DNA from: Pelagomonas calceolata
Lineage: Eukaryota; Sar; Pelagophyceae; Pelagomonadales; Pelagomonadaceae
Assembly (NCBI GenBank): GCA_918797485.1
Contig: CAKKNE010000006.1
Location: forward strand, 3,596,001 to 3,660,000
Length of the DNA: 64,000 nucleotides
Direction of reading: 5' to 3'
Shown piece by piece: positions 1 through 64,000 of this stretch (its first letter is position 1; each line of letters starts with the position of its first letter). The position numbers and the translations under genes are program-made. The notes beneath the pieces are model-generated. The model did not search any database. It was given only the letters and a program-made list of their open reading frames with translations, and was not told the origin of the DNA.

Positions 1-1
1 C

Positions 2-1120
2 GTGCGCGCGCTGGCAATATCTCATTTGAAGCCCGAGACCTACCGAGCGGTCGTCGACGCGGAGGAGGCGGACACGCGCCCCTGGATCAATTGGAGGGAG
101 ACGAAGAGCGACGGCCTGACGTACGGTGATCTGGACGCGCGCTTTCTGGAGCGGCCGCTGGAACCGAGGGATGTTGTTGATGACGTCGCCGTGAACCCGA
201 CGACTCACATTTCAAGGCGCGGCGCCTTTCTTCGCAAGAACCCGCAGAGGCAGCAGAAGCAGCAAGCACCACCCGGCAAGCCGCCCAAGCCGTCGACCTA
301 CGCGCCGTCCGCGCCACCTGCCGACTCTGAAGCGCTCCTGCAAGCTGTGTCGGACGCGTCCGACGAGGTAGAGACCGTCGGGGCCCTTGAGGCGCTCGCG
401 ACCGCGTGGGCGGACCGCAAGGGCCCCTGGCTGCCTCCTCTCGCCGACGCCGTCGCAAAAGTAGTGCCGCGAGATCGCCTCGAGGCCGCGGCCGCGACTT
501 TGGGGGAGGAGGGCTTGGCGGCGCGGCTCGCGCGGCGGGCCCTCGGCGGCGCGCCGCGGCCGCCCGCGCCGCCGCCGCCGCCCAAGGCCTTTCAGAGACG
601 TGCCAAGACGCCGGCGGCGCCGCCCGTCGACGCGACGCTGCCGCCGTGCGCGCTCTCCGGCGAACCGACCTGGGTCGACGACGACGTCGGCGCCGTGGCC
701 GCAGCCGTCGTTACGGCGAAGCGCGTCGCGTTCGACTGCGAATTTTCTGCTGTTCCGGATCGCGTGGCGACGATTCAAGTCGCTCTGGACGACGGCCGCG
801 TCTTTGTCGTCGACGGAACGCTGAACCTAGACCCGCTCGTCGACGCGTTGTCGGCGCGACGGGTCCTGGGCTACGGCGTCGGCGAGGATTTAAAGCGATT
901 ACCGCGCCGGGACTGGAGCGTCGACGACCTCCAAAGGCGCTTCCCGCGGCACAAGGCGCCTTCGTTGCAGCGCGTCGTCGCCGAGGTCCTGGGCGAGTAC
1001 GTCGACAAGGCCCTCCAGCGGTCGGACTGGGACTCTAGACCGCTGTCGTCCGAGCAGTTGCGGTACGCGGCGCTGGATGCGGCGGTGTTGTTGCGACTTG
1101 AGGCGGCGTTCGCGACTTGA
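2..1120 (+). CDS. DEDDy 3'-5' exonuclease domain protein, 5' partial
   Basis: The reading frame is open from the window edge, so the true start may lie outside. The C-terminal third is a DnaQ-like/RNase D-type 3'-5' exonuclease domain: FDCEF gives the first D-x-E pair near residue 244, GYGVGEDLKRL the middle Asp near 297, and YAALDAAVLL the final Tyr/Asp near 354-358. The ending QRSDWDSRPLSSEQLRYAA resembles the Mut7/EXD-type subgroup. These enzymes trim RNA or single-stranded DNA with two metal ions. Before it lie a Pro/Ala-rich linker (about residues 80-210) and an N-terminal part I do not recognise. Family assignment is firm; the substrate is unknown. Confidence 0.8.
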   Translation: MRALAISHLKPETYRAVVDAEEADTRPWINWRETKSDGLTYGDLDARFLERPLEPRDVVDDVAVNPTTHISRRGAFLRKNPQRQQKQQAPPGKPPKPSTYAPSAPPADSEALLQAVSDASDEVETVGALEALATAWADRKGPWLPPLADAVAKVVPRDRLEAAAATLGEEGLAARLARRALGGAPRPPAPPPPPKAFQRRAKTPAAPPVDATLPPCALSGEPTWVDDDVGAVAAAVVTAKRVAFDCEFSAVPDRVATIQVALDDGRVFVVDGTLNLDPLVDALSARRVLGYGVGEDLKRLPRRDWSVDDLQRRFPRHKAPSLQRVVAEVLGEYVDKALQRSDWDSRPLSSEQLRYAALDAAVLLRLEAAFAT

Positions 1121-1360
1121 GGTTTCTGTGTTATTCTGTTGTGTACTATTAAAACGAGATACGTAACTTTGGACTCGCGACAGGTATCCCAAAATACCCG
1201 CACTATCGAAAACCCCACTAGCCCCCCTGAGCTTGCACAGGCCCTCGCACGACTGCAACCGGCTCATACGCCGCACCTGTTGCCGTGCAAACAGAGAAGC
1301 GACTAGAAATAGCTCGCAAGTAGCCCCGGAATCCAAAGCAGCCTCTAAAAGCGCTCAACA

Positions 1361-1717
1361 ATGGTCCGCATTATCGCTGCAGCTCTCCTGGGCTCTGCCG
1401 CCGCATTTGCGCCGAGCGCGGCCCCTACGGCCACGCGCACGGTGGTCTTCGCCGGCGAGGACTACGCCAGCATGGACGGCCCGGCGCTCGCGGCCGCCAT
1501 CGACGGCAAGCGCAAGGAGTTGTTCGACATGCGCCTCGAGAACCGGCAGGGCCGCCAGAAGACGACGTTCAAGAGCAACGTCGTGCGCAACCTCAAGAAG
1601 GACATCGCGCGCATGATGCCCTTCCTCGAGGCGAAGCAGGCGTCGGGCTCGCCGAACGTCGCGCTGCGCGAGCAGGCGAAAGGACGCCGAGCGCGCAAGG
1701 AGAAGGTGGAGGCCTAG
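1361..1717 (+). CDS. rpl29: plastid ribosomal protein uL29 (nuclear-encoded)
   Basis: A 118-residue protein starting at the ATG in CAACAATGG. Residues 1-17 form a hydrophobic signal peptide ending in AAAFAPSAAP, the AFAP-type motif that marks plastid import through a secondary plastid. The mature part (about 35-105) matches uL29: KRKELFDMRLENRQGRQKT then NVVRNLKKDIARMM, the two-helix hairpin near the ribosomal exit tunnel, with a basic tail. It is convergent with the large SH3 protein gene at 1823. In many red-lineage algae rpl29 is still in the plastid genome, so a nuclear copy with a presequence suggests transfer. A mitochondrial role is possible but the presequence argues for the plastid. 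Confidence 0.75.
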   Translation: MVRIIAAALLGSAAAFAPSAAPTATRTVVFAGEDYASMDGPALAAAIDGKRKELFDMRLENRQGRQKTTFKSNVVRNLKKDIARMMPFLEAKQASGSPNVALREQAKGRRARKEKVEA

Positions 1718-1822
1718 GCGTTCTGAGGCGTGCGCGGCGGCGCGTGAAGTAATACGTTCTCTTGTTATCAGCCATATCCAGGCCAGGCGTGTACACGTGG
1801 CGGCGGTTATATATCACTCAAC

Positions 1823-4669
1823 TTAGATCTCGTTCACCGCCCCGCACTCCGTGCACGTGAACTGCGCTCCCGGCTCGGCCCCGCGGACCTGCATTTGTGC
1901 ACCGCACGCGCCGCACGAGAAGAGGTCCCCCGCCTCTTCTACTGCCGGTGGAGGCGGCGGTGCCGGCGCGGGAGCCGCCGGCCGCGCGTACGGCGCCGAG
2001 CCGAGGGACCCGCGCATGGAGTGCGCGTAGGGCGGCGGTGCTGGCGGCGGCGCGGGCGGCACGTAGCGCCGCGCCTGCGGTTCATAGTCCTGCCGCGGCG
2101 GCGGCGCGTAGGACGGCGCCCTAGTTTGCTGCTGCATCACGGGGCGACCGTACTCGTCTACACTTGGTTCGGAAGCGTAGGCCGGCGGCGGCGGCGGTTG
2201 CGGTTGCCGGTAGGGTGCCTGGGACGGCCTTCCATATTGATCGTACTGCACGGCGGGCTGCGAATACGTCGGCGTGTCGTAGACCGCGGGCGCGCGCCGC
2301 CGCGCCGCGCGCGCGTGCTCCTCGGCCTGGAGGCGCCGCGCGAGCGCGGCGTCGGCGTCCTCCTGGACCTTTCTATCCGTCTCTGGTGAATGGGGAGGCG
2401 CCGGAACCTCTTCGTCCTCGCCGAACAGGGAGCCCCAGAAGCTCTGTTGCGGCGGCGGCGCGGGCGCTGGAGTCCGCGCTAACCTCTCAGCTAACGCCGC
2501 GTCCGTGCGCTGCCTTGATAATTCGGCGTACGAGTTCGACTTGCGCCTTTCTTCCTCTCGTTGCAACCGCTTCGCGAGCTCCTCGTCCTCCTGCAGTCTT
2601 TGTAACCGCGTCACCACATCTGGCGAGACGCCGACGCCGTGGGACCTCGCTAGTAAAATTTCCCTTTCATCTTCAGCAGCGGAAGAGGTAGACACTCTCC
2701 GGTCCTCCTCCTCGGACTTTTGTTGCCGTAGCTCCGCCGTGTCCCGCGCGACCGCCGCGAAGAAGTCCTCGTTCTCGACTTGTGCGGGTGCCTCCGCGGC
2801 CGCCGCTAGAGCATTTCTCTTCTGGTCATCTACTACGAGCCGAGCCAGCGTCCTGCAAACAATTCTAGCCTCCTCATCCGAAGATAATAAGTCGGCGAGG
2901 GCCGACCGCATACCTGAAGCGGTCAGATCGCCGGCCGCGTAGCGCCGCGTCCCCTGGACGAGTTCGGGCAGTCGTTCACTTCTATTGAGTTGGTCTAGTC
3001 TCGCGCGCACGCGGCGCACCGCATCTCTCTGGAGCTCCGCCGCTTCGTTGCCCGTCGCGAGCGTCGATTTTTCTGGAGACGGCTCAACAACCTTCTCGAG
3101 GTACGTTGTGGGCACGGCGCCCGACCTGCCTTCGTAGAGACACTCGGTCCAGCCATCCGCATGATCTTTGATGGCTTCGACGATATCCCCCTCCTTGACG
3201 GACATCTGCCAATTTTCAGCCGCGGCGAAGGCCGCGACCGCGCGGCGCGGCTCGGTTTCCTGGGAAACCTTGGTCTCCTCGGCCGCCGCTTGTTGCGCCT
3301 TCTTCTCGGCCTCGAGGGCGGCCAATTGCCGCTCCCACTCGGCCTCGCCGGCCGCGGCGGACTCCGGCTCTTCCTGGGTCGCCGCGGGTGCCTCCTCGGC
3401 CGCCGCGGCCGCCGCCGCCGGTTCCAGGGGCTCGGCCGGCTCCGCCGCCGTCGTGGATTCGGCGGCCTTCCAGACGATGCCCGTGCAGCCCTTCCGGTAG
3501 GCGCCGAAGACGCGGCCGGGCGGCGGTTTGTCTTCCGTGTACGGGCCGCCGGGCTTTCCGTCGGCGTCGTAGCCCGCTTGAGCTCGCTCGTCGGCGGCTG
3601 CCTGCGCGCCTGCCACGGCATCAGTGGGCAGGACGTTGCTTTGGGGGATGATATCAGGTGCCGTGAGCTCCTCTATCATTTCGCGCGACGCGTCCGCGAA
3701 CGCCACTGGCGTAAATAAAGAGGGGTCGGCGGGAACGGTAGGCTCGGGCGTCGCCGGCCGCGGCGTGAAGAGGGCCGGGTCCGCGGGGACCGTCGGCGTC
3801 GGCGTCGAGGGCTCCTCCGGCGTTTCCGCTGCTGGCGCTTCCGGCTTTGGCGCTTCTGGCCCGGCGTCGGCGGCCTCCGGCGCGGGCGGCGCCGGCGCAG
3901 GCTCGTCGGCGCTTCCGGCGCTTCCGGCGCGCCGGCGGCCCTTCTTCTTCTTTTTCTTCTTCTTCTTGGCGTCGGCGGCGGGCGCGGGCGCCGGCGGCGC
4001 CTCCACCGTCGGCGGCTCTTCGGCGGGCGCCGGCGCTTGCGCGGGTGGCTCCGGCACAGGCGGCTCCGGCGTCGGCGCTTCCGGCGCGGCTGGCGCTTCG
4101 GTCGGCGCCGGCGGGGAGGGCTCCGGCGTGGGCGGCTCAGGCGTGGGCTCTTCCACGGCCGGCGCAGAGGGCTCGGGCGCCGCGGGCGCGGGCGGCGCCG
4201 GCACGGGCTCTTCGGTTGCAGGCGCGGGCGCCGCTGCGACGGCCGCAGGGAGTTCCGCGGGCGGCGCGGGCGCCACAGGCTCCGGCGCGGGCGCTGCGAC
4301 GGCCGCGGGCTCCGGCGCGGCCGCGCCCCCGTTCGGAGAGTCCGCGCCGAGCACCTCCACGACCCCGGCGCCGCGCGCCGCTTTCAGTAAGGAACGCCTT
4401 CTATCATCATTCTTCACGAGCCGCGCGAGAGACGGTAGTAACTTGAGCGACCGCTGCTCGCCAAACAGATCCGCCAGCGTGAGCAAAAACGAATCAGCAT
4501 CCAGGTCTCCCTTGCCATAGGCGCCGGCCGCTCTTATAAACTCTGGCAACCTCTCGGCTTTATTGTCTTTTTGGAGCTGCTTGGTCACGCCGTCGATGAC
4601 GAAGGCCTGGAAGGCCTGGGCCTCGTGGGCCGCGACGGGCGGCACGTCTTCTGGTATTCCGGCGGCCAT
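1823..4669 (-). CDS. large scaffold-like protein: two ZNF598-type helical domains, SH3 domain, zinc ribbon
   Basis: 948 residues. Residues about 20-97 and 545-640 are two copies of a helical domain (KAERLPEFIRAAGAYGKGD; SERLPELVQGTRRYAAGD, each followed by an ALADL/TLADLF helix) that resembles the C-terminal domain of ZNF598/Hel2-type proteins. Between them are a long Pro/Ala/Glu-rich stretch (about 105-300), a run of nine Lys near 236, and an SH3 domain (about 470-525, RRAVAAFAAAENWQMSVKEG with the ALYDY position altered). Two DEELAKRLQREEE-type helices near 690-780 look like ubiquitin-interacting motifs. A Pro/Tyr-rich tail ends in a CGAC...CTEC zinc ribbon (about 915-948). A ubiquitin- or translation-linked scaffold is a guess; no catalytic domain is visible. 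Confidence 0.7.
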   Translation of the reverse strand: MAAGIPEDVPPVAAHEAQAFQAFVIDGVTKQLQKDNKAERLPEFIRAAGAYGKGDLDADSFLLTLADLFGEQRSLKLLPSLARLVKNDDRRRSLLKAARGAGVVEVLGADSPNGGAAAPEPAAVAAPAPEPVAPAPPAELPAAVAAAPAPATEEPVPAPPAPAAPEPSAPAVEEPTPEPPTPEPSPPAPTEAPAAPEAPTPEPPVPEPPAQAPAPAEEPPTVEAPPAPAPAADAKKKKKKKKKGRRRAGSAGSADEPAPAPPAPEAADAGPEAPKPEAPAAETPEEPSTPTPTVPADPALFTPRPATPEPTVPADPSLFTPVAFADASREMIEELTAPDIIPQSNVLPTDAVAGAQAAADERAQAGYDADGKPGGPYTEDKPPPGRVFGAYRKGCTGIVWKAAESTTAAEPAEPLEPAAAAAAAEEAPAATQEEPESAAAGEAEWERQLAALEAEKKAQQAAAEETKVSQETEPRRAVAAFAAAENWQMSVKEGDIVEAIKDHADGWTECLYEGRSGAVPTTYLEKVVEPSPEKSTLATGNEAAELQRDAVRRVRARLDQLNRSERLPELVQGTRRYAAGDLTASGMRSALADLLSSDEEARIVCRTLARLVVDDQKRNALAAAAEAPAQVENEDFFAAVARDTAELRQQKSEEEDRRVSTSSAAEDEREILLARSHGVGVSPDVVTRLQRLQEDEELAKRLQREEERRKSNSYAELSRQRTDAALAERLARTPAPAPPPQQSFWGSLFGEDEEVPAPPHSPETDRKVQEDADAALARRLQAEEHARAARRRAPAVYDTPTYSQPAVQYDQYGRPSQAPYRQPQPPPPPAYASEPSVDEYGRPVMQQQTRAPSYAPPPRQDYEPQARRYVPPAPPPAPPPYAHSMRGSLGSAPYARPAAPAPAPPPPPAVEEAGDLFSCGACGAQMQVRGAEPGAQFTCTECGAVNEI

Positions 4670-4891
4670 CGCTGCTTGCTTGGCTTCTAGAGGCCGCGTC
4701 GGCTCTGACGCGTGTGGAATTTGCGCAGTGGTGGAGGGTCGAATGAGCCCAGCGCTGCGTTTGCGCGAGTTTCACGCCTAGCACGGGCTGGTGGCGCTGC
4801 AACGAGTCGTATACTCAACAACTGCGCCGCTGCCTTGCGCTCACAGGCCTCCGAAATTACGATTTCGCAAGCCTCTCCGCTTGTTGCTTGG

Positions 4892-4913
4892 GCTAGTGTC
4901 GGACTACGCTAGC
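4892..4913 (+). promoter_or_regulatory. promoter palindrome, copy 1
   Basis: GCTAGTGTCGGAC-TACGCTAGC: terminal GCTAG/CTAGC inverted repeat. It lies in the 451-base gap between the divergent genes at 4669 (minus, 223 bases away) and 5121 (plus, 208 bases away). Nothing else recognisable is in this gap. The centre GGACTACG is shared with the copy at 47365. Confidence 0.7.
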
Positions 4914-5120
4914 TATCAGAGCTCCGCGCCGCTGTAAACGCGTGCGCTAGTCATCGCCACTGCGCACCACTCCGTCAAACTACAGCTCTATATAAGCCAC
5001 AAGGACCACGCTCGAAAATCTGGTGAGAATCGACGCGGCAGTCACATTTTACGCCCCGCCGCCGCGACGCGCCACAGCGCAACCATAATAACAGCGCGGA
5101 GCGGTAAAACCACGCAAAAG

Positions 5121-7213
5121 ATGGCGACAACCAACGGCAGCCCGTCCATCCACAGCGCACCCTGCGTCGCCCTCCAACTCAAGGCCGCGAGCTGGTCCTC
5201 GGACGCCGACGAAATCTCAGCCTTTGAAACAAGAGCCGCAGAAGCGGCCTCGCGCTTCGGCCGCGTCCTAGATGTGCGACTCGCGAATGGTAGTGGCACC
5301 ACGCGAACTGTAAGAATCTACTTCGCGGACGTCTCAGGAGCCGTCTGCTGCGCCACCCGTTTCACGTGCAACGGCGTGACCCGAGAAAACTATACCTACG
5401 AGAACATGGAGCCGCCGTCCCTAGTGACGTTCCGGGATCTTCCGAAGCCGAAGGACGCGTCGGAGTTGGCGCGAGACGTCGGCGTCGAGTGCGGGGAATT
5501 CGGAAGGGTATTAGACGCGCGATACGTCGACGACACGGTCGTGATCAGCTTCTCCACGCCGTCAGGCGCCGCGGCGGCGTCCATAGCGTTGGATGGGGCG
5601 GCCTTTGACGGGTACCGGTGCGCGGCGTTTTTCGGTAATAAATCAGAAGAGCCGTGCTGTGTCCTGCGAGGGCCCCTAGATGGTATCGATGATGATTTGT
5701 CCCAGATGGAGGTCGTGGGAGATGTCGAGGAGGCCTGCGCGATGCTAGGTGAAGTGCGGAGCGTCTCTTCTAGAGATGGAGCTATCTTGATCGCCTATGA
5801 TGAAAATAGGGGCGCGGCGGCCTGCGCGAGGACGATGCACGGTCGCGTGTTCGACGGGCGGGAGGTGAGTGCGACGGCGGCGCTACGGGGCGGGTATGAA
5901 GCGGAGGCCGAGCTTTGCGCCGCCGTAGTCAATGCATTGGAAGTGAAGCCTCCGGAACGGCCCATCGAGAAGAAGAAGGAGCTCACGAAGGAGGACACGC
6001 TCAAGAAGGCCATCCAGGCCCTGAGGAAGGCCGTGCTAGCGTCGCCGTCCGATGTCCAACTCAGAAACAACCTAGCTGGTGCCCTTACACGTATTGGAGG
6101 AGTGGGAGAACTAGAAGAGGCCTGTCGCCACGCGACCCACGCGACGCGCCTGAAACCGGACGACGCCTGGGGCCACTATAGATTGGGCGTGGCCCGCTTT
6201 CAGAAAGGTGCTGACTCAGTGTAGATTTTGAACTCGAACTTGACGTGGTCGCGTCGATGGCGTCCTCGCGATGCTGCGTCGCCTCGACGCCGTCGACGCG
6301 GCCGCACGAGAGTCTACGCGTCTCGCGAGAGAGTCGCGGTCGTGTCGCGACGGTGTTACTCACAGGTGACGTGGCCAAGGCGCAAACGGCTCTCAGACTT
6401 GCAGCGTCACTCGCGCCCGACCGAGCTGATTTCGCAGAAATAGCCGCGAAGGCCGACGAAGCAGCATTAGCGTTGCTCGACCCGATGGACGCCTTCGCGG
6501 CCCAAGCAGAAGCGGAAGCGAAGAAGGCCCTCGTCGACTCCGAGGCCAAAGCGAAGCGGGAGAAGGAGACGCAGCGGTTCGGCAAAGGTAAAAGAAAGCT
6601 GGAAGACGATAGTGATGACGAGGGCGAGTTGTTGAATGTGAACTCGCGGGCGCATTGCTACATCTGCAAGCAGTGGGGCCACTCCAAGAAGGACTGTCCG
6701 TTAGCGAGGTGTCAATACTGCCATGAAATAGGTCACAGAAAATCAGATTGTCCCTTGTTTACGCAAGCCTTACAAAACGCGGCCGAGGAAGAAAAGAAGG
6801 CTCGGCGCAAGCAGGGCTACGAGAAGAAAAAATTAAGGAGGAAGGAGGAGTGGACGAAGATGCTGCGCGAGCAGACGGGCGTCGACGGCTTCGCGGCGCT
6901 CTACCGTGTCTTGGGGTTGCCTGAACGTAAATTAGCGACTGCCTCGGAGATAAAGAAGGCGTACCACAAGCGCTCATTAGCGTATCATCCTGATAAACAT
7001 CCGGACGATCCGGATGGTGCTAAAGAAAGGTTCCTGGAGATCAAAGCTGCGTATGAGTTATTGTTAGAAGGCATGGAAACGGGCGGGGCGGGCCTGGGCG
7101 GGGCCGTGTTCTCTGCCGGTGAATTGACCGATGCTGCCGCGGCGTCTGCCTTGCAAAAAAAGGTGAAGGCGCTGGAGAAGAAGGTGAAGGCGTCGGCGGC
7201 GTGGAGCGGGTAA
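5121..7213 (+). CDS. tandem RRM/UHM - TPR - two CCHC knuckles - DnaJ fusion protein
   Basis: Two exons (5121-6207, 6366-7213) encode 644 residues. Three RRM-like units resembling the U2AF homology motif come first (about 10-90, 95-165, 180-260; for example ECGEFGRVLDARYVDDTVVIS). Then come a charged KKKELTKEDT helix and TPR-like helices (about 290-395). Two CCHC zinc knuckles, CYICKQWGHSKKDC and CQYCHEIGHRKSDC, lie near 460-491, and a J domain with YHPDKHP near 569 (about 536-596). A coiled tail ends the protein. RRMs and knuckles bind RNA or splicing factors; the J domain recruits Hsp70. Splicing the intron gives QK-GDVAKAQ and keeps the TPR frame. I know no standard family with this order. 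A role as an Hsp70 cofactor for ribonucleoproteins is inference. Confidence 0.85.
6208..6365 (+). mobile_element. introner-like intron, family B
   Basis: Intron of 158 bases with donor GTGCTGAC after CAGAAAG and acceptor TTACTCACAG. It carries an in-frame stop (TAG at 6222) and its removal joins the TPR region. Its core (about 6269-6345: CTGCGTCGCCTCGACGCCG, then GCACGAGAGTCTACGCG) recurs twice, in the host sense, in the stromal processing peptidase intron at 44094-44331. Confidence 0.75.
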
Positions 7214-7385
7214 GTAGTCTTAGTGTCGAAGCGCGGCGGTGCTTCGACGCGTAAGCCGAGGAGTGGCGCGTGCGAGTCTACCTCGTGGGGCTCGCTCGGG
7301 GGGGGCTCTTGGCGAAGGTCGCCGACCCTGATTTTCAAATTTAGCGTCCCCAAAACCGTACTAGCTACTACTTGCGGGACCCCTC

Positions 7386-9137
7386 TCAGTGTGCCTGGAG
7401 CAAAGATTGTCTCTTGCTGTCCCTGGCAAAGGTCAGGACGCGCTTGGTGCCAGCTGTCGCTCGGAACTCGGCGACGATGTCGCTGCCTGTGCGAAGGCTG
7501 CCGCAGTAGAACTCCCGCCCGGGCGCTCTGATGCTGACGAGCCGATCGCCGACCGAGACACGGCCCGCGAGCGGGCTCGACGCCGACACGCTGATGACCT
7601 GGTGTCCGGTGCCGGTCTCAAAGCGGAGTCCGAGTCTCCCGGGCGGCGCCTCGACCTCCACGCCGCCCGGGGGGATGATGCCAACTGATGCCGCCTCGAC
7701 GACCTCGCCCTCCCGGGGTGCTCGGGTGCTAGAGTTCCCGAGCGACGCGAGTTCCGCGCGGCGGTCGGCGAGCTTGCGCGAGTACTCATCTACACTCCCT
7801 GGTTCATCTTCTTGCTTGGCCTTGGCTAATTTGTGCTCAAGTTTTTCTATCTCCTCCAATAAATAAGCCTTGTAGAAAATGAATTTGCGCACGTCAATAG
7901 CCACAAGGTTAAGGATCACCAAAGTTGGGAAGGTCGATGCGGCGACGAGGATCACACCAAACCAGGGCACCTCTGTTGCCAAGGCCAGCGCAACGACTGC
8001 GCATGCTCCGACGATAGGCCCACCGATTGCAAGTGCTTGCCATTTTGTATACTCCAACGCGACTGGCACCATCATGAGCGACATGTTGACGTATAGCGCG
8101 GCGATGGAGAGCACGGTGAACCAGTACAGGCCTGAGGGGCAAGACGAATGGGAGCCAGATATGTCGATGTTGATTGTGATGACCAACCCGAGGATAATCC
8201 ACACCCAATGGATGACGAGCAGGTAGAACGTGACTTGTCTGTGGAACCGTGCCTTCCTTTCATCCTCGGTTCCTTTCAGGAAGATGACGAAGTAAGCCAT
8301 GATGAAAGCCTTCCAGCAAAAGCTGGTCAGGTTCCAGATAGCCAAGCCAAACGGAGCAGCATTGGATGAGCACTTTGAATCGTCGTCCAGGAACACGATC
8401 CCCATCGTCAACTGCGCGATGAGCCAAGCGATGATGGCGCACATTATTCCCTTAAAAATAGGGCTTCCTCCCACGGCTGAAGCTATGACTGTGAGCCACA
8501 GTGGCGCGGTGCGGTCGCCTGGGACAACGGCGAGGGGGCCCAGGAGGCGGCGTTCGTGCCCAACGGCCGAGTGGACAAAGTCGGTGTTGGGCCACGCCAC
8601 GAGGCGGCCTGGGACGACGGGCACCTCGCGCGCAGCCGGGCCAGAGCCGAGCACTAGTGCGCCGTCTCCGCCGAGGTAGACGATGGCGATGTATCCACCC
8701 CGGTAAGCCTCCTTGTTGGCATCCAGCTGCCTGGTGGCATCCAGGCTTTGTGCCCATGGCGCCGCACTCTGGGGCTCGTCCCGGTGCTCCGCGGTGGGGC
8801 CGTGCATGACTCGCGCGGGCAGCCATTCTTGCTGTGGCGCGCCTCCTTCCGTGGCCTCAATGGGGACAAGTCCCAGCGAGGCGTCAATCTCCGAGCGAAG
8901 CCGGTCGGCAACGGCGGGCACGTTGATGAGGAACTGTCGCTTGGCGGGGCAAGTGGCGGTCTGCTGATCGCCGCGCTCTTGTTCGAGGCGGTCTAGCTGG
9001 GTGAGAGCATCAGAAATCTCCGCCTCGTCGAGGAAGTTGTCTACGATGAGAATCCCGGCGGGCGGACGGCTGATGTCGAGCGGCTGCTTCGCCTCGTGTG
9101 TGGCCGCGGCCACGCTGTGCTCGGTCCCAGCGGCCAT
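7386..9137 (-). CDS. 2OG-Fe(II) oxygenase-like / multi-TM / PDZ fusion
   Basis: 583 residues from the ATG at 9137; an upstream in-frame extension to 9344 exists but would run through the promoter palindrome at 9288. The N-terminal domain (about 25-200) opens with IVDNFLDEAEI, as in prolyl-4-hydroxylase-like oxygenases, and has a possible iron triad: HRD near 116 and His in FVHSAVG near 187, with an Arg soon after. Next come about six membrane helices (215-435, e.g. GIMCAIIAWLIAQLTMGIVF), a Lys/Glu coiled coil (about 440-480), and a C-terminal PDZ-like domain (about 500-575, RLGLRFETGTGHQVISV, SPLAGRVSVGDRLVSI). Convergent with the J-domain fusion. Substrate and membrane are unknown. Confidence 0.7.
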   Translation of the reverse strand: MAAGTEHSVAAATHEAKQPLDISRPPAGILIVDNFLDEAEISDALTQLDRLEQERGDQQTATCPAKRQFLINVPAVADRLRSEIDASLGLVPIEATEGGAPQQEWLPARVMHGPTAEHRDEPQSAAPWAQSLDATRQLDANKEAYRGGYIAIVYLGGDGALVLGSGPAAREVPVVPGRLVAWPNTDFVHSAVGHERRLLGPLAVVPGDRTAPLWLTVIASAVGGSPIFKGIMCAIIAWLIAQLTMGIVFLDDDSKCSSNAAPFGLAIWNLTSFCWKAFIMAYFVIFLKGTEDERKARFHRQVTFYLLVIHWVWIILGLVITINIDISGSHSSCPSGLYWFTVLSIAALYVNMSLMMVPVALEYTKWQALAIGGPIVGACAVVALALATEVPWFGVILVAASTFPTLVILNLVAIDVRKFIFYKAYLLEEIEKLEHKLAKAKQEDEPGSVDEYSRKLADRRAELASLGNSSTRAPREGEVVEAASVGIIPPGGVEVEAPPGRLGLRFETGTGHQVISVSASSPLAGRVSVGDRLVSIRAPGREFYCGSLRTGSDIVAEFRATAGTKRVLTFARDSKRQSLLQAH

Positions 9138-9287
9138 GGGCTGGGCGGGGCTGCCCCCGGATTTGGCAGCAAATGGGAGAGCCAGGATTTGCAAAGACGG
9201 ACGAGCTCGGTCGCGCGGGACCGCTGTTCTCTGGGAGCTCTGGAGTAAGCGTTCACAGAGGTAAACAAAGCTGCACCATCGACGAGA

Positions 9288-9311
9288 GCTAGCGGCCTGT
9301 AGGACACTAGG
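9288..9311 (-). promoter_or_regulatory. promoter palindrome, copy 2
   Basis: On the minus strand CCTAGTGTCCTACAGG-CCGCTAGC. It lies between the divergent starts at 9137 (minus, 151 bases) and 9486 (plus, 175 bases) and so supports both start choices. Confidence 0.7.
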
Positions 9312-9485
9312 AATGGCACAGCAAGTTTTGCAGGCCAGCCACACACGCGCAGCCGTGCGACGAGGGGGCCTAGACCACTCTTTTGATCGATTTCACTGTG
9401 CTTTCCACGCGTTCGGCAATTGGAGCAGCATTTAAGTACAGCATGGTTGAGCAGTAGGAGACTGCCAGCACAGCACTGCAAACAA

Positions 9486-10921
9486 ATGCGGGACGACGAG
9501 GAAACCAGCGCGGCATCGAAACCACCACCGCAGCAAGCGAGCTGCGGCGCCCGCCACCTCATCGTGACCCTCGCCTTCACGACGAGTTGCTGTTTGAGTG
9601 GCGTCGTCTTCGGCTGGCCGGCGCTCGCCGTCGCGCTTAAACGAGAAGGCGCCTACGCCGACAAATGTGCCGACGACGACGACGAATGCAAGTCGCAGGA
9701 GGTGGCGCTCGCGCGCGTCTTCACGATCGGTGTGCTATGTATGTTCGGGGCGCGCCTGCCCGTGGGGTTAGCTCTGGACAGATTGGGAGCCCGGGTCACG
9801 GTCGTCATCACATTGCTAGGCGCGGCCATCGGAGCGTTACTGTTCGCCTCCAAATATTACGCCGTGGGGTTTGCGCTGATCACGGGGTGCGCGAACGGCG
9901 TGCACGTCGGCTCGATGCACCTCGCGCAGCTCTTTTCGGGACGGGAGGGCTCGGTGACGACGATCTTCAATGGGGCGCACCAGATGGGGTCCCTTGTTTT
10001 TTTGGCCTTCCTCGGGATCTATGGCAGTGGCGTCTCACTATCAAGTATCTTCCGGGGCTATGCGGCGTGTCTGGCGGGCTTCGCTCTGTTGCATGGTTGC
10101 GTGATTCAACCATCAACACGATACCGCAAGGGCGACCACGTATCGCTCACGTGTGCTGTGCCGTGCTTGCGGGCCCACCAGTCAGTTGATGAAGAAAACA
10201 AGCCCGGCTTCGTCGCGTCGGCAAAAGCTGTCATCAAACACACCGTGTTCGTACCGTTGCTGGCGTACAAGGCCACGATCTTGCTGAGTCTGCAGTTCTT
10301 CGTCGCTATGTTACAACCGCGCTGAGCGGAAGACGGCCGCGCTCCATCAATCGCGCGGGACATGGTCATCATCTTCAACGTCTTTTCAGCGGTATTGGGA
10401 CTGGTCGTGGGCCTGCCGGTCTTCGGCCGCATCCTCGACCGCGGCGACACGATCACGGTGTCCCGCTGCGCGACATTGTTAGCCGTTATCTACGACTGCT
10501 TACTCGCGTTGAGCACTGTGTGGAATCTGCACGCCATCGTCGATGGGGCGCCCCAAAAAATAGATTTCCACGCAGGCTGAGCGACGCCCTGGCCTGGCCT
10601 CTGCTCTATGATATCCCGTCCTACGGCGCCTGGGCGTTGGGACGCATGGCCTTCTTCGCGTACTTCTTCGCGCACGTCCTGAAGACGTTCGAGGGCAACT
10701 TCGGCGTCGCCGTGGGCCTGCTGTCGTTCGGCGCGAGCGTCACGGCGTTTTTGATCGTGCAGCCGCTCGCGGCGGTGGCGTTGCGGGAGGACAAGATTGC
10801 GGTCGTGTCTGCGGCGCTGATACCCGTACTCCTAATGACGTGCGCGTGGAACGAGCGGGCGATGCGGCGGCACGCCGCGGCGACGACGGACGACGCCCCG
10901 AGTCGCGGCGATGGCGTATGA
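9486..10921 (+). CDS. SLC43-like major facilitator transporter with in-frame TGA
   Basis: Two exons (9486-10507, 10576-10921) make a 12-helix MFS protein of about 455 residues. TM1 contains TTSCCLSGVVFGWPALAV, and the MFS loop ARLPVGLALDRLGARV is clear. The layout fits the SLC43/FMP42 group of amino-acid-type transporters. The frame is interrupted by TGA at 10323-10325, right after TM7 (LSLQFFVAMLQPR). The same frame continues through EDGRAPSIARDMVIIFN into TM8, so both sides look coding. Only a 39- or 45-base intron from the GT at 10288 would skip it, and that would delete conserved TM7. Recoding, polymorphism or a sequencing error remain possible. Exon joining at the 68-base introner gives LLALSDALAWP. 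Confidence 0.75.
10508..10575 (+). mobile_element. introner element, family A (68 bases)
   Basis: Target duplication GTTGAGCA (10508-10515) / GCTGAGCG (10576-10583), 6 of 8 matching. Element ends CTGTGTGGAATC and GATTTCCACGCAG, with an inner CGCCATCG-TCGATGGGGCG inverted repeat. Donor GT is the first two bases of the left duplication, acceptor AG the last of the element. Confidence 0.8.
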
Positions 10922-11035
10922 GCTCTACTACGCCATCGCGGCGGCGCTTGTATTTTGTATAACGTTGTTGGTTGTCTAGGCTACTCGGCGCCGTCGCCGC
11001 GACATGTAGGTTGTATAAATGTTGTTAGTTGTCTA
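10904..11035. repeat. hairpin and duplicated 3' flank at end of transporter gene
   Basis: Arms CGCGGCGATGGCGTA (10904-10918) and TACGCCATCGCGGCG (10929-10943) match at 14 of 15 positions and span the stop codon at 10919. Downstream, TTGTATAACGTTGTTGG-TTGTCTA (10955-10978) is repeated with few changes at 11011-11035. These could be 3'-end processing signals of the convergent pair; that is a guess. Confidence 0.5.
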
Positions 11036-11040
11036 CTCCT

Positions 11041-12525
11041 CTAGTTCGCGAGGACCATGCCCTCGACCTGCGACTGGTTCGCAGCAGCAATCCCCTTGGC
11101 GCGCTCCTCCTCCTTCGCCTTCGCTTCTTCCGGGTGTTCCGCGGCGTGCAAGTCCTGGTGGTAGACGCGCGACGCCTTGAACCACGCGTTCGGGTGATTA
11201 CCCACTCCATCTAAATTGGCCACGACCTTCTTGCCGTTGACGGTCTGCTTCTTGTGCGCGAACTCGAAGTGGCGCTGGCAGGCGATCTGGTAGTTGCGCT
11301 CCTTGGCCTTGCCTAATACTAGTGACTGCTCTCCGGCATCCAATGAAGTCTTCGACAGCACCGCCGCGAGGTGATCCGCGTCGAAGTGGCGGTAGGGGCA
11401 GCCGTGGTACTCGCCCGGGCCCGGCGCCATGTCCATCACTAATTTATAGCAGCCGTACGGCGAGTACTCAGTTCTTTTACCTTCTTTCCCGTAGCGGTGG
11501 CGAATATTATAAGCATACTCCTTGCTGAACTGGTCGTGCGTCATGATCTTCGTGAACTCGGCCTGGAAGAAGCGCAATTGATCTTCCATGGACAACCCAG
11601 CGGCCTTGAGGAAGAGGCCGTACTGCTGGCGGCCCCAGTGCTTTAGTTTATGATCTCTCTTCAACGCGTAGTGCAACTGCTGCATACATAAAGGCATGGA
11701 CTGGTCCGCCAGGGCGTCGATCTGCTCCGGCGTGATGCCCTCTATATCATCATCATCCACATCTTGGCGTTCCAAGTCGTGTTTCTCGACGTTCGTTAAC
11801 AGTGGACCAAGTCTAGGGTCGGCGGCCGCGGCCGCTAGCGAGCCGGAGGCTTTCGCTAGGGAGCGAGAGAGTGACGCTCTGAATCTAGATACGACGATGC
11901 TATGTAATTTCGCTTGAGGAACATAAGCGTAGCCCTTCTCCAAGTATACTTCTCTCCGCCCTATCAAGTCAATGGCTTCCAAGAAGGGCACGCGATAGTA
12001 CGTCGCCGTTTGAGCTGGTACGTTCTCGTAGTTCTTGATCCTCGCCAACGATGTCACGCGAGCGTCTCGTTCGCTGTCGGGCACTTCTTCGAACCTGAGG
12101 CCGTGCTCGCGCAGGAAGCGCGCGAAGCCGTCTCCTCTCAAGCGGCTTAAGCGGTGCCTGAAGAGCGCACATTCTTGCGTGAGGAACCACCTCCGCAGCT
12201 CCTCAGAACGGGAATACGCTAGTCTCAAGATAAAGTGCGAGACCGAGTCTTTCCTCGCGTCCGACGGGGCCTGCGGTCCTGCTGATGCTAATGGCAGGAG
12301 TTCGCGCACGACAGGCGCCAACTCGGCCTCGAGCTCCTTGGGCTTGAAGCCCTTCTGGCGCAGCGCGTCGATTGTCCTCAGTACTTTGAGGCGGTCCACA
12401 GCGAACACCTCGAATTCTTCCAGCGTCATCTCCTCGCGGGGCGGCTTCTCGTAGAGGGAAACGGTGACGCGCTGGGACGGCGCCGCAGAAGCGCGCGCCG
12501 TGCTGCGGCGGTTGCCGACGAGCAT
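11041..12525 (-). CDS. PRIM2: DNA primase large subunit
   Basis: 494 residues, typical PRIM2 length. The C-terminal iron-sulfur domain is clear: GRQQYGLFLKAAGLSMEDQL, EYAYNIRHRYGKEGKR, YSPYGCYKLV, EYHGCPYRHFD and YQIACQRHFEF. The four cluster Cys are near residues 278 (PLCMQQL), 358, 375 and 415. The N-terminal half has the YRVPFLEAIDLIGRREVYLEKGYAYVP helix region of the family. It partners the catalytic primase and polymerase alpha to start RNA-DNA primers in the nucleus. No intron is needed. It is divergent from the gene at 12885 and convergent with the SLC43-like gene. Confidence 0.95.
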   Translation of the reverse strand: MLVGNRRSTARASAAPSQRVTVSLYEKPPREEMTLEEFEVFAVDRLKVLRTIDALRQKGFKPKELEAELAPVVRELLPLASAGPQAPSDARKDSVSHFILRLAYSRSEELRRWFLTQECALFRHRLSRLRGDGFARFLREHGLRFEEVPDSERDARVTSLARIKNYENVPAQTATYYRVPFLEAIDLIGRREVYLEKGYAYVPQAKLHSIVVSRFRASLSRSLAKASGSLAAAAADPRLGPLLTNVEKHDLERQDVDDDDIEGITPEQIDALADQSMPLCMQQLHYALKRDHKLKHWGRQQYGLFLKAAGLSMEDQLRFFQAEFTKIMTHDQFSKEYAYNIRHRYGKEGKRTEYSPYGCYKLVMDMAPGPGEYHGCPYRHFDADHLAAVLSKTSLDAGEQSLVLGKAKERNYQIACQRHFEFAHKKQTVNGKKVVANLDGVGNHPNAWFKASRVYHQDLHAAEHPEEAKAKEEERAKGIAAANQSQVEGMVLAN

Positions 12526-12884
12526 GGCTCAGTGCTGCTGTTTTGCCGCGCGGGCGTCTTTTCAAGCGGCCGCGGCGGCAGCGCGCGGTCGTGGCGCTTG
12601 GGAGCACTGCTGCCAGCGCCTGCTCGTCCCAATTTGGCGTCTGCGCCGATTACAGCGTCGGCGCTTTGCGTTTTCAAAATGCGTCTCGCGCGAGGTTGAA
12701 ATCGCGCAGCTGTCCCAACGGCGCGCGATGCGTGGGCGGAAGAGTATTTCAACACGGCTCAGCGGTCCTGATGACGTTTGCGTTCGTGCGGGTTCGAGCA
12801 CTCAGGGTCACAACTTTGGTGCTTGCCTGCGCCCGCATACATGGACTGGGTGTCCCGCTGACCTGGTTTACGACTCATTTGGGC
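12526..12884. other. divergent promoter region without palindrome
   Basis: 359 bases between primase (minus) and the unknown gene at 12885 (plus). The frame of the plus gene stays open back to 12543, but that would overlap the primase promoter; it looks non-coding. I see no copy of the GCTAG palindrome or other repeat. Confidence 0.4.
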
Positions 12885-14069
12885 ATGGCTGCGAACGCAC
12901 AACGAGCGGTAGCGCTGGACGTGCCGTCCTCGTCCCAGGTGTCCAGCGTCGACGAGGAGGAGTTCGAGGACGCGTCGTCGGACGCGTCGTCCTCCTACGA
13001 GGAGCTGCAGAACCAGGCAGCTGCGCGACGTAATGCCGTGGCCGAGGCATTTGATGTGCTCCTTGCCGTGCGCGCGACGCGCGCGGCCCGATCGAAGGTC
13101 GACGGCGCCGGGACGGGCCCGCCGGTGCGCAAACACCGATTCTTGATCGAACGCACCGGTGCTCTCGACACCGTCACGGTGCTCAAAGTCGTCACCAAGA
13201 CCGGTGAGTTGGTACCGGCGACGTCGCTCTGCGAGTTCGTCCAGCAGGCGGCCGCCGAACAGATAGAGGTCTACCGCGAGTTCCAGCGGCGCGGCCGCAT
13301 ACCGCTTGAGCTGCCTATTGATGCGCCCTACAATGCGGCGGTCGGCACTTTCACGGGCATCGAGAAGGGCCGGCGCAAGTGGGACGCGTACGTGGATTCT
13401 GAACTTCGAGCATTTGAGGATATATACAACGATGAGTATGACAACGACCGCTACGCCTGCGACGGGGTCCCGGGCGACCCGACCGGCCGCTCCCTCTCGT
13501 TCCTCGTGGACACCGCGGCCATCGCCACGCTCGCGGAGCGGCAGGTTTCAGCGGGCGCAACGGAGCTGGCTCTGGGCCAGGCGCTGGCCGACGACGTCCT
13601 GGGTCATGTGCTCCGATTTGTCGGCGCGCTCCCGCGCAACGACGACGAGGCTATCGCGTTCCTCAAGTACCAATGTTCGACCGAGTGCGGTGGCACCGGC
13701 GCGGACGGGACCTACCTCGAGGTCGCCGAGTCGTATACCCCTGACCAGACGCTATACGTGGAAGCGGTCCTCTTCTCGACGCGCGAGGGCGAATTTTCGC
13801 GCCTGGAGCCGCGAGCCGAGCTGCCCACGATCCCGTCGCCCGTCTATGCAACCATGGAGGGGGGAGACGCGCCCTTTCGGGCGAGGCATGCCTTTTCGCG
13901 CGTCATCCGCATCCGAATCGGTCCCGCCGAAGACTATTACACGTTCGCCGCCGCCGGCGCGTCGGAGCCGGTCGTGTCGCTCCCCTCGCACGAGCTGCTG
14001 CGCAAGAACGCGGAGTTCGAGCGGCTGAAGCAGCGCATCCGCGAGCTGATGCCCGGGCTCGCGTGGTGA
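12885..14069 (+). CDS. unknown protein with acidic Ser-rich N-terminus
   Basis: 394 residues from the ATG of MAANAQRAVALDV; an upstream in-frame ATG at 12771 is possible. An acidic Ser-rich segment (VDEEEFEDASSDASSSYEEL, about 20-45) is followed by a globular-looking part: KHRFLIERTGALDTVTVLKV (about 85), a Tyr/Asp-rich DIYNDEYDNDRYACDG (about 180), DDVLGHVLRFVGALP (about 230) and a C-terminal helix. No membrane segment or presequence. I do not recognise a family. Codon use matches the neighbours, so it is very probably a real gene. Confidence 0.6.
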   Translation: MAANAQRAVALDVPSSSQVSSVDEEEFEDASSDASSSYEELQNQAAARRNAVAEAFDVLLAVRATRAARSKVDGAGTGPPVRKHRFLIERTGALDTVTVLKVVTKTGELVPATSLCEFVQQAAAEQIEVYREFQRRGRIPLELPIDAPYNAAVGTFTGIEKGRRKWDAYVDSELRAFEDIYNDEYDNDRYACDGVPGDPTGRSLSFLVDTAAIATLAERQVSAGATELALGQALADDVLGHVLRFVGALPRNDDEAIAFLKYQCSTECGGTGADGTYLEVAESYTPDQTLYVEAVLFSTREGEFSRLEPRAELPTIPSPVYATMEGGDAPFRARHAFSRVIRIRIGPAEDYYTFAAAGASEPVVSLPSHELLRKNAEFERLKQRIRELMPGLAW

Positions 14070-14125
14070 AAGCCTACGTCGCCGTAGACTGTGCAGTCTG
14101 TGTAAGCCATGTACCACAATTCATG

Positions 14126-15580
14126 TTACGTCGTCAGCGCCGCCGGCGCCGGCGCCACGCCACCGGCGAACGCCGCCCCCCGTCGCTTCGACCGCGTCCG
14201 CCGCGAGACCTCGGACCCCTTTTGGACGTCCACACAAACCACCAACCCGACGCACGCTATAGCATGAAACACACAGACGAGGGCCATACCGAGCCGCATG
14301 GAACCAGTGCCCTGATAAGTAGCCCCGAACAAGAGCGAAGGCATCCAGCTTAATGAAGCACCGAAGAAGTTGTAGATGCCCAGAACGCGCCCCTCCATGC
14401 CGCCCGGGACTAGAACACTGAAAACGTTCCGTTGTGCTGGGTAGAGAAACCCCAGTCCCAAACCAAGTAAAACAGCGAAGACCCACGGTAATCCACCTTT
14501 GGCGTGCGCCGGCTTGTAGATTACGAATGGAACGCAGAAGATCACCAGCGATAAGAATGCTAAACAACCAGCGTGCGCTCGTTTCGCCCGTCCCCCTTGC
14601 GCCGCTTTCGACGACAGAGCCGCGCCAGGCACCGTGAAGACAATCGCACACACTAATACTACAACATAGTTGCACATCTCGAGCTGCTCTATGAGATAAA
14701 TAGCCACCAGGCCGACGACACCTCCCGTGCCCGCCTCGGAGAACGCGTAGGACACGAGGAACTTCAGTAAGTCCGGGGCCTCCTCGTAGAGTTCTTTGGT
14801 GGTTTCTCGTATATTGACGAAGCCATATAACAACAAGTTTGCGTTTTCGGGTAAGACGCGACTTGCTGGTCTCTCGGTGAAGTACCGCCAGCTCATCAAT
14901 GTGATGACGCCACCTACTACCGCTGATACAAGGGCAGCCACTCGCCCCGTGTCGACGGCGTCCAATTTCAGGACAAGTTGCGAAGCGGCCACGACGATCA
15001 TATACAATAACATGCAGGACATCTCCTTGACGCGCGCGCGCCCGTTGATTGATGCTAGTATATCATCATCTTCCGTCAATTCCGGTAAGTAGGCCATGGC
15101 GCAGGTCTGGTTCGCCATGTAGCCTAGCATGTATATTGTAAAGTATAGTATCAGTAAAACCTGCCACGTGTGCCTCGTCACGGCGGCCTGCAAGCCGCAA
15201 ACCAACCAAGCACCGAACAAACCAGCCATACCAATACTTTTCCTATGATGCGAATGGTCCACGACGCTCCCGACGACGGGCATCAGGCAGGCGATCGTCA
15301 CTTGCCCAATGGTGAGGCCGAACGACACCAAGGCCGCGGGCCGCGCGCCCCAGACCTTGCCGCAGTTTTGTGAGGGGGTTGGTACTGGTGTCGGGTCTCT
15401 ATTATTGTCCTCTTCATCGATACATACGGCGTTCGGGCAGCCCGCGGCTTTGTTCGCTAAATATAGATACGTGCCCAGGAGAAATAAAGCAGCATTAAAT
15501 AAAACGCCGCGCCCGACTTGATTGAGGACGAAGCCCGTCACGTCGGGGTTGCCTCTGTTGCAATTCATTGTTTTGAGCAT
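14126..15580 (-). CDS. Atg22-like major facilitator transporter
   Basis: 484 residues from MLKTMNCNRGNPDVTGFVLN. About 12 membrane helices are visible, e.g. GVLFNAALFLLGTYLYLA, SFGLTIGQVTIACLMPVVGSVVDH, GLPWVFAVLLGLGLGFLYPAQRN. The luminal loop with acidic EEDNNRD, the PVVGSVVDHSHHRK loop and the AYLPELTEDDD loop are typical of the Atg22/vacuole effluxer MFS group, which exports amino acids from lysosome-like compartments. An upstream extension to 15685 in frame is probably 5' leader, since the palindrome sits at 15724. Direction and substrate cannot be read from sequence. Confidence 0.75.
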   Translation of the reverse strand: MLKTMNCNRGNPDVTGFVLNQVGRGVLFNAALFLLGTYLYLANKAAGCPNAVCIDEEDNNRDPTPVPTPSQNCGKVWGARPAALVSFGLTIGQVTIACLMPVVGSVVDHSHHRKSIGMAGLFGAWLVCGLQAAVTRHTWQVLLILYFTIYMLGYMANQTCAMAYLPELTEDDDILASINGRARVKEMSCMLLYMIVVAASQLVLKLDAVDTGRVAALVSAVVGGVITLMSWRYFTERPASRVLPENANLLLYGFVNIRETTKELYEEAPDLLKFLVSYAFSEAGTGGVVGLVAIYLIEQLEMCNYVVVLVCAIVFTVPGAALSSKAAQGGRAKRAHAGCLAFLSLVIFCVPFVIYKPAHAKGGLPWVFAVLLGLGLGFLYPAQRNVFSVLVPGGMEGRVLGIYNFFGASLSWMPSLLFGATYQGTGSMRLGMALVCVFHAIACVGLVVCVDVQKGSEVSRRTRSKRRGAAFAGGVAPAPAALTT

Positions 15581-15723
15581 GGTGCTCAGGTGCTGTGCGC
15601 GGCAGCCCCGGGCCGCAGCGTTGCTGCCTGGGGCTCGGGAGGCTCCGAACCACTCGGAACAGGCGCGAACTGGCACGCAGGGCACTGTAATGGCTGCCCA
15701 AAAGCAAGCTTGCTGCTGGCTTT

Positions 15724-15746
15724 CTAGTGTCTTACTTGCCGCTAGC
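15724..15746 (+). promoter_or_regulatory. promoter palindrome, copy 3
   Basis: CTAGTGTCTTACTTGC-CGCTAGC, preceded by T instead of G. It lies between the divergent starts at 15580 (minus, 144 bases) and 15976 (plus, 230 bases). The remaining gap shows nothing else. Confidence 0.7.
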
Positions 15747-15975
15747 GCACGCCATTACCCCAAAGCCAAAAGAGCTTCGCTGGTGGCTCATTGGGACTGA
15801 TTCTGGTGCGAAGAATATTGCTTTTAACTGCTTACAGCGCACGGCGACGCACGCTGCGTTCCATTGTGTTCCCGCACACCTAGAGCCACTGCTGCAGCAT
15901 CGCTCCTTGCCGCCGCACGCGCACGTATACGCGTGGAGAAAAAACGCCAGCGCCGGACGCGACCGACGCGGCAGG

Positions 15976-16686
15976 ATGGCATCGCACGTCGACGACGACG
16001 ACGACGACGCGTGGTCCGGCAGCGGCTGCGAGGCCGCCGACGAGGAGCCGAAGGTCGCGGCCCTCACCGACCCCTCGAAGCTCTTCGCGACGGCTGCAGA
16101 AGCTCTCGATTTCGACAAAGCGCAAGGCTTCGACCTGCGTGCCTGTAAAGTCACGGATTTCTACGGCGCGGTGAAGCTCGTGAACTTCGTACGAAAAGCA
16201 GTGGCGGACGGCGTCCAGGCGAGCGAACTCCAGGCGATCTGTGCGTCGGTGATCGAGCTCGACGACGACCATTTGAAGCCCGTGCTCGAGAACGATGAAT
16301 TATTATCGAGGCTCGAGGAGGTCTTCGACCTGAAAGAGGACTCTGATTCCGCGGCGACGGGTAGCTAGCAGCGTGACTGGGGGGTTACTTCATGAGGTTG
16401 ATGCACAGGTCCCCCCCAGCTCTGCCAGCGCTGCCACCAGAAGTTCACGACAAACACGGCGACGGCGTGCCGCTACCACCCCGAGTCCTTCAGTGGGGAG
16501 GACAGCCAGCGCTGGACGCCCGCGGGCGACAAGCCGCCGGAGGGCAAGAGCACGGTGCACTACTTCTACTCGTGCTGTGGCGCAGCCGACGTGAACGCCC
16601 CCGGGTGTGTCGTCGGGAGGCATCTCGGGTTCGGCGAGGAGGACGACTGGGGCCGGAAACCCGATGACAGACCTCCTAGTCCATAA
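15976..16686 (+). CDS. PRMT3 N-terminal-like protein with C-terminal Cys/His metal-binding domain
   Basis: Two exons (15976-16360, 16409-16686) encode 220 residues. The start follows a short leader and begins MASHVDDDDDD. Residues about 45-75 (KVTDFYGAVKLVNFVRK) match the conserved DFYG-IKLIN-IR segment after the zinc finger of PRMT3, but the Cys pair expected before it is absent and no methyltransferase domain follows. The second exon gives a metal-binding cluster: LCQRCH, CRYHPESFSGE, YFYSCCGA, GCVVGRHLGFGEED. The order C-x2-CH, C-x2-HP, CC, GC...H suggests a small zinc domain. The stop is 6 bases from that of the convergent U-box gene. Function unknown. Confidence 0.65.
16361..16408 (+). 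other. short spliceosomal intron (48 bases)
   Basis: Donor GTAGCTAG, acceptor GATGCACAG. Without splicing the frame stops at 16366. Splicing joins SAAT-GPPQLCQRC in frame and brings the Cys/His domain into the protein. The acceptor end GCACAG resembles that of the introners but no inverted repeat remains. Confidence 0.7.
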
Positions 16687-16692
16687 AAATTA

Positions 16693-17751
16693 TTACATGT
16701 CTCGCTCGACGATCGTCTCCGTGGCCGTGCACAGGAAGCGGATCGACCCGACCAATAGTTCGTCGTTCGACGATAGGGGCACGCGCTCCTCTCGCAAACG
16801 GACCCACGTGCCGTTTGTGGAAGACGCGTCCCTCAGCACGAAGCCCCCTTTCCCAACATCGTAAGTGATCGTGGCGTGCTCGTTCGATACAGAGGAATCA
16901 ACACCCACTGGCGTCCCATCAACGTCCCGCGAGAACGCGATCACGTGCGACGCCTTCCTACCCAGAGTGGCGCCAGCTGTCCCGACATCGAAGACCTGAT
17001 GCTGTAGGGGCGAGCCCTCGGGCTGGACGCATTGCAATTCCAAATGCGGCGGGTTCGATTCCACAGAGACGACGCGCAACTGGTGCTTGCCCACGAGGAA
17101 GACCTCTCCGGTTCGCAAAGCATGCTCCGCGCGTAGTCGCGTGAAGGTGCCCGACGCGCTCTTCAGATCGCTCACGTAAAACCCGTCGCCTTGCCTGGAA
17201 ATCTCGAAATGCCGTCGACTCACTGTCGCGTCCCCAAACGCCATGAACAGTGTCGTGTCGTCGTCGCCCCGCCGTCGACCCCCAATACATCCTTCGGACC
17301 GCACCTCGAAGGTCCGCCCGTGCCACTCGGATTCGGCAGGGCCCAGACATTTTAAGAGAAGTACAGGTTCTTTTTCGATGCACGCGTGCCGCTCAATTTT
17401 TTCTTCACATTTCTCGTACAACCCGGCGCCGCCCTCCCGCACCAGGTCGTCCACGAGTCTCTTGAGGTTGTGATTCGGCACCAAGGCATTCGATGAAAGC
17501 ACCTCGCCGCTCTTGGGCGACGTGTCGTGCGTGAGTAACCAGGTCTCGATGGCCTGCCGATCGTAGGTGTGGCCGTCACTTGCAATGACCGGCTGGCGCA
17601 TGAGCTGCCTCGTTATCGGACAGGTAAATTCATCTCGGAGCATCTGGTGCGCGCCCAATGGTACCACAATTGGCCGCTGCGTCTCGGGGGGGCTCGATTT
17701 GGGCTCCATTGTGTCTCGTCCGTCGTCGGCGTCGCGCGGCGTGTCGGCCAT
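16693..17751 (-). CDS. U-box E3 ubiquitin ligase with two FHA domains
   Basis: 352 residues. A U-box lies at about 38-110 (DEFTCPITRQLMRQPVIASD, then TYDRQAIETWL), the RING-like fold that binds E2 enzymes. Two FHA domains follow: about 145-225 (CIGGRRRGDD, VSRRHFEI, SASGTF) and about 255-340 (GATLGRKASHVI, VSNEHATI, SSTNGTWV). Both keep the Arg, Ser-x-x-His and Asn/Ser-Gly positions that contact phosphothreonine, although the first has S-A-S-G in place of S-x-N-G. The protein probably ubiquitinates partners recognised by phosphorylation, for example in checkpoint signalling; the partners are unknown. Divergent from 18152 through a palindrome promoter. Confidence 0.88.
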   Translation of the reverse strand: MADTPRDADDGRDTMEPKSSPPETQRPIVVPLGAHQMLRDEFTCPITRQLMRQPVIASDGHTYDRQAIETWLLTHDTSPKSGEVLSSNALVPNHNLKRLVDDLVREGGAGLYEKCEEKIERHACIEKEPVLLLKCLGPAESEWHGRTFEVRSEGCIGGRRRGDDDTTLFMAFGDATVSRRHFEISRQGDGFYVSDLKSASGTFTRLRAEHALRTGEVFLVGKHQLRVVSVESNPPHLELQCVQPEGSPLQHQVFDVGTAGATLGRKASHVIAFSRDVDGTPVGVDSSVSNEHATITYDVGKGGFVLRDASSTNGTWVRLREERVPLSSNDELLVGSIRFLCTATETIVERDM

Positions 17752-17949
17752 GGTTACAAACGATTTGTGCGGCTTGCAATGGCTCCCGCAGTCTTTTTAC
17801 CAGTAGGTCCTTATTTCGAACTTTGAGCCTCTGCGGCGCCGAAGGAATGGCTTCGCTGGACTGGAGTACTGCAGACAAGTCCTGCGTAAATTCAGGAGTG
17901 CGTAGGAGAGGCTGTCGCAGCGATCAAGCAGCCAAAGTGCGGCTGGCTT

Positions 17950-17971
17950 GCTAGTGTCTTACAGCACTAGC
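17950..17971 (+). promoter_or_regulatory. promoter palindrome, copy 4
   Basis: GCTAGTGTCTTACAG-CACTAGC; arms GCTAGTG/CACTAGC are a perfect 7-bp inverted repeat. It lies between the divergent starts at 17751 (minus, 199 bases) and 18152 (plus, 181 bases). The rest of this 400-base gap shows nothing else. Confidence 0.75.
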
Positions 17972-18151
17972 CCTTGCTCGGCAGCAAAAGTATACTACCC
18001 TCACGCCACCGGCCACAGGAAGCGCAGACCCGCAATCGATAAATAAATTGACGCGGCAGCCCTGCCGCAGCGTTTCGAAGAGTACTCCGCGCAGCCAGGA
18101 GCTTGGGCTGTCCCAATCTAAGCCCTAGCGCTAGGCGCAGCGCGAGGCGCG

Positions 18152-19778
18152 ATGGGCAAGATCGTCGCCGCGCTCACGGCCGTGGCCGCGGCATTCTCGC
18201 CGGCCGTGGCGGACGTGGCGAAGCTGCATCAGAGCAACTCGATTCATCATCCTGATTTCAAGACCAACGGGAGGCAGCGGCCATTGAGGGAGAAGCTCGA
18301 AAGATATTACGGGAAAGGAGGCTTCAGATACGACACGGAGCTCGTCGAGAAGGTCGATGCTTGTATGGACTGGTGCAAGCGGCTCCTCGGCCTGATCACC
18401 TACGACAAGGTCGTGTCTGTAGCGAAGAACAATTGGAACATCACGGACCGCCAGGCGCACAGCGGCTTGGGCGCGGCCGCGCGGTCGTCGGCCTTCGGCG
18501 GCTTTAGGACCTCCCACCACATCGCACGCGGCGCCACTGTCGAAGCGCCGCACTACGCTGAGGCCGCGGAGGTCAACGACCTCATCAACAAGATCCAGGC
18601 CAAGGGCGGCTTCGAGGAGTACGGGGACTCCGTCGAGTTTTTACTCTTAGCGTGCAGCATCTACATGGTCAAGGGCACGGGCGCCGAGCACGACAAGATC
18701 ATGTCGGCCGCCGGTCACAACGCTCGCTGCATGTACGCGCACTTCGGCGTGCAGGTCCGGGCCGGAAATTTCGCGTCGTCGAAGGCCGAGCTCGTCGATT
18801 TTCGGGAGGACCGCGGCGAGATCGACGCCGAGGTCAAGCGCGAGTTCCGGGAGCGCACGGCGGGCGGCAAGACGGCCCACGTCTTCGCGATGGCAATGAC
18901 GGGCGCCGAGGAGCTGGAGGAGGGCCACGCCGACCGCGACAAGCGCTGCGTCGGGCGGCTCAACGCGACGGTCGCTGCGGTGGACGCCGAGGTGCTGCGT
19001 GTCTCGGGCGACAAGGCGGACCGCTTCGTCGAGTACCCCTTCCACCGCTGGTTTTTAGTAGTGCTGACGCTGCACCTGGGCCTCGTTTTGCCGGTCGAGA
19101 CGGCCGTGTGCGAACTGGCGCTCTGGGCGTGAGACTCGGTGTCCTCGAAGCTTCAATGACGACCTCTGCTCCACGCCATCGACGCTGGTTGACCTACAGA
19201 TTTATGCACACAGGTGGGGCCGCAGCTTCCACTACGATCTGACAAACCACTTAGGTTTCAAGAAGGCGGCCGAAGAGCCGCCGCCCAAGAAGAAGGCGCG
19301 CACCGCGCCCGCGCCCGCGCCGGACGTGACGTTCGTGCCGTCGGAAGAGGACGTCGGTTATGTTCCCGGCGCCGTCTTCAAGGAGGGCGCCCAAGGCAAG
19401 GGCTACTACAAGGACCCTGGTACGTTGTCCGAGTCGAGATCGCGCTGCCGAAACTCACCCGTCGACGTCTGCGCAGGTGCTGATGACGACAGCGACTCGT
19501 CCGAGGACGACGACGACGGGGACCGGTACGTGACTTGGATGGGGTGCACGCTCGTGTACATCTTCCTCACGGCGGCCCTCTACGACAAGCTCTCCAAAAA
19601 ATTATTAGCGCCGCACTACTCGCTCAACCTCTGCGACCGGGAGGTGTACCGTCTCATCGAGGAGGCGGCGCAGTCCGGGGAGTGCAAGGTCGTCGGCGAC
19701 AAGGAGTACCTGAAAGACTACCTCAAGAGCAAGGACTCCTTCCATTGCACGAAGACGTGGCGAGGCGGGTCCGCGTAG
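18152..19778 (+). CDS. unknown membrane-associated protein
   Basis: Three exons (18152-19128, 19214-19419, 19477-19778) give 494 residues. The N-terminus MGKIVAALTAVAAAFSPAVADVA looks like a signal peptide. The body contains HQSNSIHHPDF, WNITDRQAHSGLGAA and GFRTSHHIARGA, His-rich stretches I cannot place. A hydrophobic segment (WFLVVLTLHLGLVLPVETAV, about 303-322) ends exon 1, and a second (GCTLVYIFLTAAL) follows an Asp-rich DDDSDSSEDDDDGDR in exon 3. A Lys/Pro-rich linker (PPPKKKARTAPAPAP) lies in exon 2. The 57-base third-exon intron has no stop, so retention would add 19 residues. No family recognised. Confidence 0.6.
19129..19213 (+). mobile_element. possible degenerate introner (85 bases)
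   Basis: Donor GTGAGACT, acceptor TTTATGCACACAG. The first in-frame codon after the donor is a stop, and splicing gives LWAWGRSFHYD. It contains CCACGCCATCGACG, the core of family A elements, and a GCACACAG end, but the left terminus and target duplication are not clear. Confidence 0.55.
19420..19476 (+). other. short intron (57 bases), possibly retained
   Basis: Donor GTACGTTG and acceptor CTGCGCAG after codon CCT-G. It is a multiple of three with no stop, so both spliced and unspliced forms keep the frame. The canonical donor supports splicing. Confidence 0.55.
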
Positions 19779-20848
19779 GCGTTGCGAGACGGGTCCGGGT
19801 AGGCGATATAATGATGTTGATATATAGCCTATAGCCACGCGACGGGTCGGGCTAGTCGACTTGGCCGCCTGGGCCTTATCGCGAGGTTGCGAAGGGGCGC
19901 TTTCGGCGACCCGTTCCGGGGCGCGGCACGCGGGCTGCGCGCGAAGCCCGCGCTGGGGGACGCCCAAGCTTACGACGGCTTGATCGCCGGTGGCCGGGCC
20001 GCCATTTGGCGGATAGACCCGGGCAACACTCTGGAAGGGAGACCCTTCCACACAACGACAATACACGAATCACACGAACGTCACACATGTTTACCAAGCA
20101 CAAAATCTCGCGGCGCCCGCGGCATCCTGTCAGTGGCGGCCTCGAAGCGCGTCGCGGTCCTCAGGGACGCCGCGTCCACAATTGTGCCATCGGCAGTTGA
20201 GGCAGCGCGGCGATGGCGTGATCGGTGGGTGCGGAACTAATGACATCAATCGTCGACTCGCGGCGTCGTCGTCTGCCGGAAGCGCCGCGTTGGCCCAGGC
20301 AGTAGTGGGATGATGGGCAGCCCCACCGTCCTACCCCTCCCGCGCGATAGGCTGGGGCGTCCCGTCACGCTGGAATACGTTGCGGACGTCCGACGAGCTG
20401 CCGCGGTCGCGTTAGCTCGCGGACGGCGGACGGGGCCGCGCCGCAGAGCAAATCAGCTCGGAGAGCAAGCTTTTGGCACACCCAGAGCGTCCGATGTACG
20501 TGTCCAAATCTCTGCTTGAGACCTTGGAAGGGCCTCTACGCACGCACCGGAGGACAGCTCGACTCTCGATTTGGCTGGTGCATTTTTGGCCTGGCAGCGC
20601 GGCGCAAGTTGCTCTGTATCGCGCGCACACCGAGCCGCTGGGCACGTGGGTTGGCGTGACAGCGCGAACCGTCCATCTTGCCGCATAGCTGCCGAAAGAA
20701 GCAGCGGTCGGCGCGCCCCTCGCGGCAAACGGCCTTAACATCCCTGCTGCGCCGCGCCGCATTATCGGCCACGCCGTGAGCTCCGGAGCCTCGGTAGCGC
20801 GCCGAGCGAGTGCGCCTATACTGTCTTGCACTCGCCAGCGTTGAGCTC
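19779..20848. other. 1.07-kb region without a confident gene
   Basis: The longest sensible frame is 19887-20240 (plus), whose middle (GDAQAYDGLIAGGRAAIWRI) has a protein-like composition but no recognised domain. A minus-strand frame at 20412-20831 looks like chance in GC-rich DNA. The region may hold a gene fragment, a non-coding RNA or a long leader for the gene at 20849. I see no palindrome, introner or tRNA here. Confidence 0.35.
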
Positions 20849-21637
20849 ATGGCGGAAATCATCGACGCCGACATGACGCCCGCCGCGGACTTGCGGCAGC
20901 AGAAGCGCAGCTTTGCAAAAGACATCACCAACAAAGATACGACGACGAGCTCGCGCAAGAAGTCGAAGCCGGAGTCCCCGCCGGAGGAGTTCGTGGGCGG
21001 CTGGTCCACGGAGGACCTCAGCAGTTCGGAGCCTCATAGCGATGCAACCGAAGAATCAGAAGTGGCGCGGCGCACTTATGGTATGAAGGCGGTCGTCCAG
21101 CGCCGACACGCGCCCCAGATCTCAAAGGACACCAATTACTACGAGCACGTCGAGCCGAACGCGGCCAAGGCGGCGAAAGCTAGACAGAGCGGCGAGGGAC
21201 TACTGACGTTTGTGCTGACGTCCGAGCAGCCCCTCGAGGATATGCCCATCGACGGCGGAATTTCTCACACGAGCCACGTGCCCGAGATCTCGTCGGACGT
21301 CGTGGGCGTCCACGAAGCACGTTCTGCCGGTGCCAAAAACAGTAACGAGGTGCAATCACGAAAGAAGCAGGGTCGAGGGAAGGGGACGAAAGGTCCTAAA
21401 TTGAAAGGAGTGACGCGGTCGCCCCCGTTCACCGTGTGGTTCGGCGACGAACTCGTGGGCAAGTACGAGGGCGGGTGGCAATCTGCTCTGCCCGATATTA
21501 AGCGAAAGCGTCCGGGCGAGTACATGACTCAAAACTTGCTCTCGTGCTTGCTCAACATCAAGAGGGCAAAAATACTCAAAGATTACCCAAAAGTCAAGAA
21601 GGAGTACGAGGTTACGAAATTCACCGCCAAGTACTAG
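20849..21637 (+). CDS. unknown basic, probably nuclear protein
   Basis: 262 residues from MAEIIDADMTPAADLRQQKR; an in-frame ATG 39 bases upstream is weaker. It has Lys/Arg clusters typical of nuclear localisation (SSRKKSKPESPPEE near 40; RKKQGRGKGTKGPKLKG near 190). The C-terminal 70 residues look folded (PPFTVWFGDELVGKYEGGW, KRPGEYMTQNLLSCLLNIKR) and may be a small DNA- or RNA-binding module. The centre is Ser/Glu-rich. No family recognised. Convergent with the SEL1 gene. Confidence 0.6.
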   Translation: MAEIIDADMTPAADLRQQKRSFAKDITNKDTTTSSRKKSKPESPPEEFVGGWSTEDLSSSEPHSDATEESEVARRTYGMKAVVQRRHAPQISKDTNYYEHVEPNAAKAAKARQSGEGLLTFVLTSEQPLEDMPIDGGISHTSHVPEISSDVVGVHEARSAGAKNSNEVQSRKKQGRGKGTKGPKLKGVTRSPPFTVWFGDELVGKYEGGWQSALPDIKRKRPGEYMTQNLLSCLLNIKRAKILKDYPKVKKEYEVTKFTAKY

Positions 21638-21730
21638 TGTCCAGATTAGCAAGAGTAACAATGCTGCTAGGAAGGCTACGGGTGTCGCGCCGGCGGGCGC
21701 AGGTCTAGTCTGTCTTAACAACAATCAAAA

Positions 21731-22772
21731 TTAGTCGATCCACGCGTACGCGCTCTCGGGCGGCTGATTCATCCGATCAAACTCCTCGAAGAGCTCGTCC
21801 TCGAAGTCGGACGCCTCCTTGATGCCCTTTTCCAACTCCTCGAGGGCCGTCCGCGCCACGTCACCGATCGCGACGTCGTTCGTGGCGATGGCCTGTGTGG
21901 AAATAAATCGTGTCCGCACTGAGCGGTGAGGAACCGGCACCGCCACGCTATCGAGCAAATTTGATTTCCACACAGGCAATAGCTCTAGAGAACCAGTACC
22001 GCGCCACGTCGTAGTCGACGGGCGTCCCCTGGCCGTACATCGTCATCCGCCCCAGGTTAAAGCAGGACCCGCCGTGGTTCCGCGCCGCGCCTTTTTGGAA
22101 AAGCGTCAACGCCCGCGGCAGGTCCTGCGGCGTGCCCGGCCGGTCCCCGTAGGCGTGCATCAGCGCTAAATGATATTCGGCCATGGCGTGGCCATTACTA
22201 GCCGCCGTCTCGTACAAAGCTCGTGCTTTTCTTGTGTCCCTCTCCAGCCCTAGACCATATTCGTGCATGACCCCGAGCCAGTGCAACGCATCGTAACTTT
22301 CCTGCTGGGCCGCTTCGGTCAGCCACTTCTTGGCTCCATCGAAATCCACGTCGCACCCCGAACCCTGCAAGAGCGACTGGCCGAGGAGCCACATCCCATC
22401 AGCATGATTGCGCCGCGCCGCCTCGCGGAACCAAGCTAACGCGCTCTTCTCGTCCTTGGCGATGCCGTGGCCCGCTCTTGTTAATGTCCCGAGCGCGACC
22501 ATGGCGCCGGCGTGGCCCTGTTCGGCTGCTCTGCGGAAATGAATTAGCGCTTGCTTCGGCGATTCGCTGACACCCCCCTTCCCGTACAAATGCAACAGAG
22601 CAGCAAAATACAAGTTGTCGGGCCGGCCATCGTTCGCATCTTGCAGCATGCGCGCGCCGTGGGCCTCGTCGACCTCTTGTGATCTCGTGAGTCCGACATC
22701 TCGGCCGATGGCGTCGATGAGGCCTCCTTTGGCTGTTGTGGCCGTGGCGAGGAGCAGGGCGACGAGCATCAT
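21731..22772 (-). CDS. secreted SEL1-repeat protein
   Basis: Two exons (22772-21984, 21892-21731) give 316 residues. A signal peptide (MMLVALLLATATTAKGG) is followed by about six SEL1 repeats (36-residue helix pairs), for example ALIHFRRAAEQGHAGAMVAL, SALAWFREAARRNHADGMWL, ARALYETAASNGHAMAEYHL and RALTLFQKGAARNHGGSCFN. Such solenoids scaffold protein complexes, often in the endoplasmic reticulum, as in Sel1/Hrd3. The C-terminal exon is acidic (EDELFEEFDRMNQPPESAYA) with no membrane helix. Removing the introner as drawn joins WFSR-AIATNDVA. Specific role unknown. Confidence 0.82.
21893..21983 (-). mobile_element. introner element, family A, GC donor (91 bases)
   Basis: In sense: duplication GCTATTGC / GCCATCGC (6 of 8), ends CTGTGTGGAAATC and TTCCACACAG. 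If the donor is the start of the left duplication it is GC-AG. A GTGG donor inside the terminus (intron 21893-21971) would add 12 bases and stay in frame. Its inner part GGTGCCGGTTCCTCACCGCTC matches the element at 63411. Confidence 0.75.
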
Positions 22773-23130
22773 TGCGGTCGCCGCAGCATCGTTGCGTCGA
22801 GCGCTGGGCAGCCCATTTGTACCATTGTGTGGTAGACAGACATACTAGAATTCAAACGCACGCGGTCAAAGCGGTCCCACCGGCTCACGTACGTGTCCAG
22901 CGCACGCCGTCACGCCTCGGACGCGTGGTTTCGCTCTCGCCTTGGGCCTCTCATTGGGCTGTTCACCGGCTGGCATTGCGGCCTTGCAATTCGTCGCGCC
23001 GTCGTGCACCTTGCTCCTTGCGCCACAGGAATCCTCGCAGCGACTTGCTTAAGCCTCTGCGCAAGCTTCGAGTGAGTAATTGTGCGCGCCGCGCTCGCAC
23101 AGCCTTGTGCACCCAGCACCAAAAAAAAGT
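22773..23130. other. divergent promoter region without palindrome
   Basis: 358 bases between the SEL1 gene (minus) and the SMARCAL1-like gene (plus). ACTAGAATTC at about 22849 has one half of the palindrome only. Nothing else recognised. Confidence 0.4.
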
Positions 23131-25431
23131 ATGGCGGCGAACGTCATCGACCTCGCTTTGTCGGATGACGAGAACGAGCAACCGCAGCAACCGGTCGTCG
23201 CGCCGCAGCGCTCGACCGCAAATATTTTACAATTAGCCTTGGCGAGGGCCGGCGGCGCGCAGTTCCGCCAGCCGCAGCAAGCGAGGCAACAAGTCCTCCA
23301 GCAGGCGCGGCAGGCCCTCTACGGCGCACCCGGCTTCGGCTCCATGCAGTCTTCGTATCAATTTGAAAACGTCGTACTAGCGGTCGCCGACGCCTCGCAC
23401 TTCCGCATCACCTCCGACAGTAGAATGCCCTCGTCCGTAAACCAGGTCGCCAACGCGACCCCGGAAGCGACCTGGGAGGACGACTGCTGGAAGGTGCCCT
23501 TGGACAAGTACCAGACCACGGTTTATGCTTTAACGCAAGCCGGCGTGAGGTTCGAACCCATCCCGACGCAAGTTTTGTCCGCCCTATCAGCTGCCGATGA
23601 TTCCAACAACGACTGGCAGGCCGGCAATTCCAGAATGGACGAGGAGGGCTACGCCAAAGGTGATCAAGATGATGCCGACGCCGTGTCAGATGTTCCGAGG
23701 AGCGTCTGGCGAGCTTTGGCGCCGTTTCAAAGATACGGCGTCTCCTGGATCGTCAAGAACAATGGCCGAGCGTTGCTAGCCGACGAGCCGGGTCTCGGAA
23801 AGACGATTCAAGCGATAGGCGCGGCTACTGCTTATTACCACGAATGGCCTTTATTAGTCGTGTGCCCGTCCTCAGCCAGATTCCACTGGGAGCACGAGTT
23901 CCGGACCTGGCTCCCGGACGAAGATTATATACCGGCCGGGGAGAGCGGCGTGCTTGTGGTCACGAGCCAAGCGATGGCCGAGTTCATCGGAGAAGCCATG
24001 ATCGTTATCGTATCTTACGACTTAGCTCATAGAGATACCGTGTGTGACGCTTTGTACAAGATGCGTCCGAACGTCGTGATTTGTGATGAAAGTCACTACT
24101 TAAAAAACGGCAAGGCTAGACGGACCCAGAAATTGTTGCCTTTACTGACGGGCGCGAAACGAGCTATTTTGATGTCAGGGACACCCGCTCTCTCAAGACC
24201 GAACGAGATCTTCACGCAGCTCAAGGCCATCGACCAGGACAAGTGGAACGACCCTCACTTGTTCTCGAAGAGGTACTGCCAATCTAGGAGAGTGAAAGAA
24301 GGCGACACCTACACGCACGCGTCCAATATTGAGGAGTTACATACGCTGTTGACGGCCTCGATCATGCTCCGCCGCATCAAGGCGAACATCCTCAAGCAGC
24401 TTCCGAAGAAGAAGCGGTTGACGCGAACAGTAGCTGTGGAGGACAAGACCGTCGCGGCCGAACTCCGAGCTGATTTGGAGGAGTTCCGGGAGCGGGCGTC
24501 GGAGCTCGCGGAGTTATCCGCCGACGCGCGGCGCCTGAAGCGGAAACGACCAAGGGCGGCGTCCTTCGTCGAGGAGGAGAAGACCCAGGAGAACGCCGTC
24601 ATCGACATCGAGGCGCAGCAGCGGCGCGAGATGGCGCAGCAGAAGAAGGCCCTGTTGATGTCCTTGTTTCGTAGAACCGGTCCCGCGAAATTACCGGCTG
24701 CGGAACTTAGGATCAAGGAATTATTGTCAGATGAGGCGGGGGAGAAGATTTTGGTTTTTGGCCATCATCGGACAGTGCTGGATTACCTCAGCAAAGGCAT
24801 ATTGCGGACGGTGCCCCATATTGTGATTAACGGGTCGACGGCGCCCCGAGATAGACAGGCTCTGGCTACGAAGTTCCAGACGGACCCTCGCGTGCGGGTG
24901 GCTGTGCTCGGCATTACCGCCGCGGGTGTGGCACTCACATTAACTGCAGCCTCTCGTGTGATCTTCACGGAGCTATACTGGACGCCGGCCGCGTTGTTGC
25001 AAGCGGAGGACCGGAGCCACCGCATCGGCCAGACGGCCGAGGTGAAAGTTGAATACTTGTTGGCGCCGGATACGGTCGATGATTTGTTATGGCCTTTAGT
25101 ACATCACAAGATGAAGCTACTCGGCGAGCTATTTGATAATGATCGGGAACAGGGCCTGGAAACGGCGGAGCGCAAGAAGAAGCAGGAAGAACTAAGTGAG
25201 GAAGAAGACGAGGAGCACCGCTTCTCGGAGGACGAGGAGGGGGACGACCTCATCTTGGACGACGAATTGGAAGCCCTCGATCGGGAAGATGAGGACGCCA
25301 AGGACATCGCCAGGGTCAACGAGGACGAGGACGGGCGCGTGTCGCCGCCGCCTCCCCCTGCTCCCGTGGTCCAGCGCCAGGCTTCCGACAGCCAGGCGGC
25401 GCTCTTCGACGACGACAACTTCGTCTTCTAG
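23131..25431 (+). CDS. SMARCAL1/ZRANB3-type SNF2 annealing helicase
   Basis: 766 residues from MAANVIDLALSDDENEQ. A HARP-like region (about 80-160, WEDDCWKVPLDKYQTTVYAL) precedes a SNF2 ATPase: FQRYGVSWIV, motif I DEPGLGKT near 217 (usually DEMGLGKT), DESHYLKN near 318, MSGTPALSRP, and a helicase C lobe with TAAGVALTLTAASRVIFTEL and QAEDRSHRIGQ. These enzymes rewind single-stranded DNA at stalled replication forks. The N-terminus ends with Gln-rich sequence; the C-terminus is a long acidic tail (about 680-740). A RPA-binding motif is not obvious. Convergent with 25494. The start follows an A-rich leader AAAAAAAAGT. Confidence 0.92.
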   Translation: MAANVIDLALSDDENEQPQQPVVAPQRSTANILQLALARAGGAQFRQPQQARQQVLQQARQALYGAPGFGSMQSSYQFENVVLAVADASHFRITSDSRMPSSVNQVANATPEATWEDDCWKVPLDKYQTTVYALTQAGVRFEPIPTQVLSALSAADDSNNDWQAGNSRMDEEGYAKGDQDDADAVSDVPRSVWRALAPFQRYGVSWIVKNNGRALLADEPGLGKTIQAIGAATAYYHEWPLLVVCPSSARFHWEHEFRTWLPDEDYIPAGESGVLVVTSQAMAEFIGEAMIVIVSYDLAHRDTVCDALYKMRPNVVICDESHYLKNGKARRTQKLLPLLTGAKRAILMSGTPALSRPNEIFTQLKAIDQDKWNDPHLFSKRYCQSRRVKEGDTYTHASNIEELHTLLTASIMLRRIKANILKQLPKKKRLTRTVAVEDKTVAAELRADLEEFRERASELAELSADARRLKRKRPRAASFVEEEKTQENAVIDIEAQQRREMAQQKKALLMSLFRRTGPAKLPAAELRIKELLSDEAGEKILVFGHHRTVLDYLSKGILRTVPHIVINGSTAPRDRQALATKFQTDPRVRVAVLGITAAGVALTLTAASRVIFTELYWTPAALLQAEDRSHRIGQTAEVKVEYLLAPDTVDDLLWPLVHHKMKLLGELFDNDREQGLETAERKKKQEELSEEEDEEHRFSEDEEGDDLILDDELEALDREDEDAKDIARVNEDEDGRVSPPPPPAPVVQRQASDSQAALFDDDNFVF

Positions 25432-25493
25432 GATTTTTATATATGGCCTCGGCCTCGTGTAACGAACGTAGTAATTAACAAACCAAACAACAC

Positions 25494-27140
25494 TTACTGG
25501 GGCGCCCCCCGCCCCTCGCCCGGCGACCAGGCCCAGAACGCCCGCCGGTGCGACCGCCGCGCGCGCCGCCGCCGCCGCCGCTCCGAGCGCGCCTCGAGCA
25601 GGAACGCGCGCCGCAGGGCCCGCCGCGCGTCGCGCGCGACGAGGTCGCGGGCCAGGGCCCCCGCCAGCGTCCGCGCGACGTCCGGCGTATCCACAACAAC
25701 CGCCTCCACAAGTTTCTCTGCCAGAGCCGCCCCCACGTCGCCCGGCGAGAAGGACCCGGCATCATCTAATGAAGGAGAATAAATGGAGTAGGCGTTCAGT
25801 ACGTCGTCGTCCAGAATCAATTCGTCCGGCGACACGGCGCACGCGTCGACTAACACCGGGCAGTCCCACAAATCCACGCGCACGGCGACGAAGCGCAGCC
25901 CGAGAGGCAGCCGCGCTCGATTCGGGAAGCGCCTTGATGAAGACGGCTTCGTCGTGGGGCGCGTGTCGTTTTCTCGGACATTTTCCGTCGCGCCGTAGGC
26001 CAGGTCCCTTCTCAGCTGCACGGCCACATCCCTCAGCACGTCTCGCGGTCGGTTCGAGCACCACTGCTCGAACGCGTCCGCTCTGCGAGCCGCCCGCCGT
26101 TCCGCGCGCGTCAACGAGGGCGACCGGCGATGGTCCCGCTGCGCCGACCTTTCGAGCGCCACGCGCGTGGCCCTCAACGACGCCCCACATCTCTCCGCGA
26201 AGCGCGCCACGTCGCGCCGCCGCCACCAGCGCGCGCCGTAGGCGTCTCGCGCAGAAACAACCTCGTCACCCGACGACGACGACGACGCGTCGAGCGGCAA
26301 TAAATAAAACGCGCGGGGCCCCGGCTCTGAGTCGCTGGACGTCGCGTCGCTGTGGTCCGAGAGCTCCTGGTTGACCGAAATGCGGCGCCTTGTTGTTAGT
26401 GAAGCTTTGCGCGCGTCCCGCACTTTCCTATTCGCCGACGCCCAGTTGAAGAGGCCGTCCGGCTCCCGTCGTAACCGCAGCGTGACTTCCGCAAATCTAG
26501 GATCGATGAGCACCATGGGCGGCGGCGGCTCGTCCCGTCTAGCGAGGAACCACGCGATGACGGACCGCATGCCGACGTTCGCCTCGACCGACCCGATGCG
26601 CAGCGCCGCGGGCCGGCGCCCGTTCCAGTCGTCCACGCGCACGCCTTTCACCTCTAACCTTCCCGAGAGTGACAATTGGACGGACTTGATCGAGGTACGT
26701 GTTCCTAGCGATGAGGATAGCTTCCGCTCCAGCCACCGTCTAAACAAAGCGTCCGCCGCACCCAATTTATAGGCCAAGAAAACCCCGCCAAAGCACAACA
26801 CACTCAAAGGCACGGCCACGGACCGCGTGCCGCTCCCGAGGCCGTGGCCGCGGGTCCAAAGCCCGAATTCCACAAACGACTTGGCCAGGGGCTCGGAGAC
26901 CTGCGACAGGCCCCGGTACGTCGCCGCGCCGGCGCTCTCGAGCGCCTGGTCCCAGTAGGCCTGGAGCGAGAAGGCCTTGGAGGCCTGCGACGTGATGGCC
27001 TCGAGCGCTTTGCTCGCCTCGTTCGCCGTCTCCGTGAGCGCCTTCGTGGCCTCGTCGTAGCGCGTCGTCGGCTGCCTCCTCAGTTTGAGGGCGTGCGTGA
27101 CGCGGGTCGCGAGGCCGGCGGACGTGTCGGCGGGGTCCAT
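25494..27140 (-). CDS. single-TM Arg-rich protein, AsmA/VPS13-like N-terminal region possible
   Basis: 548 residues from the ATG at 27140. Residues about 20-75 form an Ala-rich helix (TKALTETANEASKALEAITS). One membrane segment follows (SVAVPLSVLCFGGVFLAYKL, about 108-127), then SIKSVQLSLSGRLEVKGVRV and AALRIGSVEANVGMRSVIAW, which resemble the beta-groove start of AsmA or VPS13/chorein-like lipid-transfer proteins. The rest is Arg-rich with a Ser/Asp run (SSSSSGDE) and ends in RRRRRRARRSHRRAF. The lipid-transfer reading is a weak inference. Confidence 0.55.
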   Translation of the reverse strand: MDPADTSAGLATRVTHALKLRRQPTTRYDEATKALTETANEASKALEAITSQASKAFSLQAYWDQALESAGAATYRGLSQVSEPLAKSFVEFGLWTRGHGLGSGTRSVAVPLSVLCFGGVFLAYKLGAADALFRRWLERKLSSSLGTRTSIKSVQLSLSGRLEVKGVRVDDWNGRRPAALRIGSVEANVGMRSVIAWFLARRDEPPPPMVLIDPRFAEVTLRLRREPDGLFNWASANRKVRDARKASLTTRRRISVNQELSDHSDATSSDSEPGPRAFYLLPLDASSSSSGDEVVSARDAYGARWWRRRDVARFAERCGASLRATRVALERSAQRDHRRSPSLTRAERRAARRADAFEQWCSNRPRDVLRDVAVQLRRDLAYGATENVRENDTRPTTKPSSSRRFPNRARLPLGLRFVAVRVDLWDCPVLVDACAVSPDELILDDDVLNAYSIYSPSLDDAGSFSPGDVGAALAEKLVEAVVVDTPDVARTLAGALARDLVARDARRALRRAFLLEARSERRRRRRARRSHRRAFWAWSPGEGRGAPQ

Positions 27141-27634
27141 CCGCGCCGCGGCTCCTTGTTTCAAAAGCTCTGAGAGCTGTGTAGGAATGAAGCGGCCGCG
27201 CCTGCACGCTTACGCCTGTGCTGCTGTGGCTTCTCAGCAATACTTGCACACGACTGTAAGTCCACACAGCTCCTCGAGGCCCGTGAAACGGCTGTACAGG
27301 CTGGCACCGACTGTGGCAAATTAGTCGGGTTTTGCAGCCCGGGTCCCGGCTTTAAAGCCCAGCTACGCGTTGCCGGCCGCTCCAACGCTGCGAGCACATC
27401 CTTTTCAAACCATTGGACGCAGCGCTTGAGCCTCGGCCCACCGCGCTGGCGCCTGGACAGCCGACCCTGCACCACTGCAGGAGCAGCCTAACGCGAGCAG
27501 CGACGCAGCCGCGTCGCCGCGGATAGCCGCGGACCGACGCGTTCCAGCCGCGCTGCCGGCGCGCCATTCATTTCACCGGGAGCACCGCGACCCGGACCGC
27601 GCCGCCCGCGCGACCCGCGCACTCCACAAGAGAC
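27141..27634. other. divergent promoter region without palindrome
   Basis: 494 bases between 27140 (minus) and 27635 (plus). GTCCACACAG near 27258 resembles an introner right end but has no partner. Nothing else recognised. Confidence 0.35.
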
Positions 27635-30600
27635 ATGTCTGAGGAGGGCATGACGGACATCGACCTCGGCCCCGCCGCCGAGGACCCCTTGTCGTTGTTG
27701 GGCGCCGTGCGCCGCGCCCCGCCGCCGCCGCTGCCCGCGACGCGCGCGCCGCCGCCGCCGCCGCCCACTGATTCTCCAGAAACCATGTTAAGGAAGGCCC
27801 TCGGCGGCAGCCTCAACCCGCCTCCACAAAAGCCGGCCGTCGTGAGGAAGCCGCCCGCGAAGCCCGCGAAGCCCGTGGTTTCGCCGCGGCAGCCGCAACG
27901 GGACTGGGCTTCGCTGCTGGGCTTCGAGGGGGCGGCTGTTCAACCGCTGTCCCCGTCGACCGCGTCGGACGAGCTGAAACGGCGCGCTGCCGCAGCACCG
28001 GCGCACACCGCGTTAAACGCTTGCGCGCAGGGCGGCTCGCTCGACGCCGTTTCGACTGTTGTTCGCAATTACGACGCCGACGGCTTCCGCGATGCGGTCG
28101 GTGCTGCGTCTCTAGCCGTGGCGCTGGCCCACGGCGACGCCGGCCAGGCACTTTTACTGCTACGAGCCGCGACGCGGCGACTGGGCCTCGTCGAGCAGCG
28201 GCCGATCCTCGACGCCTGTGCCAGTATCTTGGAGAAGACGGACCCCGAGCTTCACAGCAAGTGGGACCAGCTCCGGAATACCGCGAAAGTTTTCTTAGAT
28301 GGCGCCTTTTCCGCGTTGCATGTCAAGGACGCGTCGCAATTGTGGGCATCATTAACCACGGAACCGGAGCTCGCATCTTCGGCTCTGGCGGCCTGCTGCA
28401 TTCGGGGCCGCGTCGCGCTGTTGGATGACGGTCCCATCGTCATCTCCCAGACGACTGGTCTCGTGAATGAAGCTAGATGGTTATTAACACCGAGACAACA
28501 ACCGGGAATCGCGGTCGCGGAATTTGGGGAAGGCCCTTTAGGTATCCTGCTGACGAAGCGCCCGCGAGGATTAGTTGTGAGTTCCTTCTCCAAGCCAAGA
28601 AACGAGGCCGTGCCGCGCGTCGGCGATGCGCTGTGTGCAGTGAACGGCCGGCAGATACAAAAAGACTCCACCCTAAACGACGCCGTCGCCATCCTCAAGG
28701 GTGTTGGTCGGCCGGTGTTGGTGGGGTTTCGGCCGGCCACGGCCGAAGAGCTACGAAGTGAACGGCCGCCGGAGCCAGCACACTGGCCGGTCGAGCGGAA
28801 ACCGAGCCCACCTCCTACGTCAAGGGCGCAGACGGACCTGCAGGCTCTGGCTTCCTACGCGCGGAGCGCCGTCGAGACCGTGACCGAGGCGCCGCCCGTG
28901 GACCACGGGGAACTCCCTCCCGGTCTGGATGCCAGGCCGCCGCCACCACTAAGCACCGCTCCGGTCGCCGCCGACGGCTGGGCCGTGGCTACCTTACCGG
29001 GCGAAGTTTTGTTCGCTAGAACGAACGCGCGCTTGCAGGACTATGTGCGCGCTCGCTCAGGATCGAACCAGTTGTGCGGCTGTGTGATTGATGGGGAATT
29101 ACATGTCACGTCGTACCGCGTCGTCTTCCACCCGATTGGGTGCGGCGCCGTGCCGTCCTTCGCTTCTCAATCGACGGATTGGGAGATGCCCGTGCGGGCC
29201 CTGACCGCGTGTTCTTTGAAAGTGGACAGCGGCCACAAGTTGAGTTTCAAATGTAAAGACGGCCAGCGCCGCGTCTTCACGTGCGCACCTAGGGACGGTG
29301 CTGCCGCCTTAGCTTGTGCTAGAGCTGTGCACGCTTTAGCGTTCTCGAGCGCGTCCGACGCCTTCGCTCGCGTTTGCTGCGGAGTCCTTTCGGTGCCTTC
29401 CTGGTGGAATCTAGCCGCCTGCGCGCCGTCGACGCGGCGCCATTCACGCGCCGAGCGAAGCATATTGACGCGTCCCCGCGCAGGCCTACAAAGCCGCCTC
29501 CACCGAGGACCCCGCGTTCGCCCGGCACCTCCCGAGGACCGCATCATACTCTTTACGGGACGAGTACGCTCATTCTGTCTTGCGAGGACCGGCCGCGGAC
29601 CAGCTCAAAATCATCAGAAACGAGCACGCGCTGGACATCTGCGAGACCTACCCTTTGGAGCTTGTGGTACCCTCCGCGACCACAGATCTAGAACTCAGAA
29701 GGGTCGCGGCCTACCGTTCGAAAGGAAGGCTACCCGTCATTATCTGGTCGCATCCGACGAATGGCGCTACCATATCTCGATCGTCGCAACCGAAACCCGG
29801 CGTGCAGAATAAGAGAAGCTCAGACGACGAGCGGTACCTCGATTCGATACGAAGACTAGCCCAAGGGCAGAGGATGGTCATCGTCGACGCGCGCAGCAAG
29901 GTCGCGACGCAGGGCAATCGCGTCATGGGCCTTGGTACCGAGTTGGTACGGTACTACGAGGGCATCGAGCTGTTCTACGGCAACATCGCTAATATACATA
30001 CGGCGCGCGATTCGTTATCTGAGGTGCAAAAGCTTTGTTTTGCCCGCGACTTGACGGGGAACGATGCCGATTCGGGTGGCGCGACGTTCTGGGGCCGGTT
30101 GGACGGCACGAAATGGCTGTCGCAGGTGCATTCTATATTGTGTGCGGCCTTGAAGACTGTTGAATTAGTTCATTACGAGCGAACGGCTGTGCTGGTACAC
30201 TGTTCGGATGGGTGGGACCGTACCCCGCAAATTACTTGTTTAGCATTGATGCTCCTCGAGAAACGGTTCCGGACCATCGACGGGTTCCTAACCTTACTGC
30301 AGAAGGAGTGGGTCGACTTCGGCCACAAGTTCGATGAACGGTGCGGCCACACGGACGAAAGCGCGTCGGACCAGCGGAGCCCGGTGTTTTTACTGTTTAT
30401 CGACTGCTGTTTTCAATTAATACAGCAGTTCCCTTCAGCCTTTGAATTCAATCAAGACCTATTACTGCTTCTACTAGACCAGCTGAACGCGTGTCGCTTC
30501 GGCACGTTCCTGGAGAACAACCAGAGACGTAGGTCGCGGAAGAGCCTGGACGACGCGACGCGGCACGTGTGGGCCCACGTCGCGGCGCACTTCGATGCAG

Positions 30601-30746
30601 TGCGGAACGGGGCCTACGTCGACGACGAAGATGCTGCACCATTGCTACCGTCGCTGCACGCGCGGAACGTGCGGCTCTTCGAGGCCTATTTCCGGCGCTT
30701 CGACGCGGCGCGCGTGCCGTTGAGCCGCGCTAGGACGTTCTACTAA
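27635..30746 (+). CDS. PDZ - GRAM - myotubularin phosphoinositide 3-phosphatase
   Basis: Two exons (about 27635-29371, 29484-30746) give about 999 residues. After a Pro-rich N-terminus and a helical region comes a PDZ domain (about 285-368: GPLGILLTKRPRGLVVSSFS, RVGDALCAVNGRQI). A PH-GRAM domain follows (about 440-575, LPGEVLFARTNARLQDYV, VTSYRVVFHP). The phosphatase domain is complete: SRSSQPKPGVQNKRSSDDE, NIHTARDSL, and the active loop HCSDGWDRTPQ near residue 817 with nucleophile Cys and Arg. It should remove the 3-phosphate from PI3P or PI(3,5)P2 on endosomes. PDZ in front of the GRAM domain is unusual. The intron border is approximate. Confidence 0.85.
29372..29483 (+). other. intron in myotubularin gene (borders approximate)
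   Basis: Donor GTTTGCTG, acceptor CCCCGCGCAG, joining SDAFAR to AYKAASTEDPAFARHL in phase 0. GTCCTT at 29384 is an alternative donor in the same phase. The upstream frame otherwise runs on into non-homologous sequence, and the downstream frame is needed for the phosphatase. GGTGGAATC inside hints at a decayed introner. Confidence 0.6.
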
Positions 30747-30801
30747 GTTATATCCTTGTGTCACATAGTAGATTATTTACACACAGTACGCCGTCGATGC
30801 G

Positions 30802-31851
30802 TCACGGCGGCACACCCCCGAGCGCCTCGCCCTCCGCACCTTCCCACCAGGCCGTCCCCAGCAAGTCCAACAGCCCGAGCAGCCGCTTGTCCCCGTCGAA
30901 GGCCTTCCGATCTCCGTCGCCCATCGTCCGCTCGACGGCGGCTAATCGAGCCACGTCCACGAGGGAGCGTTTTGATGCGATCCGCTCCAACAAGCGCCGG
31001 TGGTCCGACCGCTGCTGCGCTCTCAAAGCGTTCCGCTGCTCCTCGGCGGCGCTCGTGTGCCGCGCCGCTAAATCGGCGAGGACGTCGTAGTCGTCCTTTT
31101 GCATAGCGTTGGCCGCGCGGCCCGCCTTGAGGCGCGACGCGAGAGCTTTTTCTGCGCCGTCGATGGCATCAATCAACCCCGCGACGTTCAGCACGCCGGC
31201 GTTGCGCGCCGCGGCCATGAGCCGGATCATGCCGTCGTTCGTGGCCACCAGGGTCGCGCCGTCGCCCAAATTGCGCCGCTCTTCCGCAATTTTCTCGATG
31301 AACGCGTCCGCACTTTCCATTCTATCGGTGAACACTACGGTCGTCCGCGGACTCCGCACGTCCTCGATCCTCTCGTCATCCGTCTGCGGCGCGTCAAAAA
31401 CCACGACGACGTCCCAGTTTCGCGCAGAGGCGACGGACTCGCAGCCCGCGACCAGCGCTTCTCGCGCCTGGTCCAGGGACTTCTCCGACATCTGCTTGAG
31501 GTTGGGACTCCCGAAGACGACGTTGTAGCCGTCCACTAATAACAAACTGCGCTCGTAGAGGACCTCGGTGACGTTAGCTCTGGTCTCGTTCCGCTTCGTG
31601 ATGCCCGTCCGCTTCTTCTCTCGCACTTGCTTCGTTGGTGCTTGCGCGTTGTTCACGGCGCGTACGAGGGACAGCTGCGTCCTTAATGACAGGCCCGAGC
31701 GCTTGACGCCGTCGGACGTGATCCGTCGCGGCCCTTTTGATGATGGGGGCTTGCTGCTGCGCTTCGCTTCGAGGAGCGTGTGCTGCTTTGTTGGTCGTCG
31801 TGGGGCTTGGAGGCTGGCGGCCAGTGCCAGCGTGGAGAGGAGCAGCCTCAT
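30802..31851 (-). CDS. plastid-targeted NYN (YacP/Rae1-like) ribonuclease
   Basis: 349 residues. A signal peptide (MRLLLSTLALAASLQAPRRP) with a following basic region suggests plastid targeting. The centre matches YacP/NYN: LLLVDGYNVVFGSPNL (first Asp and Asn), VVVVFDAP, SADAFIEKIAEE and TLVATNDGMIRLMAA, the acidic PIN-like active site. Bacterial Rae1 and plant homologues cleave mRNA, in bacteria on the ribosome. A long C-terminal helix-rich extension (residues about 240-349) is extra. Convergent with the myotubularin gene; the stops are 55 bases apart. Confidence 0.82.
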   Translation of the reverse strand: MRLLLSTLALAASLQAPRRPTKQHTLLEAKRSSKPPSSKGPRRITSDGVKRSGLSLRTQLSLVRAVNNAQAPTKQVREKKRTGITKRNETRANVTEVLYERSLLLVDGYNVVFGSPNLKQMSEKSLDQAREALVAGCESVASARNWDVVVVFDAPQTDDERIEDVRSPRTTVVFTDRMESADAFIEKIAEERRNLGDGATLVATNDGMIRLMAAARNAGVLNVAGLIDAIDGAEKALASRLKAGRAANAMQKDDYDVLADLAARHTSAAEEQRNALRAQQRSDHRRLLERIASKRSLVDVARLAAVERTMGDGDRKAFDGDKRLLGLLDLLGTAWWEGAEGEALGGVPP

Positions 31852-32005
31852 TTCGAGACGTCAGCGCTAATGAAAGCCCGATTGCTCACGCGCACCAACA
31901 ACAGAGGTATCCAGGAGCACAAAGATGCACGATGAAGCCGTCTAGGTGCGTCTGTGATGCGTGCAGGAGGCACAAAAAAGCTGACACACAATGTCATCCG
32001 CGTCT

Positions 32006-32029
32006 GCTAGTGTGTTACAGTACGCTAGC
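32006..32029 (+). promoter_or_regulatory. promoter palindrome, copy 5
   Basis: GCTAGTGTGTTACAG-TACGCTAGC. Between divergent starts at 31851 (minus, 155 bases) and 32320 (plus, 291 bases). The remainder of the 468-base gap contains a short tandem CTGCACACTGGGCTGCACACTG near 32164 and nothing else recognisable. Confidence 0.7.
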
Positions 32030-32319
32030 GCCAGCTGGTCCTCGGAGCTCCAAGCGGCGGCGTTGCGAGGAGCCCGGCTGTTATCGGCACCACTAGGCAT
32101 TGCTGTCGTCCACCGCGAAAATTTGCTGCAGAACTGTGGTTCGCCATCGTCGCTGCAAACCGGCTGCACACTGGGCTGCACACTGTGCTTCACGCTTCCG
32201 CTGCGCAAGACGCAGCATTTGTCGGAAAGGCACGTGCGCGATCAGCGCACGGATCGCTGCAACGTATCGTGCGTGAATTGAGAGCTCACGCGTGACGACG
32301 TCGCTGCATCGCTGCACCG

Positions 32320-33171
32320 ATGGCCGCCGACGCGCCACAAACGCTGCGCGAATGGCTCCGCGAGGGCTCCTTCAGCCTGGCGCTCTCGCAGGGCTTCTGC
32401 TGCTTCCCGGCGCTGGCCGGCGCGCTGCTCGCGATCGAGGAGGCGCTGGACGTACCGTTAAGGCGGAAGGTCCACGCGGTGAGCGGCAGCTCAGGGGGCG
32501 CCATCGTCGCGGCCTTTGTTGCCGCGGGCCACAGCGTGCGATCACTCGGCCCGCGCGTCTCGGCGCTCTCGCCGAACGAGCTGATGGATCCAATCGGCGA
32601 CTCGGGCCTGCTGCGGGGCGGTCTCTGCGCGGGCGCGAAGACGAAGCGAGCACTGTCGGAAAATCTCGGTGCGAATGACTTCTCGGACCTGCGGATCGAC
32701 TTCGCCGCGTCGGCGTTGCGCCTCGACCGGCTGCGACTCGAACGCGTCGACTCCGGTGACTGCAGCGCCGCGGTCGTGGCGTCGTGCGCCGTTCCCGGCT
32801 TGTTCGCGCCGCAACGGCTGCCCAGCGGTTTGTATGCGGATTTCGCGGTATTGCTGGACCCGTGCGGCGAGTTCGCGCTACCATCGCTGCCGCCGAGCGG
32901 ACGCTTGCTTTCGCTGGTCGCCGGCGACTGGAACCCGCGGTGCTGGGCCGAGGCGTCGCCGTCGCGGCTCCCGCGTCGCCTCGGCGGCGATGCTGTCGTC
33001 GTGTCGCTCCGCGTCTCCGGCGTCTCACGAGTGTGGCCGTGGGCCATACGACGCCTCGGCGCGAGGGCGCACCGCGAGAGCTATCTCGCCGTCCACGCGG
33101 CTCTTGACCGGCCGCTCGACGCCGGGCGCGAGCCGCGGCATTTTCGGGTGGAGGCGGTGCCGCCCTCGTAA
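32320..33171 (+). CDS. patatin-like phospholipase
   Basis: 283 residues. LSQGFCCFPALAGALLAIEE corresponds to the oxyanion/first helix region and VSGSSGGAIVAAFVAAGHS holds the nucleophile Ser in G-S-S-G-G near residue 54. The Asp of the Ser-Asp dyad is likely in YADFAV near 172, where the usual D-G-G/A is changed to D-F-A. ASCAVPGLFAPQRL is the family's S-x-A-x-P-x-x-F motif. The oxyanion glycines (GxGxRG) are not evident, so activity is uncertain. It probably hydrolyses membrane or storage lipids. No signal peptide. Confidence 0.78.
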   Translation: MAADAPQTLREWLREGSFSLALSQGFCCFPALAGALLAIEEALDVPLRRKVHAVSGSSGGAIVAAFVAAGHSVRSLGPRVSALSPNELMDPIGDSGLLRGGLCAGAKTKRALSENLGANDFSDLRIDFAASALRLDRLRLERVDSGDCSAAVVASCAVPGLFAPQRLPSGLYADFAVLLDPCGEFALPSLPPSGRLLSLVAGDWNPRCWAEASPSRLPRRLGGDAVVVSLRVSGVSRVWPWAIRRLGARAHRESYLAVHAALDRPLDAGREPRHFRVEAVPPS

Positions 33172-33284
33172 CTAATGTATGTTGTGTTCTGTACTTTGTT
33201 CGTTAAAGCCCGCGCGCGGTGAGACGCTTCGAGAAGGTACCGCCCCGGGGCGCGGCTTCCAGGGCTCCCGCGTTAGAAATCCGC

Positions 33285-33308
33285 GCTAGCGGCTGTAAAG
33301 ACACTAGC
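33285..33308 (-). promoter_or_regulatory. promoter palindrome, copy 6
   Basis: On the minus strand GCTAGTGTCTTTACAG-CCGCTAGC. It is 145 bases before the start at 33453 and downstream of the same-strand lipase, so it belongs to a single, non-divergent promoter. Its position argues against using the longer frame from 33219. Confidence 0.7.
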
Positions 33309-33452
33309 AAGAAAATCTCGATTCCTCACAGAGCGCCCCCGGAGAAGAGCGGTCTGCTGCCCCCTTTGGACGCCGAGACGCGCTTCGTCCAGAGCAGGCT
33401 CTCCCTTGCTCAGCCTCCACGCCATTTGATCACCGTCGAGCAGTCCCTCAGC

Positions 33453-34196
33453 ATGATGAGAAAGGGAGGCATGGCCGGCACCCTGGGCGGCGCGCGCAAG
33501 ATGCGCGACGCGGCCCTCGCCGCCGTCGCGGGCCTTTTTTTGTTAGGCGCGCTGGCCGGGGGCAGTCGTCGGACAAGTACAGAACTCATGTCCGTGGCCT
33601 ACGGCCTGCTGCCCATTTCGGAGCGCGTCAGCTTCTCGCAGGCCGCGGCGCAGTGCCCGGTCACCGAGAGTGTCCGAGCGGGCGTCTGGGCCGCGGTCTG
33701 CCCGACGGGCGACGAGCTCATGTGGTGCTCGCGCATGGCGGACGCCGTCGTTGATGATGTTGTCGACGCGACGAAATGTGAGGACGACACAACGTGTCGG
33801 GCGATGGCGGCGTCGCCCTGCGCCGTGGCGTGCACCGGCGCGCTCGACTGGTGGGAGGTGTGCTCGTGGCAGGCCGTGGCGCGCTTCGACGACGTCTGCG
33901 CGGGGACCTTCGTGCCGACCGCGCCGGACGCGGCGCCGGTCGAGGGCGCGCTCTACGTGCCCCTCGCGGACGACGGCCTCGACAGCTGCGACTCGTACGC
34001 CTTCTGCGAGGCGTGCATGTCGTCGGTCGACGCGCGGCAGTCGTGCGCGTCGCGCCTGGCGCTGACGGGGGGCGTCGTCGTCGCCGAGATCGACGGCGTC
34101 GCGAAGGAGGGCTACAAGCACGGCGGCACCGCGGCGACGGCCCTCCTGCTGAACGCGGCGGAGGTCTGCTCTGCACGGCGATTAAGGCGTCGATAG
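33453..34196 (+). CDS. Cys-rich secreted or single-TM protein, unknown
   Basis: 247 residues from MMRKGGMAGTLGGARK. One hydrophobic segment (ALAAVAGLFLLGALAGG, about 20-36) acts as signal anchor or signal peptide. The remainder holds about 14 Cys, for example CPTGDELMWCSRM, CEDDTTCRAMAASPCAVACTG, and CDSYAFCEACMSSVDARQSC, suggesting a disulfide-rich luminal or cell-surface domain. It ends ALLLNAAEVCSARRLRRR. A longer 5' frame to 33219 would cross the palindrome. No family recognised. Convergent with the small gene at 34300. Confidence 0.6.
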   Translation: MMRKGGMAGTLGGARKMRDAALAAVAGLFLLGALAGGSRRTSTELMSVAYGLLPISERVSFSQAAAQCPVTESVRAGVWAAVCPTGDELMWCSRMADAVVDDVVDATKCEDDTTCRAMAASPCAVACTGALDWWEVCSWQAVARFDDVCAGTFVPTAPDAAPVEGALYVPLADDGLDSCDSYAFCEACMSSVDARQSCASRLALTGGVVVAEIDGVAKEGYKHGGTAATALLLNAAEVCSARRLRRR

Positions 34197-34299
34197 GAGT
34201 CGGCGCGCTAACTTCCCCTTGTTTGATATCTAGATGAGTCTTGAAACAACATTGGGATTACAAGCAGATAGAAATGGGGGGGGACGTCGACCGCCTCGC

Positions 34300-34674
34300 C
34301 TACACGTCGAGCGCGAAGAGGACGTCCTCGCCGTCGAGCTTGTGCGTCAGGTCGAACGCGACGGTCGTCGGCGAGGGCGAGCGGCTGGAGGCTTTGGCCC
34401 GCGGCGAGTCGCCGTCTTCCGAGACGAGAGGCGAGCCGACTCTACGCCACATTACGTAGTCTTGTAATGCGGCCTCTGAGGCGCGGGCTTGTAGAGATGC
34501 GGCGGTGACCGTCGGGACGTCGCCGTCGTTGATGGCCGTGAAATTGCCAAATTCTCCGCTTGCCGCAATCGGAATCGGACGGCTTCGCTGCGGCGTCGGA
34601 CGGCTTCGCTGCGGCGTCGCCTCGCGTGCAAAGCGCGAGGAGTTCATGATGTCGCTTCGCAAGGATGGAGACAA
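34300..34674 (-). CDS. small unknown protein, tandem paralogue A
   Basis: 124 residues. Its C-terminal 65 residues match those of the gene at 35145: AASLQARASEAALQDYVMW, SRSPSPTTVAFD and LDGEDVLFALDV. The N-terminal part carries a doubled PQRSRP encoded by a 21-base tandem duplication near 34575-34616. Conservation of protein with changed bases between the paralogues supports both as genes. No known domain; the SPSP-x2-VAFD motif may be a phosphorylation or docking site. Confidence 0.6.
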   Translation of the reverse strand: MSPSLRSDIMNSSRFAREATPQRSRPTPQRSRPIPIAASGEFGNFTAINDGDVPTVTAASLQARASEAALQDYVMWRRVGSPLVSEDGDSPRAKASSRSPSPTTVAFDLTHKLDGEDVLFALDV

Positions 34675-35144
34675 AAATGCGTGTTAGCGCCGCCGACGTG
34701 AGTTTCACGTAGCGGGTAGGTGCGCACAGGTATCTATTCTCCCCAGCAAGCTACAGATGTTCAATCGGTGCTCTCTCGGCAGGCATTAGTAGCTCCAAAC
34801 TGCGAGTCGCCTCTCGATTCATGGCATCTGTAACGAACCAGAGACCTTGTCGCCTGAATCACTGCGTGCGAGCTGTCAACGACTTGCCCCGACGCGGTGC
34901 TATGGGTCAGGGGCGCCTCCGGCGCTTCCGCAGCCAGCTAGCCTCGCGCGCGTGCGCGGGCACTCGAAACCAGCCGATAGAGCAGCGGCCCAGCGTGGTC
35001 TTCGAACACACCACACCCAAACGTGAAATGGACAACATTATGTACTTACTAACAGCCGGGTCCGCCCGATGTGCGCCGAAGCCACGGCGGCGGCGGAGGA
35101 TGGAGGTCTTGGTGGTTTGAATTGGGTGGCTTTGGAACGGCGCT
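34675..35144. other. spacer between tandem paralogues
   Basis: 470 bases holding the promoter of paralogue A and the 3' end of paralogue B. No palindrome, introner or further gene seen. Confidence 0.35.
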
Positions 35145-35507
35145 CTACACCTCGAGGGCGAAGAGAGCGTCCTCCCCGTCCAGGCCCGGGACGTCGAACG
35201 CCACGCTTCTCGGCGAGGGACTGCGGCGGCCGCTCCTAGCGGCGTCGCTCCGCGTCGGCTTGCGCGGATCAAGTGCGGCTGGTTTCCCCATGCGCTCCCA
35301 AAATAGCAACGCGCGCCAGTCCGCGTCCGACGCCCGCGCCTTCAAAGATTGCGCCTCCGCGATCTCCCTGGCGCCGACAAAATCGTAGCCACCCGTGATT
35401 TTGATCGGCAGGGATGAACTGCGTTGCTGAGGCGCCGCGGTCGCGCCGCCGTCGTCGGAATCCGAGCGGTCGTTGCGATTAATCGCCATTCTAGGTGTTG
35501 TTGCCAT
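35145..35507 (-). CDS. small unknown protein, tandem paralogue B
   Basis: 120 residues from MATTPRMAINRNDRSDSDDG; the open frame to 35699 above it looks like leader. The conserved part (about 45-120) is AEAQSLKARASDADWRALLF, GRRSPSPRSVAFDVPGLDGE, DALFALEV, parallel to paralogue A in the same orientation. Acidic/Ser N-terminus (SDSDDGG). A tandem duplication on the minus strand explains the pair. Function unknown. Confidence 0.6.
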   Translation of the reverse strand: MATTPRMAINRNDRSDSDDGGATAAPQQRSSSLPIKITGGYDFVGAREIAEAQSLKARASDADWRALLFWERMGKPAALDPRKPTRSDAARSGRRSPSPRSVAFDVPGLDGEDALFALEV

Positions 35508-35877
35508 TCTAAGCCGCTGAGCACGCGATTTTAACGCGCCAGGTTGCGTAGCAGCCGCAGTACTATGCCAGCTCCTGCTGCGCAGTGTAAATCTGTGACC
35601 ACTGCAATATTGGCGGATTACCAGGACGCTCAATAGGCACTGGATCCGCCTCGGCAATTTTGGAAGGCGGTTTTTGGACCCCTCCAAAACCCCCCACAAG
35701 ACGCCTCATCCCACTCCCATAGCGCTCCGCAAGACTAGCTCAAAAAAAAACGCGAAAAACGGCGCCTCAGGCCAAAACGCGCGCCCCGCGGCGGACGCAC
35801 GACTCGACGACGCCATCGACGCGCCATCCTGCGATATACACCAAAATGCGCTTAGTTCGAACCCCAGACCAACAAAC
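35508..35877. other. spacer upstream of paralogue B
   Basis: 370 bases. It contains a TTCGAACCCC near 35855 that resembles a tRNA B box, but no A box or acceptor stem. No palindrome or introner. Confidence 0.35.
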
Positions 35878-36386
35878 CTAGCAGTCCAGGAAGTTCGCCG
35901 CCATCAAGAGCTCGAGCGCGACCTCCGGCTCGATCGCGAACTCGGGGATGCGCACCTGCGAGTTCTTGTAGGAGGCCTTGTAGTAGAAGTACTGGATGAC
36001 CTTCTCGAGGATGGGCGTCGAGATCTCGGGAAATTTTATCTCGCCCGAACTCTCCGTGAAGGAGCCGGAAAGCATGGCTTTGATGGTCCCGCTCGTCTGC
36101 GCGCACTGTCTATCTACAAAAAACTCGTGGCCCTCCGCCGAGCTGTGTGGAATCAACCAGTGAATGAGGTTGTCACGTGGACAACGTCGCGTCAATGGCG
36201 TGGAATCGCCACGCCATCGCGCAGATGGAGTTACGGAAGATCGTCGCGTCGATGGCGTGGGGCGCCCGAAATTTGATTCCACACAGCCCAAGACATGAGC
36301 TTGACATACTGCGACGGCGCCGCGTCGTCGACGGCCGCGCCGACGGCGTCCGCCAGCGACCCGGGGCCCGCGGCGTCGTCGGCCAT
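35878..36386 (-). CDS. ELOC: Elongin C (Skp1/BTB-fold adaptor)
   Basis: Two exons (36386-36295, 36142-35878) give 118 residues, close to the usual 112. Start [15 protein letters not shown]; spliced core [48 protein letters not shown] and the invariant end [23 protein letters not shown]. Elongin C links BC-box proteins to cullin 2/5 ubiquitin ligases and belongs to the SIII elongation factor. The restored KLISAEGHEF, where the family has KLISSDGHEF, fixes the splice borders. Divergent from 36783 through a palindrome promoter. Confidence 0.95.
36143..36294 (-). mobile_element. introner element, family A (152 bases)
   Basis: Sense ends CTGTGTGGAATC and GATTCCACACAG; flanks GTCTTGGG / CTCGGCGG (4 of 8, decayed). 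Donor GT is the first two bases of the left flank. Its first 40 bases (ATTTCGGGCGCCCCACGCC) are the reverse complement of the last 40 of the element at 57604, so these elements insert in either orientation. Confidence 0.85.
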
Positions 36387-36634
36387 TTTATATTCCGCAG
36401 AGATGCGTCGACTGGCGTCTCGCGGCGGGTGTTTGACCGTCTATAGACGCGCCGGCAGCGTCGCGCAGCGGCCCTCGAAGGCTCGAGATAGCCTGGCTGC
36501 CAAAAGTTGTGCGACGGGCGCCCACACGCAGCTGGCGTCTCCCGTGGGGTGAGAGACCGTACAGCGAATGCGCTAAAGGCCTGATATAAGTGCAAGCAGC
36601 ACCAAACGCCTGTCCGCGCTGTGTTTTTGTGCTT

Positions 36635-36656
36635 GCTAGTGTCTTACGACGCTAGC
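36635..36656 (+). promoter_or_regulatory. promoter palindrome, copy 7
   Basis: GCTAGTGTCTTACGA-CGCTAGC. Between divergent starts at 36386 (minus, 249 bases) and 36783 (plus, 127 bases). The remaining gap shows nothing else. Confidence 0.75.
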
Positions 36657-36782
36657 TCGCGCCCAGAGCAAAAACGCTCTTGCTGCCCACAGTCGTCGTG
36701 AGGAGTCTATATCGAGACGCATCCTTGTAGTGCACCCCTTCGCAGCGTCGCCACCTAATTTTCAAGAGAGCTGCTCTCCCAC

Positions 36783-36914
36783 ATGCCGCAAACGAGAAGC
36801 CAGACCAAGGCGGACAAGGTCGACGCACGAGTAGACAGCGTCGCGTATTATTTGGCCGTGGCCGTGCCGCTGATCTTCCTCTACACCGTGGCCCAGAACC
36901 TCGGCTATGCGTAG
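36783..36914 (+). CDS. 43-residue single-TM protein overlapping MsrA start
   Basis: A short frame: MPQTRSQTKADKVDARVDSV, then a membrane helix YYLAVAVPLIFLYTVAQNLG (about 21-40) and a stop. Its last 8 bases overlap the MsrA ATG (ATGCGTAG). It is the first ATG after the palindrome at 36635 and has a basic/charged N-terminus and a single helix, like small tail-anchored or organelle membrane subunits. It could be an independent protein translated before MsrA from one mRNA, an upstream regulatory ORF, or a first exon not recognised by me. Confidence 0.5.
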   Translation: MPQTRSQTKADKVDARVDSVAYYLAVAVPLIFLYTVAQNLGYA

Positions 36915-37634
36915 TAGCTTACTCCTCGTCGCGGGCGTTGTGGAGGCGCTCGTCGGCCCGCAGCGGACCGCCACGCTCGGCCTCGGCTGCTTCTGGGAGC
37001 CGTCCGAGACTTTACTGAAGCTCGACGGCGTCGTCGACACGAGGTGCGGCTACGCGGGCGCCGCGTTCCCCGACGCGAAGCCGGATTATAATAGCGTCTG
37101 CGGCGGCGACGGCAACGTCGAGTGCGTGCCGGTGTGGAATTCTGCTCGATGGCGTGGGGTTCAACATAGCTCACTGGATGATTTCCACACAGGTGCGTGC
37201 GCGTGACCTACGACGAGGCGCGCGTGTCGTACGAGGACGTTCTGGATGCGGCGTTCGCCGCGGCCAAGCCGGTGCTCGGCTCGCGGCAGTACGCGCCGAT
37301 CGTCTTCGCCGCGAGTGATGAGGAGGCGGAGCGCGCGGCGGCCTGGGTCGCGATAGGCGGCAAGCGCGACGACGGCTTGGAGCGGCGCCAGTTCGCCGTC
37401 GAAACGACGGATACGTTCTGGCTCGCGGAGGGCTACCACCAGGAGTACTGGCAGAAGTGGCGACCGCGCTACGCAGCCCTCTTCGCCCTCGTCGGCCTCC
37501 AATACGCCGATTCCAAACTAGACTTCCTGCCCCCGGCGGCCGACGCCGCCTGCACGGCTCTCGCCGTATGCATCGGCCTCCTGTTCCTCGGGGAACGGGT
37601 CCTCGACTCCGAGACGACAAAGCTAGGCGCCTAA
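36907..37634 (+). CDS. msrA: peptide methionine-S-sulfoxide reductase MsrA with C-terminal TM
   Basis: Two exons (36907-37121, 37193-37634) give 218 residues. A short signal peptide (MRSSLLLVAGVVEALVG) precedes the active-site GLGCFWEPSE (catalytic Cys near 27; Cys, not Sec). VDTRCGYAGAAFPDAKPDY, GNVECVRVTYDEARVSYEDV and FWLAEGYHQEYWQKWRPR are family motifs. A C-terminal hydrophobic segment (ACTALAVCIGLLFLGERV) is extra and suggests a membrane anchor. It repairs oxidised methionine in the secretory or plastid system. The stop is 12 bases from that of the convergent transporter. Confidence 0.9.
37122..37192 (+). mobile_element. introner element, family A, perfect 8-bp duplication (71 bases)
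   Basis: GTGCGTGC occurs at 37122-37129 and 37193-37200. Between them a 63-base element starts CGGTGTGGAATTC and ends GATTTCCACACAG, with a CGATGGCGTGGGG core. Splicing at the GT of the left copy restores GAG-TGC-GTG-CGC, giving ECVRVTYDE as in MsrA relatives. The perfect duplication suggests a recent insertion. Confidence 0.9.
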
Positions 37635-37646
37635 CAAACAATCAAA

Positions 37647-39029
37647 TTAAACAAGGTCCCCCTCCTCGAACTCGTCGCGCGGCCGCTGCCACCGACTGTC
37701 GTCCTGAGGTCGATCGTCCACCAGCTTAATAAAGGCCGCGACCGTCGCAAAGATAAACACCGCCGTGAAGACGAGGAACGTATTTCGGTAGCCTATCTTT
37801 CGGACGGCGAGGCCGCCGAGGGCCGCGCCGACGCCGGATCCCCCGTTGAAGGCCGCCGAGAAGAGGCCCTGGGCGAGTGTCTGCCTATCTGAAGGCATGC
37901 GCGCCTTGGCGCCAACCACGCCCGCCGTGTAGAACAACGCGAACGTGATCCCGTGCAAAGGCTCAACTAATAAAACGAGCCAGGGCCGCCCCGGAAAAAA
38001 CGTGAGAAGGGCGTAGCCCGCGCACCGCGCCGCGTACAAGAGCAAAACGACCACCACCAAGGTCTTCGAGCCGTGCCGCGCGAGCAACCCGTCGGCCGCG
38101 CGCATGACCGGAACCTCCACAGCACATTCCACGAACAGCGCGAGGCCGCAGAGCGTCGCGGCGCCGCCGAGGCCCCGCACGATGAACACGAAGAGGAAAC
38201 TCATGACGAAGCCGAAGCCGGACCCGACACAAGCGCTCGCCGCGAGGAACGCCACGAGGTCGCCCTCGACCTGAGCTGTCCGCGCCTCGTCGTCGTCGGA
38301 GTCGGCGCCGATCTCGAAGGGGTTTATGTTCTTGTCAGGACGAGTGGGCTCGGCCTTCTCCTCCTCGTCGTCCGACTCGAGGCCGCCAATCTCAAAAGGA
38401 TTGGCGTCGGCGGCCGGCGGCGCGCCGCCCTCGTCGGAGTCGGCGACGGAGAACGGGTTGAGGACTCGCGTCGTCACGGACTGGCGGTGCACCTGGTCGT
38501 AATTGCGCTTGGTCTTGGCGGCGGGCACGACATCAACAGCGAAGACCGCGGCGCCGCAGCCGAAGAGCGCCGCGGCGGCGACGCACGGCGAAAATCCATA
38601 ATTCGCATAGACGTAGCCGGCGACCGGCGCCGTCAGGCCCCAGGACAGCGAGCCGTAGAGCCGCGCCGCGCCGAAGGACGCGCGCGCGACGACGCCGGCA
38701 TCCACAAAAGGTATCAGCGGCGCCTCGAAGACGCTCCTCGCTATCAAAACAAGGGCCAGCACACGCGTCCGCGCCGCGACCAAGACCAGGGGCGTGAGCA
38801 ATTGCCAGCAGAGCCAAGACAAAGCGAAGATGGGCCCGCGGCCGCACTTCGCGTCGGCGAGCCAGGCCCAGGCCGGCGAGGCGGCGACGCCGACGAGCCG
38901 CGTCGCTCCTAACAAGAGCCCGAGCTCCGCCTCGGACACGTATCTACTGAGGAAGAGGGGCAGGTAGGGCCACACCAAACAAAGCGCCACGAAGTGGAAG
39001 AAGTAGACCGCGTTCTCCGCGAGAGGCAT
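37647..39029 (-). CDS. MFSD6-like major facilitator with three NPF motifs
   Basis: 460 residues from the ATG at 39029. About 12 helices; ENAVYFFHFVALCLVWPYLP, LLLGATRLVGVAASPAWAWL and PLIPFVDAGVVA fit the MFS_1-like/MFSD6 group. The large central cytosolic loop (about 185-255) carries three spaced repeats, LNPFSVADSDEGG, ANPFEIGGLESDDE and INPFEIGADSDDDE: NPF tripeptides bind EH-domain endocytic proteins. The ATG shares one base with the COX16 stop (TGATG), and there is no separate promoter between them. Substrate unknown. Confidence 0.75.
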   Translation of the reverse strand: MPLAENAVYFFHFVALCLVWPYLPLFLSRYVSEAELGLLLGATRLVGVAASPAWAWLADAKCGRGPIFALSWLCWQLLTPLVLVAARTRVLALVLIARSVFEAPLIPFVDAGVVARASFGAARLYGSLSWGLTAPVAGYVYANYGFSPCVAAAALFGCGAAVFAVDVVPAAKTKRNYDQVHRQSVTTRVLNPFSVADSDEGGAPPAADANPFEIGGLESDDEEEKAEPTRPDKNINPFEIGADSDDDEARTAQVEGDLVAFLAASACVGSGFGFVMSFLFVFIVRGLGGAATLCGLALFVECAVEVPVMRAADGLLARHGSKTLVVVVLLLYAARCAGYALLTFFPGRPWLVLLVEPLHGITFALFYTAGVVGAKARMPSDRQTLAQGLFSAAFNGGSGVGAALGGLAVRKIGYRNTFLVFTAVFIFATVAAFIKLVDDRPQDDSRWQRPRDEFEEGDLV

Positions 39030-39277
39030 CAATCAATCCGCGGGATAGGCTTGTACTCCGGCGCGCCGGGCGTCTCGGACGAGCCGTAGAGCTTCTTCGC
39101 GATCTTGCGGTGCTCCTCCTCGATGGCGAAGGCCTTCGCGGACTGGCTCTTCTGCCGGAGGTCGCGCGCGGCGACCGTACCGCTCGTGAAGCGGCTCAGG
39201 AGGTAGCTACCGCCGGCGCAGAAGAGGAGCAGCGGTGCGCCGCGGGCTGCCAGCTGGAGGAAGGAGGGCTGGGGCAT
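39029..39277 (-). CDS. COX16: COX16-like cytochrome c oxidase assembly protein
   Basis: 82 residues. One inner-membrane helix (GAPLLLFCAGGSYLLSRF, about 13-30) is followed by a charged helix (DLRQKSQSAKAFAIEEEHRK) and a YKPIPRI tail, the layout of COX16, which helps insert the copper-bearing COX2 into mitochondrial complex IV. Length and the GGS-Y/F-L-x-F step after the helix fit the family; identity is moderate because the protein is short. The gene lies 97 bases after a palindrome and its TGA overlaps the next ATG. Confidence 0.7.
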   Translation of the reverse strand: MPQPSFLQLAARGAPLLLFCAGGSYLLSRFTSGTVAARDLRQKSQSAKAFAIEEEHRKIAKKLYGSSETPGAPEYKPIPRID

Positions 39278-39373
39278 GAATTACAGATCAATGCGGCTGC
39301 TTGGCACCCCTGCGAGGCTGCTGCACAGCCCAGGCTGCTTGCTCAGCCTCAGCAGCTCAGGCTGTCTAGGCTC

Positions 39374-39397
39374 GCTAGTGTCTTACAGACCGCTAGC
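39374..39397 (+). promoter_or_regulatory. promoter palindrome, copy 8
   Basis: GCTAGTGTCTTACAGA-CCGCTAGC, closest to the consensus. It is 97 bases upstream of the COX16 start (minus strand) and on the other side faces the 3' end of the BspA-repeat gene, so it serves one direction only. Confidence 0.75.
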
Positions 39398-39543
39398 CGC
39401 GGGCGCCGCGCTGCGGATAGTGACATATCATATCCCTTCGATAATAGTCAATAATTAATTAGTTTGTCTGCTCCGCGCGAAGGGAAGGGCTTGCGGGCGA
39501 CGGGAGGGGCCAAGACGCGGGTGGATGCCGGGGGCTGCTCGAC

Positions 39544-40430
39544 TTAGAACGCGACGCCGAGGAGGGCGACCGTCACGAGGAGGCCGAACGCGACGGAGCG
39601 GGCCTTGGCGCCGTCGCTGCCCAGCGCGGCACAAGTCGCGAGACTCGCCGGACATTCGCTTGCGTCTTCCTTCTGCTCGACGCCGCACGACGTCGCGTCA
39701 CACTTGGATTGACCGGTTCTGATGTCCACGTCGTCGTCCACGCACCAGCCGAGGTCCTGGTCGAAGGCCTCGGCGCGGTCGAACATCCACTTCATATCCG
39801 TGACCTGGGCGACCTGCCAGTTGCTGAGGTCCTGGTTAAAGGCCGAGGCGACGTTGAACATCGAGTTCATGTTCTCGACGTTGTGGACGCACCAGCCGCC
39901 GATCGGTTGGTTGAAAATCGTGGCGTACGCGAACATGTTGCTCATATCCGTGACCTTCGAGACGTCCCAGCCGCCGATATTCCCGTCGTGCACTATACCG
40001 GCGCAGCCATTACAGGTCGAAATGACATTGTTGAAGGTACTCGCGCCCTTGAACATCCCGTGCATGTCCGTGACGCCGGAGGTGTCCCACGCGCTGATGT
40101 CGGCAAAGAAGCTCGATGCGCCGGAGTTGTAGTAGGCGCAGCTCGTCAGCTTGCAAAACAACTCCGACATGTCGGTCACCCCCGACGTGTCCCACGTCTC
40201 TATTTTGCCGTACGTCGCGTCGGCGGCGGAGCGGTCCGTAAAATATAGGGTCACTGCCGTGCGGATGGTCTCATCATCCATCGCGTACTGGAGCTGACCT
40301 GTGCGTAAATCAACCAGTGCGTCGGGTGCGGTTTGATTCTCATGCGCGGGAGCTGACGGCGCGCGTCCGCTGCCGCGGCGGCGACGGCGAGGATCGAGAG
40401 CAGGTGCCAGCATGCATCGAGGACGTTCAT
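39544..40430 (-). CDS. BspA-like (DUF285) surface repeat protein
   Basis: Two exons (40430-40358, 40298-39544) give 275 residues. The first exon supplies a signal peptide (MNVLDACWHLLSILAVAAAA, then ADA). About five DUF285 repeats follow: IETWDTSGVTDMSELF, ISAWDTSGVTDMHGMF, IGGWDVSKVTDMSNMF, IGGWCVHNVENMNSMF, LSNWQVAQVTDMKWMF. Cys pairs lie between repeats. The C-terminus is hydrophobic (ARSVAFGLLVTVALLGVAF), a membrane or lipid-anchor signal. Such solenoids are extracellular adhesion-like proteins in bacteria and many algae. The longer frame to 40554 in the track of the second exon lacks a signal peptide; the spliced form is preferred. Confidence 0.85.
40299..40357 (-). mobile_element. introner element, family A, perfect 8-bp duplication (59 bases)
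   Basis: Sense GTCAGCTC lies on both sides (plus-strand 40350-40357 and 40291-40298). The left end is degenerate (CCGCGCATGAGAATCAAACC); the right half GCACCCGACGCACTGG-TTGATTTACGCACAG is nearly identical to that of the element at 63411. Splicing joins the signal peptide to the repeats (DARRQLQYAM). Confidence 0.85.
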
Positions 40431-40627
40431 CGCGCCCCAAAAAAGGTGTACCTACGCTGCGGTCATCCGCGCGCCGCCCGGCTCGGGGTGCGGGAGCTAG
40501 GGGCAGCGCGAAGCTGCAGCGCGGCGCGCGCCGGGGTAAGGGGGGGGGGCTCAACTTACGCGTGCAAGCAAGCGGCGTGGACAGCTCTTCAAAGCTTCAA
40601 CGTTGTGGGCAGCTCCTGAGGAAGCTT

Positions 40628-40652
40628 GCTAGTGGCTTTATAGGCCGCTAGC
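40628..40652 (+). promoter_or_regulatory. promoter palindrome, copy 9
   Basis: GCTAGTGGCTTTATAGG-CCGCTAGC, 198 bases upstream of the BspA-repeat start at 40430 (minus). The upstream neighbour is on the same strand and ends at 40709. Confidence 0.65.
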
Positions 40653-40708
40653 ACGGATTTCCTAAACCGCGGGCGCCCAGCTTGCCACGATCAAAACACA
40701 CACACTTT

Positions 40709-41704
40709 TTACTCGGAGAGAAAATCCCGCACGCGCCACCGCGACCGGTCGGCCGGCAGCACGGAGTTCGACCCGTGGAGGCCGTCGGGCAGGGGCCAGG
40801 CGTGCTGGGCGGACACGGTGCAGTAGAAGAGGATGCGTCTTTTATTGGACGTGTTGCCGAGGCCGCAGTGCAGCACGCGCGAGTCGAAGATCGCGACGTC
40901 GCCCGTTTGTAAATTTGACTGGACGGCCTTGCGGGACGAGATGTAGGTCTCCTGGTCCTGGCGCCGCACGTTCCAAAGCGTGTGGTCCGTGTGTGTTTGT
41001 GGTAAAAACAGCGTGTGGCCCATGTCGTCGTCGACGTCCTGCAGCGCGATGAAACACGTGTACAGCGGCTCCATGCTGGCGGACGGGTACTGGGGGCAGG
41101 GCAGCACGATCGTGTCCGCGTGGATGCACTGGCGCGGCGCGCCGGGGTCCGCCACGAGCGACGAGATCTCGTGCAAGGTGGCGTCCAAGCCGACGAGCGG
41201 TTCGAGTAGAGGCCGCAACCGCTCAAAGAACTCGGATAACGCCGCCCGGACCTCGGGCGCGTCGACGGGCTGGTACAGGTCCTGCCGCGTCCCGAACACG
41301 CCTTTCCCGCGGCAGTTCACGCCGCCGAAGCGCGACTCGAAGGGCGCGCCGCCCTCTTCGACCTCGGCCATGGCCACGTCCCGCCGGTCCTCCACAAAAG
41401 CGCGCAAGGTGGCGGCTGTCTCCGGTGTTAATGCCTCCGGGACACCAACGCAGCCCTCCCGTTCGAGCAATTTGGCCAGCGTCGGACCTTTCTCGGTCAT
41501 CATGCTGAAGGGCGCGGCCGGCAGCTTCTTGACGTCCTTGATGAGCTTTTTCCCTTCCTTCACCGCCAACATCTCCGCGTTTTTGGCAGCCACGGCGGCG
41601 AAGAGGCCGCCTTGGGAGGTCGTGGCGCCGGGGTTCGCTACCGGTGCGGCGAGGCCATTGGACGTGGCTGCGCTCGCGGCGAGGACGAGCAGTGTGAGTT
41701 GCAT
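40709..41704 (-). CDS. PhyH-like 2OG-Fe(II) dioxygenase with presequence
   Basis: 331 residues from MQLTLLVLAASAATSNGLAA, a signal peptide; the open frame continues to 41911 but that part looks non-coding. QCIHADTIVLPCPQY gives H-x-D near residue 190, DVAIFDSRVLHCGLGNTSNK the distal His near 280, and KRRILFY the Arg that binds 2-oxoglutarate. ALQDVDDDMGHTLFLPQTHT is typical of phytanoyl-CoA dioxygenase-type enzymes. It hydroxylates an unknown small molecule, probably in the plastid or secretory system. A palindrome lies 276 bases upstream. Confidence 0.82.
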   Translation of the reverse strand: MQLTLLVLAASAATSNGLAAPVANPGATTSQGGLFAAVAAKNAEMLAVKEGKKLIKDVKKLPAAPFSMMTEKGPTLAKLLEREGCVGVPEALTPETAATLRAFVEDRRDVAMAEVEEGGAPFESRFGGVNCRGKGVFGTRQDLYQPVDAPEVRAALSEFFERLRPLLEPLVGLDATLHEISSLVADPGAPRQCIHADTIVLPCPQYPSASMEPLYTCFIALQDVDDDMGHTLFLPQTHTDHTLWNVRRQDQETYISSRKAVQSNLQTGDVAIFDSRVLHCGLGNTSNKRRILFYCTVSAQHAWPLPDGLHGSNSVLPADRSRWRVRDFLSE

Positions 41705-41979
41705 TGCTTCGCGGCGATGGCGTCTCGCCGTGAGCGTTGCGAAATGTTGCCTCGTGTGTCGCTGCGATGGCGTGCGGCGGTGGCACCTACAGCCCAGCGC
41801 GAGCGATGGCCTGACCGCTGAGTAAGGCCTAGCTTGCAAAGCCTCACAGCAACCTCGGAAGTGCAGCGAAACCGTCTCTTCAGCAGGATTGATGTTAGTA
41901 GTCTCCCGCACGCAGCTCGGTTGTGTCCAGTAGCCGCTAAAATGCCGCTGGCGTGTCGTGCAAGCACGCGCACGCGCTA

Positions 41980-42003
41980 GCTAGCGTCCGGTAAGCCACT
42001 AGC
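41980..42003 (-). promoter_or_regulatory. promoter palindrome, copy 10
   Basis: On the minus strand GCTAGTGGCTTACCGGA-CGCTAGC, with an extra GCTAG overlapping its right end. It is 276 bases upstream of the dioxygenase start at 41704. The rest of the 562-base gap up to 42266 is GC-rich with runs of G (e.g. 42164-42190) and no gene. Confidence 0.7.
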
Positions 42004-42266
42004 AAACTCTCGCTCCCCTACCCAGCTTGATTTCGGCCTCGTCGTAAGAAAGGAGCCAGCGGCCAGTTCCACATCCTGATGGGGGGCGTCCCGAAAGAGG
42101 GGGGGCGTGCGAGTCCATGCGACTCAGCCCTTGCGTCCTAGACTCCTAGTCCAGCCGGACGGGTGGGCCCGGGGGGAGCGGGAGGGGTACGGGGGACCCT
42201 GCGACGTAACTAGCCTGAGCCTGGCGTAGAATATTCAATCAACTTTTTAGAAGGGAAGGAGACGAA

Positions 42267-45200
42267 CTACCTCCCGCGCCCGCCCATCAGCGGGTTGATC
42301 ATGACCGCGTCGTGACTCTCGACGACAGGAGGCGCCGCCGCCGCGCTGTCAGCCGTACCCGACGTCCCAATGCACGTGTGGATCTTGTCGTCCGACGTGT
42401 CCAACGCCTTCAGGATGACCTGCAGGTCCTTCACCGTGACCTGCTCCGCCAAGCGGGGATAGTCGCGTAAACCCATTAGAGTTTTTTGCGGGATCGCGTC
42501 CATGCCACAACCCGTGAGCTGCTCGCACCAGTACTTGTTCGACGTGAGTTCCGCGAGATGTCTGTTGACCAACACCCGCCTTGCCGCTTCCAAATTGTCC
42601 GCGGTTGGCGGACTGGAACCACCGAGCGCCTGCAGCGTCTCGCGACACGCGTCTAACGCTTTTTCGGCGTTCGCCGGCGAGGCGGTCACCGAAACGAGGT
42701 ACCAGCCGCCCTTGATGCGCTCGTGCTCGCTGAATCTGAAATTCGCGTCATAGGTGAGTTGCTTCCGCTCGCGCACGACGGAGAACAACCTTCTATTAGC
42801 GACCTCCTGCACTAATGACAAAGCTACGGCCGCAAATAGAGGGTGGCGCCACCGTTCCGGCGCTTTCGAGAGGTCCGACGTGCCTAGCAACCTTTCAACT
42901 AGTGTTCGGCCATCCGCGAGCACGCCTAGTCGGTTCGGCGCGGCGCCCATGACGTAAGCCACTGCCCTGGGGTCGGAATCAGGCACGTGGACCCGTCGAG
43001 GCTCACCTGGAGAAGCTGGCAACTTAGCATTCGTAGACGAGGGATCCCTATCAGTCAAAGGTTCGACGTCCGTCGGCCGTGGAACAGCACCGACGTACGC
43101 GACAGCGAGTCGTTCACACTCCGCCGCGTCGAAATCCCCAACAACCGAAATCTCGACGTTCGCCGGGTCGAGCTGCGCCATCATGCACTGCTCCACATCC
43201 TCAAGCTTGAGAGCATCGGCATCGGCCTTACCTAGCGAGAGGAACCTCTCATCTCTACCCAGCAGATCTTCCAGTAATTTTTCTTGAGCAGCACCTTCCA
43301 TCGACCTCAACGACGTTTCTGTTTGTTGCTCGTGGCCGATCTGGGCCCTCCGAAACGCGTCGGGCTCCCACAGGAACGCACCGGGATACAGGATCTTGTG
43401 CACCAACTGCAGCGCCGCTTCCACACCGGAACACCCACCACTCCTAGGCGGCGGCGTCGGGAAGCCAAAGTCCACGGTGATCTTCTCCTCAGAACAGGTC
43501 ACCTCGACCATGATCAGGCGGTCCACGCAAAATAGCTCGACCTGTTCGCGCGACCAGGGGTCGAAGGCGCCGCCCTCCTGGAGCGTGCGGGCGCCCACTG
43601 CTGCCGATCCTAAAGCGGATTTGAGGGCAGCCTCGCCTTCCCTGCCTCCCGCCATGGTTAATCGTAGAGCGCCGCGCTGGGCTTCATGAGGTAACCCTTT
43701 CACCATAATTCTAGCACCATTGGCCAGTCGCTGCGCGCGGACACCTAGCGCAGCGGCAGCTTTGGCCTCCTCGTCCCCAGCGACCTCCGCGAAAGTTCTG
43801 GGAACGACCTTCTCGGGAAGCATCTTTGCCACATCTTCGCGCTCCATCAACGCCGCCGGGATGATGAGCTCGGGCTCCGGCTCGATGGGCTCCGTCGCGG
43901 CCTTCGCCGCTACGGCTAGTAACTGCTCCGAATCGATCTTCACCGGCGTCCCATCCGCGAGGAACGCCGGACTACACGCGATCATGGCAGAAGGTCTGGC
44001 CGCATCTGGTGCGCCGAAGTCCACCACATGCGCCATCAGATCTCTCGCGACGGCGTTGACCTCGTCCAGCTGGAGCGATTGCACCGCGAGGACCTGCGTC
44101 GAACGACGGCGTCGCGACACTCCCCTCACGAGACGCGTGGACTCTCTGACGGCCGCGTCGACGGCGTCGATGCGACTCGGCATCGCGTCGACGCCATCGC
44201 CGCGACAGCGTCACGTTCACGAGACATGTAGACTCTCTGACGGCCGCGTCGGCGTCGAGGCGACGCAGTCTCATGAAGACGCCATCGCCGCGACCTCGAA
44301 GTTCGGAAAAGTTCGGACACCGAGGCGGCACGGTGGCCTCATGAGCAGTGGCCGGGTCCATGAACGTGTGCTCGCAGGCCACGGTCTCCATCAAATGTGT
44401 GAGTTGTTCCCCATGCGCTAACTGGTCGCCCATCGCGGCTAATTGCTCCGAATCCGTGACCAACGCGGCGCCGAAGCGCTCCAATTCGGACTGCGTGAGG
44501 CCGAACTGGCCCATGCGTCGCGTCTCCTTCACGGCGGCCGCCACCGCCTCCTCCCACCGCGCCGCGTCGCCGTTCATATCTAAAGAACACACCGCACACG
44601 CCTCCCGCGCCGAGTCGAGGTGCTGGAACTCGACGAACGAGAACAGGGGCTCCGCTCTGGCTAGGACATTGAGTCGAACTTGTAGCGCCGACAGCACGAT
44701 GCGCTTCGTCGTCACGGCTCTGTGCTCCGCTAGCGTCGTGATTCTCTCCACGGGCCTCTTCGCGAACAAGTGAAACGAGAACTGCTGCAGCAGCTCGTGC
44801 TGGAACACATGAGCGCGTACGGGGACACCTGTAGAAGGATGGGGCACGGCCGGGACGTCGAGCGGCAGCAAGTACTCGTTCTTCTGGTCATCCGTCATTT
44901 CCAGAATACGTTCACCATCAAGAGGCACCGCACTCGTCTGGTCGAACCTCCCACCGGACCATTCATGGACAATCGGAGGAAAGTGCCGCGACTGGGCCTT
45001 CAGGCAGGGCGGCACGGGGTTCGGACTGGTTGCCTTAGGAACACCGTCGAACGCCGTGCGGATGGCCAATTCCACGTCGTCGGCCTTGACGTCGCCCACC
45101 ACATACAGCAAAGCGTTGTCCGGCCGGTAGTGTTCGCTGTGGAACTTGACCACATCGTCGACACTCCATGCCTTAATCTGCTCCTCCAAGCCGATGGGAA

Positions 45201-45861
45201 ACCTTCTCGCCAAAGCGTTTTCGGCGTGTAGCGTCCTCAGGATCTGGCACTCGACGCGGTACTCGATCGTGTTGACCATGGACATCTCGGACAGGACCGC
45301 AGCGCGCTCCTTTTCCACGCGGGCCGGGAGGAACTGCGCTTGGAGCACCTCGCAGAGAGCATCTAAAGCTCGTGGTAACATGGCGCCGCCTCTCCCCAAA
45401 AGTAACTGGTTGAGAGCACCTTCCGGTAAGGGCGCTTCCAGCGGGCAGCACGCGTAAAACACCGTGTGGTGGAAGTCCGTGTAGGCGTTCGTCTGTGAAC
45501 CGGTGCCGAAGAGCCGTTCCCTCTTCCTCGAACCCATGTAGGCCACGTGCTCGACCAAGTGGGCGATGCCCTGCTGGTCTTCCCGCTCGTCGGCCGAGCC
45601 CGCGAAGACCTCGAGATGGGCTTCGAAGCGCCCTGCTGGTGAGGCGTTCGGGAGGATGACGTACTCCAGACCATTTTTGAGGGTCCCTTTCCGGAAGGCC
45701 GGATGTGTGGGTAATTTAGCGTCGGGCTTTAGGAGCGTTTCGACCATGGCCGGCGCCGCGCGTAAGGAGGGCCGCGCCGTCTTGAGCGTCGGGAGCGGCT
45801 TCGCGACGAACGCCGCGGTCGCGGCGGCGTAGGCCGCCGCGAGGACATGGAACAGCGCCAT
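42267..45861 (-). CDS. SPP: stromal processing peptidase (M16 metallopeptidase)
   Basis: Two exons (45861-44332, 44093-42267) give 1118 residues. The presequence MALFHVLAAAYAAATAAFVAKP has the signal-plus-AF layout for a secondary plastid. GIAHLVEHVAYMGSRKRERL holds the inverted zinc motif HLVEH near residue 100; LFGTGSQTNAYTDFHHTVFY and MVNTIEYRVECQILRTLHAE, RRFPIGLEEQIKAWSVDD closely follow plant SPP rather than mitochondrial MPP. It removes transit peptides from imported plastid proteins. A second, inactive M16 repeat forms the C-terminal half. The splice site is my best in-frame choice (HEAT-VLAVQSL). Confidence 0.92.
44094..44331 (-). mobile_element. introner-like intron, family B, tandem double copy (238 bases)
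   Basis: In sense the intron holds two copies of CGTCGACGCGGCCGTC-AGAGAGTC(T/C)AC, each preceded by GGCGATGGCGTC, with the unit repeating about every 90 bases. The same unit is in the intron at 6208. Proposed donor GTGCCGCC, acceptor TTCGACGCAG. Without removal the frame runs into repeat-encoded Arg-rich sequence. Confidence 0.65.
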
Positions 45862-46277
45862 GGCTCAGAGCGCTTCGCGGTCAGGCGGCGCGCAGGGAAG
45901 GTCGCTCTCCTAGCAGCAACCAGGTGTGAGGGCTCACGGCGGCGCGTTTCACACAACCACACGCAGCCGCTGCGACCTATAATCGCTAAGGCAGGCGCGC
46001 AGCGCTCAGCTCTTATCGCGCTGGGGCCGCACGACGCCACGCTCCTCAGCAAAGCCTTGGCTTTGCCTCACGCCCATCTCTCAGCGCCTCGCGCTACGCG
46101 TCTTTTGTACCCTCCAGGACGGCTCTGACGCACCGAATCAGCGGCCGAAGCCGTTTCTGCGGATTTAGGCTTTTTCGTGCGGGTTCCTCACTCGAACGAG
46201 TACGCAGCGCCACGCCCTCGCCGCGACCCACCCCAGCCCCGAAGAAGGAGAAGCCTAGTATGTATACCCGACTACTA
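45862..46277. other. spacer between peptidase promoter and TFIIS 3' end
   Basis: 416 bases. No palindrome, introner or gene seen; several weak GC-rich frames on both strands look like chance. Confidence 0.35.
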
Positions 46278-47096
46278 CTAGAAGCGCCAACGATGTCCGC
46301 AGTCCGCGCACTCGAAGAACTGCGTCATGGGCTCGTCGCCGGACCGCGTCTGCTTCTCGTAGTTCGACACCTTCGTCGACTTGCACTTACCGCAGGGGTA
46401 CATCGTTTTGCTATTATCAATCCCGATCGACTTGTCCATGCGATCCCTATTCTTTCGTTCCCAGTCTAGCGATCTAGCGTCGTGCTGATATTCGGCCATT
46501 TTTCTTCGTTCTTCTTGCTTGTCTTTCGTGGCTAATTGATCAGCATCCAATTCGAGTAGTTTTTCGGGCGTTAACTTGCGAGAATTGACGTCGCTTCGCA
46601 ATTCCGAGTTTTTCTTCAGGTTGAACGACAATTGTCGTAATTTCGCGACGTAGTCTCTCTTTTGATCGGGAACTGCGAGGTTGGGCCACTTCCTATGCAA
46701 AGCTAGTTCTACGGCCTCCGCGGCGGGGTACGAGTCGGCATCGGACGCATCTTCACCTAGCGTCGCCTGGAGCTTCTTTCGGGCCGCTTGCCTTGTTGCG
46801 TCTCCTAAATCCTCGACGGCGAACGAATGTGTTTTTGGGGGTGGTGCCGGTGCCTTCGTCTGAGGCACGCCCGCAGCGGCGGCCAAACCCTTCCACTGCT
46901 TTATGAGTAACTTGGCCTCGGTAGCAACGCTCTCATTCTCGTGCTTCCTCAACTTAGAAACGACGGCGCCGCACTTGAGCTCGTGCAAAATTGGGACAGT
47001 GACCGGTGCTTTGGCCAATGCTCGCAGGACGTCGGCGATCTGTTCTGGTTGGTCGGCTTTCGTGAGGGTTTTCACGAGGCCGCGGACCTCCTCCAT
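46278..47096 (-). CDS. TFIIS: transcription elongation factor TFIIS
   Basis: 272 residues, single exon. The N-terminal LW/TND domain (about 1-80, VPILHELKCGAVVSKLRKHE), central domain (about 110-210, ARKKLQATL, QKRDYVAKLRQLSFNLKKNS, SRKLTPEKLLELDADQLATK) and C-terminal zinc ribbon (about 230-272, YPCGKCKSTKVSNYEKQTRS, then GDEPMT and CADCGHRWRF) are all present. The invariant Asp-Glu pair of the ribbon loop is intact, so it should stimulate RNA cleavage by backtracked RNA polymerase II. Confidence 0.95.
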   Translation of the reverse strand: MEEVRGLVKTLTKADQPEQIADVLRALAKAPVTVPILHELKCGAVVSKLRKHENESVATEAKLLIKQWKGLAAAAGVPQTKAPAPPPKTHSFAVEDLGDATRQAARKKLQATLGEDASDADSYPAAEAVELALHRKWPNLAVPDQKRDYVAKLRQLSFNLKKNSELRSDVNSRKLTPEKLLELDADQLATKDKQEERRKMAEYQHDARSLDWERKNRDRMDKSIGIDNSKTMYPCGKCKSTKVSNYEKQTRSGDEPMTQFFECADCGHRWRF

Positions 47097-47107
47097 CGCT
47101 CCGTAGC

Positions 47108-47218
47108 TGTCGCGTCGATGGCGTGAATTTGGGCTGTCTCTGGGCTCGAGCTGAGATGCTGCACACCGCGACGGCGCGAGTCCTTTCTTGTCGCGTCGAT
47201 GGCGTGAATTTGGGCTGT
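47108..47218 (+). repeat. 30-bp direct repeat carrying introner core, upstream of TFIIS
   Basis: TGTCGCGTCGATGGCG-TGAATTTGGGCTGT occurs at 47108-47137 and identically at 47189-47218, 51 bases apart, just before the TFIIS start (minus). GTCGCGTCGATGGCGTG is the core of family A introners, so this may be a 5'-leader intron or an insertion remnant. Confidence 0.7.
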
Positions 47219-47364
47219 GGGAGCCTCAGAGGCTGTAAACGCTCCTTTCCGGCTACGCCGCGAGTCCGCAGGCGTGCGCGGGGTGAAGCAGCGGTTCTCT
47301 GGACTGCCCGGTGAGTGCGAGCCGGTCTTTTAGCCGCCAGAGAGACGAGCTGGCAAAGCGGCGG

Positions 47365-47386
47365 GCTAGCGTAGTCCCCCACTAGG
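47365..47386 (-). promoter_or_regulatory. promoter palindrome, copy 11
   Basis: On the minus strand CCTAGTGGGGGAC-TACGCTAGC. Between divergent starts at 47096 (minus, 269 bases) and 47549 (plus, 163 bases). More diverged in the centre than most copies, but close to the copy at 4892. Confidence 0.55.
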
Positions 47387-47548
47387 ACAAGCTCTGGTTT
47401 TTAAGCAGTCGACAGTTTTGCACGTGGTGGGTTATAGCTTGTTCACTGTTGCTGCATATTCACTGCTTATTTTAGCGTTACAACGCATCGGCATCCGCTG
47501 CACTGTTAGAGTTCAACGCGCCACCTGCGACTCGAGTAGTCAGCAGCA

Positions 47549-49483
47549 ATGCGCCAACTCCTGCACCTCGTGGTGGGCAGCTGCCTCGCCGCCGGCCTGG
47601 CGCTGCCGCGGCTGCCACGCGTGCCGCGGCGCCGGCGCGCGGTCAACAGAAATAGTGCTGCGCTGCGCGGCGGCGCCGAGCCGGCGCCGGCCGTCAAGCC
47701 CTTCAGCGCGGAGCTGAAGCCGCAGCGCGCGTCGGCCAAAGACGTCTTCGCGACGGCCGCGCGGCACGCGTGGCCAAAGGGAGACTGGCCGCAGCACGCG
47801 CTCGTGGTCGCGGCGGTGGCGTTTCTCGTGGGGCAGAAATTGTTGAATGTGCGCGTGCCGTTTCTGCTGAGCCGCGTCGTCGACGCGCTGCAGGCGTCCG
47901 AAGCCGACAAGGCGTCACAAGCGGCCGCGGCGTACGTGCTGGGACGCGTGCTCACGTCGGCCTGCGGCGAGCTGCGGAGTTTGTGCTTCGCGCGCGTGTC
48001 GTTCGGCAGCGGGCGGCGCTTCGCGCGGTCGACGTTCGCGTCCTTGCACGCGCTGCCGTCGTCGTGGCACGCGAAGCGGGCCACGGGCGACGTCGCCGTC
48101 GCCTTTAGTAGAGGCGACCGGGGCTTCCGTTCTCTACTAGGCTTGGCGGCGTTCACGGTCGGGCCGACGTTCCTGGAGCTAGCATTAACTGCGTCTGCTT
48201 TAAAGAGGCGCTTCGGCACGTCGCGATATTCACTCATAGCGCTCGCGACCTTCTGCGCTTATGCTCTATGGACCGCCGTGTTAGTAGATGTGCGACTGGC
48301 GCGACGACGACGGTTGGCAGCGCTCGACCGCATGCGCGGCGCCGCCTTAGTTGATTCTTTGAGCAACCACGAGGCCGTCAAGACCTCCGGCGCCACAAAC
48401 GAGGAAGTCGCGAGGTTCGATTCTATTTTGAGAGAGACGCAGCGCGTCTCGTTAGGGTCCCAAGCGCTTGGATCGCTGCTGAACACTGGGCAAGTTCTTA
48501 TTTTCTCGTCTGGTTTACTGGCTTCGCTGAAACTCGCGCTCCGGAGTCACTTCAAAGACCCGTCATTCAGTGTCGGCGACGTCGTCGCCGTGAACGCGTT
48601 GTTGCTGCAACTGGCCCAGCCCATGAACTACCTCGGCTACACAGTCTCGGAGATCCGCCAGGGTTTGGTGGACGTCGACGCCGTCGTCCAGGCGTCGAAG
48701 GCGGCCTCTGCCGAAGCTGCCTCAAATGTGGATGATCTAACAGTGGAGAAGCCGCCCGCCATATCATTTGAATCAGTCTCTGCGCGGCGCGACGGCGAAA
48801 TTCCAGCTCTAGATAATGCTTCCTTCGAGGCCCCGGCCGGTCGAGTGACGGTGCTCTGCGGCGCGTCTGGTTCCGGCAAGTCGACGGCTCTCCGGTTGCT
48901 GAGCGGCTTGGATAGCGTCACGGAAGGTTTGGTGAAGATGGACGGCGCGCGCGCGCCGGCGCGGCCCGATGCTACGAGGTGCACCGTCGTGGCCCAAGAC
49001 GGCACTTTATTTGATGAGACCGTCGCATTTAATGTCAGAGTCGGCTCGTCAGCTTCCGACTCTGAAGTAGCGGCAGCTTTAGCAAGGGTGGGTCTCGACT
49101 TGAGTTTAGAGGCCCGCGTCGGCGAGCGCGGCGCGCGCTTGTCCGGCGGCGAGCGGCAGCGCGTCCTGGCCGCTAGGGCGCTGGTGCGACCACCAGCCCC
49201 CGTCCTGCTCCTCGACGAGGCGACGTCGGCGCTCGACGCCGGCACTGAAAGACGGGTCTTGGACGCGCTCCTCGCGCCGAAAAATGGCATGAAGCCCACG
49301 ACGTTAATCGTGGCGCATCGATTAAGAGCCGTCGCGCCGGCGGCGGACCGCGTCGTCGTCTTTGACAATGGGTCTGTGGTGGCAACGGGGACGCACGACG
49401 AGCTGCTGGCGTCTTCCTCCGTATACGGGGAGCTGTGGCGGGCGAAGGAGTCGCTGAAGGCTGACGCGACGTCTGTGGTGTAA
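47549..49483 (+). CDS. ABC half-transporter (ABCB type)
   Basis: 644 residues. N-terminal hydrophobic leader (MRQLLHLVVGSCLAAGLALP) and a basic stretch suggest organelle targeting. About six helices (75-375) precede an ATPase domain with GASGSGKST (near 440), the signature LSGGERQRVLAARAL (near 531), VLLLDEATSALD (near 551) and VAHRL (near 588). The half-size layout and NHEAVKTSGATNEEVARFDS, QPMNYLGYTVSEIRQGLVDV match Atm1/ABCB7-like and related heavy-metal/thiol exporters; NYxG and E/RQ residues in the last helix fit that group. Plastid or mitochondrial location undecided. Confidence 0.85.
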   Translation: MRQLLHLVVGSCLAAGLALPRLPRVPRRRRAVNRNSAALRGGAEPAPAVKPFSAELKPQRASAKDVFATAARHAWPKGDWPQHALVVAAVAFLVGQKLLNVRVPFLLSRVVDALQASEADKASQAAAAYVLGRVLTSACGELRSLCFARVSFGSGRRFARSTFASLHALPSSWHAKRATGDVAVAFSRGDRGFRSLLGLAAFTVGPTFLELALTASALKRRFGTSRYSLIALATFCAYALWTAVLVDVRLARRRRLAALDRMRGAALVDSLSNHEAVKTSGATNEEVARFDSILRETQRVSLGSQALGSLLNTGQVLIFSSGLLASLKLALRSHFKDPSFSVGDVVAVNALLLQLAQPMNYLGYTVSEIRQGLVDVDAVVQASKAASAEAASNVDDLTVEKPPAISFESVSARRDGEIPALDNASFEAPAGRVTVLCGASGSGKSTALRLLSGLDSVTEGLVKMDGARAPARPDATRCTVVAQDGTLFDETVAFNVRVGSSASDSEVAAALARVGLDLSLEARVGERGARLSGGERQRVLAARALVRPPAPVLLLDEATSALDAGTERRVLDALLAPKNGMKPTTLIVAHRLRAVAPAADRVVVFDNGSVVATGTHDELLASSSVYGELWRAKESLKADATSVV

Positions 49484-49751
49484 GTTTCGATATCGGGATT
49501 CTTCTCTTTCGATGGTTCTATTACTGAGCAACGTGCGGGTTTTGGCCCGGTCGGCCCAAAAAACCGGCTTCTCTCTCTCTCGGTCCTCGAGGCCATCCCG
49601 AGAGCCCTCCGAGCCCGAGGACGCGTGCGGCTCCGTGAGGCTGAAGGTTGCACAGGCACTGCGTAGGACGGCGAGTTGAGCTCTGCGTAACGCGCTAATA
49701 GCAAGACCAGGCTAATAGACCGTCGCTACGTGCAGCAGAGATACTGCAACG

Positions 49752-50099
49752 ATGATGCGGTCACTGGTTTTCGCCGCCGCTGCTCTCTCGGCGACAGCCT
49801 TCGCACCTGCAAGGCCGAGCACTGCCCTCGCGCCCGTCGCGACGCGCGAAGCCGTCGTGTTGATGGCCGTGCCGAAGAGCCGAACGTCCAAGAAGAAGAC
49901 TCGGCAGCGCAAGGCGAACTGGTTCGCGAAGGCGAACATCCAGCGGGAGCGCGCCTTGACGTTGGGACGGTCCGTGCTCTCGGAGGGCGAGGGCTCCTTC
50001 ATCTACAATCCAGACGAGGAGGATGATGACGACGACGACGAGTACGAGGATGACGACGAGGAGGAAGAGGACGACGATGAGGAGGACGACGAGGAGTAA
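49752..50099 (+). CDS. rpl32: plastid ribosomal protein bL32 with acidic tail (nuclear-encoded)
   Basis: 115 residues. Presequence MMRSLVFAAAALSATAFAPA carries the ATAFAP motif of secondary plastids. Mature bL32 begins at MAVPKSRTSKKKTRQRKANW (about 38-57) and runs to SEGEGSFIYN. A tail of about 35 Asp/Glu residues follows that ordinary bL32 lacks. Plastid bL32 is often plastid-encoded, so a nuclear copy points to gene transfer. The acidic tail might balance the basic protein or result from repeat expansion of GAC/GAG codons. Convergent with MsrB, 42 bases between stops. Confidence 0.82.
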   Translation: MMRSLVFAAAALSATAFAPARPSTALAPVATREAVVLMAVPKSRTSKKKTRQRKANWFAKANIQRERALTLGRSVLSEGEGSFIYNPDEEDDDDDDEYEDDDEEEEDDDEEDDEE

Positions 50100-50141
50100 G
50101 CAGCGAGCCGCTTCGTTCGTGTGTAATACTATTCAATAATA

Positions 50142-50681
50142 TTACAAGGGTGGGGCGTCGGGAAACGTGTCGGGAGGCGGTCCCGCGCCGATCGACTCGC
50201 GAAACCGCAGCGCGGCGCCGTTGATGCAGTAGCGTTTTCCACTCTTCATGATGGGTCCGTCATCAAACCGGTGGCCGAGGTGCCCGTCGCACTTCGCGCA
50301 CTTGCACTCGGTGCCGAACATGAAGCTCATGAAATTGCCCTTTTCGAGTTTGACGTTGTCGTCGACGGGGTCCCAGAACGAGGGCCAGCCCGTGCCCGAG
50401 TCGTACTTCGTGTCCGTGCGGAAGAGGACACTATCACATCCCTTGCGCGCGCAGACGAAGTCACCGCTCTGCTTGATGTCGTTTAAAGGTGAGGAGAACG
50501 CCGGCTCCGTGCCGCCGTTGAGCACATACCCTGCCAAACGACTACGCGGCGAGAGGTACGGGTCGTCGTCCTCCTCCTCCGCAGCGTGCCGCGCGCTGGT
50601 TCGCCGTCGCTGCGTCGTCGGCGGCACCAGCGCGGCTGCTGAGAGCATGAGGCCTAGGAGGGCTGTGGTGAGTCGCGCCAT
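50142..50681 (-). CDS. msrB: peptide methionine-R-sulfoxide reductase MsrB, organellar
   Basis: 179 residues from MARLTTALLGLMLSAAALVP, a signal peptide with plastid-like follow-up; the longer frame to 50783 has no such feature. Family motifs: GTEPAFSSPLNDIKQSGDFV, TKYDSGTGWPSFWDP, the two CxxC zinc pairs (CARKGC region; CKCAKCDGHLGH), RFDDGP and the catalytic KRYCINGAALRF (Cys, not Sec). It reduces methionine-R-sulfoxide, complementing the MsrA gene at 36907. Divergent from 51022 across a palindrome. Confidence 0.92.
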   Translation of the reverse strand: MARLTTALLGLMLSAAALVPPTTQRRRTSARHAAEEEDDDPYLSPRSRLAGYVLNGGTEPAFSSPLNDIKQSGDFVCARKGCDSVLFRTDTKYDSGTGWPSFWDPVDDNVKLEKGNFMSFMFGTECKCAKCDGHLGHRFDDGPIMKSGKRYCINGAALRFRESIGAGPPPDTFPDAPPL

Positions 50682-50803
50682 GGGTCGATCCTCTGTATCG
50701 AGGCGCTGTCTCCTCGATCTATGATCGATTATGCGCCTTTTCTGGCAGCAATAATGCCCAACAGAGCAGCTATGTGGCACCAAACTAGCTCGGCTGCGAG
50801 CTA

Positions 50804-50826
50804 GCTAGCGCCAGTAAGACACTAGC
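50804..50826 (-). promoter_or_regulatory. promoter palindrome, copy 12
   Basis: On the minus strand GCTAGTGTCTTACTGG-CGCTAGC, with an overlapping extra GCTAG. Between divergent starts at 50681 (minus, 123 bases) and 51022 (plus, 196 bases). Confidence 0.75.
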
Positions 50827-51021
50827 AAGAACTAATTTTTGTACCTAGAAGCCAAACCAAAGCGAGAAGTCGCGGTATCGCAAGCGAACCAACTGGCGAC
50901 CGCCCGTCCTCCTGGGTTCTCTCATCGCCTGGCGCTCATCAGATCATTCTCTCGCGCGGCCGGCGCGCCATCTGGAGTCCGTCCGGATTCAGGGAGAGGA
51001 CTCACAGGAGACAATCTACCA

Positions 51022-51429
51022 ATGAACCATTCGCACATGTTCTACGACGGCAAAGTGTTAGGCATGACCGACGACGGCCTGATGGCGTACTCCTCCATCG
51101 TTTTTGGTCTATATGCGGCCTACCAGTGGCGCCGGGAAGCGCAAATCGCAAGTTTGATCGCATACGCGGCCGTGATCTCGTACGCCGAACACATTTTGAG
51201 GTACGAGCTGCTGACCTGGCTCGACCGCGCCGCCGCCGTGTCCCTCGCAATAGTCCTCGTCCGCAGAATAGGCTTCATCCCGCGCCGGTGCCACCTCGCC
51301 GTAGCACTACTCCTCTGGGCGACGTGCGACATCCTCTACGGCAATTTGACACGCCCGCTCTACGTGAGCCTCCACTCGCTCTGGCACGTATGTATATGGA
51401 CCTACGTCGCCGACCTCCCCCAAGACTAG
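51022..51429 (+). CDS. small multi-TM protein, CREST/ceramidase-superfamily-like
   Basis: 135 residues from MNHSHMFYDGKVLGMTDDGL. Four to five hydrophobic helices (SSIVFGLYAAYQWR, ASLIAYAAVISYAEHILRYE, AAAVSLAIVLV, LAVALLLWATCDILYG, LYVSLHSLWHVCIWTYVADL). The final HSLWHVCIW motif is typical of the CREST superfamily (alkaline ceramidase, PER1, PAQR), whose members are membrane hydrolases using His and Asp for metal binding. It is shorter than usual, so it may be a divergent or degenerate member. Its stop is 4 bases from that of the convergent gene. Confidence 0.6.
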   Translation: MNHSHMFYDGKVLGMTDDGLMAYSSIVFGLYAAYQWRREAQIASLIAYAAVISYAEHILRYELLTWLDRAAAVSLAIVLVRRIGFIPRRCHLAVALLLWATCDILYGNLTRPLYVSLHSLWHVCIWTYVADLPQD

Positions 51430-51433
51430 TAAT

Positions 51434-53324
51434 TTATTTATACCCCGCCTCGGCCACCATCCGCTCCCGTCTCCCTCGAAACTTGTCCAGTTCCCGCAAC
51501 GCCGACTGTTTCTGCTTGAACACGCCCCTTTCGACCAACAACAGTTCGGACATTTTGGCGGACCGCGCCTTGTCGGGATGGGGAATGCCCCCATAATCAT
51601 TAACATGGTACAGGCTCATGCCGAACTTGTTCTTGTACCTCAATGAGACTTGTAAGAGATACCCTCTAGTAGCGACCTCTTGGGAAGGCATCAGCGCCGT
51701 TTTCAGGCAGGGTCTACTCCTTTTCACGAGTTCATCATCATATGATAGTAGTCTTTCAGGCTCCCACAGCGCGACGTTGACTATTTGTTGGTCCGTGGCC
51801 GGCGTGATGCCTCGCACCGACGGCACGTTCGGTCCCCTAAACACGCCTCCCCTCATACCCTTTGCGGCCGCTGTTGCCAAACCAACAGCTTCGAAGAGGT
51901 GCCGTACTGACTCACAAACTCGTAACACAATAAACCCCATGTTGCGGTGCAAACTATGATCATCTTCCCGCTGGAAGACCGCGTCACAGTTCGGTCCACA
52001 CCGCTCCAGCGCATCATCGACCAAATCTGCAATTTGTGCTGATGCGTTGCCAAAGAACCGCACATCAATCTCCGTTATAATAGCATATGTATTATCAGGT
52101 TGGGAGTCCATGGCCTCCTTGATGAGGGCGATCTTCGACCCGAAGCGCTGGGCCATCGTTTTTTGGGGCCCATCTAGCGTGCTTTCGCGCGGGACGACTC
52201 GTTTCGAATTGGTCAGTAAACTACCAAGAAACAGGTCGGCCATCTCCCTTGAACCAGGGTCGCTATGGGCCGAGTAGTAGACGGGGTACTCGCGCTGTAC
52301 TCTCCGGGCGCCGGCGGCGTTCCTCAAGTATAGAGCAAAGTCGTCGGCGCCTGCGTAGGAATTGTCACGTCGATGGCGTGGCGGTGCGGGTCTCTCGCCG
52401 CTCGGACGCGACGCCTGCTCGACGGCGTGGCGGTTGATTTCCACACCGGTCGGCGCCGAAGGCCTTCCTCAGAGTTTGTTCATCAAAGGCCTTGCCGATG
52501 ATAGAAGCGCCGCGAACACATCCTGTTAGTAATTGACCAATAGGTACCCTGGCAGGAGCGTCGTGCAAGGCCAAAGCGCCCGCGCCACCGTCGAAACCGT
52601 CTCCTTCCACACCTTGTACAAGGGCCTCCCGTCGACCATCGACCCACACTTCTAGTGTGGATGTTGTATCCGATAAAACCCGTCGGATAGCGGCAATGTC
52701 GTGCCATTTCTCATCAAATAGCTTTGAACGACCAGACGCCGTCGCTTCCCCCACGGCTCGCACCGTGTTCTGGGGCACGCCCCGCTTCTCACTTCCATAG
52801 ACCCTCAAACCGGCGCCGAAGTGGACCGAGCCATCTTCAGCGAGGGATATGCCCCAGTCGGCCCTCGCCCCTGCTCTTCGCGCCGCGGAAAGCTTGCGCT
52901 CAGCGTCGCGCATCTCGGGCGTGATGGGCCTGACCGAAGCCGCGGCCCGCAACTGCGCGAACCGCGCTTCGCTCACGAACTTTCGTCGTTCCTTCATCGC
53001 GCCCGTCGACCAGGCCGGCCCCGGGGCGGTCGCGGCGACGGCGTTTAATAAAGAACAGCCGCGCGCGTACCAGGGGGCCGTACTATTGTAGCCGTAAGCC
53101 CCAGGGACGGCCTTCCGGCAGCCGCTCGCTTTGATGGAGGCGAAGGCCGTGAACGAAGATAGTGACGCGCCGCTCCCGTCCGCGAAAATGCGGGCGTGGC
53201 CCTCGGCCGCGTAGCAGTCCGTCGTCGGCGGACGCGGGAAGTAGGGCCTGAGCTCCTGCGTCGTGTCGGCGGGCCGGCCGGTGAGCGCCTGGGCTGCTGT
53301 TGCCAGCCACAGCATCAGATGCAT
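51434..53324 (-). CDS. secreted LamG-like / glycosyltransferase fusion
   Basis: Two exons (53324-52457, 52350-51434) give 594 residues. Signal peptide MHLMLWLATAAQALTGRP. The N-terminal half (about 20-285) ends in a lectin/LamG-like segment: WGISLAEDGSVHFGAGLRVY, KWHDIAAIRRVLSDTTSTLE, VWVDGRREAL. The C-terminal half is glycosyltransferase-like: ADDFALYLRNAAGARRVQRE, NTYAIITEIDVRFFG with a DxR/DxD-like site, CDAVFQREDDHSLHRNMGFI and NVALWEPERLLSYDDELVKR. It probably modifies glycans in the Golgi. Family placement of the transferase is tentative. Confidence 0.65.
52351..52456 (-). mobile_element. introner element, family A, GC donor, perfect duplication (106 bases)
   Basis: Sense GCGCCGAC on both sides (plus-strand 52449-52456 and 52343-52350). 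Left end CGGTGTGGAAATCAACC, right end decayed (CAATTCCTACGCAG), inner GCCACGCC(A/G)TCGA repeats. Splicing at the GC restores FG-ADDFALYL. Confidence 0.85.
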
Positions 53325-53802
53325 GGGCTGCCCCGGCTGCATCCGCATCGATGCTGTATCTATGCGGCCACCATCGATGGCTGACGAATCAGTTCCGTGC
53401 TGCCCTTGGGCGTTCGCAGCAGCGCTCAATTAATGCGAAGCCCGGCCGGCAGCCGCCTCGACAGCGTGCGGGGTGGGGTGCCCGGATTCCCCTCAAGTTC
53501 GAAGAGAAGTAGCTTTAGGACTCGTCCCGCGCACCACGCACAGCTATTCCATCTATAACAACCAAACGACTCTCGAGGCAATGCGATGATGCAGATGCCA
53601 TTGGCGCACTATTATAGAGCGCACGAGCAGCCATTGCTCTAACTCACACGCTCATATAGCATCTAACGAGGCGGCATTACTCCACACACGTTGCAAGTAA
53701 CCACTGCGCCCGTTTCACTAGCACAGCAGTCCTGCACAGCACAGTGCATCAGCTGCAAATCGTAAACCGCGGCGCAAATATTGCATCAAATCGCGGTAAA
53801 CG
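53325..53802. other. divergent promoter region without palindrome
   Basis: 478 bases between 53324 (minus) and 53803 (plus). Somewhat AT-richer than its surroundings. CACTAGCAC near 53717 is a single half-site. Nothing else recognised. Confidence 0.35.
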
Positions 53803-54747
53803 ATGCTGCGCATCACCGCAACACTGGCGCTGGCGCGTGCATTTGCTGCAAATGGACCGCGTAAGCTGCGCGCGATCGCATTAGACCTCGACGGCACGTT
53901 GTGCAACAGCGCCGGCGTCGTGACGGACGCGACCGCGGCAGCGCTCGCGGCGTTCGATGGCACCATCATCATCGCCACGGGACGCGGCAAATCGCACGCT
54001 GCTGGTATCGCGAGCGACTTACGCAAACGCGGCGCCATCGTGGACGCGCTGGTCTGTTCCGACGGAGCCGTCGCCTACGCCGGCGACGCGTTCGACGAGC
54101 TAGTATTTGAGCGCGTCGCTGTTGGCTCTGTTGTCGCCGAGTCGCTTCGAGTAATCGCCGACGCCGTGCCGGGCGTGTCGTTCGGCGCGGAGATCAACGC
54201 CGCCGACGGAATTGCGGTCTCCAGCCAGACATACCTCGACACGATCGAACGCTGCAATCCCTATTTTTTCGAGAAAATGCTCAGCGGCAAGAAACCGGTC
54301 GACGACTTCTTCGCCACGGTCGCGGCCGCGGAGAGAGTGAACTGGGTCCGGTGCATCGGGGTCGGGGAGGACGACGGCTCCGGTAACTTACTGGCGGCGG
54401 TGCGCGCCGTCACGCCGGCGGGCCTCCGCTGCGAGCCGTCGACAATTCAATTACCGGGCGGGCCCGAGTCCGTCATCGTGAAACCGGACACGAGCAAAGC
54501 CGTGGGCATCGAGGCCGTCGTCGCGAGCCGAGGCATCGGGCCGGAGGAGGTCTGTGCGTTTGGCGATGCCGAGAACGACCACGACATGCTCTCCTGGGCC
54601 GGCTTTGGTGTAGTACCGTCAAATGCGCGGGACGGGGCGAAAGAGAGAGCTACATTCGTCTCCAGCCTCAGCAATGACGAGGATTTTATCAAAGACGCGC
54701 TCCAACGACCCCTCGCGGAACTTAGGAGAGAGTATACAACACCATAG
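53803..54747 (+). CDS. Cof-type HAD-IIB phosphatase with presequence
   Basis: 314 residues. Leader MLRITATLALARAFAANGP resembles a signal peptide with an AF-type site, so organelle targeting is likely. HAD motifs: I, ALDLDGTLCNSAG (Asp nucleophile near 28); II, IIIATGRGKSH; III, VIVKPDTSKAVGIEAV (Lys); IV, CAFGDAENDHDMLSWAGFGV near 252. The IIB cap (about 85-200) is present. Such enzymes dephosphorylate sugar phosphates or pyridoxal phosphate. Convergent with 54772. Confidence 0.88.
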   Translation: MLRITATLALARAFAANGPRKLRAIALDLDGTLCNSAGVVTDATAAALAAFDGTIIIATGRGKSHAAGIASDLRKRGAIVDALVCSDGAVAYAGDAFDELVFERVAVGSVVAESLRVIADAVPGVSFGAEINAADGIAVSSQTYLDTIERCNPYFFEKMLSGKKPVDDFFATVAAAERVNWVRCIGVGEDDGSGNLLAAVRAVTPAGLRCEPSTIQLPGGPESVIVKPDTSKAVGIEAVVASRGIGPEEVCAFGDAENDHDMLSWAGFGVVPSNARDGAKERATFVSSLSNDEDFIKDALQRPLAELRREYTTP

Positions 54748-54771
54748 GTTAGTCTGCGAATTGTTGCCCGC

Positions 54772-57700
54772 TCAGAGGGCAATGATCTTCTGGCCCCGTT
54801 CACCGAGAGACGTCGCCGTCAGGAAGACGAAGTTGCCCGGGTAGGCCGTCAGTAGAGCCCGTAACGGTACGGACTTGACGGTCACCGGCAGCTTGTAGAC
54901 GCCGCGTAAATACGCTCTAATCTTGTGTAACGTCGAGGCCTTGGGAGCTTGCGCGCGCATACAGTCCAAGACGCACTTTATTATCGGCGCGTCATCCCTG
55001 GAACAGGGCCAGGCTTGCGTCGGCGCGTAGCCGTCGGCCGTTAAGAGCTCCAGTTGCCTTGCCACGCCTTCGGTAGGGGGCGCTGGAAATAAACCAGGAT
55101 CCTTCGGTATGAGAGATGACGGAGCCCCGGGCTGGATGTTCGGCTTCCCGATGGGCGCGTGCTCGATGGTGCGCGGCGGTTCTATGGTCGTAGTGGTCGG
55201 TCCTTGAGGACAAAAAGAAGGTGCTGCGGCTCGGAGTTCCCCGCCGCCCTGGTTGATGTCATCAGCGGTCGAATGTTCCAGGTAAACCACATCGTTCTTC
55301 GGCACCCAGAGTATTCTCACGTTCGCCATCTTTGACCTCCTATCGAGTTCTAAGAAGGTCAACAACCCGCCATGCGTCGCTTTGACCCTCGCTAGCGTGT
55401 CCATGCCCACGCGTTGGATCAAGGCATTTCCGAGATCGACAGCAGTCAAAGCCTTGTCCGAAGCGGTAGTCAATATATCGACCACATTCCTAATGACGTT
55501 CTCTTCATCAGCCGGTGAAGAGGGCTCCGTGACTTCGACTTTAACGGGGTGCGTGGGCTTCAGCGGTCTTGCATCTTCGGGTTGGGGCTTCGCCGCCTCG
55601 CCGCAGACCGACACGTGGTTCATGGGCCGGTCGTGGTGCATGCGAAAATGCGTCGGGAACCTTTCCAGCAAACCTCGTAACCCGTCAAAATTCGTCTTGA
55701 TCACCGCGTACGTCTCGGGATCTTCGGCCTTGCACACGTCGCCCAATCTTGCGGACTGGGCCTTGCCACCGAGCTGCCGGATGACTCGCGCGAGGAAATC
55801 AACGTACGGTTTTGCTGAACCGAGATCCGCACTTTCTTTCGCCTCGTCAAGAGCTCTCGTCACGTTTTGGAGGGAGAAGCTGTCGTTGGATGAAGACGGC
55901 GGCGGTAAGGAAGCTACGGCCGTTGTTAATCTCTTGGCGTCCTTCGCCTCGAGCCCTGCTTCGACCAGATCGTCGGCTTTGAGGAGTGGGAGGGTGTCCT
56001 CATCAATATCTTCGTTCGCGAGTAAGGGAGCTACCTGTTCTAATCCTATTCGTTTCACTAGAGCTTGTATACCACCCAATCGTCTTAATGTCTCGCCGAT
56101 GCCACCCCCGGCCAGTGATCGAGCTGTTTCTAGATCAGTAGGAGTATCTATCTCGACGCAGCCCATGCCCGTCACGTCGATCACCCGCATATCCAGTCGA
56201 TCATTATCGACCAATGACGCGTGGAAGGCGTCTTCGTAGTAGTCTTGATCAGAGGCGTTCTCCAGAAACAAATCTAACTGTGCCTCTCCAAATGACTCCC
56301 CAGTGATAGAGTACAACCCGACGCACTCGCCCTGGGCGTTTGGCGGCACCTGCTTGCCGATGGCGATGACCACATCATCATCAACATGGGCGCGCACCGC
56401 CTCGGCGTCGTCGCAAGAAAATTCTAGGGGAGAAGGCCTCGCAACCGCGGCACAGGTCCCCGGGAAGCGCGCGACGGCGTCGAAGGCGCCGTCTCCCACT
56501 AGCAAATCGCCATCAACTAATAAGAATCCGGTCTGTGCTAGAGCTGGTACCGCTCTCACCGCGCAAAGTAGACTCTTGGCCGTATTTGTATTACTATACT
56601 CCTCATTCGAAATGATGGCCGGCTTCGGTAGACCCACGGCAGCGCAGGCCTCCCTGCAATGGTCTGCGACTTTTTCACTTTCGTAGCCGACCACAACCAC
56701 CAAAGCTCGAACAGCATTTCTTTTAGCGTGTCGACACAACCGTTGGAAGATGGAGGCGCCGCCCACATCCACACAACACTTTGCGCCGAGTCCTAACCTA
56801 GAACCGATGCCCGCACATAACACCACGAGGTAGTCGGAAGCTCTAGGTACAGAGGGCGCCGGCGGCCACTGCGCCGCGAAGTACTGGGCGTGGTTCGCCG
56901 ACGTGCGTTGGTGCGTCGTCACGCGGACACCTAAGCCTGCTAGCGGGCCCTTGTCGACGTAAGTGGCCATGAAGCCCCCGGCGGGCGCTATCAAGGTATT
57001 GCGAGGTGGTAGGGGTACGAACAACCCCTCCGCCGACTCGCCGACGCCGATCCACCGTCGATAGCCCTTGGCGGCTAGTAGAGCATCCAACAAGGGCCCG
57101 TTCGTGTCATTCGCGCGGCCGCCCATGGATCCCGTATGGCCGAGCCCGAAAACACCCAACTCGACACCATTACTGGTACAAGCGTGTCTCAGTGATCGTT
57201 GAGGTCCACTGCCACCTAGATCGGCCTCCGCCGCTGCGACGGCCACGAACCGACAACCTCGTGCCTTGGCGGCTTCGACGCAAGCGTTCGCGTCGATCGA
57301 AGCGCCCCAGCCCACTTGGTATCTATATATAATAGCGTCGGCGAACTCCGACGACAAAGCTTCCCCTCTAGGCCCGTTCGACGCCACGAGGACCGCTTCC
57401 AAAGGAGGCGGTGGTATGCCTTCCTTCCGCGCTAGAATGGCGAGCTTCGTCTTCAAAACTGCCCTATCATGCGTCGACGACGAGCGACGACTGCGAGAGA
57501 AGGGCATGACGGGCTTGTAGTGTTCCTCGCGCAGCGGTTGTTTTCTTTTTACGGCAGAAACTTTATGCTCGGGCCCATGGGCGTCGGGCTCGACGTAGTA
57601 GACCTGTGTGGAAGTCAAATTTCGGGCGCCCCACGCCATCGACGCGATGCTGTCTCCGTAGCTGCGGCGGCTCGACGGCGTGGAGGTTCACGAAGATATC

Positions 57701-58551
57701 CTCACTCGATGCTTGATTTCCACACCGTAATAGACGGCCATGCAGTCCTCGCCGAAGGCTCGTACCACATAAGATAATGGTTTCGGCGGCATCGGTACGT
57801 TCTTGAGGGGCCCGAAGTTCGTATTGGTCCACGTGTCTTCATTTCGTAAAATCACTTCTCTCGGCCACCTTCGGATAGCCAACCCAGCACCTCCTCGTCG
57901 ATCGAGCTCGCCGAAGTGATACAAGGGCCACGCATCACTTGGTAACGAAGCGCAGAATTGCGTAGCTCTTTCTATTTCATCTGTGGCTTGCGGCTCGCCG
58001 TTTCGCTTTGTTGATACTGCTTTTCTCAGCTCATCAAGTGACGCGTACTCCACGAGTAAAAAGACGTCGACCCAGGCCTTTGGCGACGACTTGTGTCTAA
58101 TGCGGTCCCACGGTAAACCTTTTCTGCCACCCGCATCTTGGTAGTAGGCTCCCCTGATAGCTTTAAGAGCGCCTCTCGCTTTGCCCACATTCGGCCTTCC
58201 AACAATCGCAATATCGATATCGTCATCACAGAATAGAATCGACTCGGACCGAATGGCACCTAAGGCGCTGCCTCCGGTCAACGTCCACGGGACGTTGGCG
58301 CCTTCCAGGGCCTCTTGGACCCATCCAAGCAATTCATACAGGGCGTCGACCTCCTTGTTGCGCAACAAGACGGGCGCCGGGCCGCGTGCCGGCGGTCTCT
58401 GTCTACTCCGGTCGTAGGGGGGCGTCGGCGGCCGCTCCCTTCTGGAACGCTCCGGGGGCGCGGGTGCCTGCTCGGCGCTGCCGCGTTGGTACCCCCGGGG
58501 GGAGACGCGACCATCCGAGGCCCGCCCGGGGGGTGGGGGCGGCCTCCTCAT
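54772..58551 (-). CDS. LicD-like / LicC-like / SAM / winged-helix fusion (1215 residues)
   Basis: Two exons (58551-57736, 57603-54772). Residues about 62-270 are LicD/fukutin-like nucleotidyltransferase fold: VPWTLTGGSALGAIRS, ILFCDDDIDIAIV. About 300-520 is a domain I cannot place. About 528-760 is a LicC-like nucleotidyltransferase: YLVVLCAGIGSRLGLGAKCC, FLLVDGDLLVG, MGCVEIDTPTDLETA. A SAM-like domain (about 788-835, QVAPLLANEDIDEDTLPLLK) and three repeated winged-helix, LOTUS-like units (about 845-920, 965-1030, 1120-1205) follow. In bacteria LicC activates choline phosphate and LicD transfers it to glycans; a single protein doing both is inferred. The SAM/LOTUS-like part could bind RNA or partners. 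Confidence 0.72.
57604..57735 (-). mobile_element. introner element, family A (132 bases)
   Basis: Sense duplication GTCTATTA / GTCTACTA (7 of 8). Left end CGGTGTGGAAATC, right end GACTTCCACACAG. Splicing gives CMA-VYYVEPDA. Its right 40 bases are the reverse complement of the left part of the element at 36143. Confidence 0.85.
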
Positions 58552-58761
58552 GCTGTCTTCTGTCTGTGCGAGCGCGCGCGCCGCTGAGAGGCTGTGAGAG
58601 GCTCCCAGCGAGAGCTGGGCAGAGAGCAGTGAGGTCACAACCGGTGCCAGCAACTTGCGCCGCGGGCCTCAAATTTCAAAATGGCTGTCCGTGATAATTA
58701 CTGCGTACCAATAACCTCGGCTGGTGGCCGGCGCCCAAGAGTGGTCCTTGCTCGAGTGCTT

Positions 58762-58786
58762 TCTAGTGTCTTACCAGGACGCTAGC
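58762..58786 (+). promoter_or_regulatory. promoter palindrome, copy 13
   Basis: TCTAGTGTCTTACCAGG-ACGCTAGC. Between divergent starts at 58551 (minus, 211 bases) and 58931 (plus, 145 bases). Confidence 0.75.
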
Positions 58787-58930
58787 TCCGCACTCTTGCC
58801 TTTTCTGTCCCCAAGCTCCTCGATCAGCCGTCAAATTAATACAGCGCGGTGTCACAAAGCTTTAGAGAGACCACTCGTCCATCGCTACCGCAGCAAGAAG
58901 CGCTACAAGACCAGCTCACAGACAGGGGAC

Positions 58931-59848
58931 ATGGGGAACACATTTGGCTGTGCCCAGTGCGCGGGCGACGGAGAAGCTCCCGCGAACGCCGCGCCGACGC
59001 CGACGAGGAGGCCGCCCCCAAGGAGCATGAATTTGCCGACGCCGCCCGTCGTCCGGAGACCTCGCGGCGGCGGCGGCGGCACGTCGGCGCTGATGCCGCC
59101 CACGAGCCACCTGCAGTCGAACGACGCCGCCACGACACCGCCACGGACGCCGCCGCCGAGCACCCCCGAGCCGAAGCAGAAGCTCCTCTTAAAACGAGTG
59201 GGTTCGCCCGGGTCGCTGCGAGCGCTCCTGCGCGCCGACGCGGCGGCGCGGCGGCGCGCGCTCGGCCCCGACAACGCCGTCGAGGCGCCGGCGGGTTGCG
59301 AGGAGGATCTCTGGATCGACATTCATGTGGTGGAAGCGTTCAACGACCTGCACGCGCTGTGGGAGCAGGTCGGGCTGGACGAGAAGTGCCGGGCGAAGCT
59401 CGGCGCCAACCCGCCGACCGCCGGCGACCGCACGTACGCCTGGGACCCGGACTCGGACGACGACGACACGATCATGGCCTGGGATTTGCCTGCGGCGGAC
59501 TACGTCGCGCGAACGTTCGAGTCGTTTACGAGAGCGATTCGCGACCGGGCCGTGTTTCCGGAGCCAGATGGAGGAGCGTTCCCTGCGGGGTTCCGGCCGG
59601 GCGCGCGGAAGGCCTGCGGCCGGCTCCTGCGGTGCTGGATGCACCTCTACCACAACCACTTCTCGGCCGTGGCGGAGGCGGGCCGCGCGGACGGTGCGAA
59701 CGCGTGCTTCAAGCGCTTCCTGACGATCGCGCTGCGCTACGAGTTGGTGGACCGGGCCGAGCTGGCGCCGATCGAGGACCTCGCGCAAAGCCTCCTGGCG
59801 CCGCGGAGGACTGTGGACGCCAAGGCCCTCGCGGGCGAGGAGGGGTGA
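58931..59848 (+). CDS. MOB kinase activator with N-myristoylation signal
   Basis: 305 residues from MGNTFGCAQCAG: Gly2 with following Thr/Cys is a myristoylation/palmitoylation pattern, so the protein should sit at membranes. A Pro/Thr-rich region (20-95) leads to a Mob1/phocein domain (about 125-290): EDLWIDIHVVEAFNDLHALW, TYAWDPDSDDDDTIMAWDLP, ADYVARTFESFTRAI, RLLRCWMHLYHNHFSAVAEA and CFKRFLTIALRYELVDRAEL. The HxxxH pair is kept while the usual Cys pair seems absent. Mob proteins activate NDR/LATS kinases in growth and cytokinesis. The palindrome lies 145 bases upstream. Confidence 0.85.
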   Translation: MGNTFGCAQCAGDGEAPANAAPTPTRRPPPRSMNLPTPPVVRRPRGGGGGTSALMPPTSHLQSNDAATTPPRTPPPSTPEPKQKLLLKRVGSPGSLRALLRADAAARRRALGPDNAVEAPAGCEEDLWIDIHVVEAFNDLHALWEQVGLDEKCRAKLGANPPTAGDRTYAWDPDSDDDDTIMAWDLPAADYVARTFESFTRAIRDRAVFPEPDGGAFPAGFRPGARKACGRLLRCWMHLYHNHFSAVAEAGRADGANACFKRFLTIALRYELVDRAELAPIEDLAQSLLAPRRTVDAKALAGEEG

Positions 59849-59878
59849 CGGTGCTGTAAGATTATGTTGTTACTCTGT

Positions 59879-60767
59879 TTAGGGGTGGCGCCAATCTCCG
59901 AGCCACGCGTACTCGACGACCCGGCAGAATAACTCTTTCGGCACGTCCGCGAAGCCGCTGAGGCTCCCAAAGAGCCGCGCGACGACTACGGTGGTCTCGG
60001 GCCCGTGACGCGCCCTCCCGCGCGCGAGCAGCGACCGCACGCGGAGCAACGCCATGTAGTCCTTCAGCACCCAGCGCTTGTAGCTATGGCCGGCGAGGCG
60101 CGTGCCCGCGAGGATCTTAGCAGTTTCGGCGTAGCTATTGGCTCTATCCAAGTCTCGACCGTCATCCATCCTTGTTAGCCTCACTGTGGGAGGCCCCTCT
60201 CTGGCTTCTGCTTGCTGTTTGTAGAACGCAGCACGTTCCTGGGCAAGCTCTTCGAGACTATTAATACCATAGGTGCTACTATCGAAACGAACAGTAGTGA
60301 GAACAACGCCCTTGGCCAATAGCATTCGCACGATACGCGGAGAACCCAGTGCTTCATATGGACGATGCCTGTGCAGCGCGTTCTTTCTGCATATTATCTG
60401 TGTTTCATCTACAATCCCGGAGGTCTCGGCGCCGCGAGCAAGGAGATATTCAACGCAATCAACACTAGCTCTTAATACTGCCCATATGAGCGCGGTGTAG
60501 CCTCCCACCCTAACGTTTACGTCCGCGCCGGCTTCGACGACGAGGCGCACGACGTCGAGTCGTTCCCTAGACGCAGCGGCCATGAGTAATGTCGATCCTG
60601 GGTTGTGGGAGACCCTTCTCCCCATCATAGCCCCAGCTGGAATCATGTCTTCGATTGCTTGCTCGATGCCCTCATGGGTTGCCACCTTGCTCTAGCCAGT
60701 TTTGGATAGCGGCGAGGGCCGCGAGGCCACCCCCCCGAGCAGCATTGAACACCTCGGGCGGGAGCAT
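59879..60767 (-). CDS. ankyrin-repeat protein
   Basis: Two exons (60767-60686, 60597-59879) give 266 residues. Exon 1 encodes MLPPEVFNAARGGGLAALAA, then IQNWLEQG, a typical first helix of algal ankyrin proteins; exon 2 continues STLLMAAASRERLDVVRLVV, EAGADVNVRVGGYTALIWAV, RASVDCVEYLLARGAE, a partial repeat and a C-terminal tail rich in Arg (LRVRSLLARGRARHG). Without the intron the exon 2 frame has no upstream ATG, only a GTG nine bases after a stop. The tail SLSGFADVPKELFCRVVEYA resembles an F-box- or SOCS-like end. Partner unknown. Confidence 0.7.
60598..60685 (-). other. predicted intron in ankyrin gene (88 bases)
   Basis: Donor GTGGCAAC, acceptor CACAACCCAG. Joins LEQ-GSTLLMAAA in phase 1. 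Chosen because the upstream ankyrin-like frame hits TGA and the downstream one lacks a start. No introner ends visible. Confidence 0.55.
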
Positions 60768-60986
60768 TCTCACGCGGATGCTAAACAGCCGCCGCGTCCA
60801 GGCGCCTGGTTAACCGAGTTGCAATATCCAGTAAACCCGTTTTTTTTAGCGTAGGGGGGCGCGCGTCGTAACTAACGCTAACCCTAGCGTGCTCGTTTCC
60901 GTCCTGCAAATGTAGAACAGAAATCACCGTCGTCACGCCTCCGTCGACCACGTACACCGCGGCGGTTGAAAGTATACCTATAAAAT
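60768..60986. other. spacer with telomere-like fragment
   Basis: About 220 bases upstream of the ankyrin gene. It contains TTTTTTTT and CTAACGCTAACCCTAGCG near 60870, which resembles imperfect CCCTAA units; too short to call interstitial telomere sequence. Confidence 0.3.
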
Positions 60987-62714
60987 TTAGTCCGAGTCGT
61001 CCTCCGCCGAGTCGTAGGCGCCGGGCGGCGGCAGCACGTCCCGGTTCAGCACGTCCAGCACGGACTCGATCTCCTGCAAGGCTTCCGCCTGGACCAGCCG
61101 CGCGTTTCTTCGCAAATCGCCCTCGGCCGCCCTAAACGGATTGTCCTTCGGTTTCGCTTGCGGCTTGTATTTCTGGCGCGGCAGCCTTTTTGACACAGAC
61201 GCCTGAGTCGCGCGCGCCGCGACCGGGACGTCGCCTCCCCTACGAGTTGGCGCCGCTTGCACATGCAAAGTGGCCGGGTGGTCCAGCGCGAACTTCAGGG
61301 CGCGCAACGCCGATTGGAGCTTCGCGGGATCCGACCGCCGCGCCGGCTCGATGGCGCGCGCGGCCAAGACGGCGGGTGCCACAATCGGATCCTCAGGCTC
61401 CTCGTAAATCTCGTCGGCCATGAGCGCCTCCTCGAGGGCGTCGTCGTCCTGCAAGGCCGTGACGAAGAAACTAGGGTCCTTGTCCGTTGTTGGTTGCGGA
61501 ACCTTCTTCTTCGTTCGCGGTTTCCTCCCGGCCTCTTTCTCCAACGCGTCCACCAGGGCCTGGTGGCCCTTTTCCCGGAACTGGGCCGCCGTCGGGATCG
61601 GCGCTTCCGCTATCCGTTGCACGCCGATCCTCTCGAAGCGCCGGTCGCACTTCGCGCCGGCGGCCGCGCCGGCCGTGCCGCGATTCGGACGTTTCCGGGG
61701 CACTTCTGTTGTGACATCTAAATGGCGCGCCGTCCAGCCGTCGCGCTGCTGCGTTGCCGTTTGTACTAGAGTTCTGACCGTTTCTCCTGTTGGATCTTCA
61801 CCAGTAGCGCCTAGCAACGGATTGCCATAGAGCGAGAGCTGCTCGAGCTTGGGCAATACCGTTAAGTCGTCGATGTCCTTCTCGCTGCGTATGTGGTTGT
61901 GGGCGAGATCCAACGCGACTAGTTCGGCGAGGATTTCCGTGTGATCTAGACTTGTGGCCTCGGCCATCGCGTCGATGGTCGGAGTGGATGTGACCTTGTT
62001 ATGTGCCAACGACAGTTCTCGCAATCGAGGACACTTCGCGAGACACGTCAGGGCGTCTCCTTGTAGTCGATTCCTCTCGAGGAACAGCTTTTCCAGCGAT
62101 TGGAAGTCCGAAAAGACGTCCGGCAGCTCTACTAGTCCATTTCCCGTGAGGTCCAAGTCTCGCAACCGCGGCATCGTCACGAGCTGACTAATTCCATCTA
62201 AAGTCGCGGTATTGTAGGACAAATCCAGTACTAAGAGACGGGGGAACCAGTCTTCACTGACTGAGCTACATACGGACCAACTATTCGCGGCAAACCTCAA
62301 ATCTTTGAGCCGAGGCAGGCTCCCAAAATCCTCCAAAGGCAATCGTGGATTATCGGACGCGTCGACCCAGCTCAGATTCGGGAAGTACTCGAGATCCGTG
62401 GAGGACACTTCCGTAGCATGCCTTCCCGAGACGTCCGCCCGATGCCCTTCGTCTGGAAACTCGACGCCACACGCATCCAGCAATAAAAATCCATCAATAA
62501 TCCGGGACTGGCCCCGCGTCAGCTGCGCCCGCAGTAGGTCCGCCTTTTTCCGCTTCCTGATCTCGTCGTCGACGTCAATAGAAACAACGCCCAGCCCGCG
62601 CGACGGTAATTTAGGCCTCTGTGTCTTGGCCTCGGCGCCGGGATCGACAAAGTTCATCTGGGGCAGCAGGTAGCGCGCGCGGCCCTCGGGCTTCTTGTAG
62701 GGCTTGAGCGGCAT
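60987..62714 (-). CDS. XRRA1-like leucine-rich-repeat protein
   Basis: 575 residues from MPLKPYKKPEGRARYLLPQM. LRRs cover about 120-330: FPRLLVLDLSYNTATLDGIS, MPRLRDLDLTGNGLVELPDV, FQSLEKLFLERNRLQGDALT, CPRLRELSLAHNKVTSTPTI, LAELVALDLAHNHIRSEKDI, LPKLEQLSLYGNPLL. The N-terminal IDGFLLLDACGVEFPDEGH and the repeat order resemble XRRA1 (radiation-resistance-associated) and ciliary LRR proteins. The C-terminal half is charged and disordered with a helix near 545 (RNARLVQAEALQEIESVLDV). An upstream in-frame extension to 62864 looks non-coding. Confidence 0.78.
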   Translation of the reverse strand: MPLKPYKKPEGRARYLLPQMNFVDPGAEAKTQRPKLPSRGLGVVSIDVDDEIRKRKKADLLRAQLTRGQSRIIDGFLLLDACGVEFPDEGHRADVSGRHATEVSSTDLEYFPNLSWVDASDNPRLPLEDFGSLPRLKDLRFAANSWSVCSSVSEDWFPRLLVLDLSYNTATLDGISQLVTMPRLRDLDLTGNGLVELPDVFSDFQSLEKLFLERNRLQGDALTCLAKCPRLRELSLAHNKVTSTPTIDAMAEATSLDHTEILAELVALDLAHNHIRSEKDIDDLTVLPKLEQLSLYGNPLLGATGEDPTGETVRTLVQTATQQRDGWTARHLDVTTEVPRKRPNRGTAGAAAGAKCDRRFERIGVQRIAEAPIPTAAQFREKGHQALVDALEKEAGRKPRTKKKVPQPTTDKDPSFFVTALQDDDALEEALMADEIYEEPEDPIVAPAVLAARAIEPARRSDPAKLQSALRALKFALDHPATLHVQAAPTRRGGDVPVAARATQASVSKRLPRQKYKPQAKPKDNPFRAAEGDLRRNARLVQAEALQEIESVLDVLNRDVLPPPGAYDSAEDDSD

Positions 62715-62981
62715 GGCTGCTGGTGAGGCTGCCCCTGGCCTTGTTTGTGGTGCTGCTGGCTCGTCGCAGGACGTCGGGGCAGCCGAGGGCCGCACGTATG
62801 CGTGCGCTGAGCCTTCTCTTGCGTCGGGCGGCGGTCGCTGGGCCGTCCGTCCCGGCCGAGACAAGCGCGCTGGGCTCGAGGGCTAGAGTGTTTTTTCCCA
62901 CTTGCCCCCAGCATACGAGCTTGTACGAGGACTCCTCCGGGGCCGCCGTTGCCACCGTGTGCTTCCGCCACATTAAGTAAA

Positions 62982-64000
62982 CTAGTATGACAGCGAACTA
63001 CAGACCGCGTCCAGCGCCCGCGAGCAGCCCTCGAGGAGCCCGAAGGCCGCCCGCGCGTCTCGATCGGCGCGCGCGAGGGCGCCGGAGTCGTCTCGTTTGC
63101 TAGGACGGAAGGTCGCGGCGACCGCCGGCCTGACGTCGACGCCCAGGAAACGCGACAGCTTCGTCGCGTTCGCGTAGGCGTCCGGGTACGGCGCGCAGAC
63201 GAGGAACCGCGGGTCGAGGCGCCGCAGCTGCGCCTCGAGGCGCCGGCATGACCGCGTCAGGGTGGCGATGCGCCCCGCCGTGAAGCCGTTGTAGGGGTCC
63301 CGGACGATGTCGCGCGGCCGCCGCGTCGCGACGATCACGCGAAGATCGAAGCCCGCGGCCTCCGTCGCCGCCGCGAGCCACGGCAGGTCCGGGTCCCACG
63401 TCGCCGGGGGCTGTGTGGAAATCAACCAGTGTGTCGGGTGCACAATTCTTCACTAAGTCATTCTCGGCGATGGCGCGGCCGTCCTAGTTCGGTCGAGCGG
63501 CGAGGAACCGGCATCGCCACGCCATCGAGCAGGCGTCGCGTCGATGGCGTGGAGGACGACGCGACGATTCAGGACAGACGCGCCGTAAAATTTTGATTTC
63601 CACACAGGCCGGGGCGGTCCCGCACGGGTAGGAGCAGCTCGGCAGGTGCAGCAGGACGTCGCCTTGCGTACGTGCCAGGTCCGCGCGGAGGGCCTTTTCT
63701 AGTTTCGCGTCGTCGGCGCAGGTCGTGGCGCGGTCTCCGACGTCGTACGCATCGTAGGCGTTGCGCCAGGGGCCCGGTTGCTTGAAGACGCCGTCGTGCC
63801 AGAGATGATGACCGGTATGCTCCAGACCGGCGACGTACGCGACGCGGCCCCGCGCGCCGGCCGCGAAGTGGCGCTTCTCAATTAATTCTCCCTCGTTGTA
63901 GTAAGTGCTGGCGCAGGGGAATGCCGCCCCTACGTCTTCGCGGGCCCGCTGCGAGCCTGGGCGCCGCAGGTCAGCGTTCGCGGCGCGCAGGAGTGCGTAG
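62982..64000 (-). CDS. sulfotransferase-like protein, 5' partial
   Basis: Two exons visible (64000-63616, 63410-62982), open at the window edge. The first has VAYVAGLEHTGHHLWHDGVF, where a P-loop for the 5'-phosphosulfate group would be, then DVLLHLPSCSYPCG. The second has LPWLAAATEAAGFDLRVIVA, TRRPRDIVRDPYN, equivalent to the 3'-phosphate-binding R-x-P-x-D segment of sulfotransferases, and CRRLEAQLRRLDPRFLVCAP. It may sulfate glycans or small molecules from PAPS. The GLEHTGHH loop deviates from the usual T-x-R-S-G-T, so the call is moderate. Spliced joint: CGT-PPATWDPDL. Confidence 0.6.
63411..63615 (-). mobile_element. introner element, family A, longest copy, GC donor (205 bases)
   Basis: Sense duplication GCCCCGGC / CCCCCGGC (7 of 8). 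Ends CTGTGTGGAAATC and GATTTCCACACAG are a perfect 13-base inverted pair. Inside are two inverted GCCACGCCATCGA / TCGATGGCGTGGC modules and a right half shared with the element at 40299. This is probably nearest to a full-length unit. Confidence 0.85.

Follow-up and report, generated by a model that had tools for sequence, protein, structure and literature searches.

Abf1 of yeast recognizes DNA sites that are bipartite and polar. Along with Reb1, Cbf1 and Rap1, it is one of the general regulatory factors (GRFs), which are defined by their nucleosome-depleted sites (PMC2897762). Here, we describe a motif from the pelagophyte alga Pelagomonas calceolata that, like the GRF sites, lies upstream of many unrelated genes, is independent of their direction and is typical of shared divergent promoters. 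It differs from the GRF sites in its far greater length of about 30 bp (34 bits) and in having a flexible spacer. Core promoter elements of oomycetes, namely Inr, FPR and DPEP, have fixed places around the transcription start and a single direction. Like our motif, these are stramenopile promoter elements that were detected through motif over-representation (PMC3599244). In contrast to them, the P. calceolata motif is direction-free, lies 100-350 bp from the ATG and is unrelated in sequence.

A different kind of parallel comes from mobile DNA. Target-specific LINE and SINE elements display one fixed and one variable end and generate duplications via target-primed reverse transcription. R2, Utopia and other non-LTR retrotransposons with specific targets, together with the SINEs that belong to them (PMC5035012, PMC4640811), are resembled by a repeat of P. 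calceolata, which we term TE1: it has one short target sequence, target duplications, and one fixed and one variable (truncated) end, and it carries a target-like sequence at the fixed end. However, whereas the targets of R2/Utopia-type elements are mostly multicopy RNA genes, that of TE1 is the promoter motif. The introner elements of pelagophytes (PMC9860276; P. calceolata introns of about 210 bp have also been noted, PMC9481584) are likewise short dispersed mobile elements from the same algal class. Nevertheless, introners make introns inside genes, with 8-bp target duplications in Aureococcus, whereas TE1 and the motif are intergenic, and the duplications of TE1 are 14-16 bp long, without a pair of inverted repeats. 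Pelagophytes are among the most numerous marine eukaryotes. The words ‘promoter’ and ‘motif’ are absent from both the P. calceolata RCC100 genome paper, which reports 16,667 genes (PMC9481584), and a 2026 physiology paper. A literature search with the letters of the motif returned unrelated papers with stray short-string matches, and neither this nor a search on pelagophyte promoters yielded, in the library covered, a description of the element.

The motif was initially reported from a 64-kb window (G000:C6:3596001-3660000) of an assembly of 32,445,274 bp in 8 contigs (6 nuclear, plastid and mitochondrion), and all 13 copies that the first-pass annotation had recorded there are present at the positions and on the strands it gave. 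When up to 2 mismatches are allowed, CTAGTGKCTTAC is matched 16 times in this window, whereas shuffled sequence leads one to expect 3.96. The genome-wide scan for CTAGTGKCTTAC-N2-7-GCTAG that the annotation had proposed recovers 2,126 exact copies, as opposed to 0 in the control, for which each pattern was read backwards. The left half alone, CTAGTGTCTTAC, has 2,364 exact copies versus 1 in the control, and the arms alone (CTAGTG-N8-11-CGCTAGC) 3,222 versus 6. We also used a 204-kb unbiased sample comprising the window and 14 random 10-kb pieces of the genome (140 kb). Here, a two-block profile with flexible spacing yields 41 matches of at least 8 bits and 0 in the reversed sequence. Dropping opposite-strand duplicates and weak matches leaves 33 sites, with 20 of these in the random pieces, from which we estimate a genome-wide total of about 4,600 copies, with a Poisson range of roughly 2,800-7,100, i.e., about one per 7 kb. 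In every search with a complete list of matches, copies were confined to the six large contigs. Both strands are equally used (1,070/1,056 of the CTAGTGKCTTAC-N2-7-GCTAG copies); an apparent strand bias on contig C1 was rejected because these totals are even and the list gives mainly forward matches first. The six matches from a scan of viral contigs are all in unrelated, GC-poorer sequences lacking the outer consensus and were taken as chance, as was a 14th palindrome of the window (11835-11859), which lies inside a coding ORF and has no TG arm.

An alignment of 75 copies gives the consensus GCTTG-CTAGTG-TCTTAC-N-(C/A)CGCTAGC-T, and the full form of the element can be written as GCTTG-CTAGTG-TCTTAC-N0,2-5-CGCTAGC-T, spanning about 30 bp. 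Thus, the conserved block extends 5 bases further to the left (GCTTG) and 1-2 bases further to the right than earlier described. The variable spacer of that description stands, but its length of 3-6 does not: the distance from TCTTAC to CGCTAG is mostly 4, followed by 3, 2, 5 and 0, with a length of 1 being nearly absent. Across the 33 unbiased sites (8 arm positions in each), the left-arm CTAG is invariant and the right-arm CTAG shows a single substitution. Each position of TCTTAC varies in 3-6 of these sites, and the inner and outer positions are variable. Among variable columns (n=55), one of 15 pairs is linked at p=0.008 and none after correction for the 15 tests, as expected for selection acting site by site. 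While the arms look palindrome-like, the element is polar, as had been suspected: the combination TG...CG occurs 3,222 times in the genome, TG...CA 36 times and CG...CG 17 times, an excess of about 60:1 over the symmetric forms. Its halves are also unequal, with a 17-bp left block and a 7-8-bp right block separated by flexible spacing, which makes a symmetric dimer an unlikely occupant. Of the earlier reading, we retain the promoter-located polar DNA element, with a dimeric factor as no more than a hypothetical occupant.

The position of the motif with respect to genes was assessed using single-sequence gene models, for which a 3-periodic Markov HMM had been trained on the whole 204-kb sample. 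Although 78% of the bases in the 204-kb sample are coding in these models, none of its 28 regular-expression copies is (p=2.7e-19), nor is any of the 33 profile sites; this bears out the exclusion from coding exons claimed earlier. Divergent gene pairs flank 16 of the 28 copies, gaps between tandem genes hold 11, and 1 lies at an edge. Seen from the side of the intergenic regions, the motif is present in 44% of the divergent, 15% of the tandem and 0 of the 36 convergent ones; the last figure agrees with the reported absence between convergent genes but constitutes a weak test, as these regions sum to only 3.8 kb. Where genes diverge, the copy tends to lie in the middle of the region (KS p=0.005), at a median relative position of 0.50. 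The gene facing its left arm is on average 210 bp away and the one facing its right arm 215 bp (Wilcoxon p=0.82).

In the window, nine of the 13 copies occupy head-to-head promoters, as the annotation had stated. These are CTAGTGTCGGACTACGCTAGC with a variant inner part (4888..4914, plus strand; 224/209 bp to the flanking genes), CTAGTGTCCTACAGGCCGCTAGC (9287..9315, minus; 152/176 bp), CTAGTGTCTTACTTGCCGCTAGC (15719..15747, plus; 156/231 bp), CTAGTGTCTTACAGCACTAGC (17946..17972, plus; 200/182 bp), which has the rare CA right arm and is one of the 36 symmetric sites of that type, CTAGTGTGTTACAGTACGCTAGC (32002..32030, plus; 156/292 bp), CTAGTGTCTTACGACGCTAGC (36631..36657, plus; 561/252 bp), CTAGTGGGGGACTACGCTAGC, again with a variant inner part and scoring 17.9 bits (47364..47390, minus; 270/164 bp), CTAGTGTCTTACTGGCGCTAGC (50803..50830, minus; 157/212 bp) and CTAGTGTCTTACCAGGACGCTAGC (58758..58787, plus; 212/242 bp). 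Elsewhere, CTAGTGTCTTACAGACCGCTAGC (39370..39398, plus) lies upstream of a minus-strand gene and CTAGTGGCTTACCGGACGCTAGC (41979..42007, minus) in a tandem promoter; the remaining two copies adjoin TE1-like sequence and are considered below. The genes beside the window copies are functionally mixed by Pfam (SH3/ZNF598, U-box/FHA, ABC transporter, Mob1 and MFS-like), and the motif therefore does not define a small regulon.

A motif copy is found at most 500 bp upstream of 42 of the 122 gene starts in the unbiased sample. Over all 107 such starts examined, its distance to the ATG has a median of 219 bp, an interquartile range of 166-280 bp, a 5-95% range of 99-355 bp and a maximum of about 480 bp. 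The distances thus extend beyond the previously given range of about 100-290 bp. The confinement of thousands of copies to promoters would in itself be compatible with an initiator-like core-promoter element by which the start of transcription is set, which was among the alternatives listed in the first-pass annotation. Nevertheless, elements of the Inr, TATA and DPE type have a fixed direction and place, whereas the motif shows a broad spread of distances (as measured from the ATG rather than the TSS), both orientations in equal number in tandem promoters (13 the same as the gene, 13 opposite) and equal distances to both genes of a divergent pair. With distance and direction this loose, we consider a core-promoter role quite unlikely.

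The indifference of orientation to the gene bears equally on whether the motif might act as an RNA hairpin in 5' leaders, with GCUAGUG and CGCUAGC pairing around a variable loop. The T/G mismatch between the arms would indeed be a G-U wobble in the RNA of one strand, and the length of the loop varies. However, such a hairpin would have to tolerate both orientations being equally common, and the stem was found to lack compensatory changes: arm pairs that restore Watson-Crick pairing number 36 and 17 against 3,222 with T/G, so that the wobble form outnumbers them about 60-fold. Rfam, moreover, has no match in the window. With both orientations used alike and the stem uncompensated, a hairpin appears exceedingly unlikely; taken with the avoidance of coding DNA and the fixed arms, this upholds the original reading of the motif as a promoter DNA element.

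We therefore propose, with a probability of roughly 0.55, that the motif is a bipartite, polar candidate site for one sequence-specific factor, or two cooperating ones, with a GRF-like role at promoters. As with GRF sites, it occurs without regard to direction at the promoters of many unrelated genes, as seen from the 42/122 gene starts, the 13/13 orientations and the mixed Pfam families. The putative factor would act at several thousand promoters whatever the direction of the gene, most often from a single site that a head-to-head gene pair shares at the middle of its promoter. If the yeast GRFs are a guide, the bound factor might keep the shared promoter open and fix the flanking nucleosomes, and both genes could then start transcription on either side. 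We infer that a host protein binds the motif, opens the chromatin and aids the expression of both genes. CpG profiles around the motif, an indirect proxy, displayed no nucleosome-like phasing or periodicity. Given a 17-bp left block, an 8-bp right block and a spacer that is elastic, the site may be read by two proteins or by a single one whose two DNA-binding parts are separately tethered. For a promoter element, the motif is unusually long, polar and elastic, and it is also a retroposon target. Since it would serve roughly one gene start in three, the element would offer a direct handle on how expression is organized in these algae, as well as a bait for the factor.

The information content of the motif bears on two further explanations. 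It totals about 34 bits after allowing for the entropy of the spacing, which is an upper estimate because sites of this same kind had gone into the profile; to single out about 4,500 sites, 13.8 bits would suffice. Such a length, the polarity, the CTCF-like information content and the equal use of both strands (1,070/1,056) would suit a site of chromosome organization, viz., a boundary or insulator, a replication origin or a cohesin-type site, that merely happens to lie between genes. Yet, at about one per 7 kb and in 44% of divergent promoters, the motif is dense for origins, and both its absence from convergent regions and its strict relation to start codons are at odds with such a role, which we regard as very unlikely. 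Further, the content exceeds the needs of a single binding protein 2.5-fold, which may point to a pair of factors or to copies that descend from one another. If the motif was spread by copying, the excess information would be accounted for.

This second possibility is raised by a comparison of flanks, which uncovered two dispersed repeat families, TE1 and TE2, with the motif at one end. TE1, with at least 40 scored copies, is a short SINE-like repeat that begins at the motif, goes on CGCGCGGGATTTCCTAAACGCGGGAGCCCTGGAAGCCGCGCCCCGGGGACGGGATCTCCTCAAACTGGCTCATTGCCGAACTGACTCATC, and has one end fixed at the motif and a far end that varies over about 100-290 bp. Among the 25 copies examined for target duplications, L075 and L086 have exact ones of 16 bp (TGCGGCCTGCTTGCTA and GCGCCTTGCTTGCTAG), L079, L082 and L088 have ones with one or two differences, while less convincing examples are seen in L083 and L087. 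The duplications are 14-16 bp long, with the insertion point at GCTTGCTAG|TG. In L075, L086, L079, L082 and L088 the right duplication leads directly into a second, different copy of the motif, which places the insertion point inside the motif, at GCTTGCTA(G)|TG. Since TE1 carries its own copy at the target end, an intact motif lies on both sides after insertion. Duplications of 14-16 bp, together with the contrast between a constant and a variable end, suggest target-primed reverse transcription. In terms of the proposed factor, TE1 would use the factor's site as its insertion target and leave the motif intact on both sides afterwards.

These observations invite the converse explanation that the motif copies are themselves strongly truncated ends of TE1- or TE2-like elements that prefer open promoter DNA, with any host function being absent or secondary. 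Beyond the families themselves and the target duplications of TE1, it would draw on the excess information, which fits copying, on the difficulty of making a 30-bp site thousands of times by point mutation, and on the right flanks of the 28 copies in the unbiased sample, 4 of which resemble TE1 above the 99% control level, two of them clearly (window positions 33286 and 40629). Conversely, none of the 28 left flanks does so, and the flanks of most copies share nothing outside the motif. Ordinary copies also lack target duplications, which the first-pass annotation had named as a sign of a transposon footprint (observed 2.48 against 2.41 in shuffled pairs); it is TE1, which carries the motif and inserts into resident copies, that has them. 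Further, the CTAG of either arm is almost constant, in contrast to the inner positions, and the columns lack the linkage that repeat subfamilies show. Finally, the TE1 duplications hold the resident motif's own GCTTGCTAG, and the resident motif is therefore older than the insertion. On these grounds, a bare transposon footprint is unlikely, and we judge the broader version, with a host function absent or secondary, to be improbable too. Between these and the proposed factor site lies a tentative scenario, in which retroposition may have helped spread the motif: TE1 would have the promoter motif as its sole target and supply a copy of its own, leaving the promoter undestroyed, so that retroposon and host promoter element would have become locked together, with past rounds of copying possibly helping to build a genome-wide network of near-identical 30-bp sites at bidirectional promoters, bound by a lineage-specific factor. 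If true, a mobile element that targets and re-creates a promoter motif would lead an unusual life in a compact genome without breaking genes.

Both clear TE1-like flanks lie in the window. At 33284..33312 (minus strand), the copy CTAGTGTCTTTACAGCCGCTAGC is part of a TE1 remnant, its right flank matching TE1 with a score of 77, where the 99% level of the control is 21; the remnant joined to it (33228..33281, minus; listed as G000:C6:3629220-3629297) is 87% identical over 55 bp to the TE1 copy L069. At 40624..40653 (plus strand), CTAGTGGCTTTATAGGCCGCTAGC has a short TE1-like right flank with a score of 36. TE1 also explains a long variant of the motif, CTTACCTGTAAGTACAGG, as the TE1 form of it. 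TE2, in contrast to TE1 with its short body, spans at least 528 bp and ends at the right arm of the motif with the inner part GTGTCGAT(T/A)TACG; at least 40 of 179 candidate copies were scored, and the three examined are found not at promoters but beside non-coding DNA or the 3' ends of genes. A set of copies with the inner part GTCRAT (class B) was considered as a second regulatory class and holds up only partly, as many of those reading ...GATTACG or ...GATATACG are the end of TE2.

A second dispersed repeat family, TE2, is longer than 528 bp (a lower bound, counted from its motif end) and terminates at one end in exactly a variant of the polar promoter motif with the inner part GTGTCGATTACG. 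At least 40 copies were scored from 179 candidates. The family is seen at the sampled loci L064, L065 (L065:1-528) and L066 and on another contig of the assembly (G000:C2:744640-745100). At G000:C1:575888-575946, the motif occurs twice in the same direction, 37 bp apart and separated by CGCGCGGCCTGCTTG, which looks like an insertion of the short SINE-like repeat TE1 truncated to hardly more than its own motif. The palindrome CTAGCGAGCC...TTTCGCTAG at 11835-11859 of the window, within the coding ORF 11041-12525(-), lacks the TG arm; we rejected it as a motif copy and judged it a chance occurrence.

Another promoter word, CGATGGCGT / ACGCCATCG, is over-represented in non-coding DNA of the window and other sampled loci (CGATGGCG: 53 observed versus 4.8 expected in 67 kb), and its position there relative to start codons is not clear-cut. 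Directly upstream of the ATG of 200 predicted gene starts in the sampled loci lies an A-rich, T-poor stretch (last four bases: A 0.36, T 0.08), a likely translation-start context.
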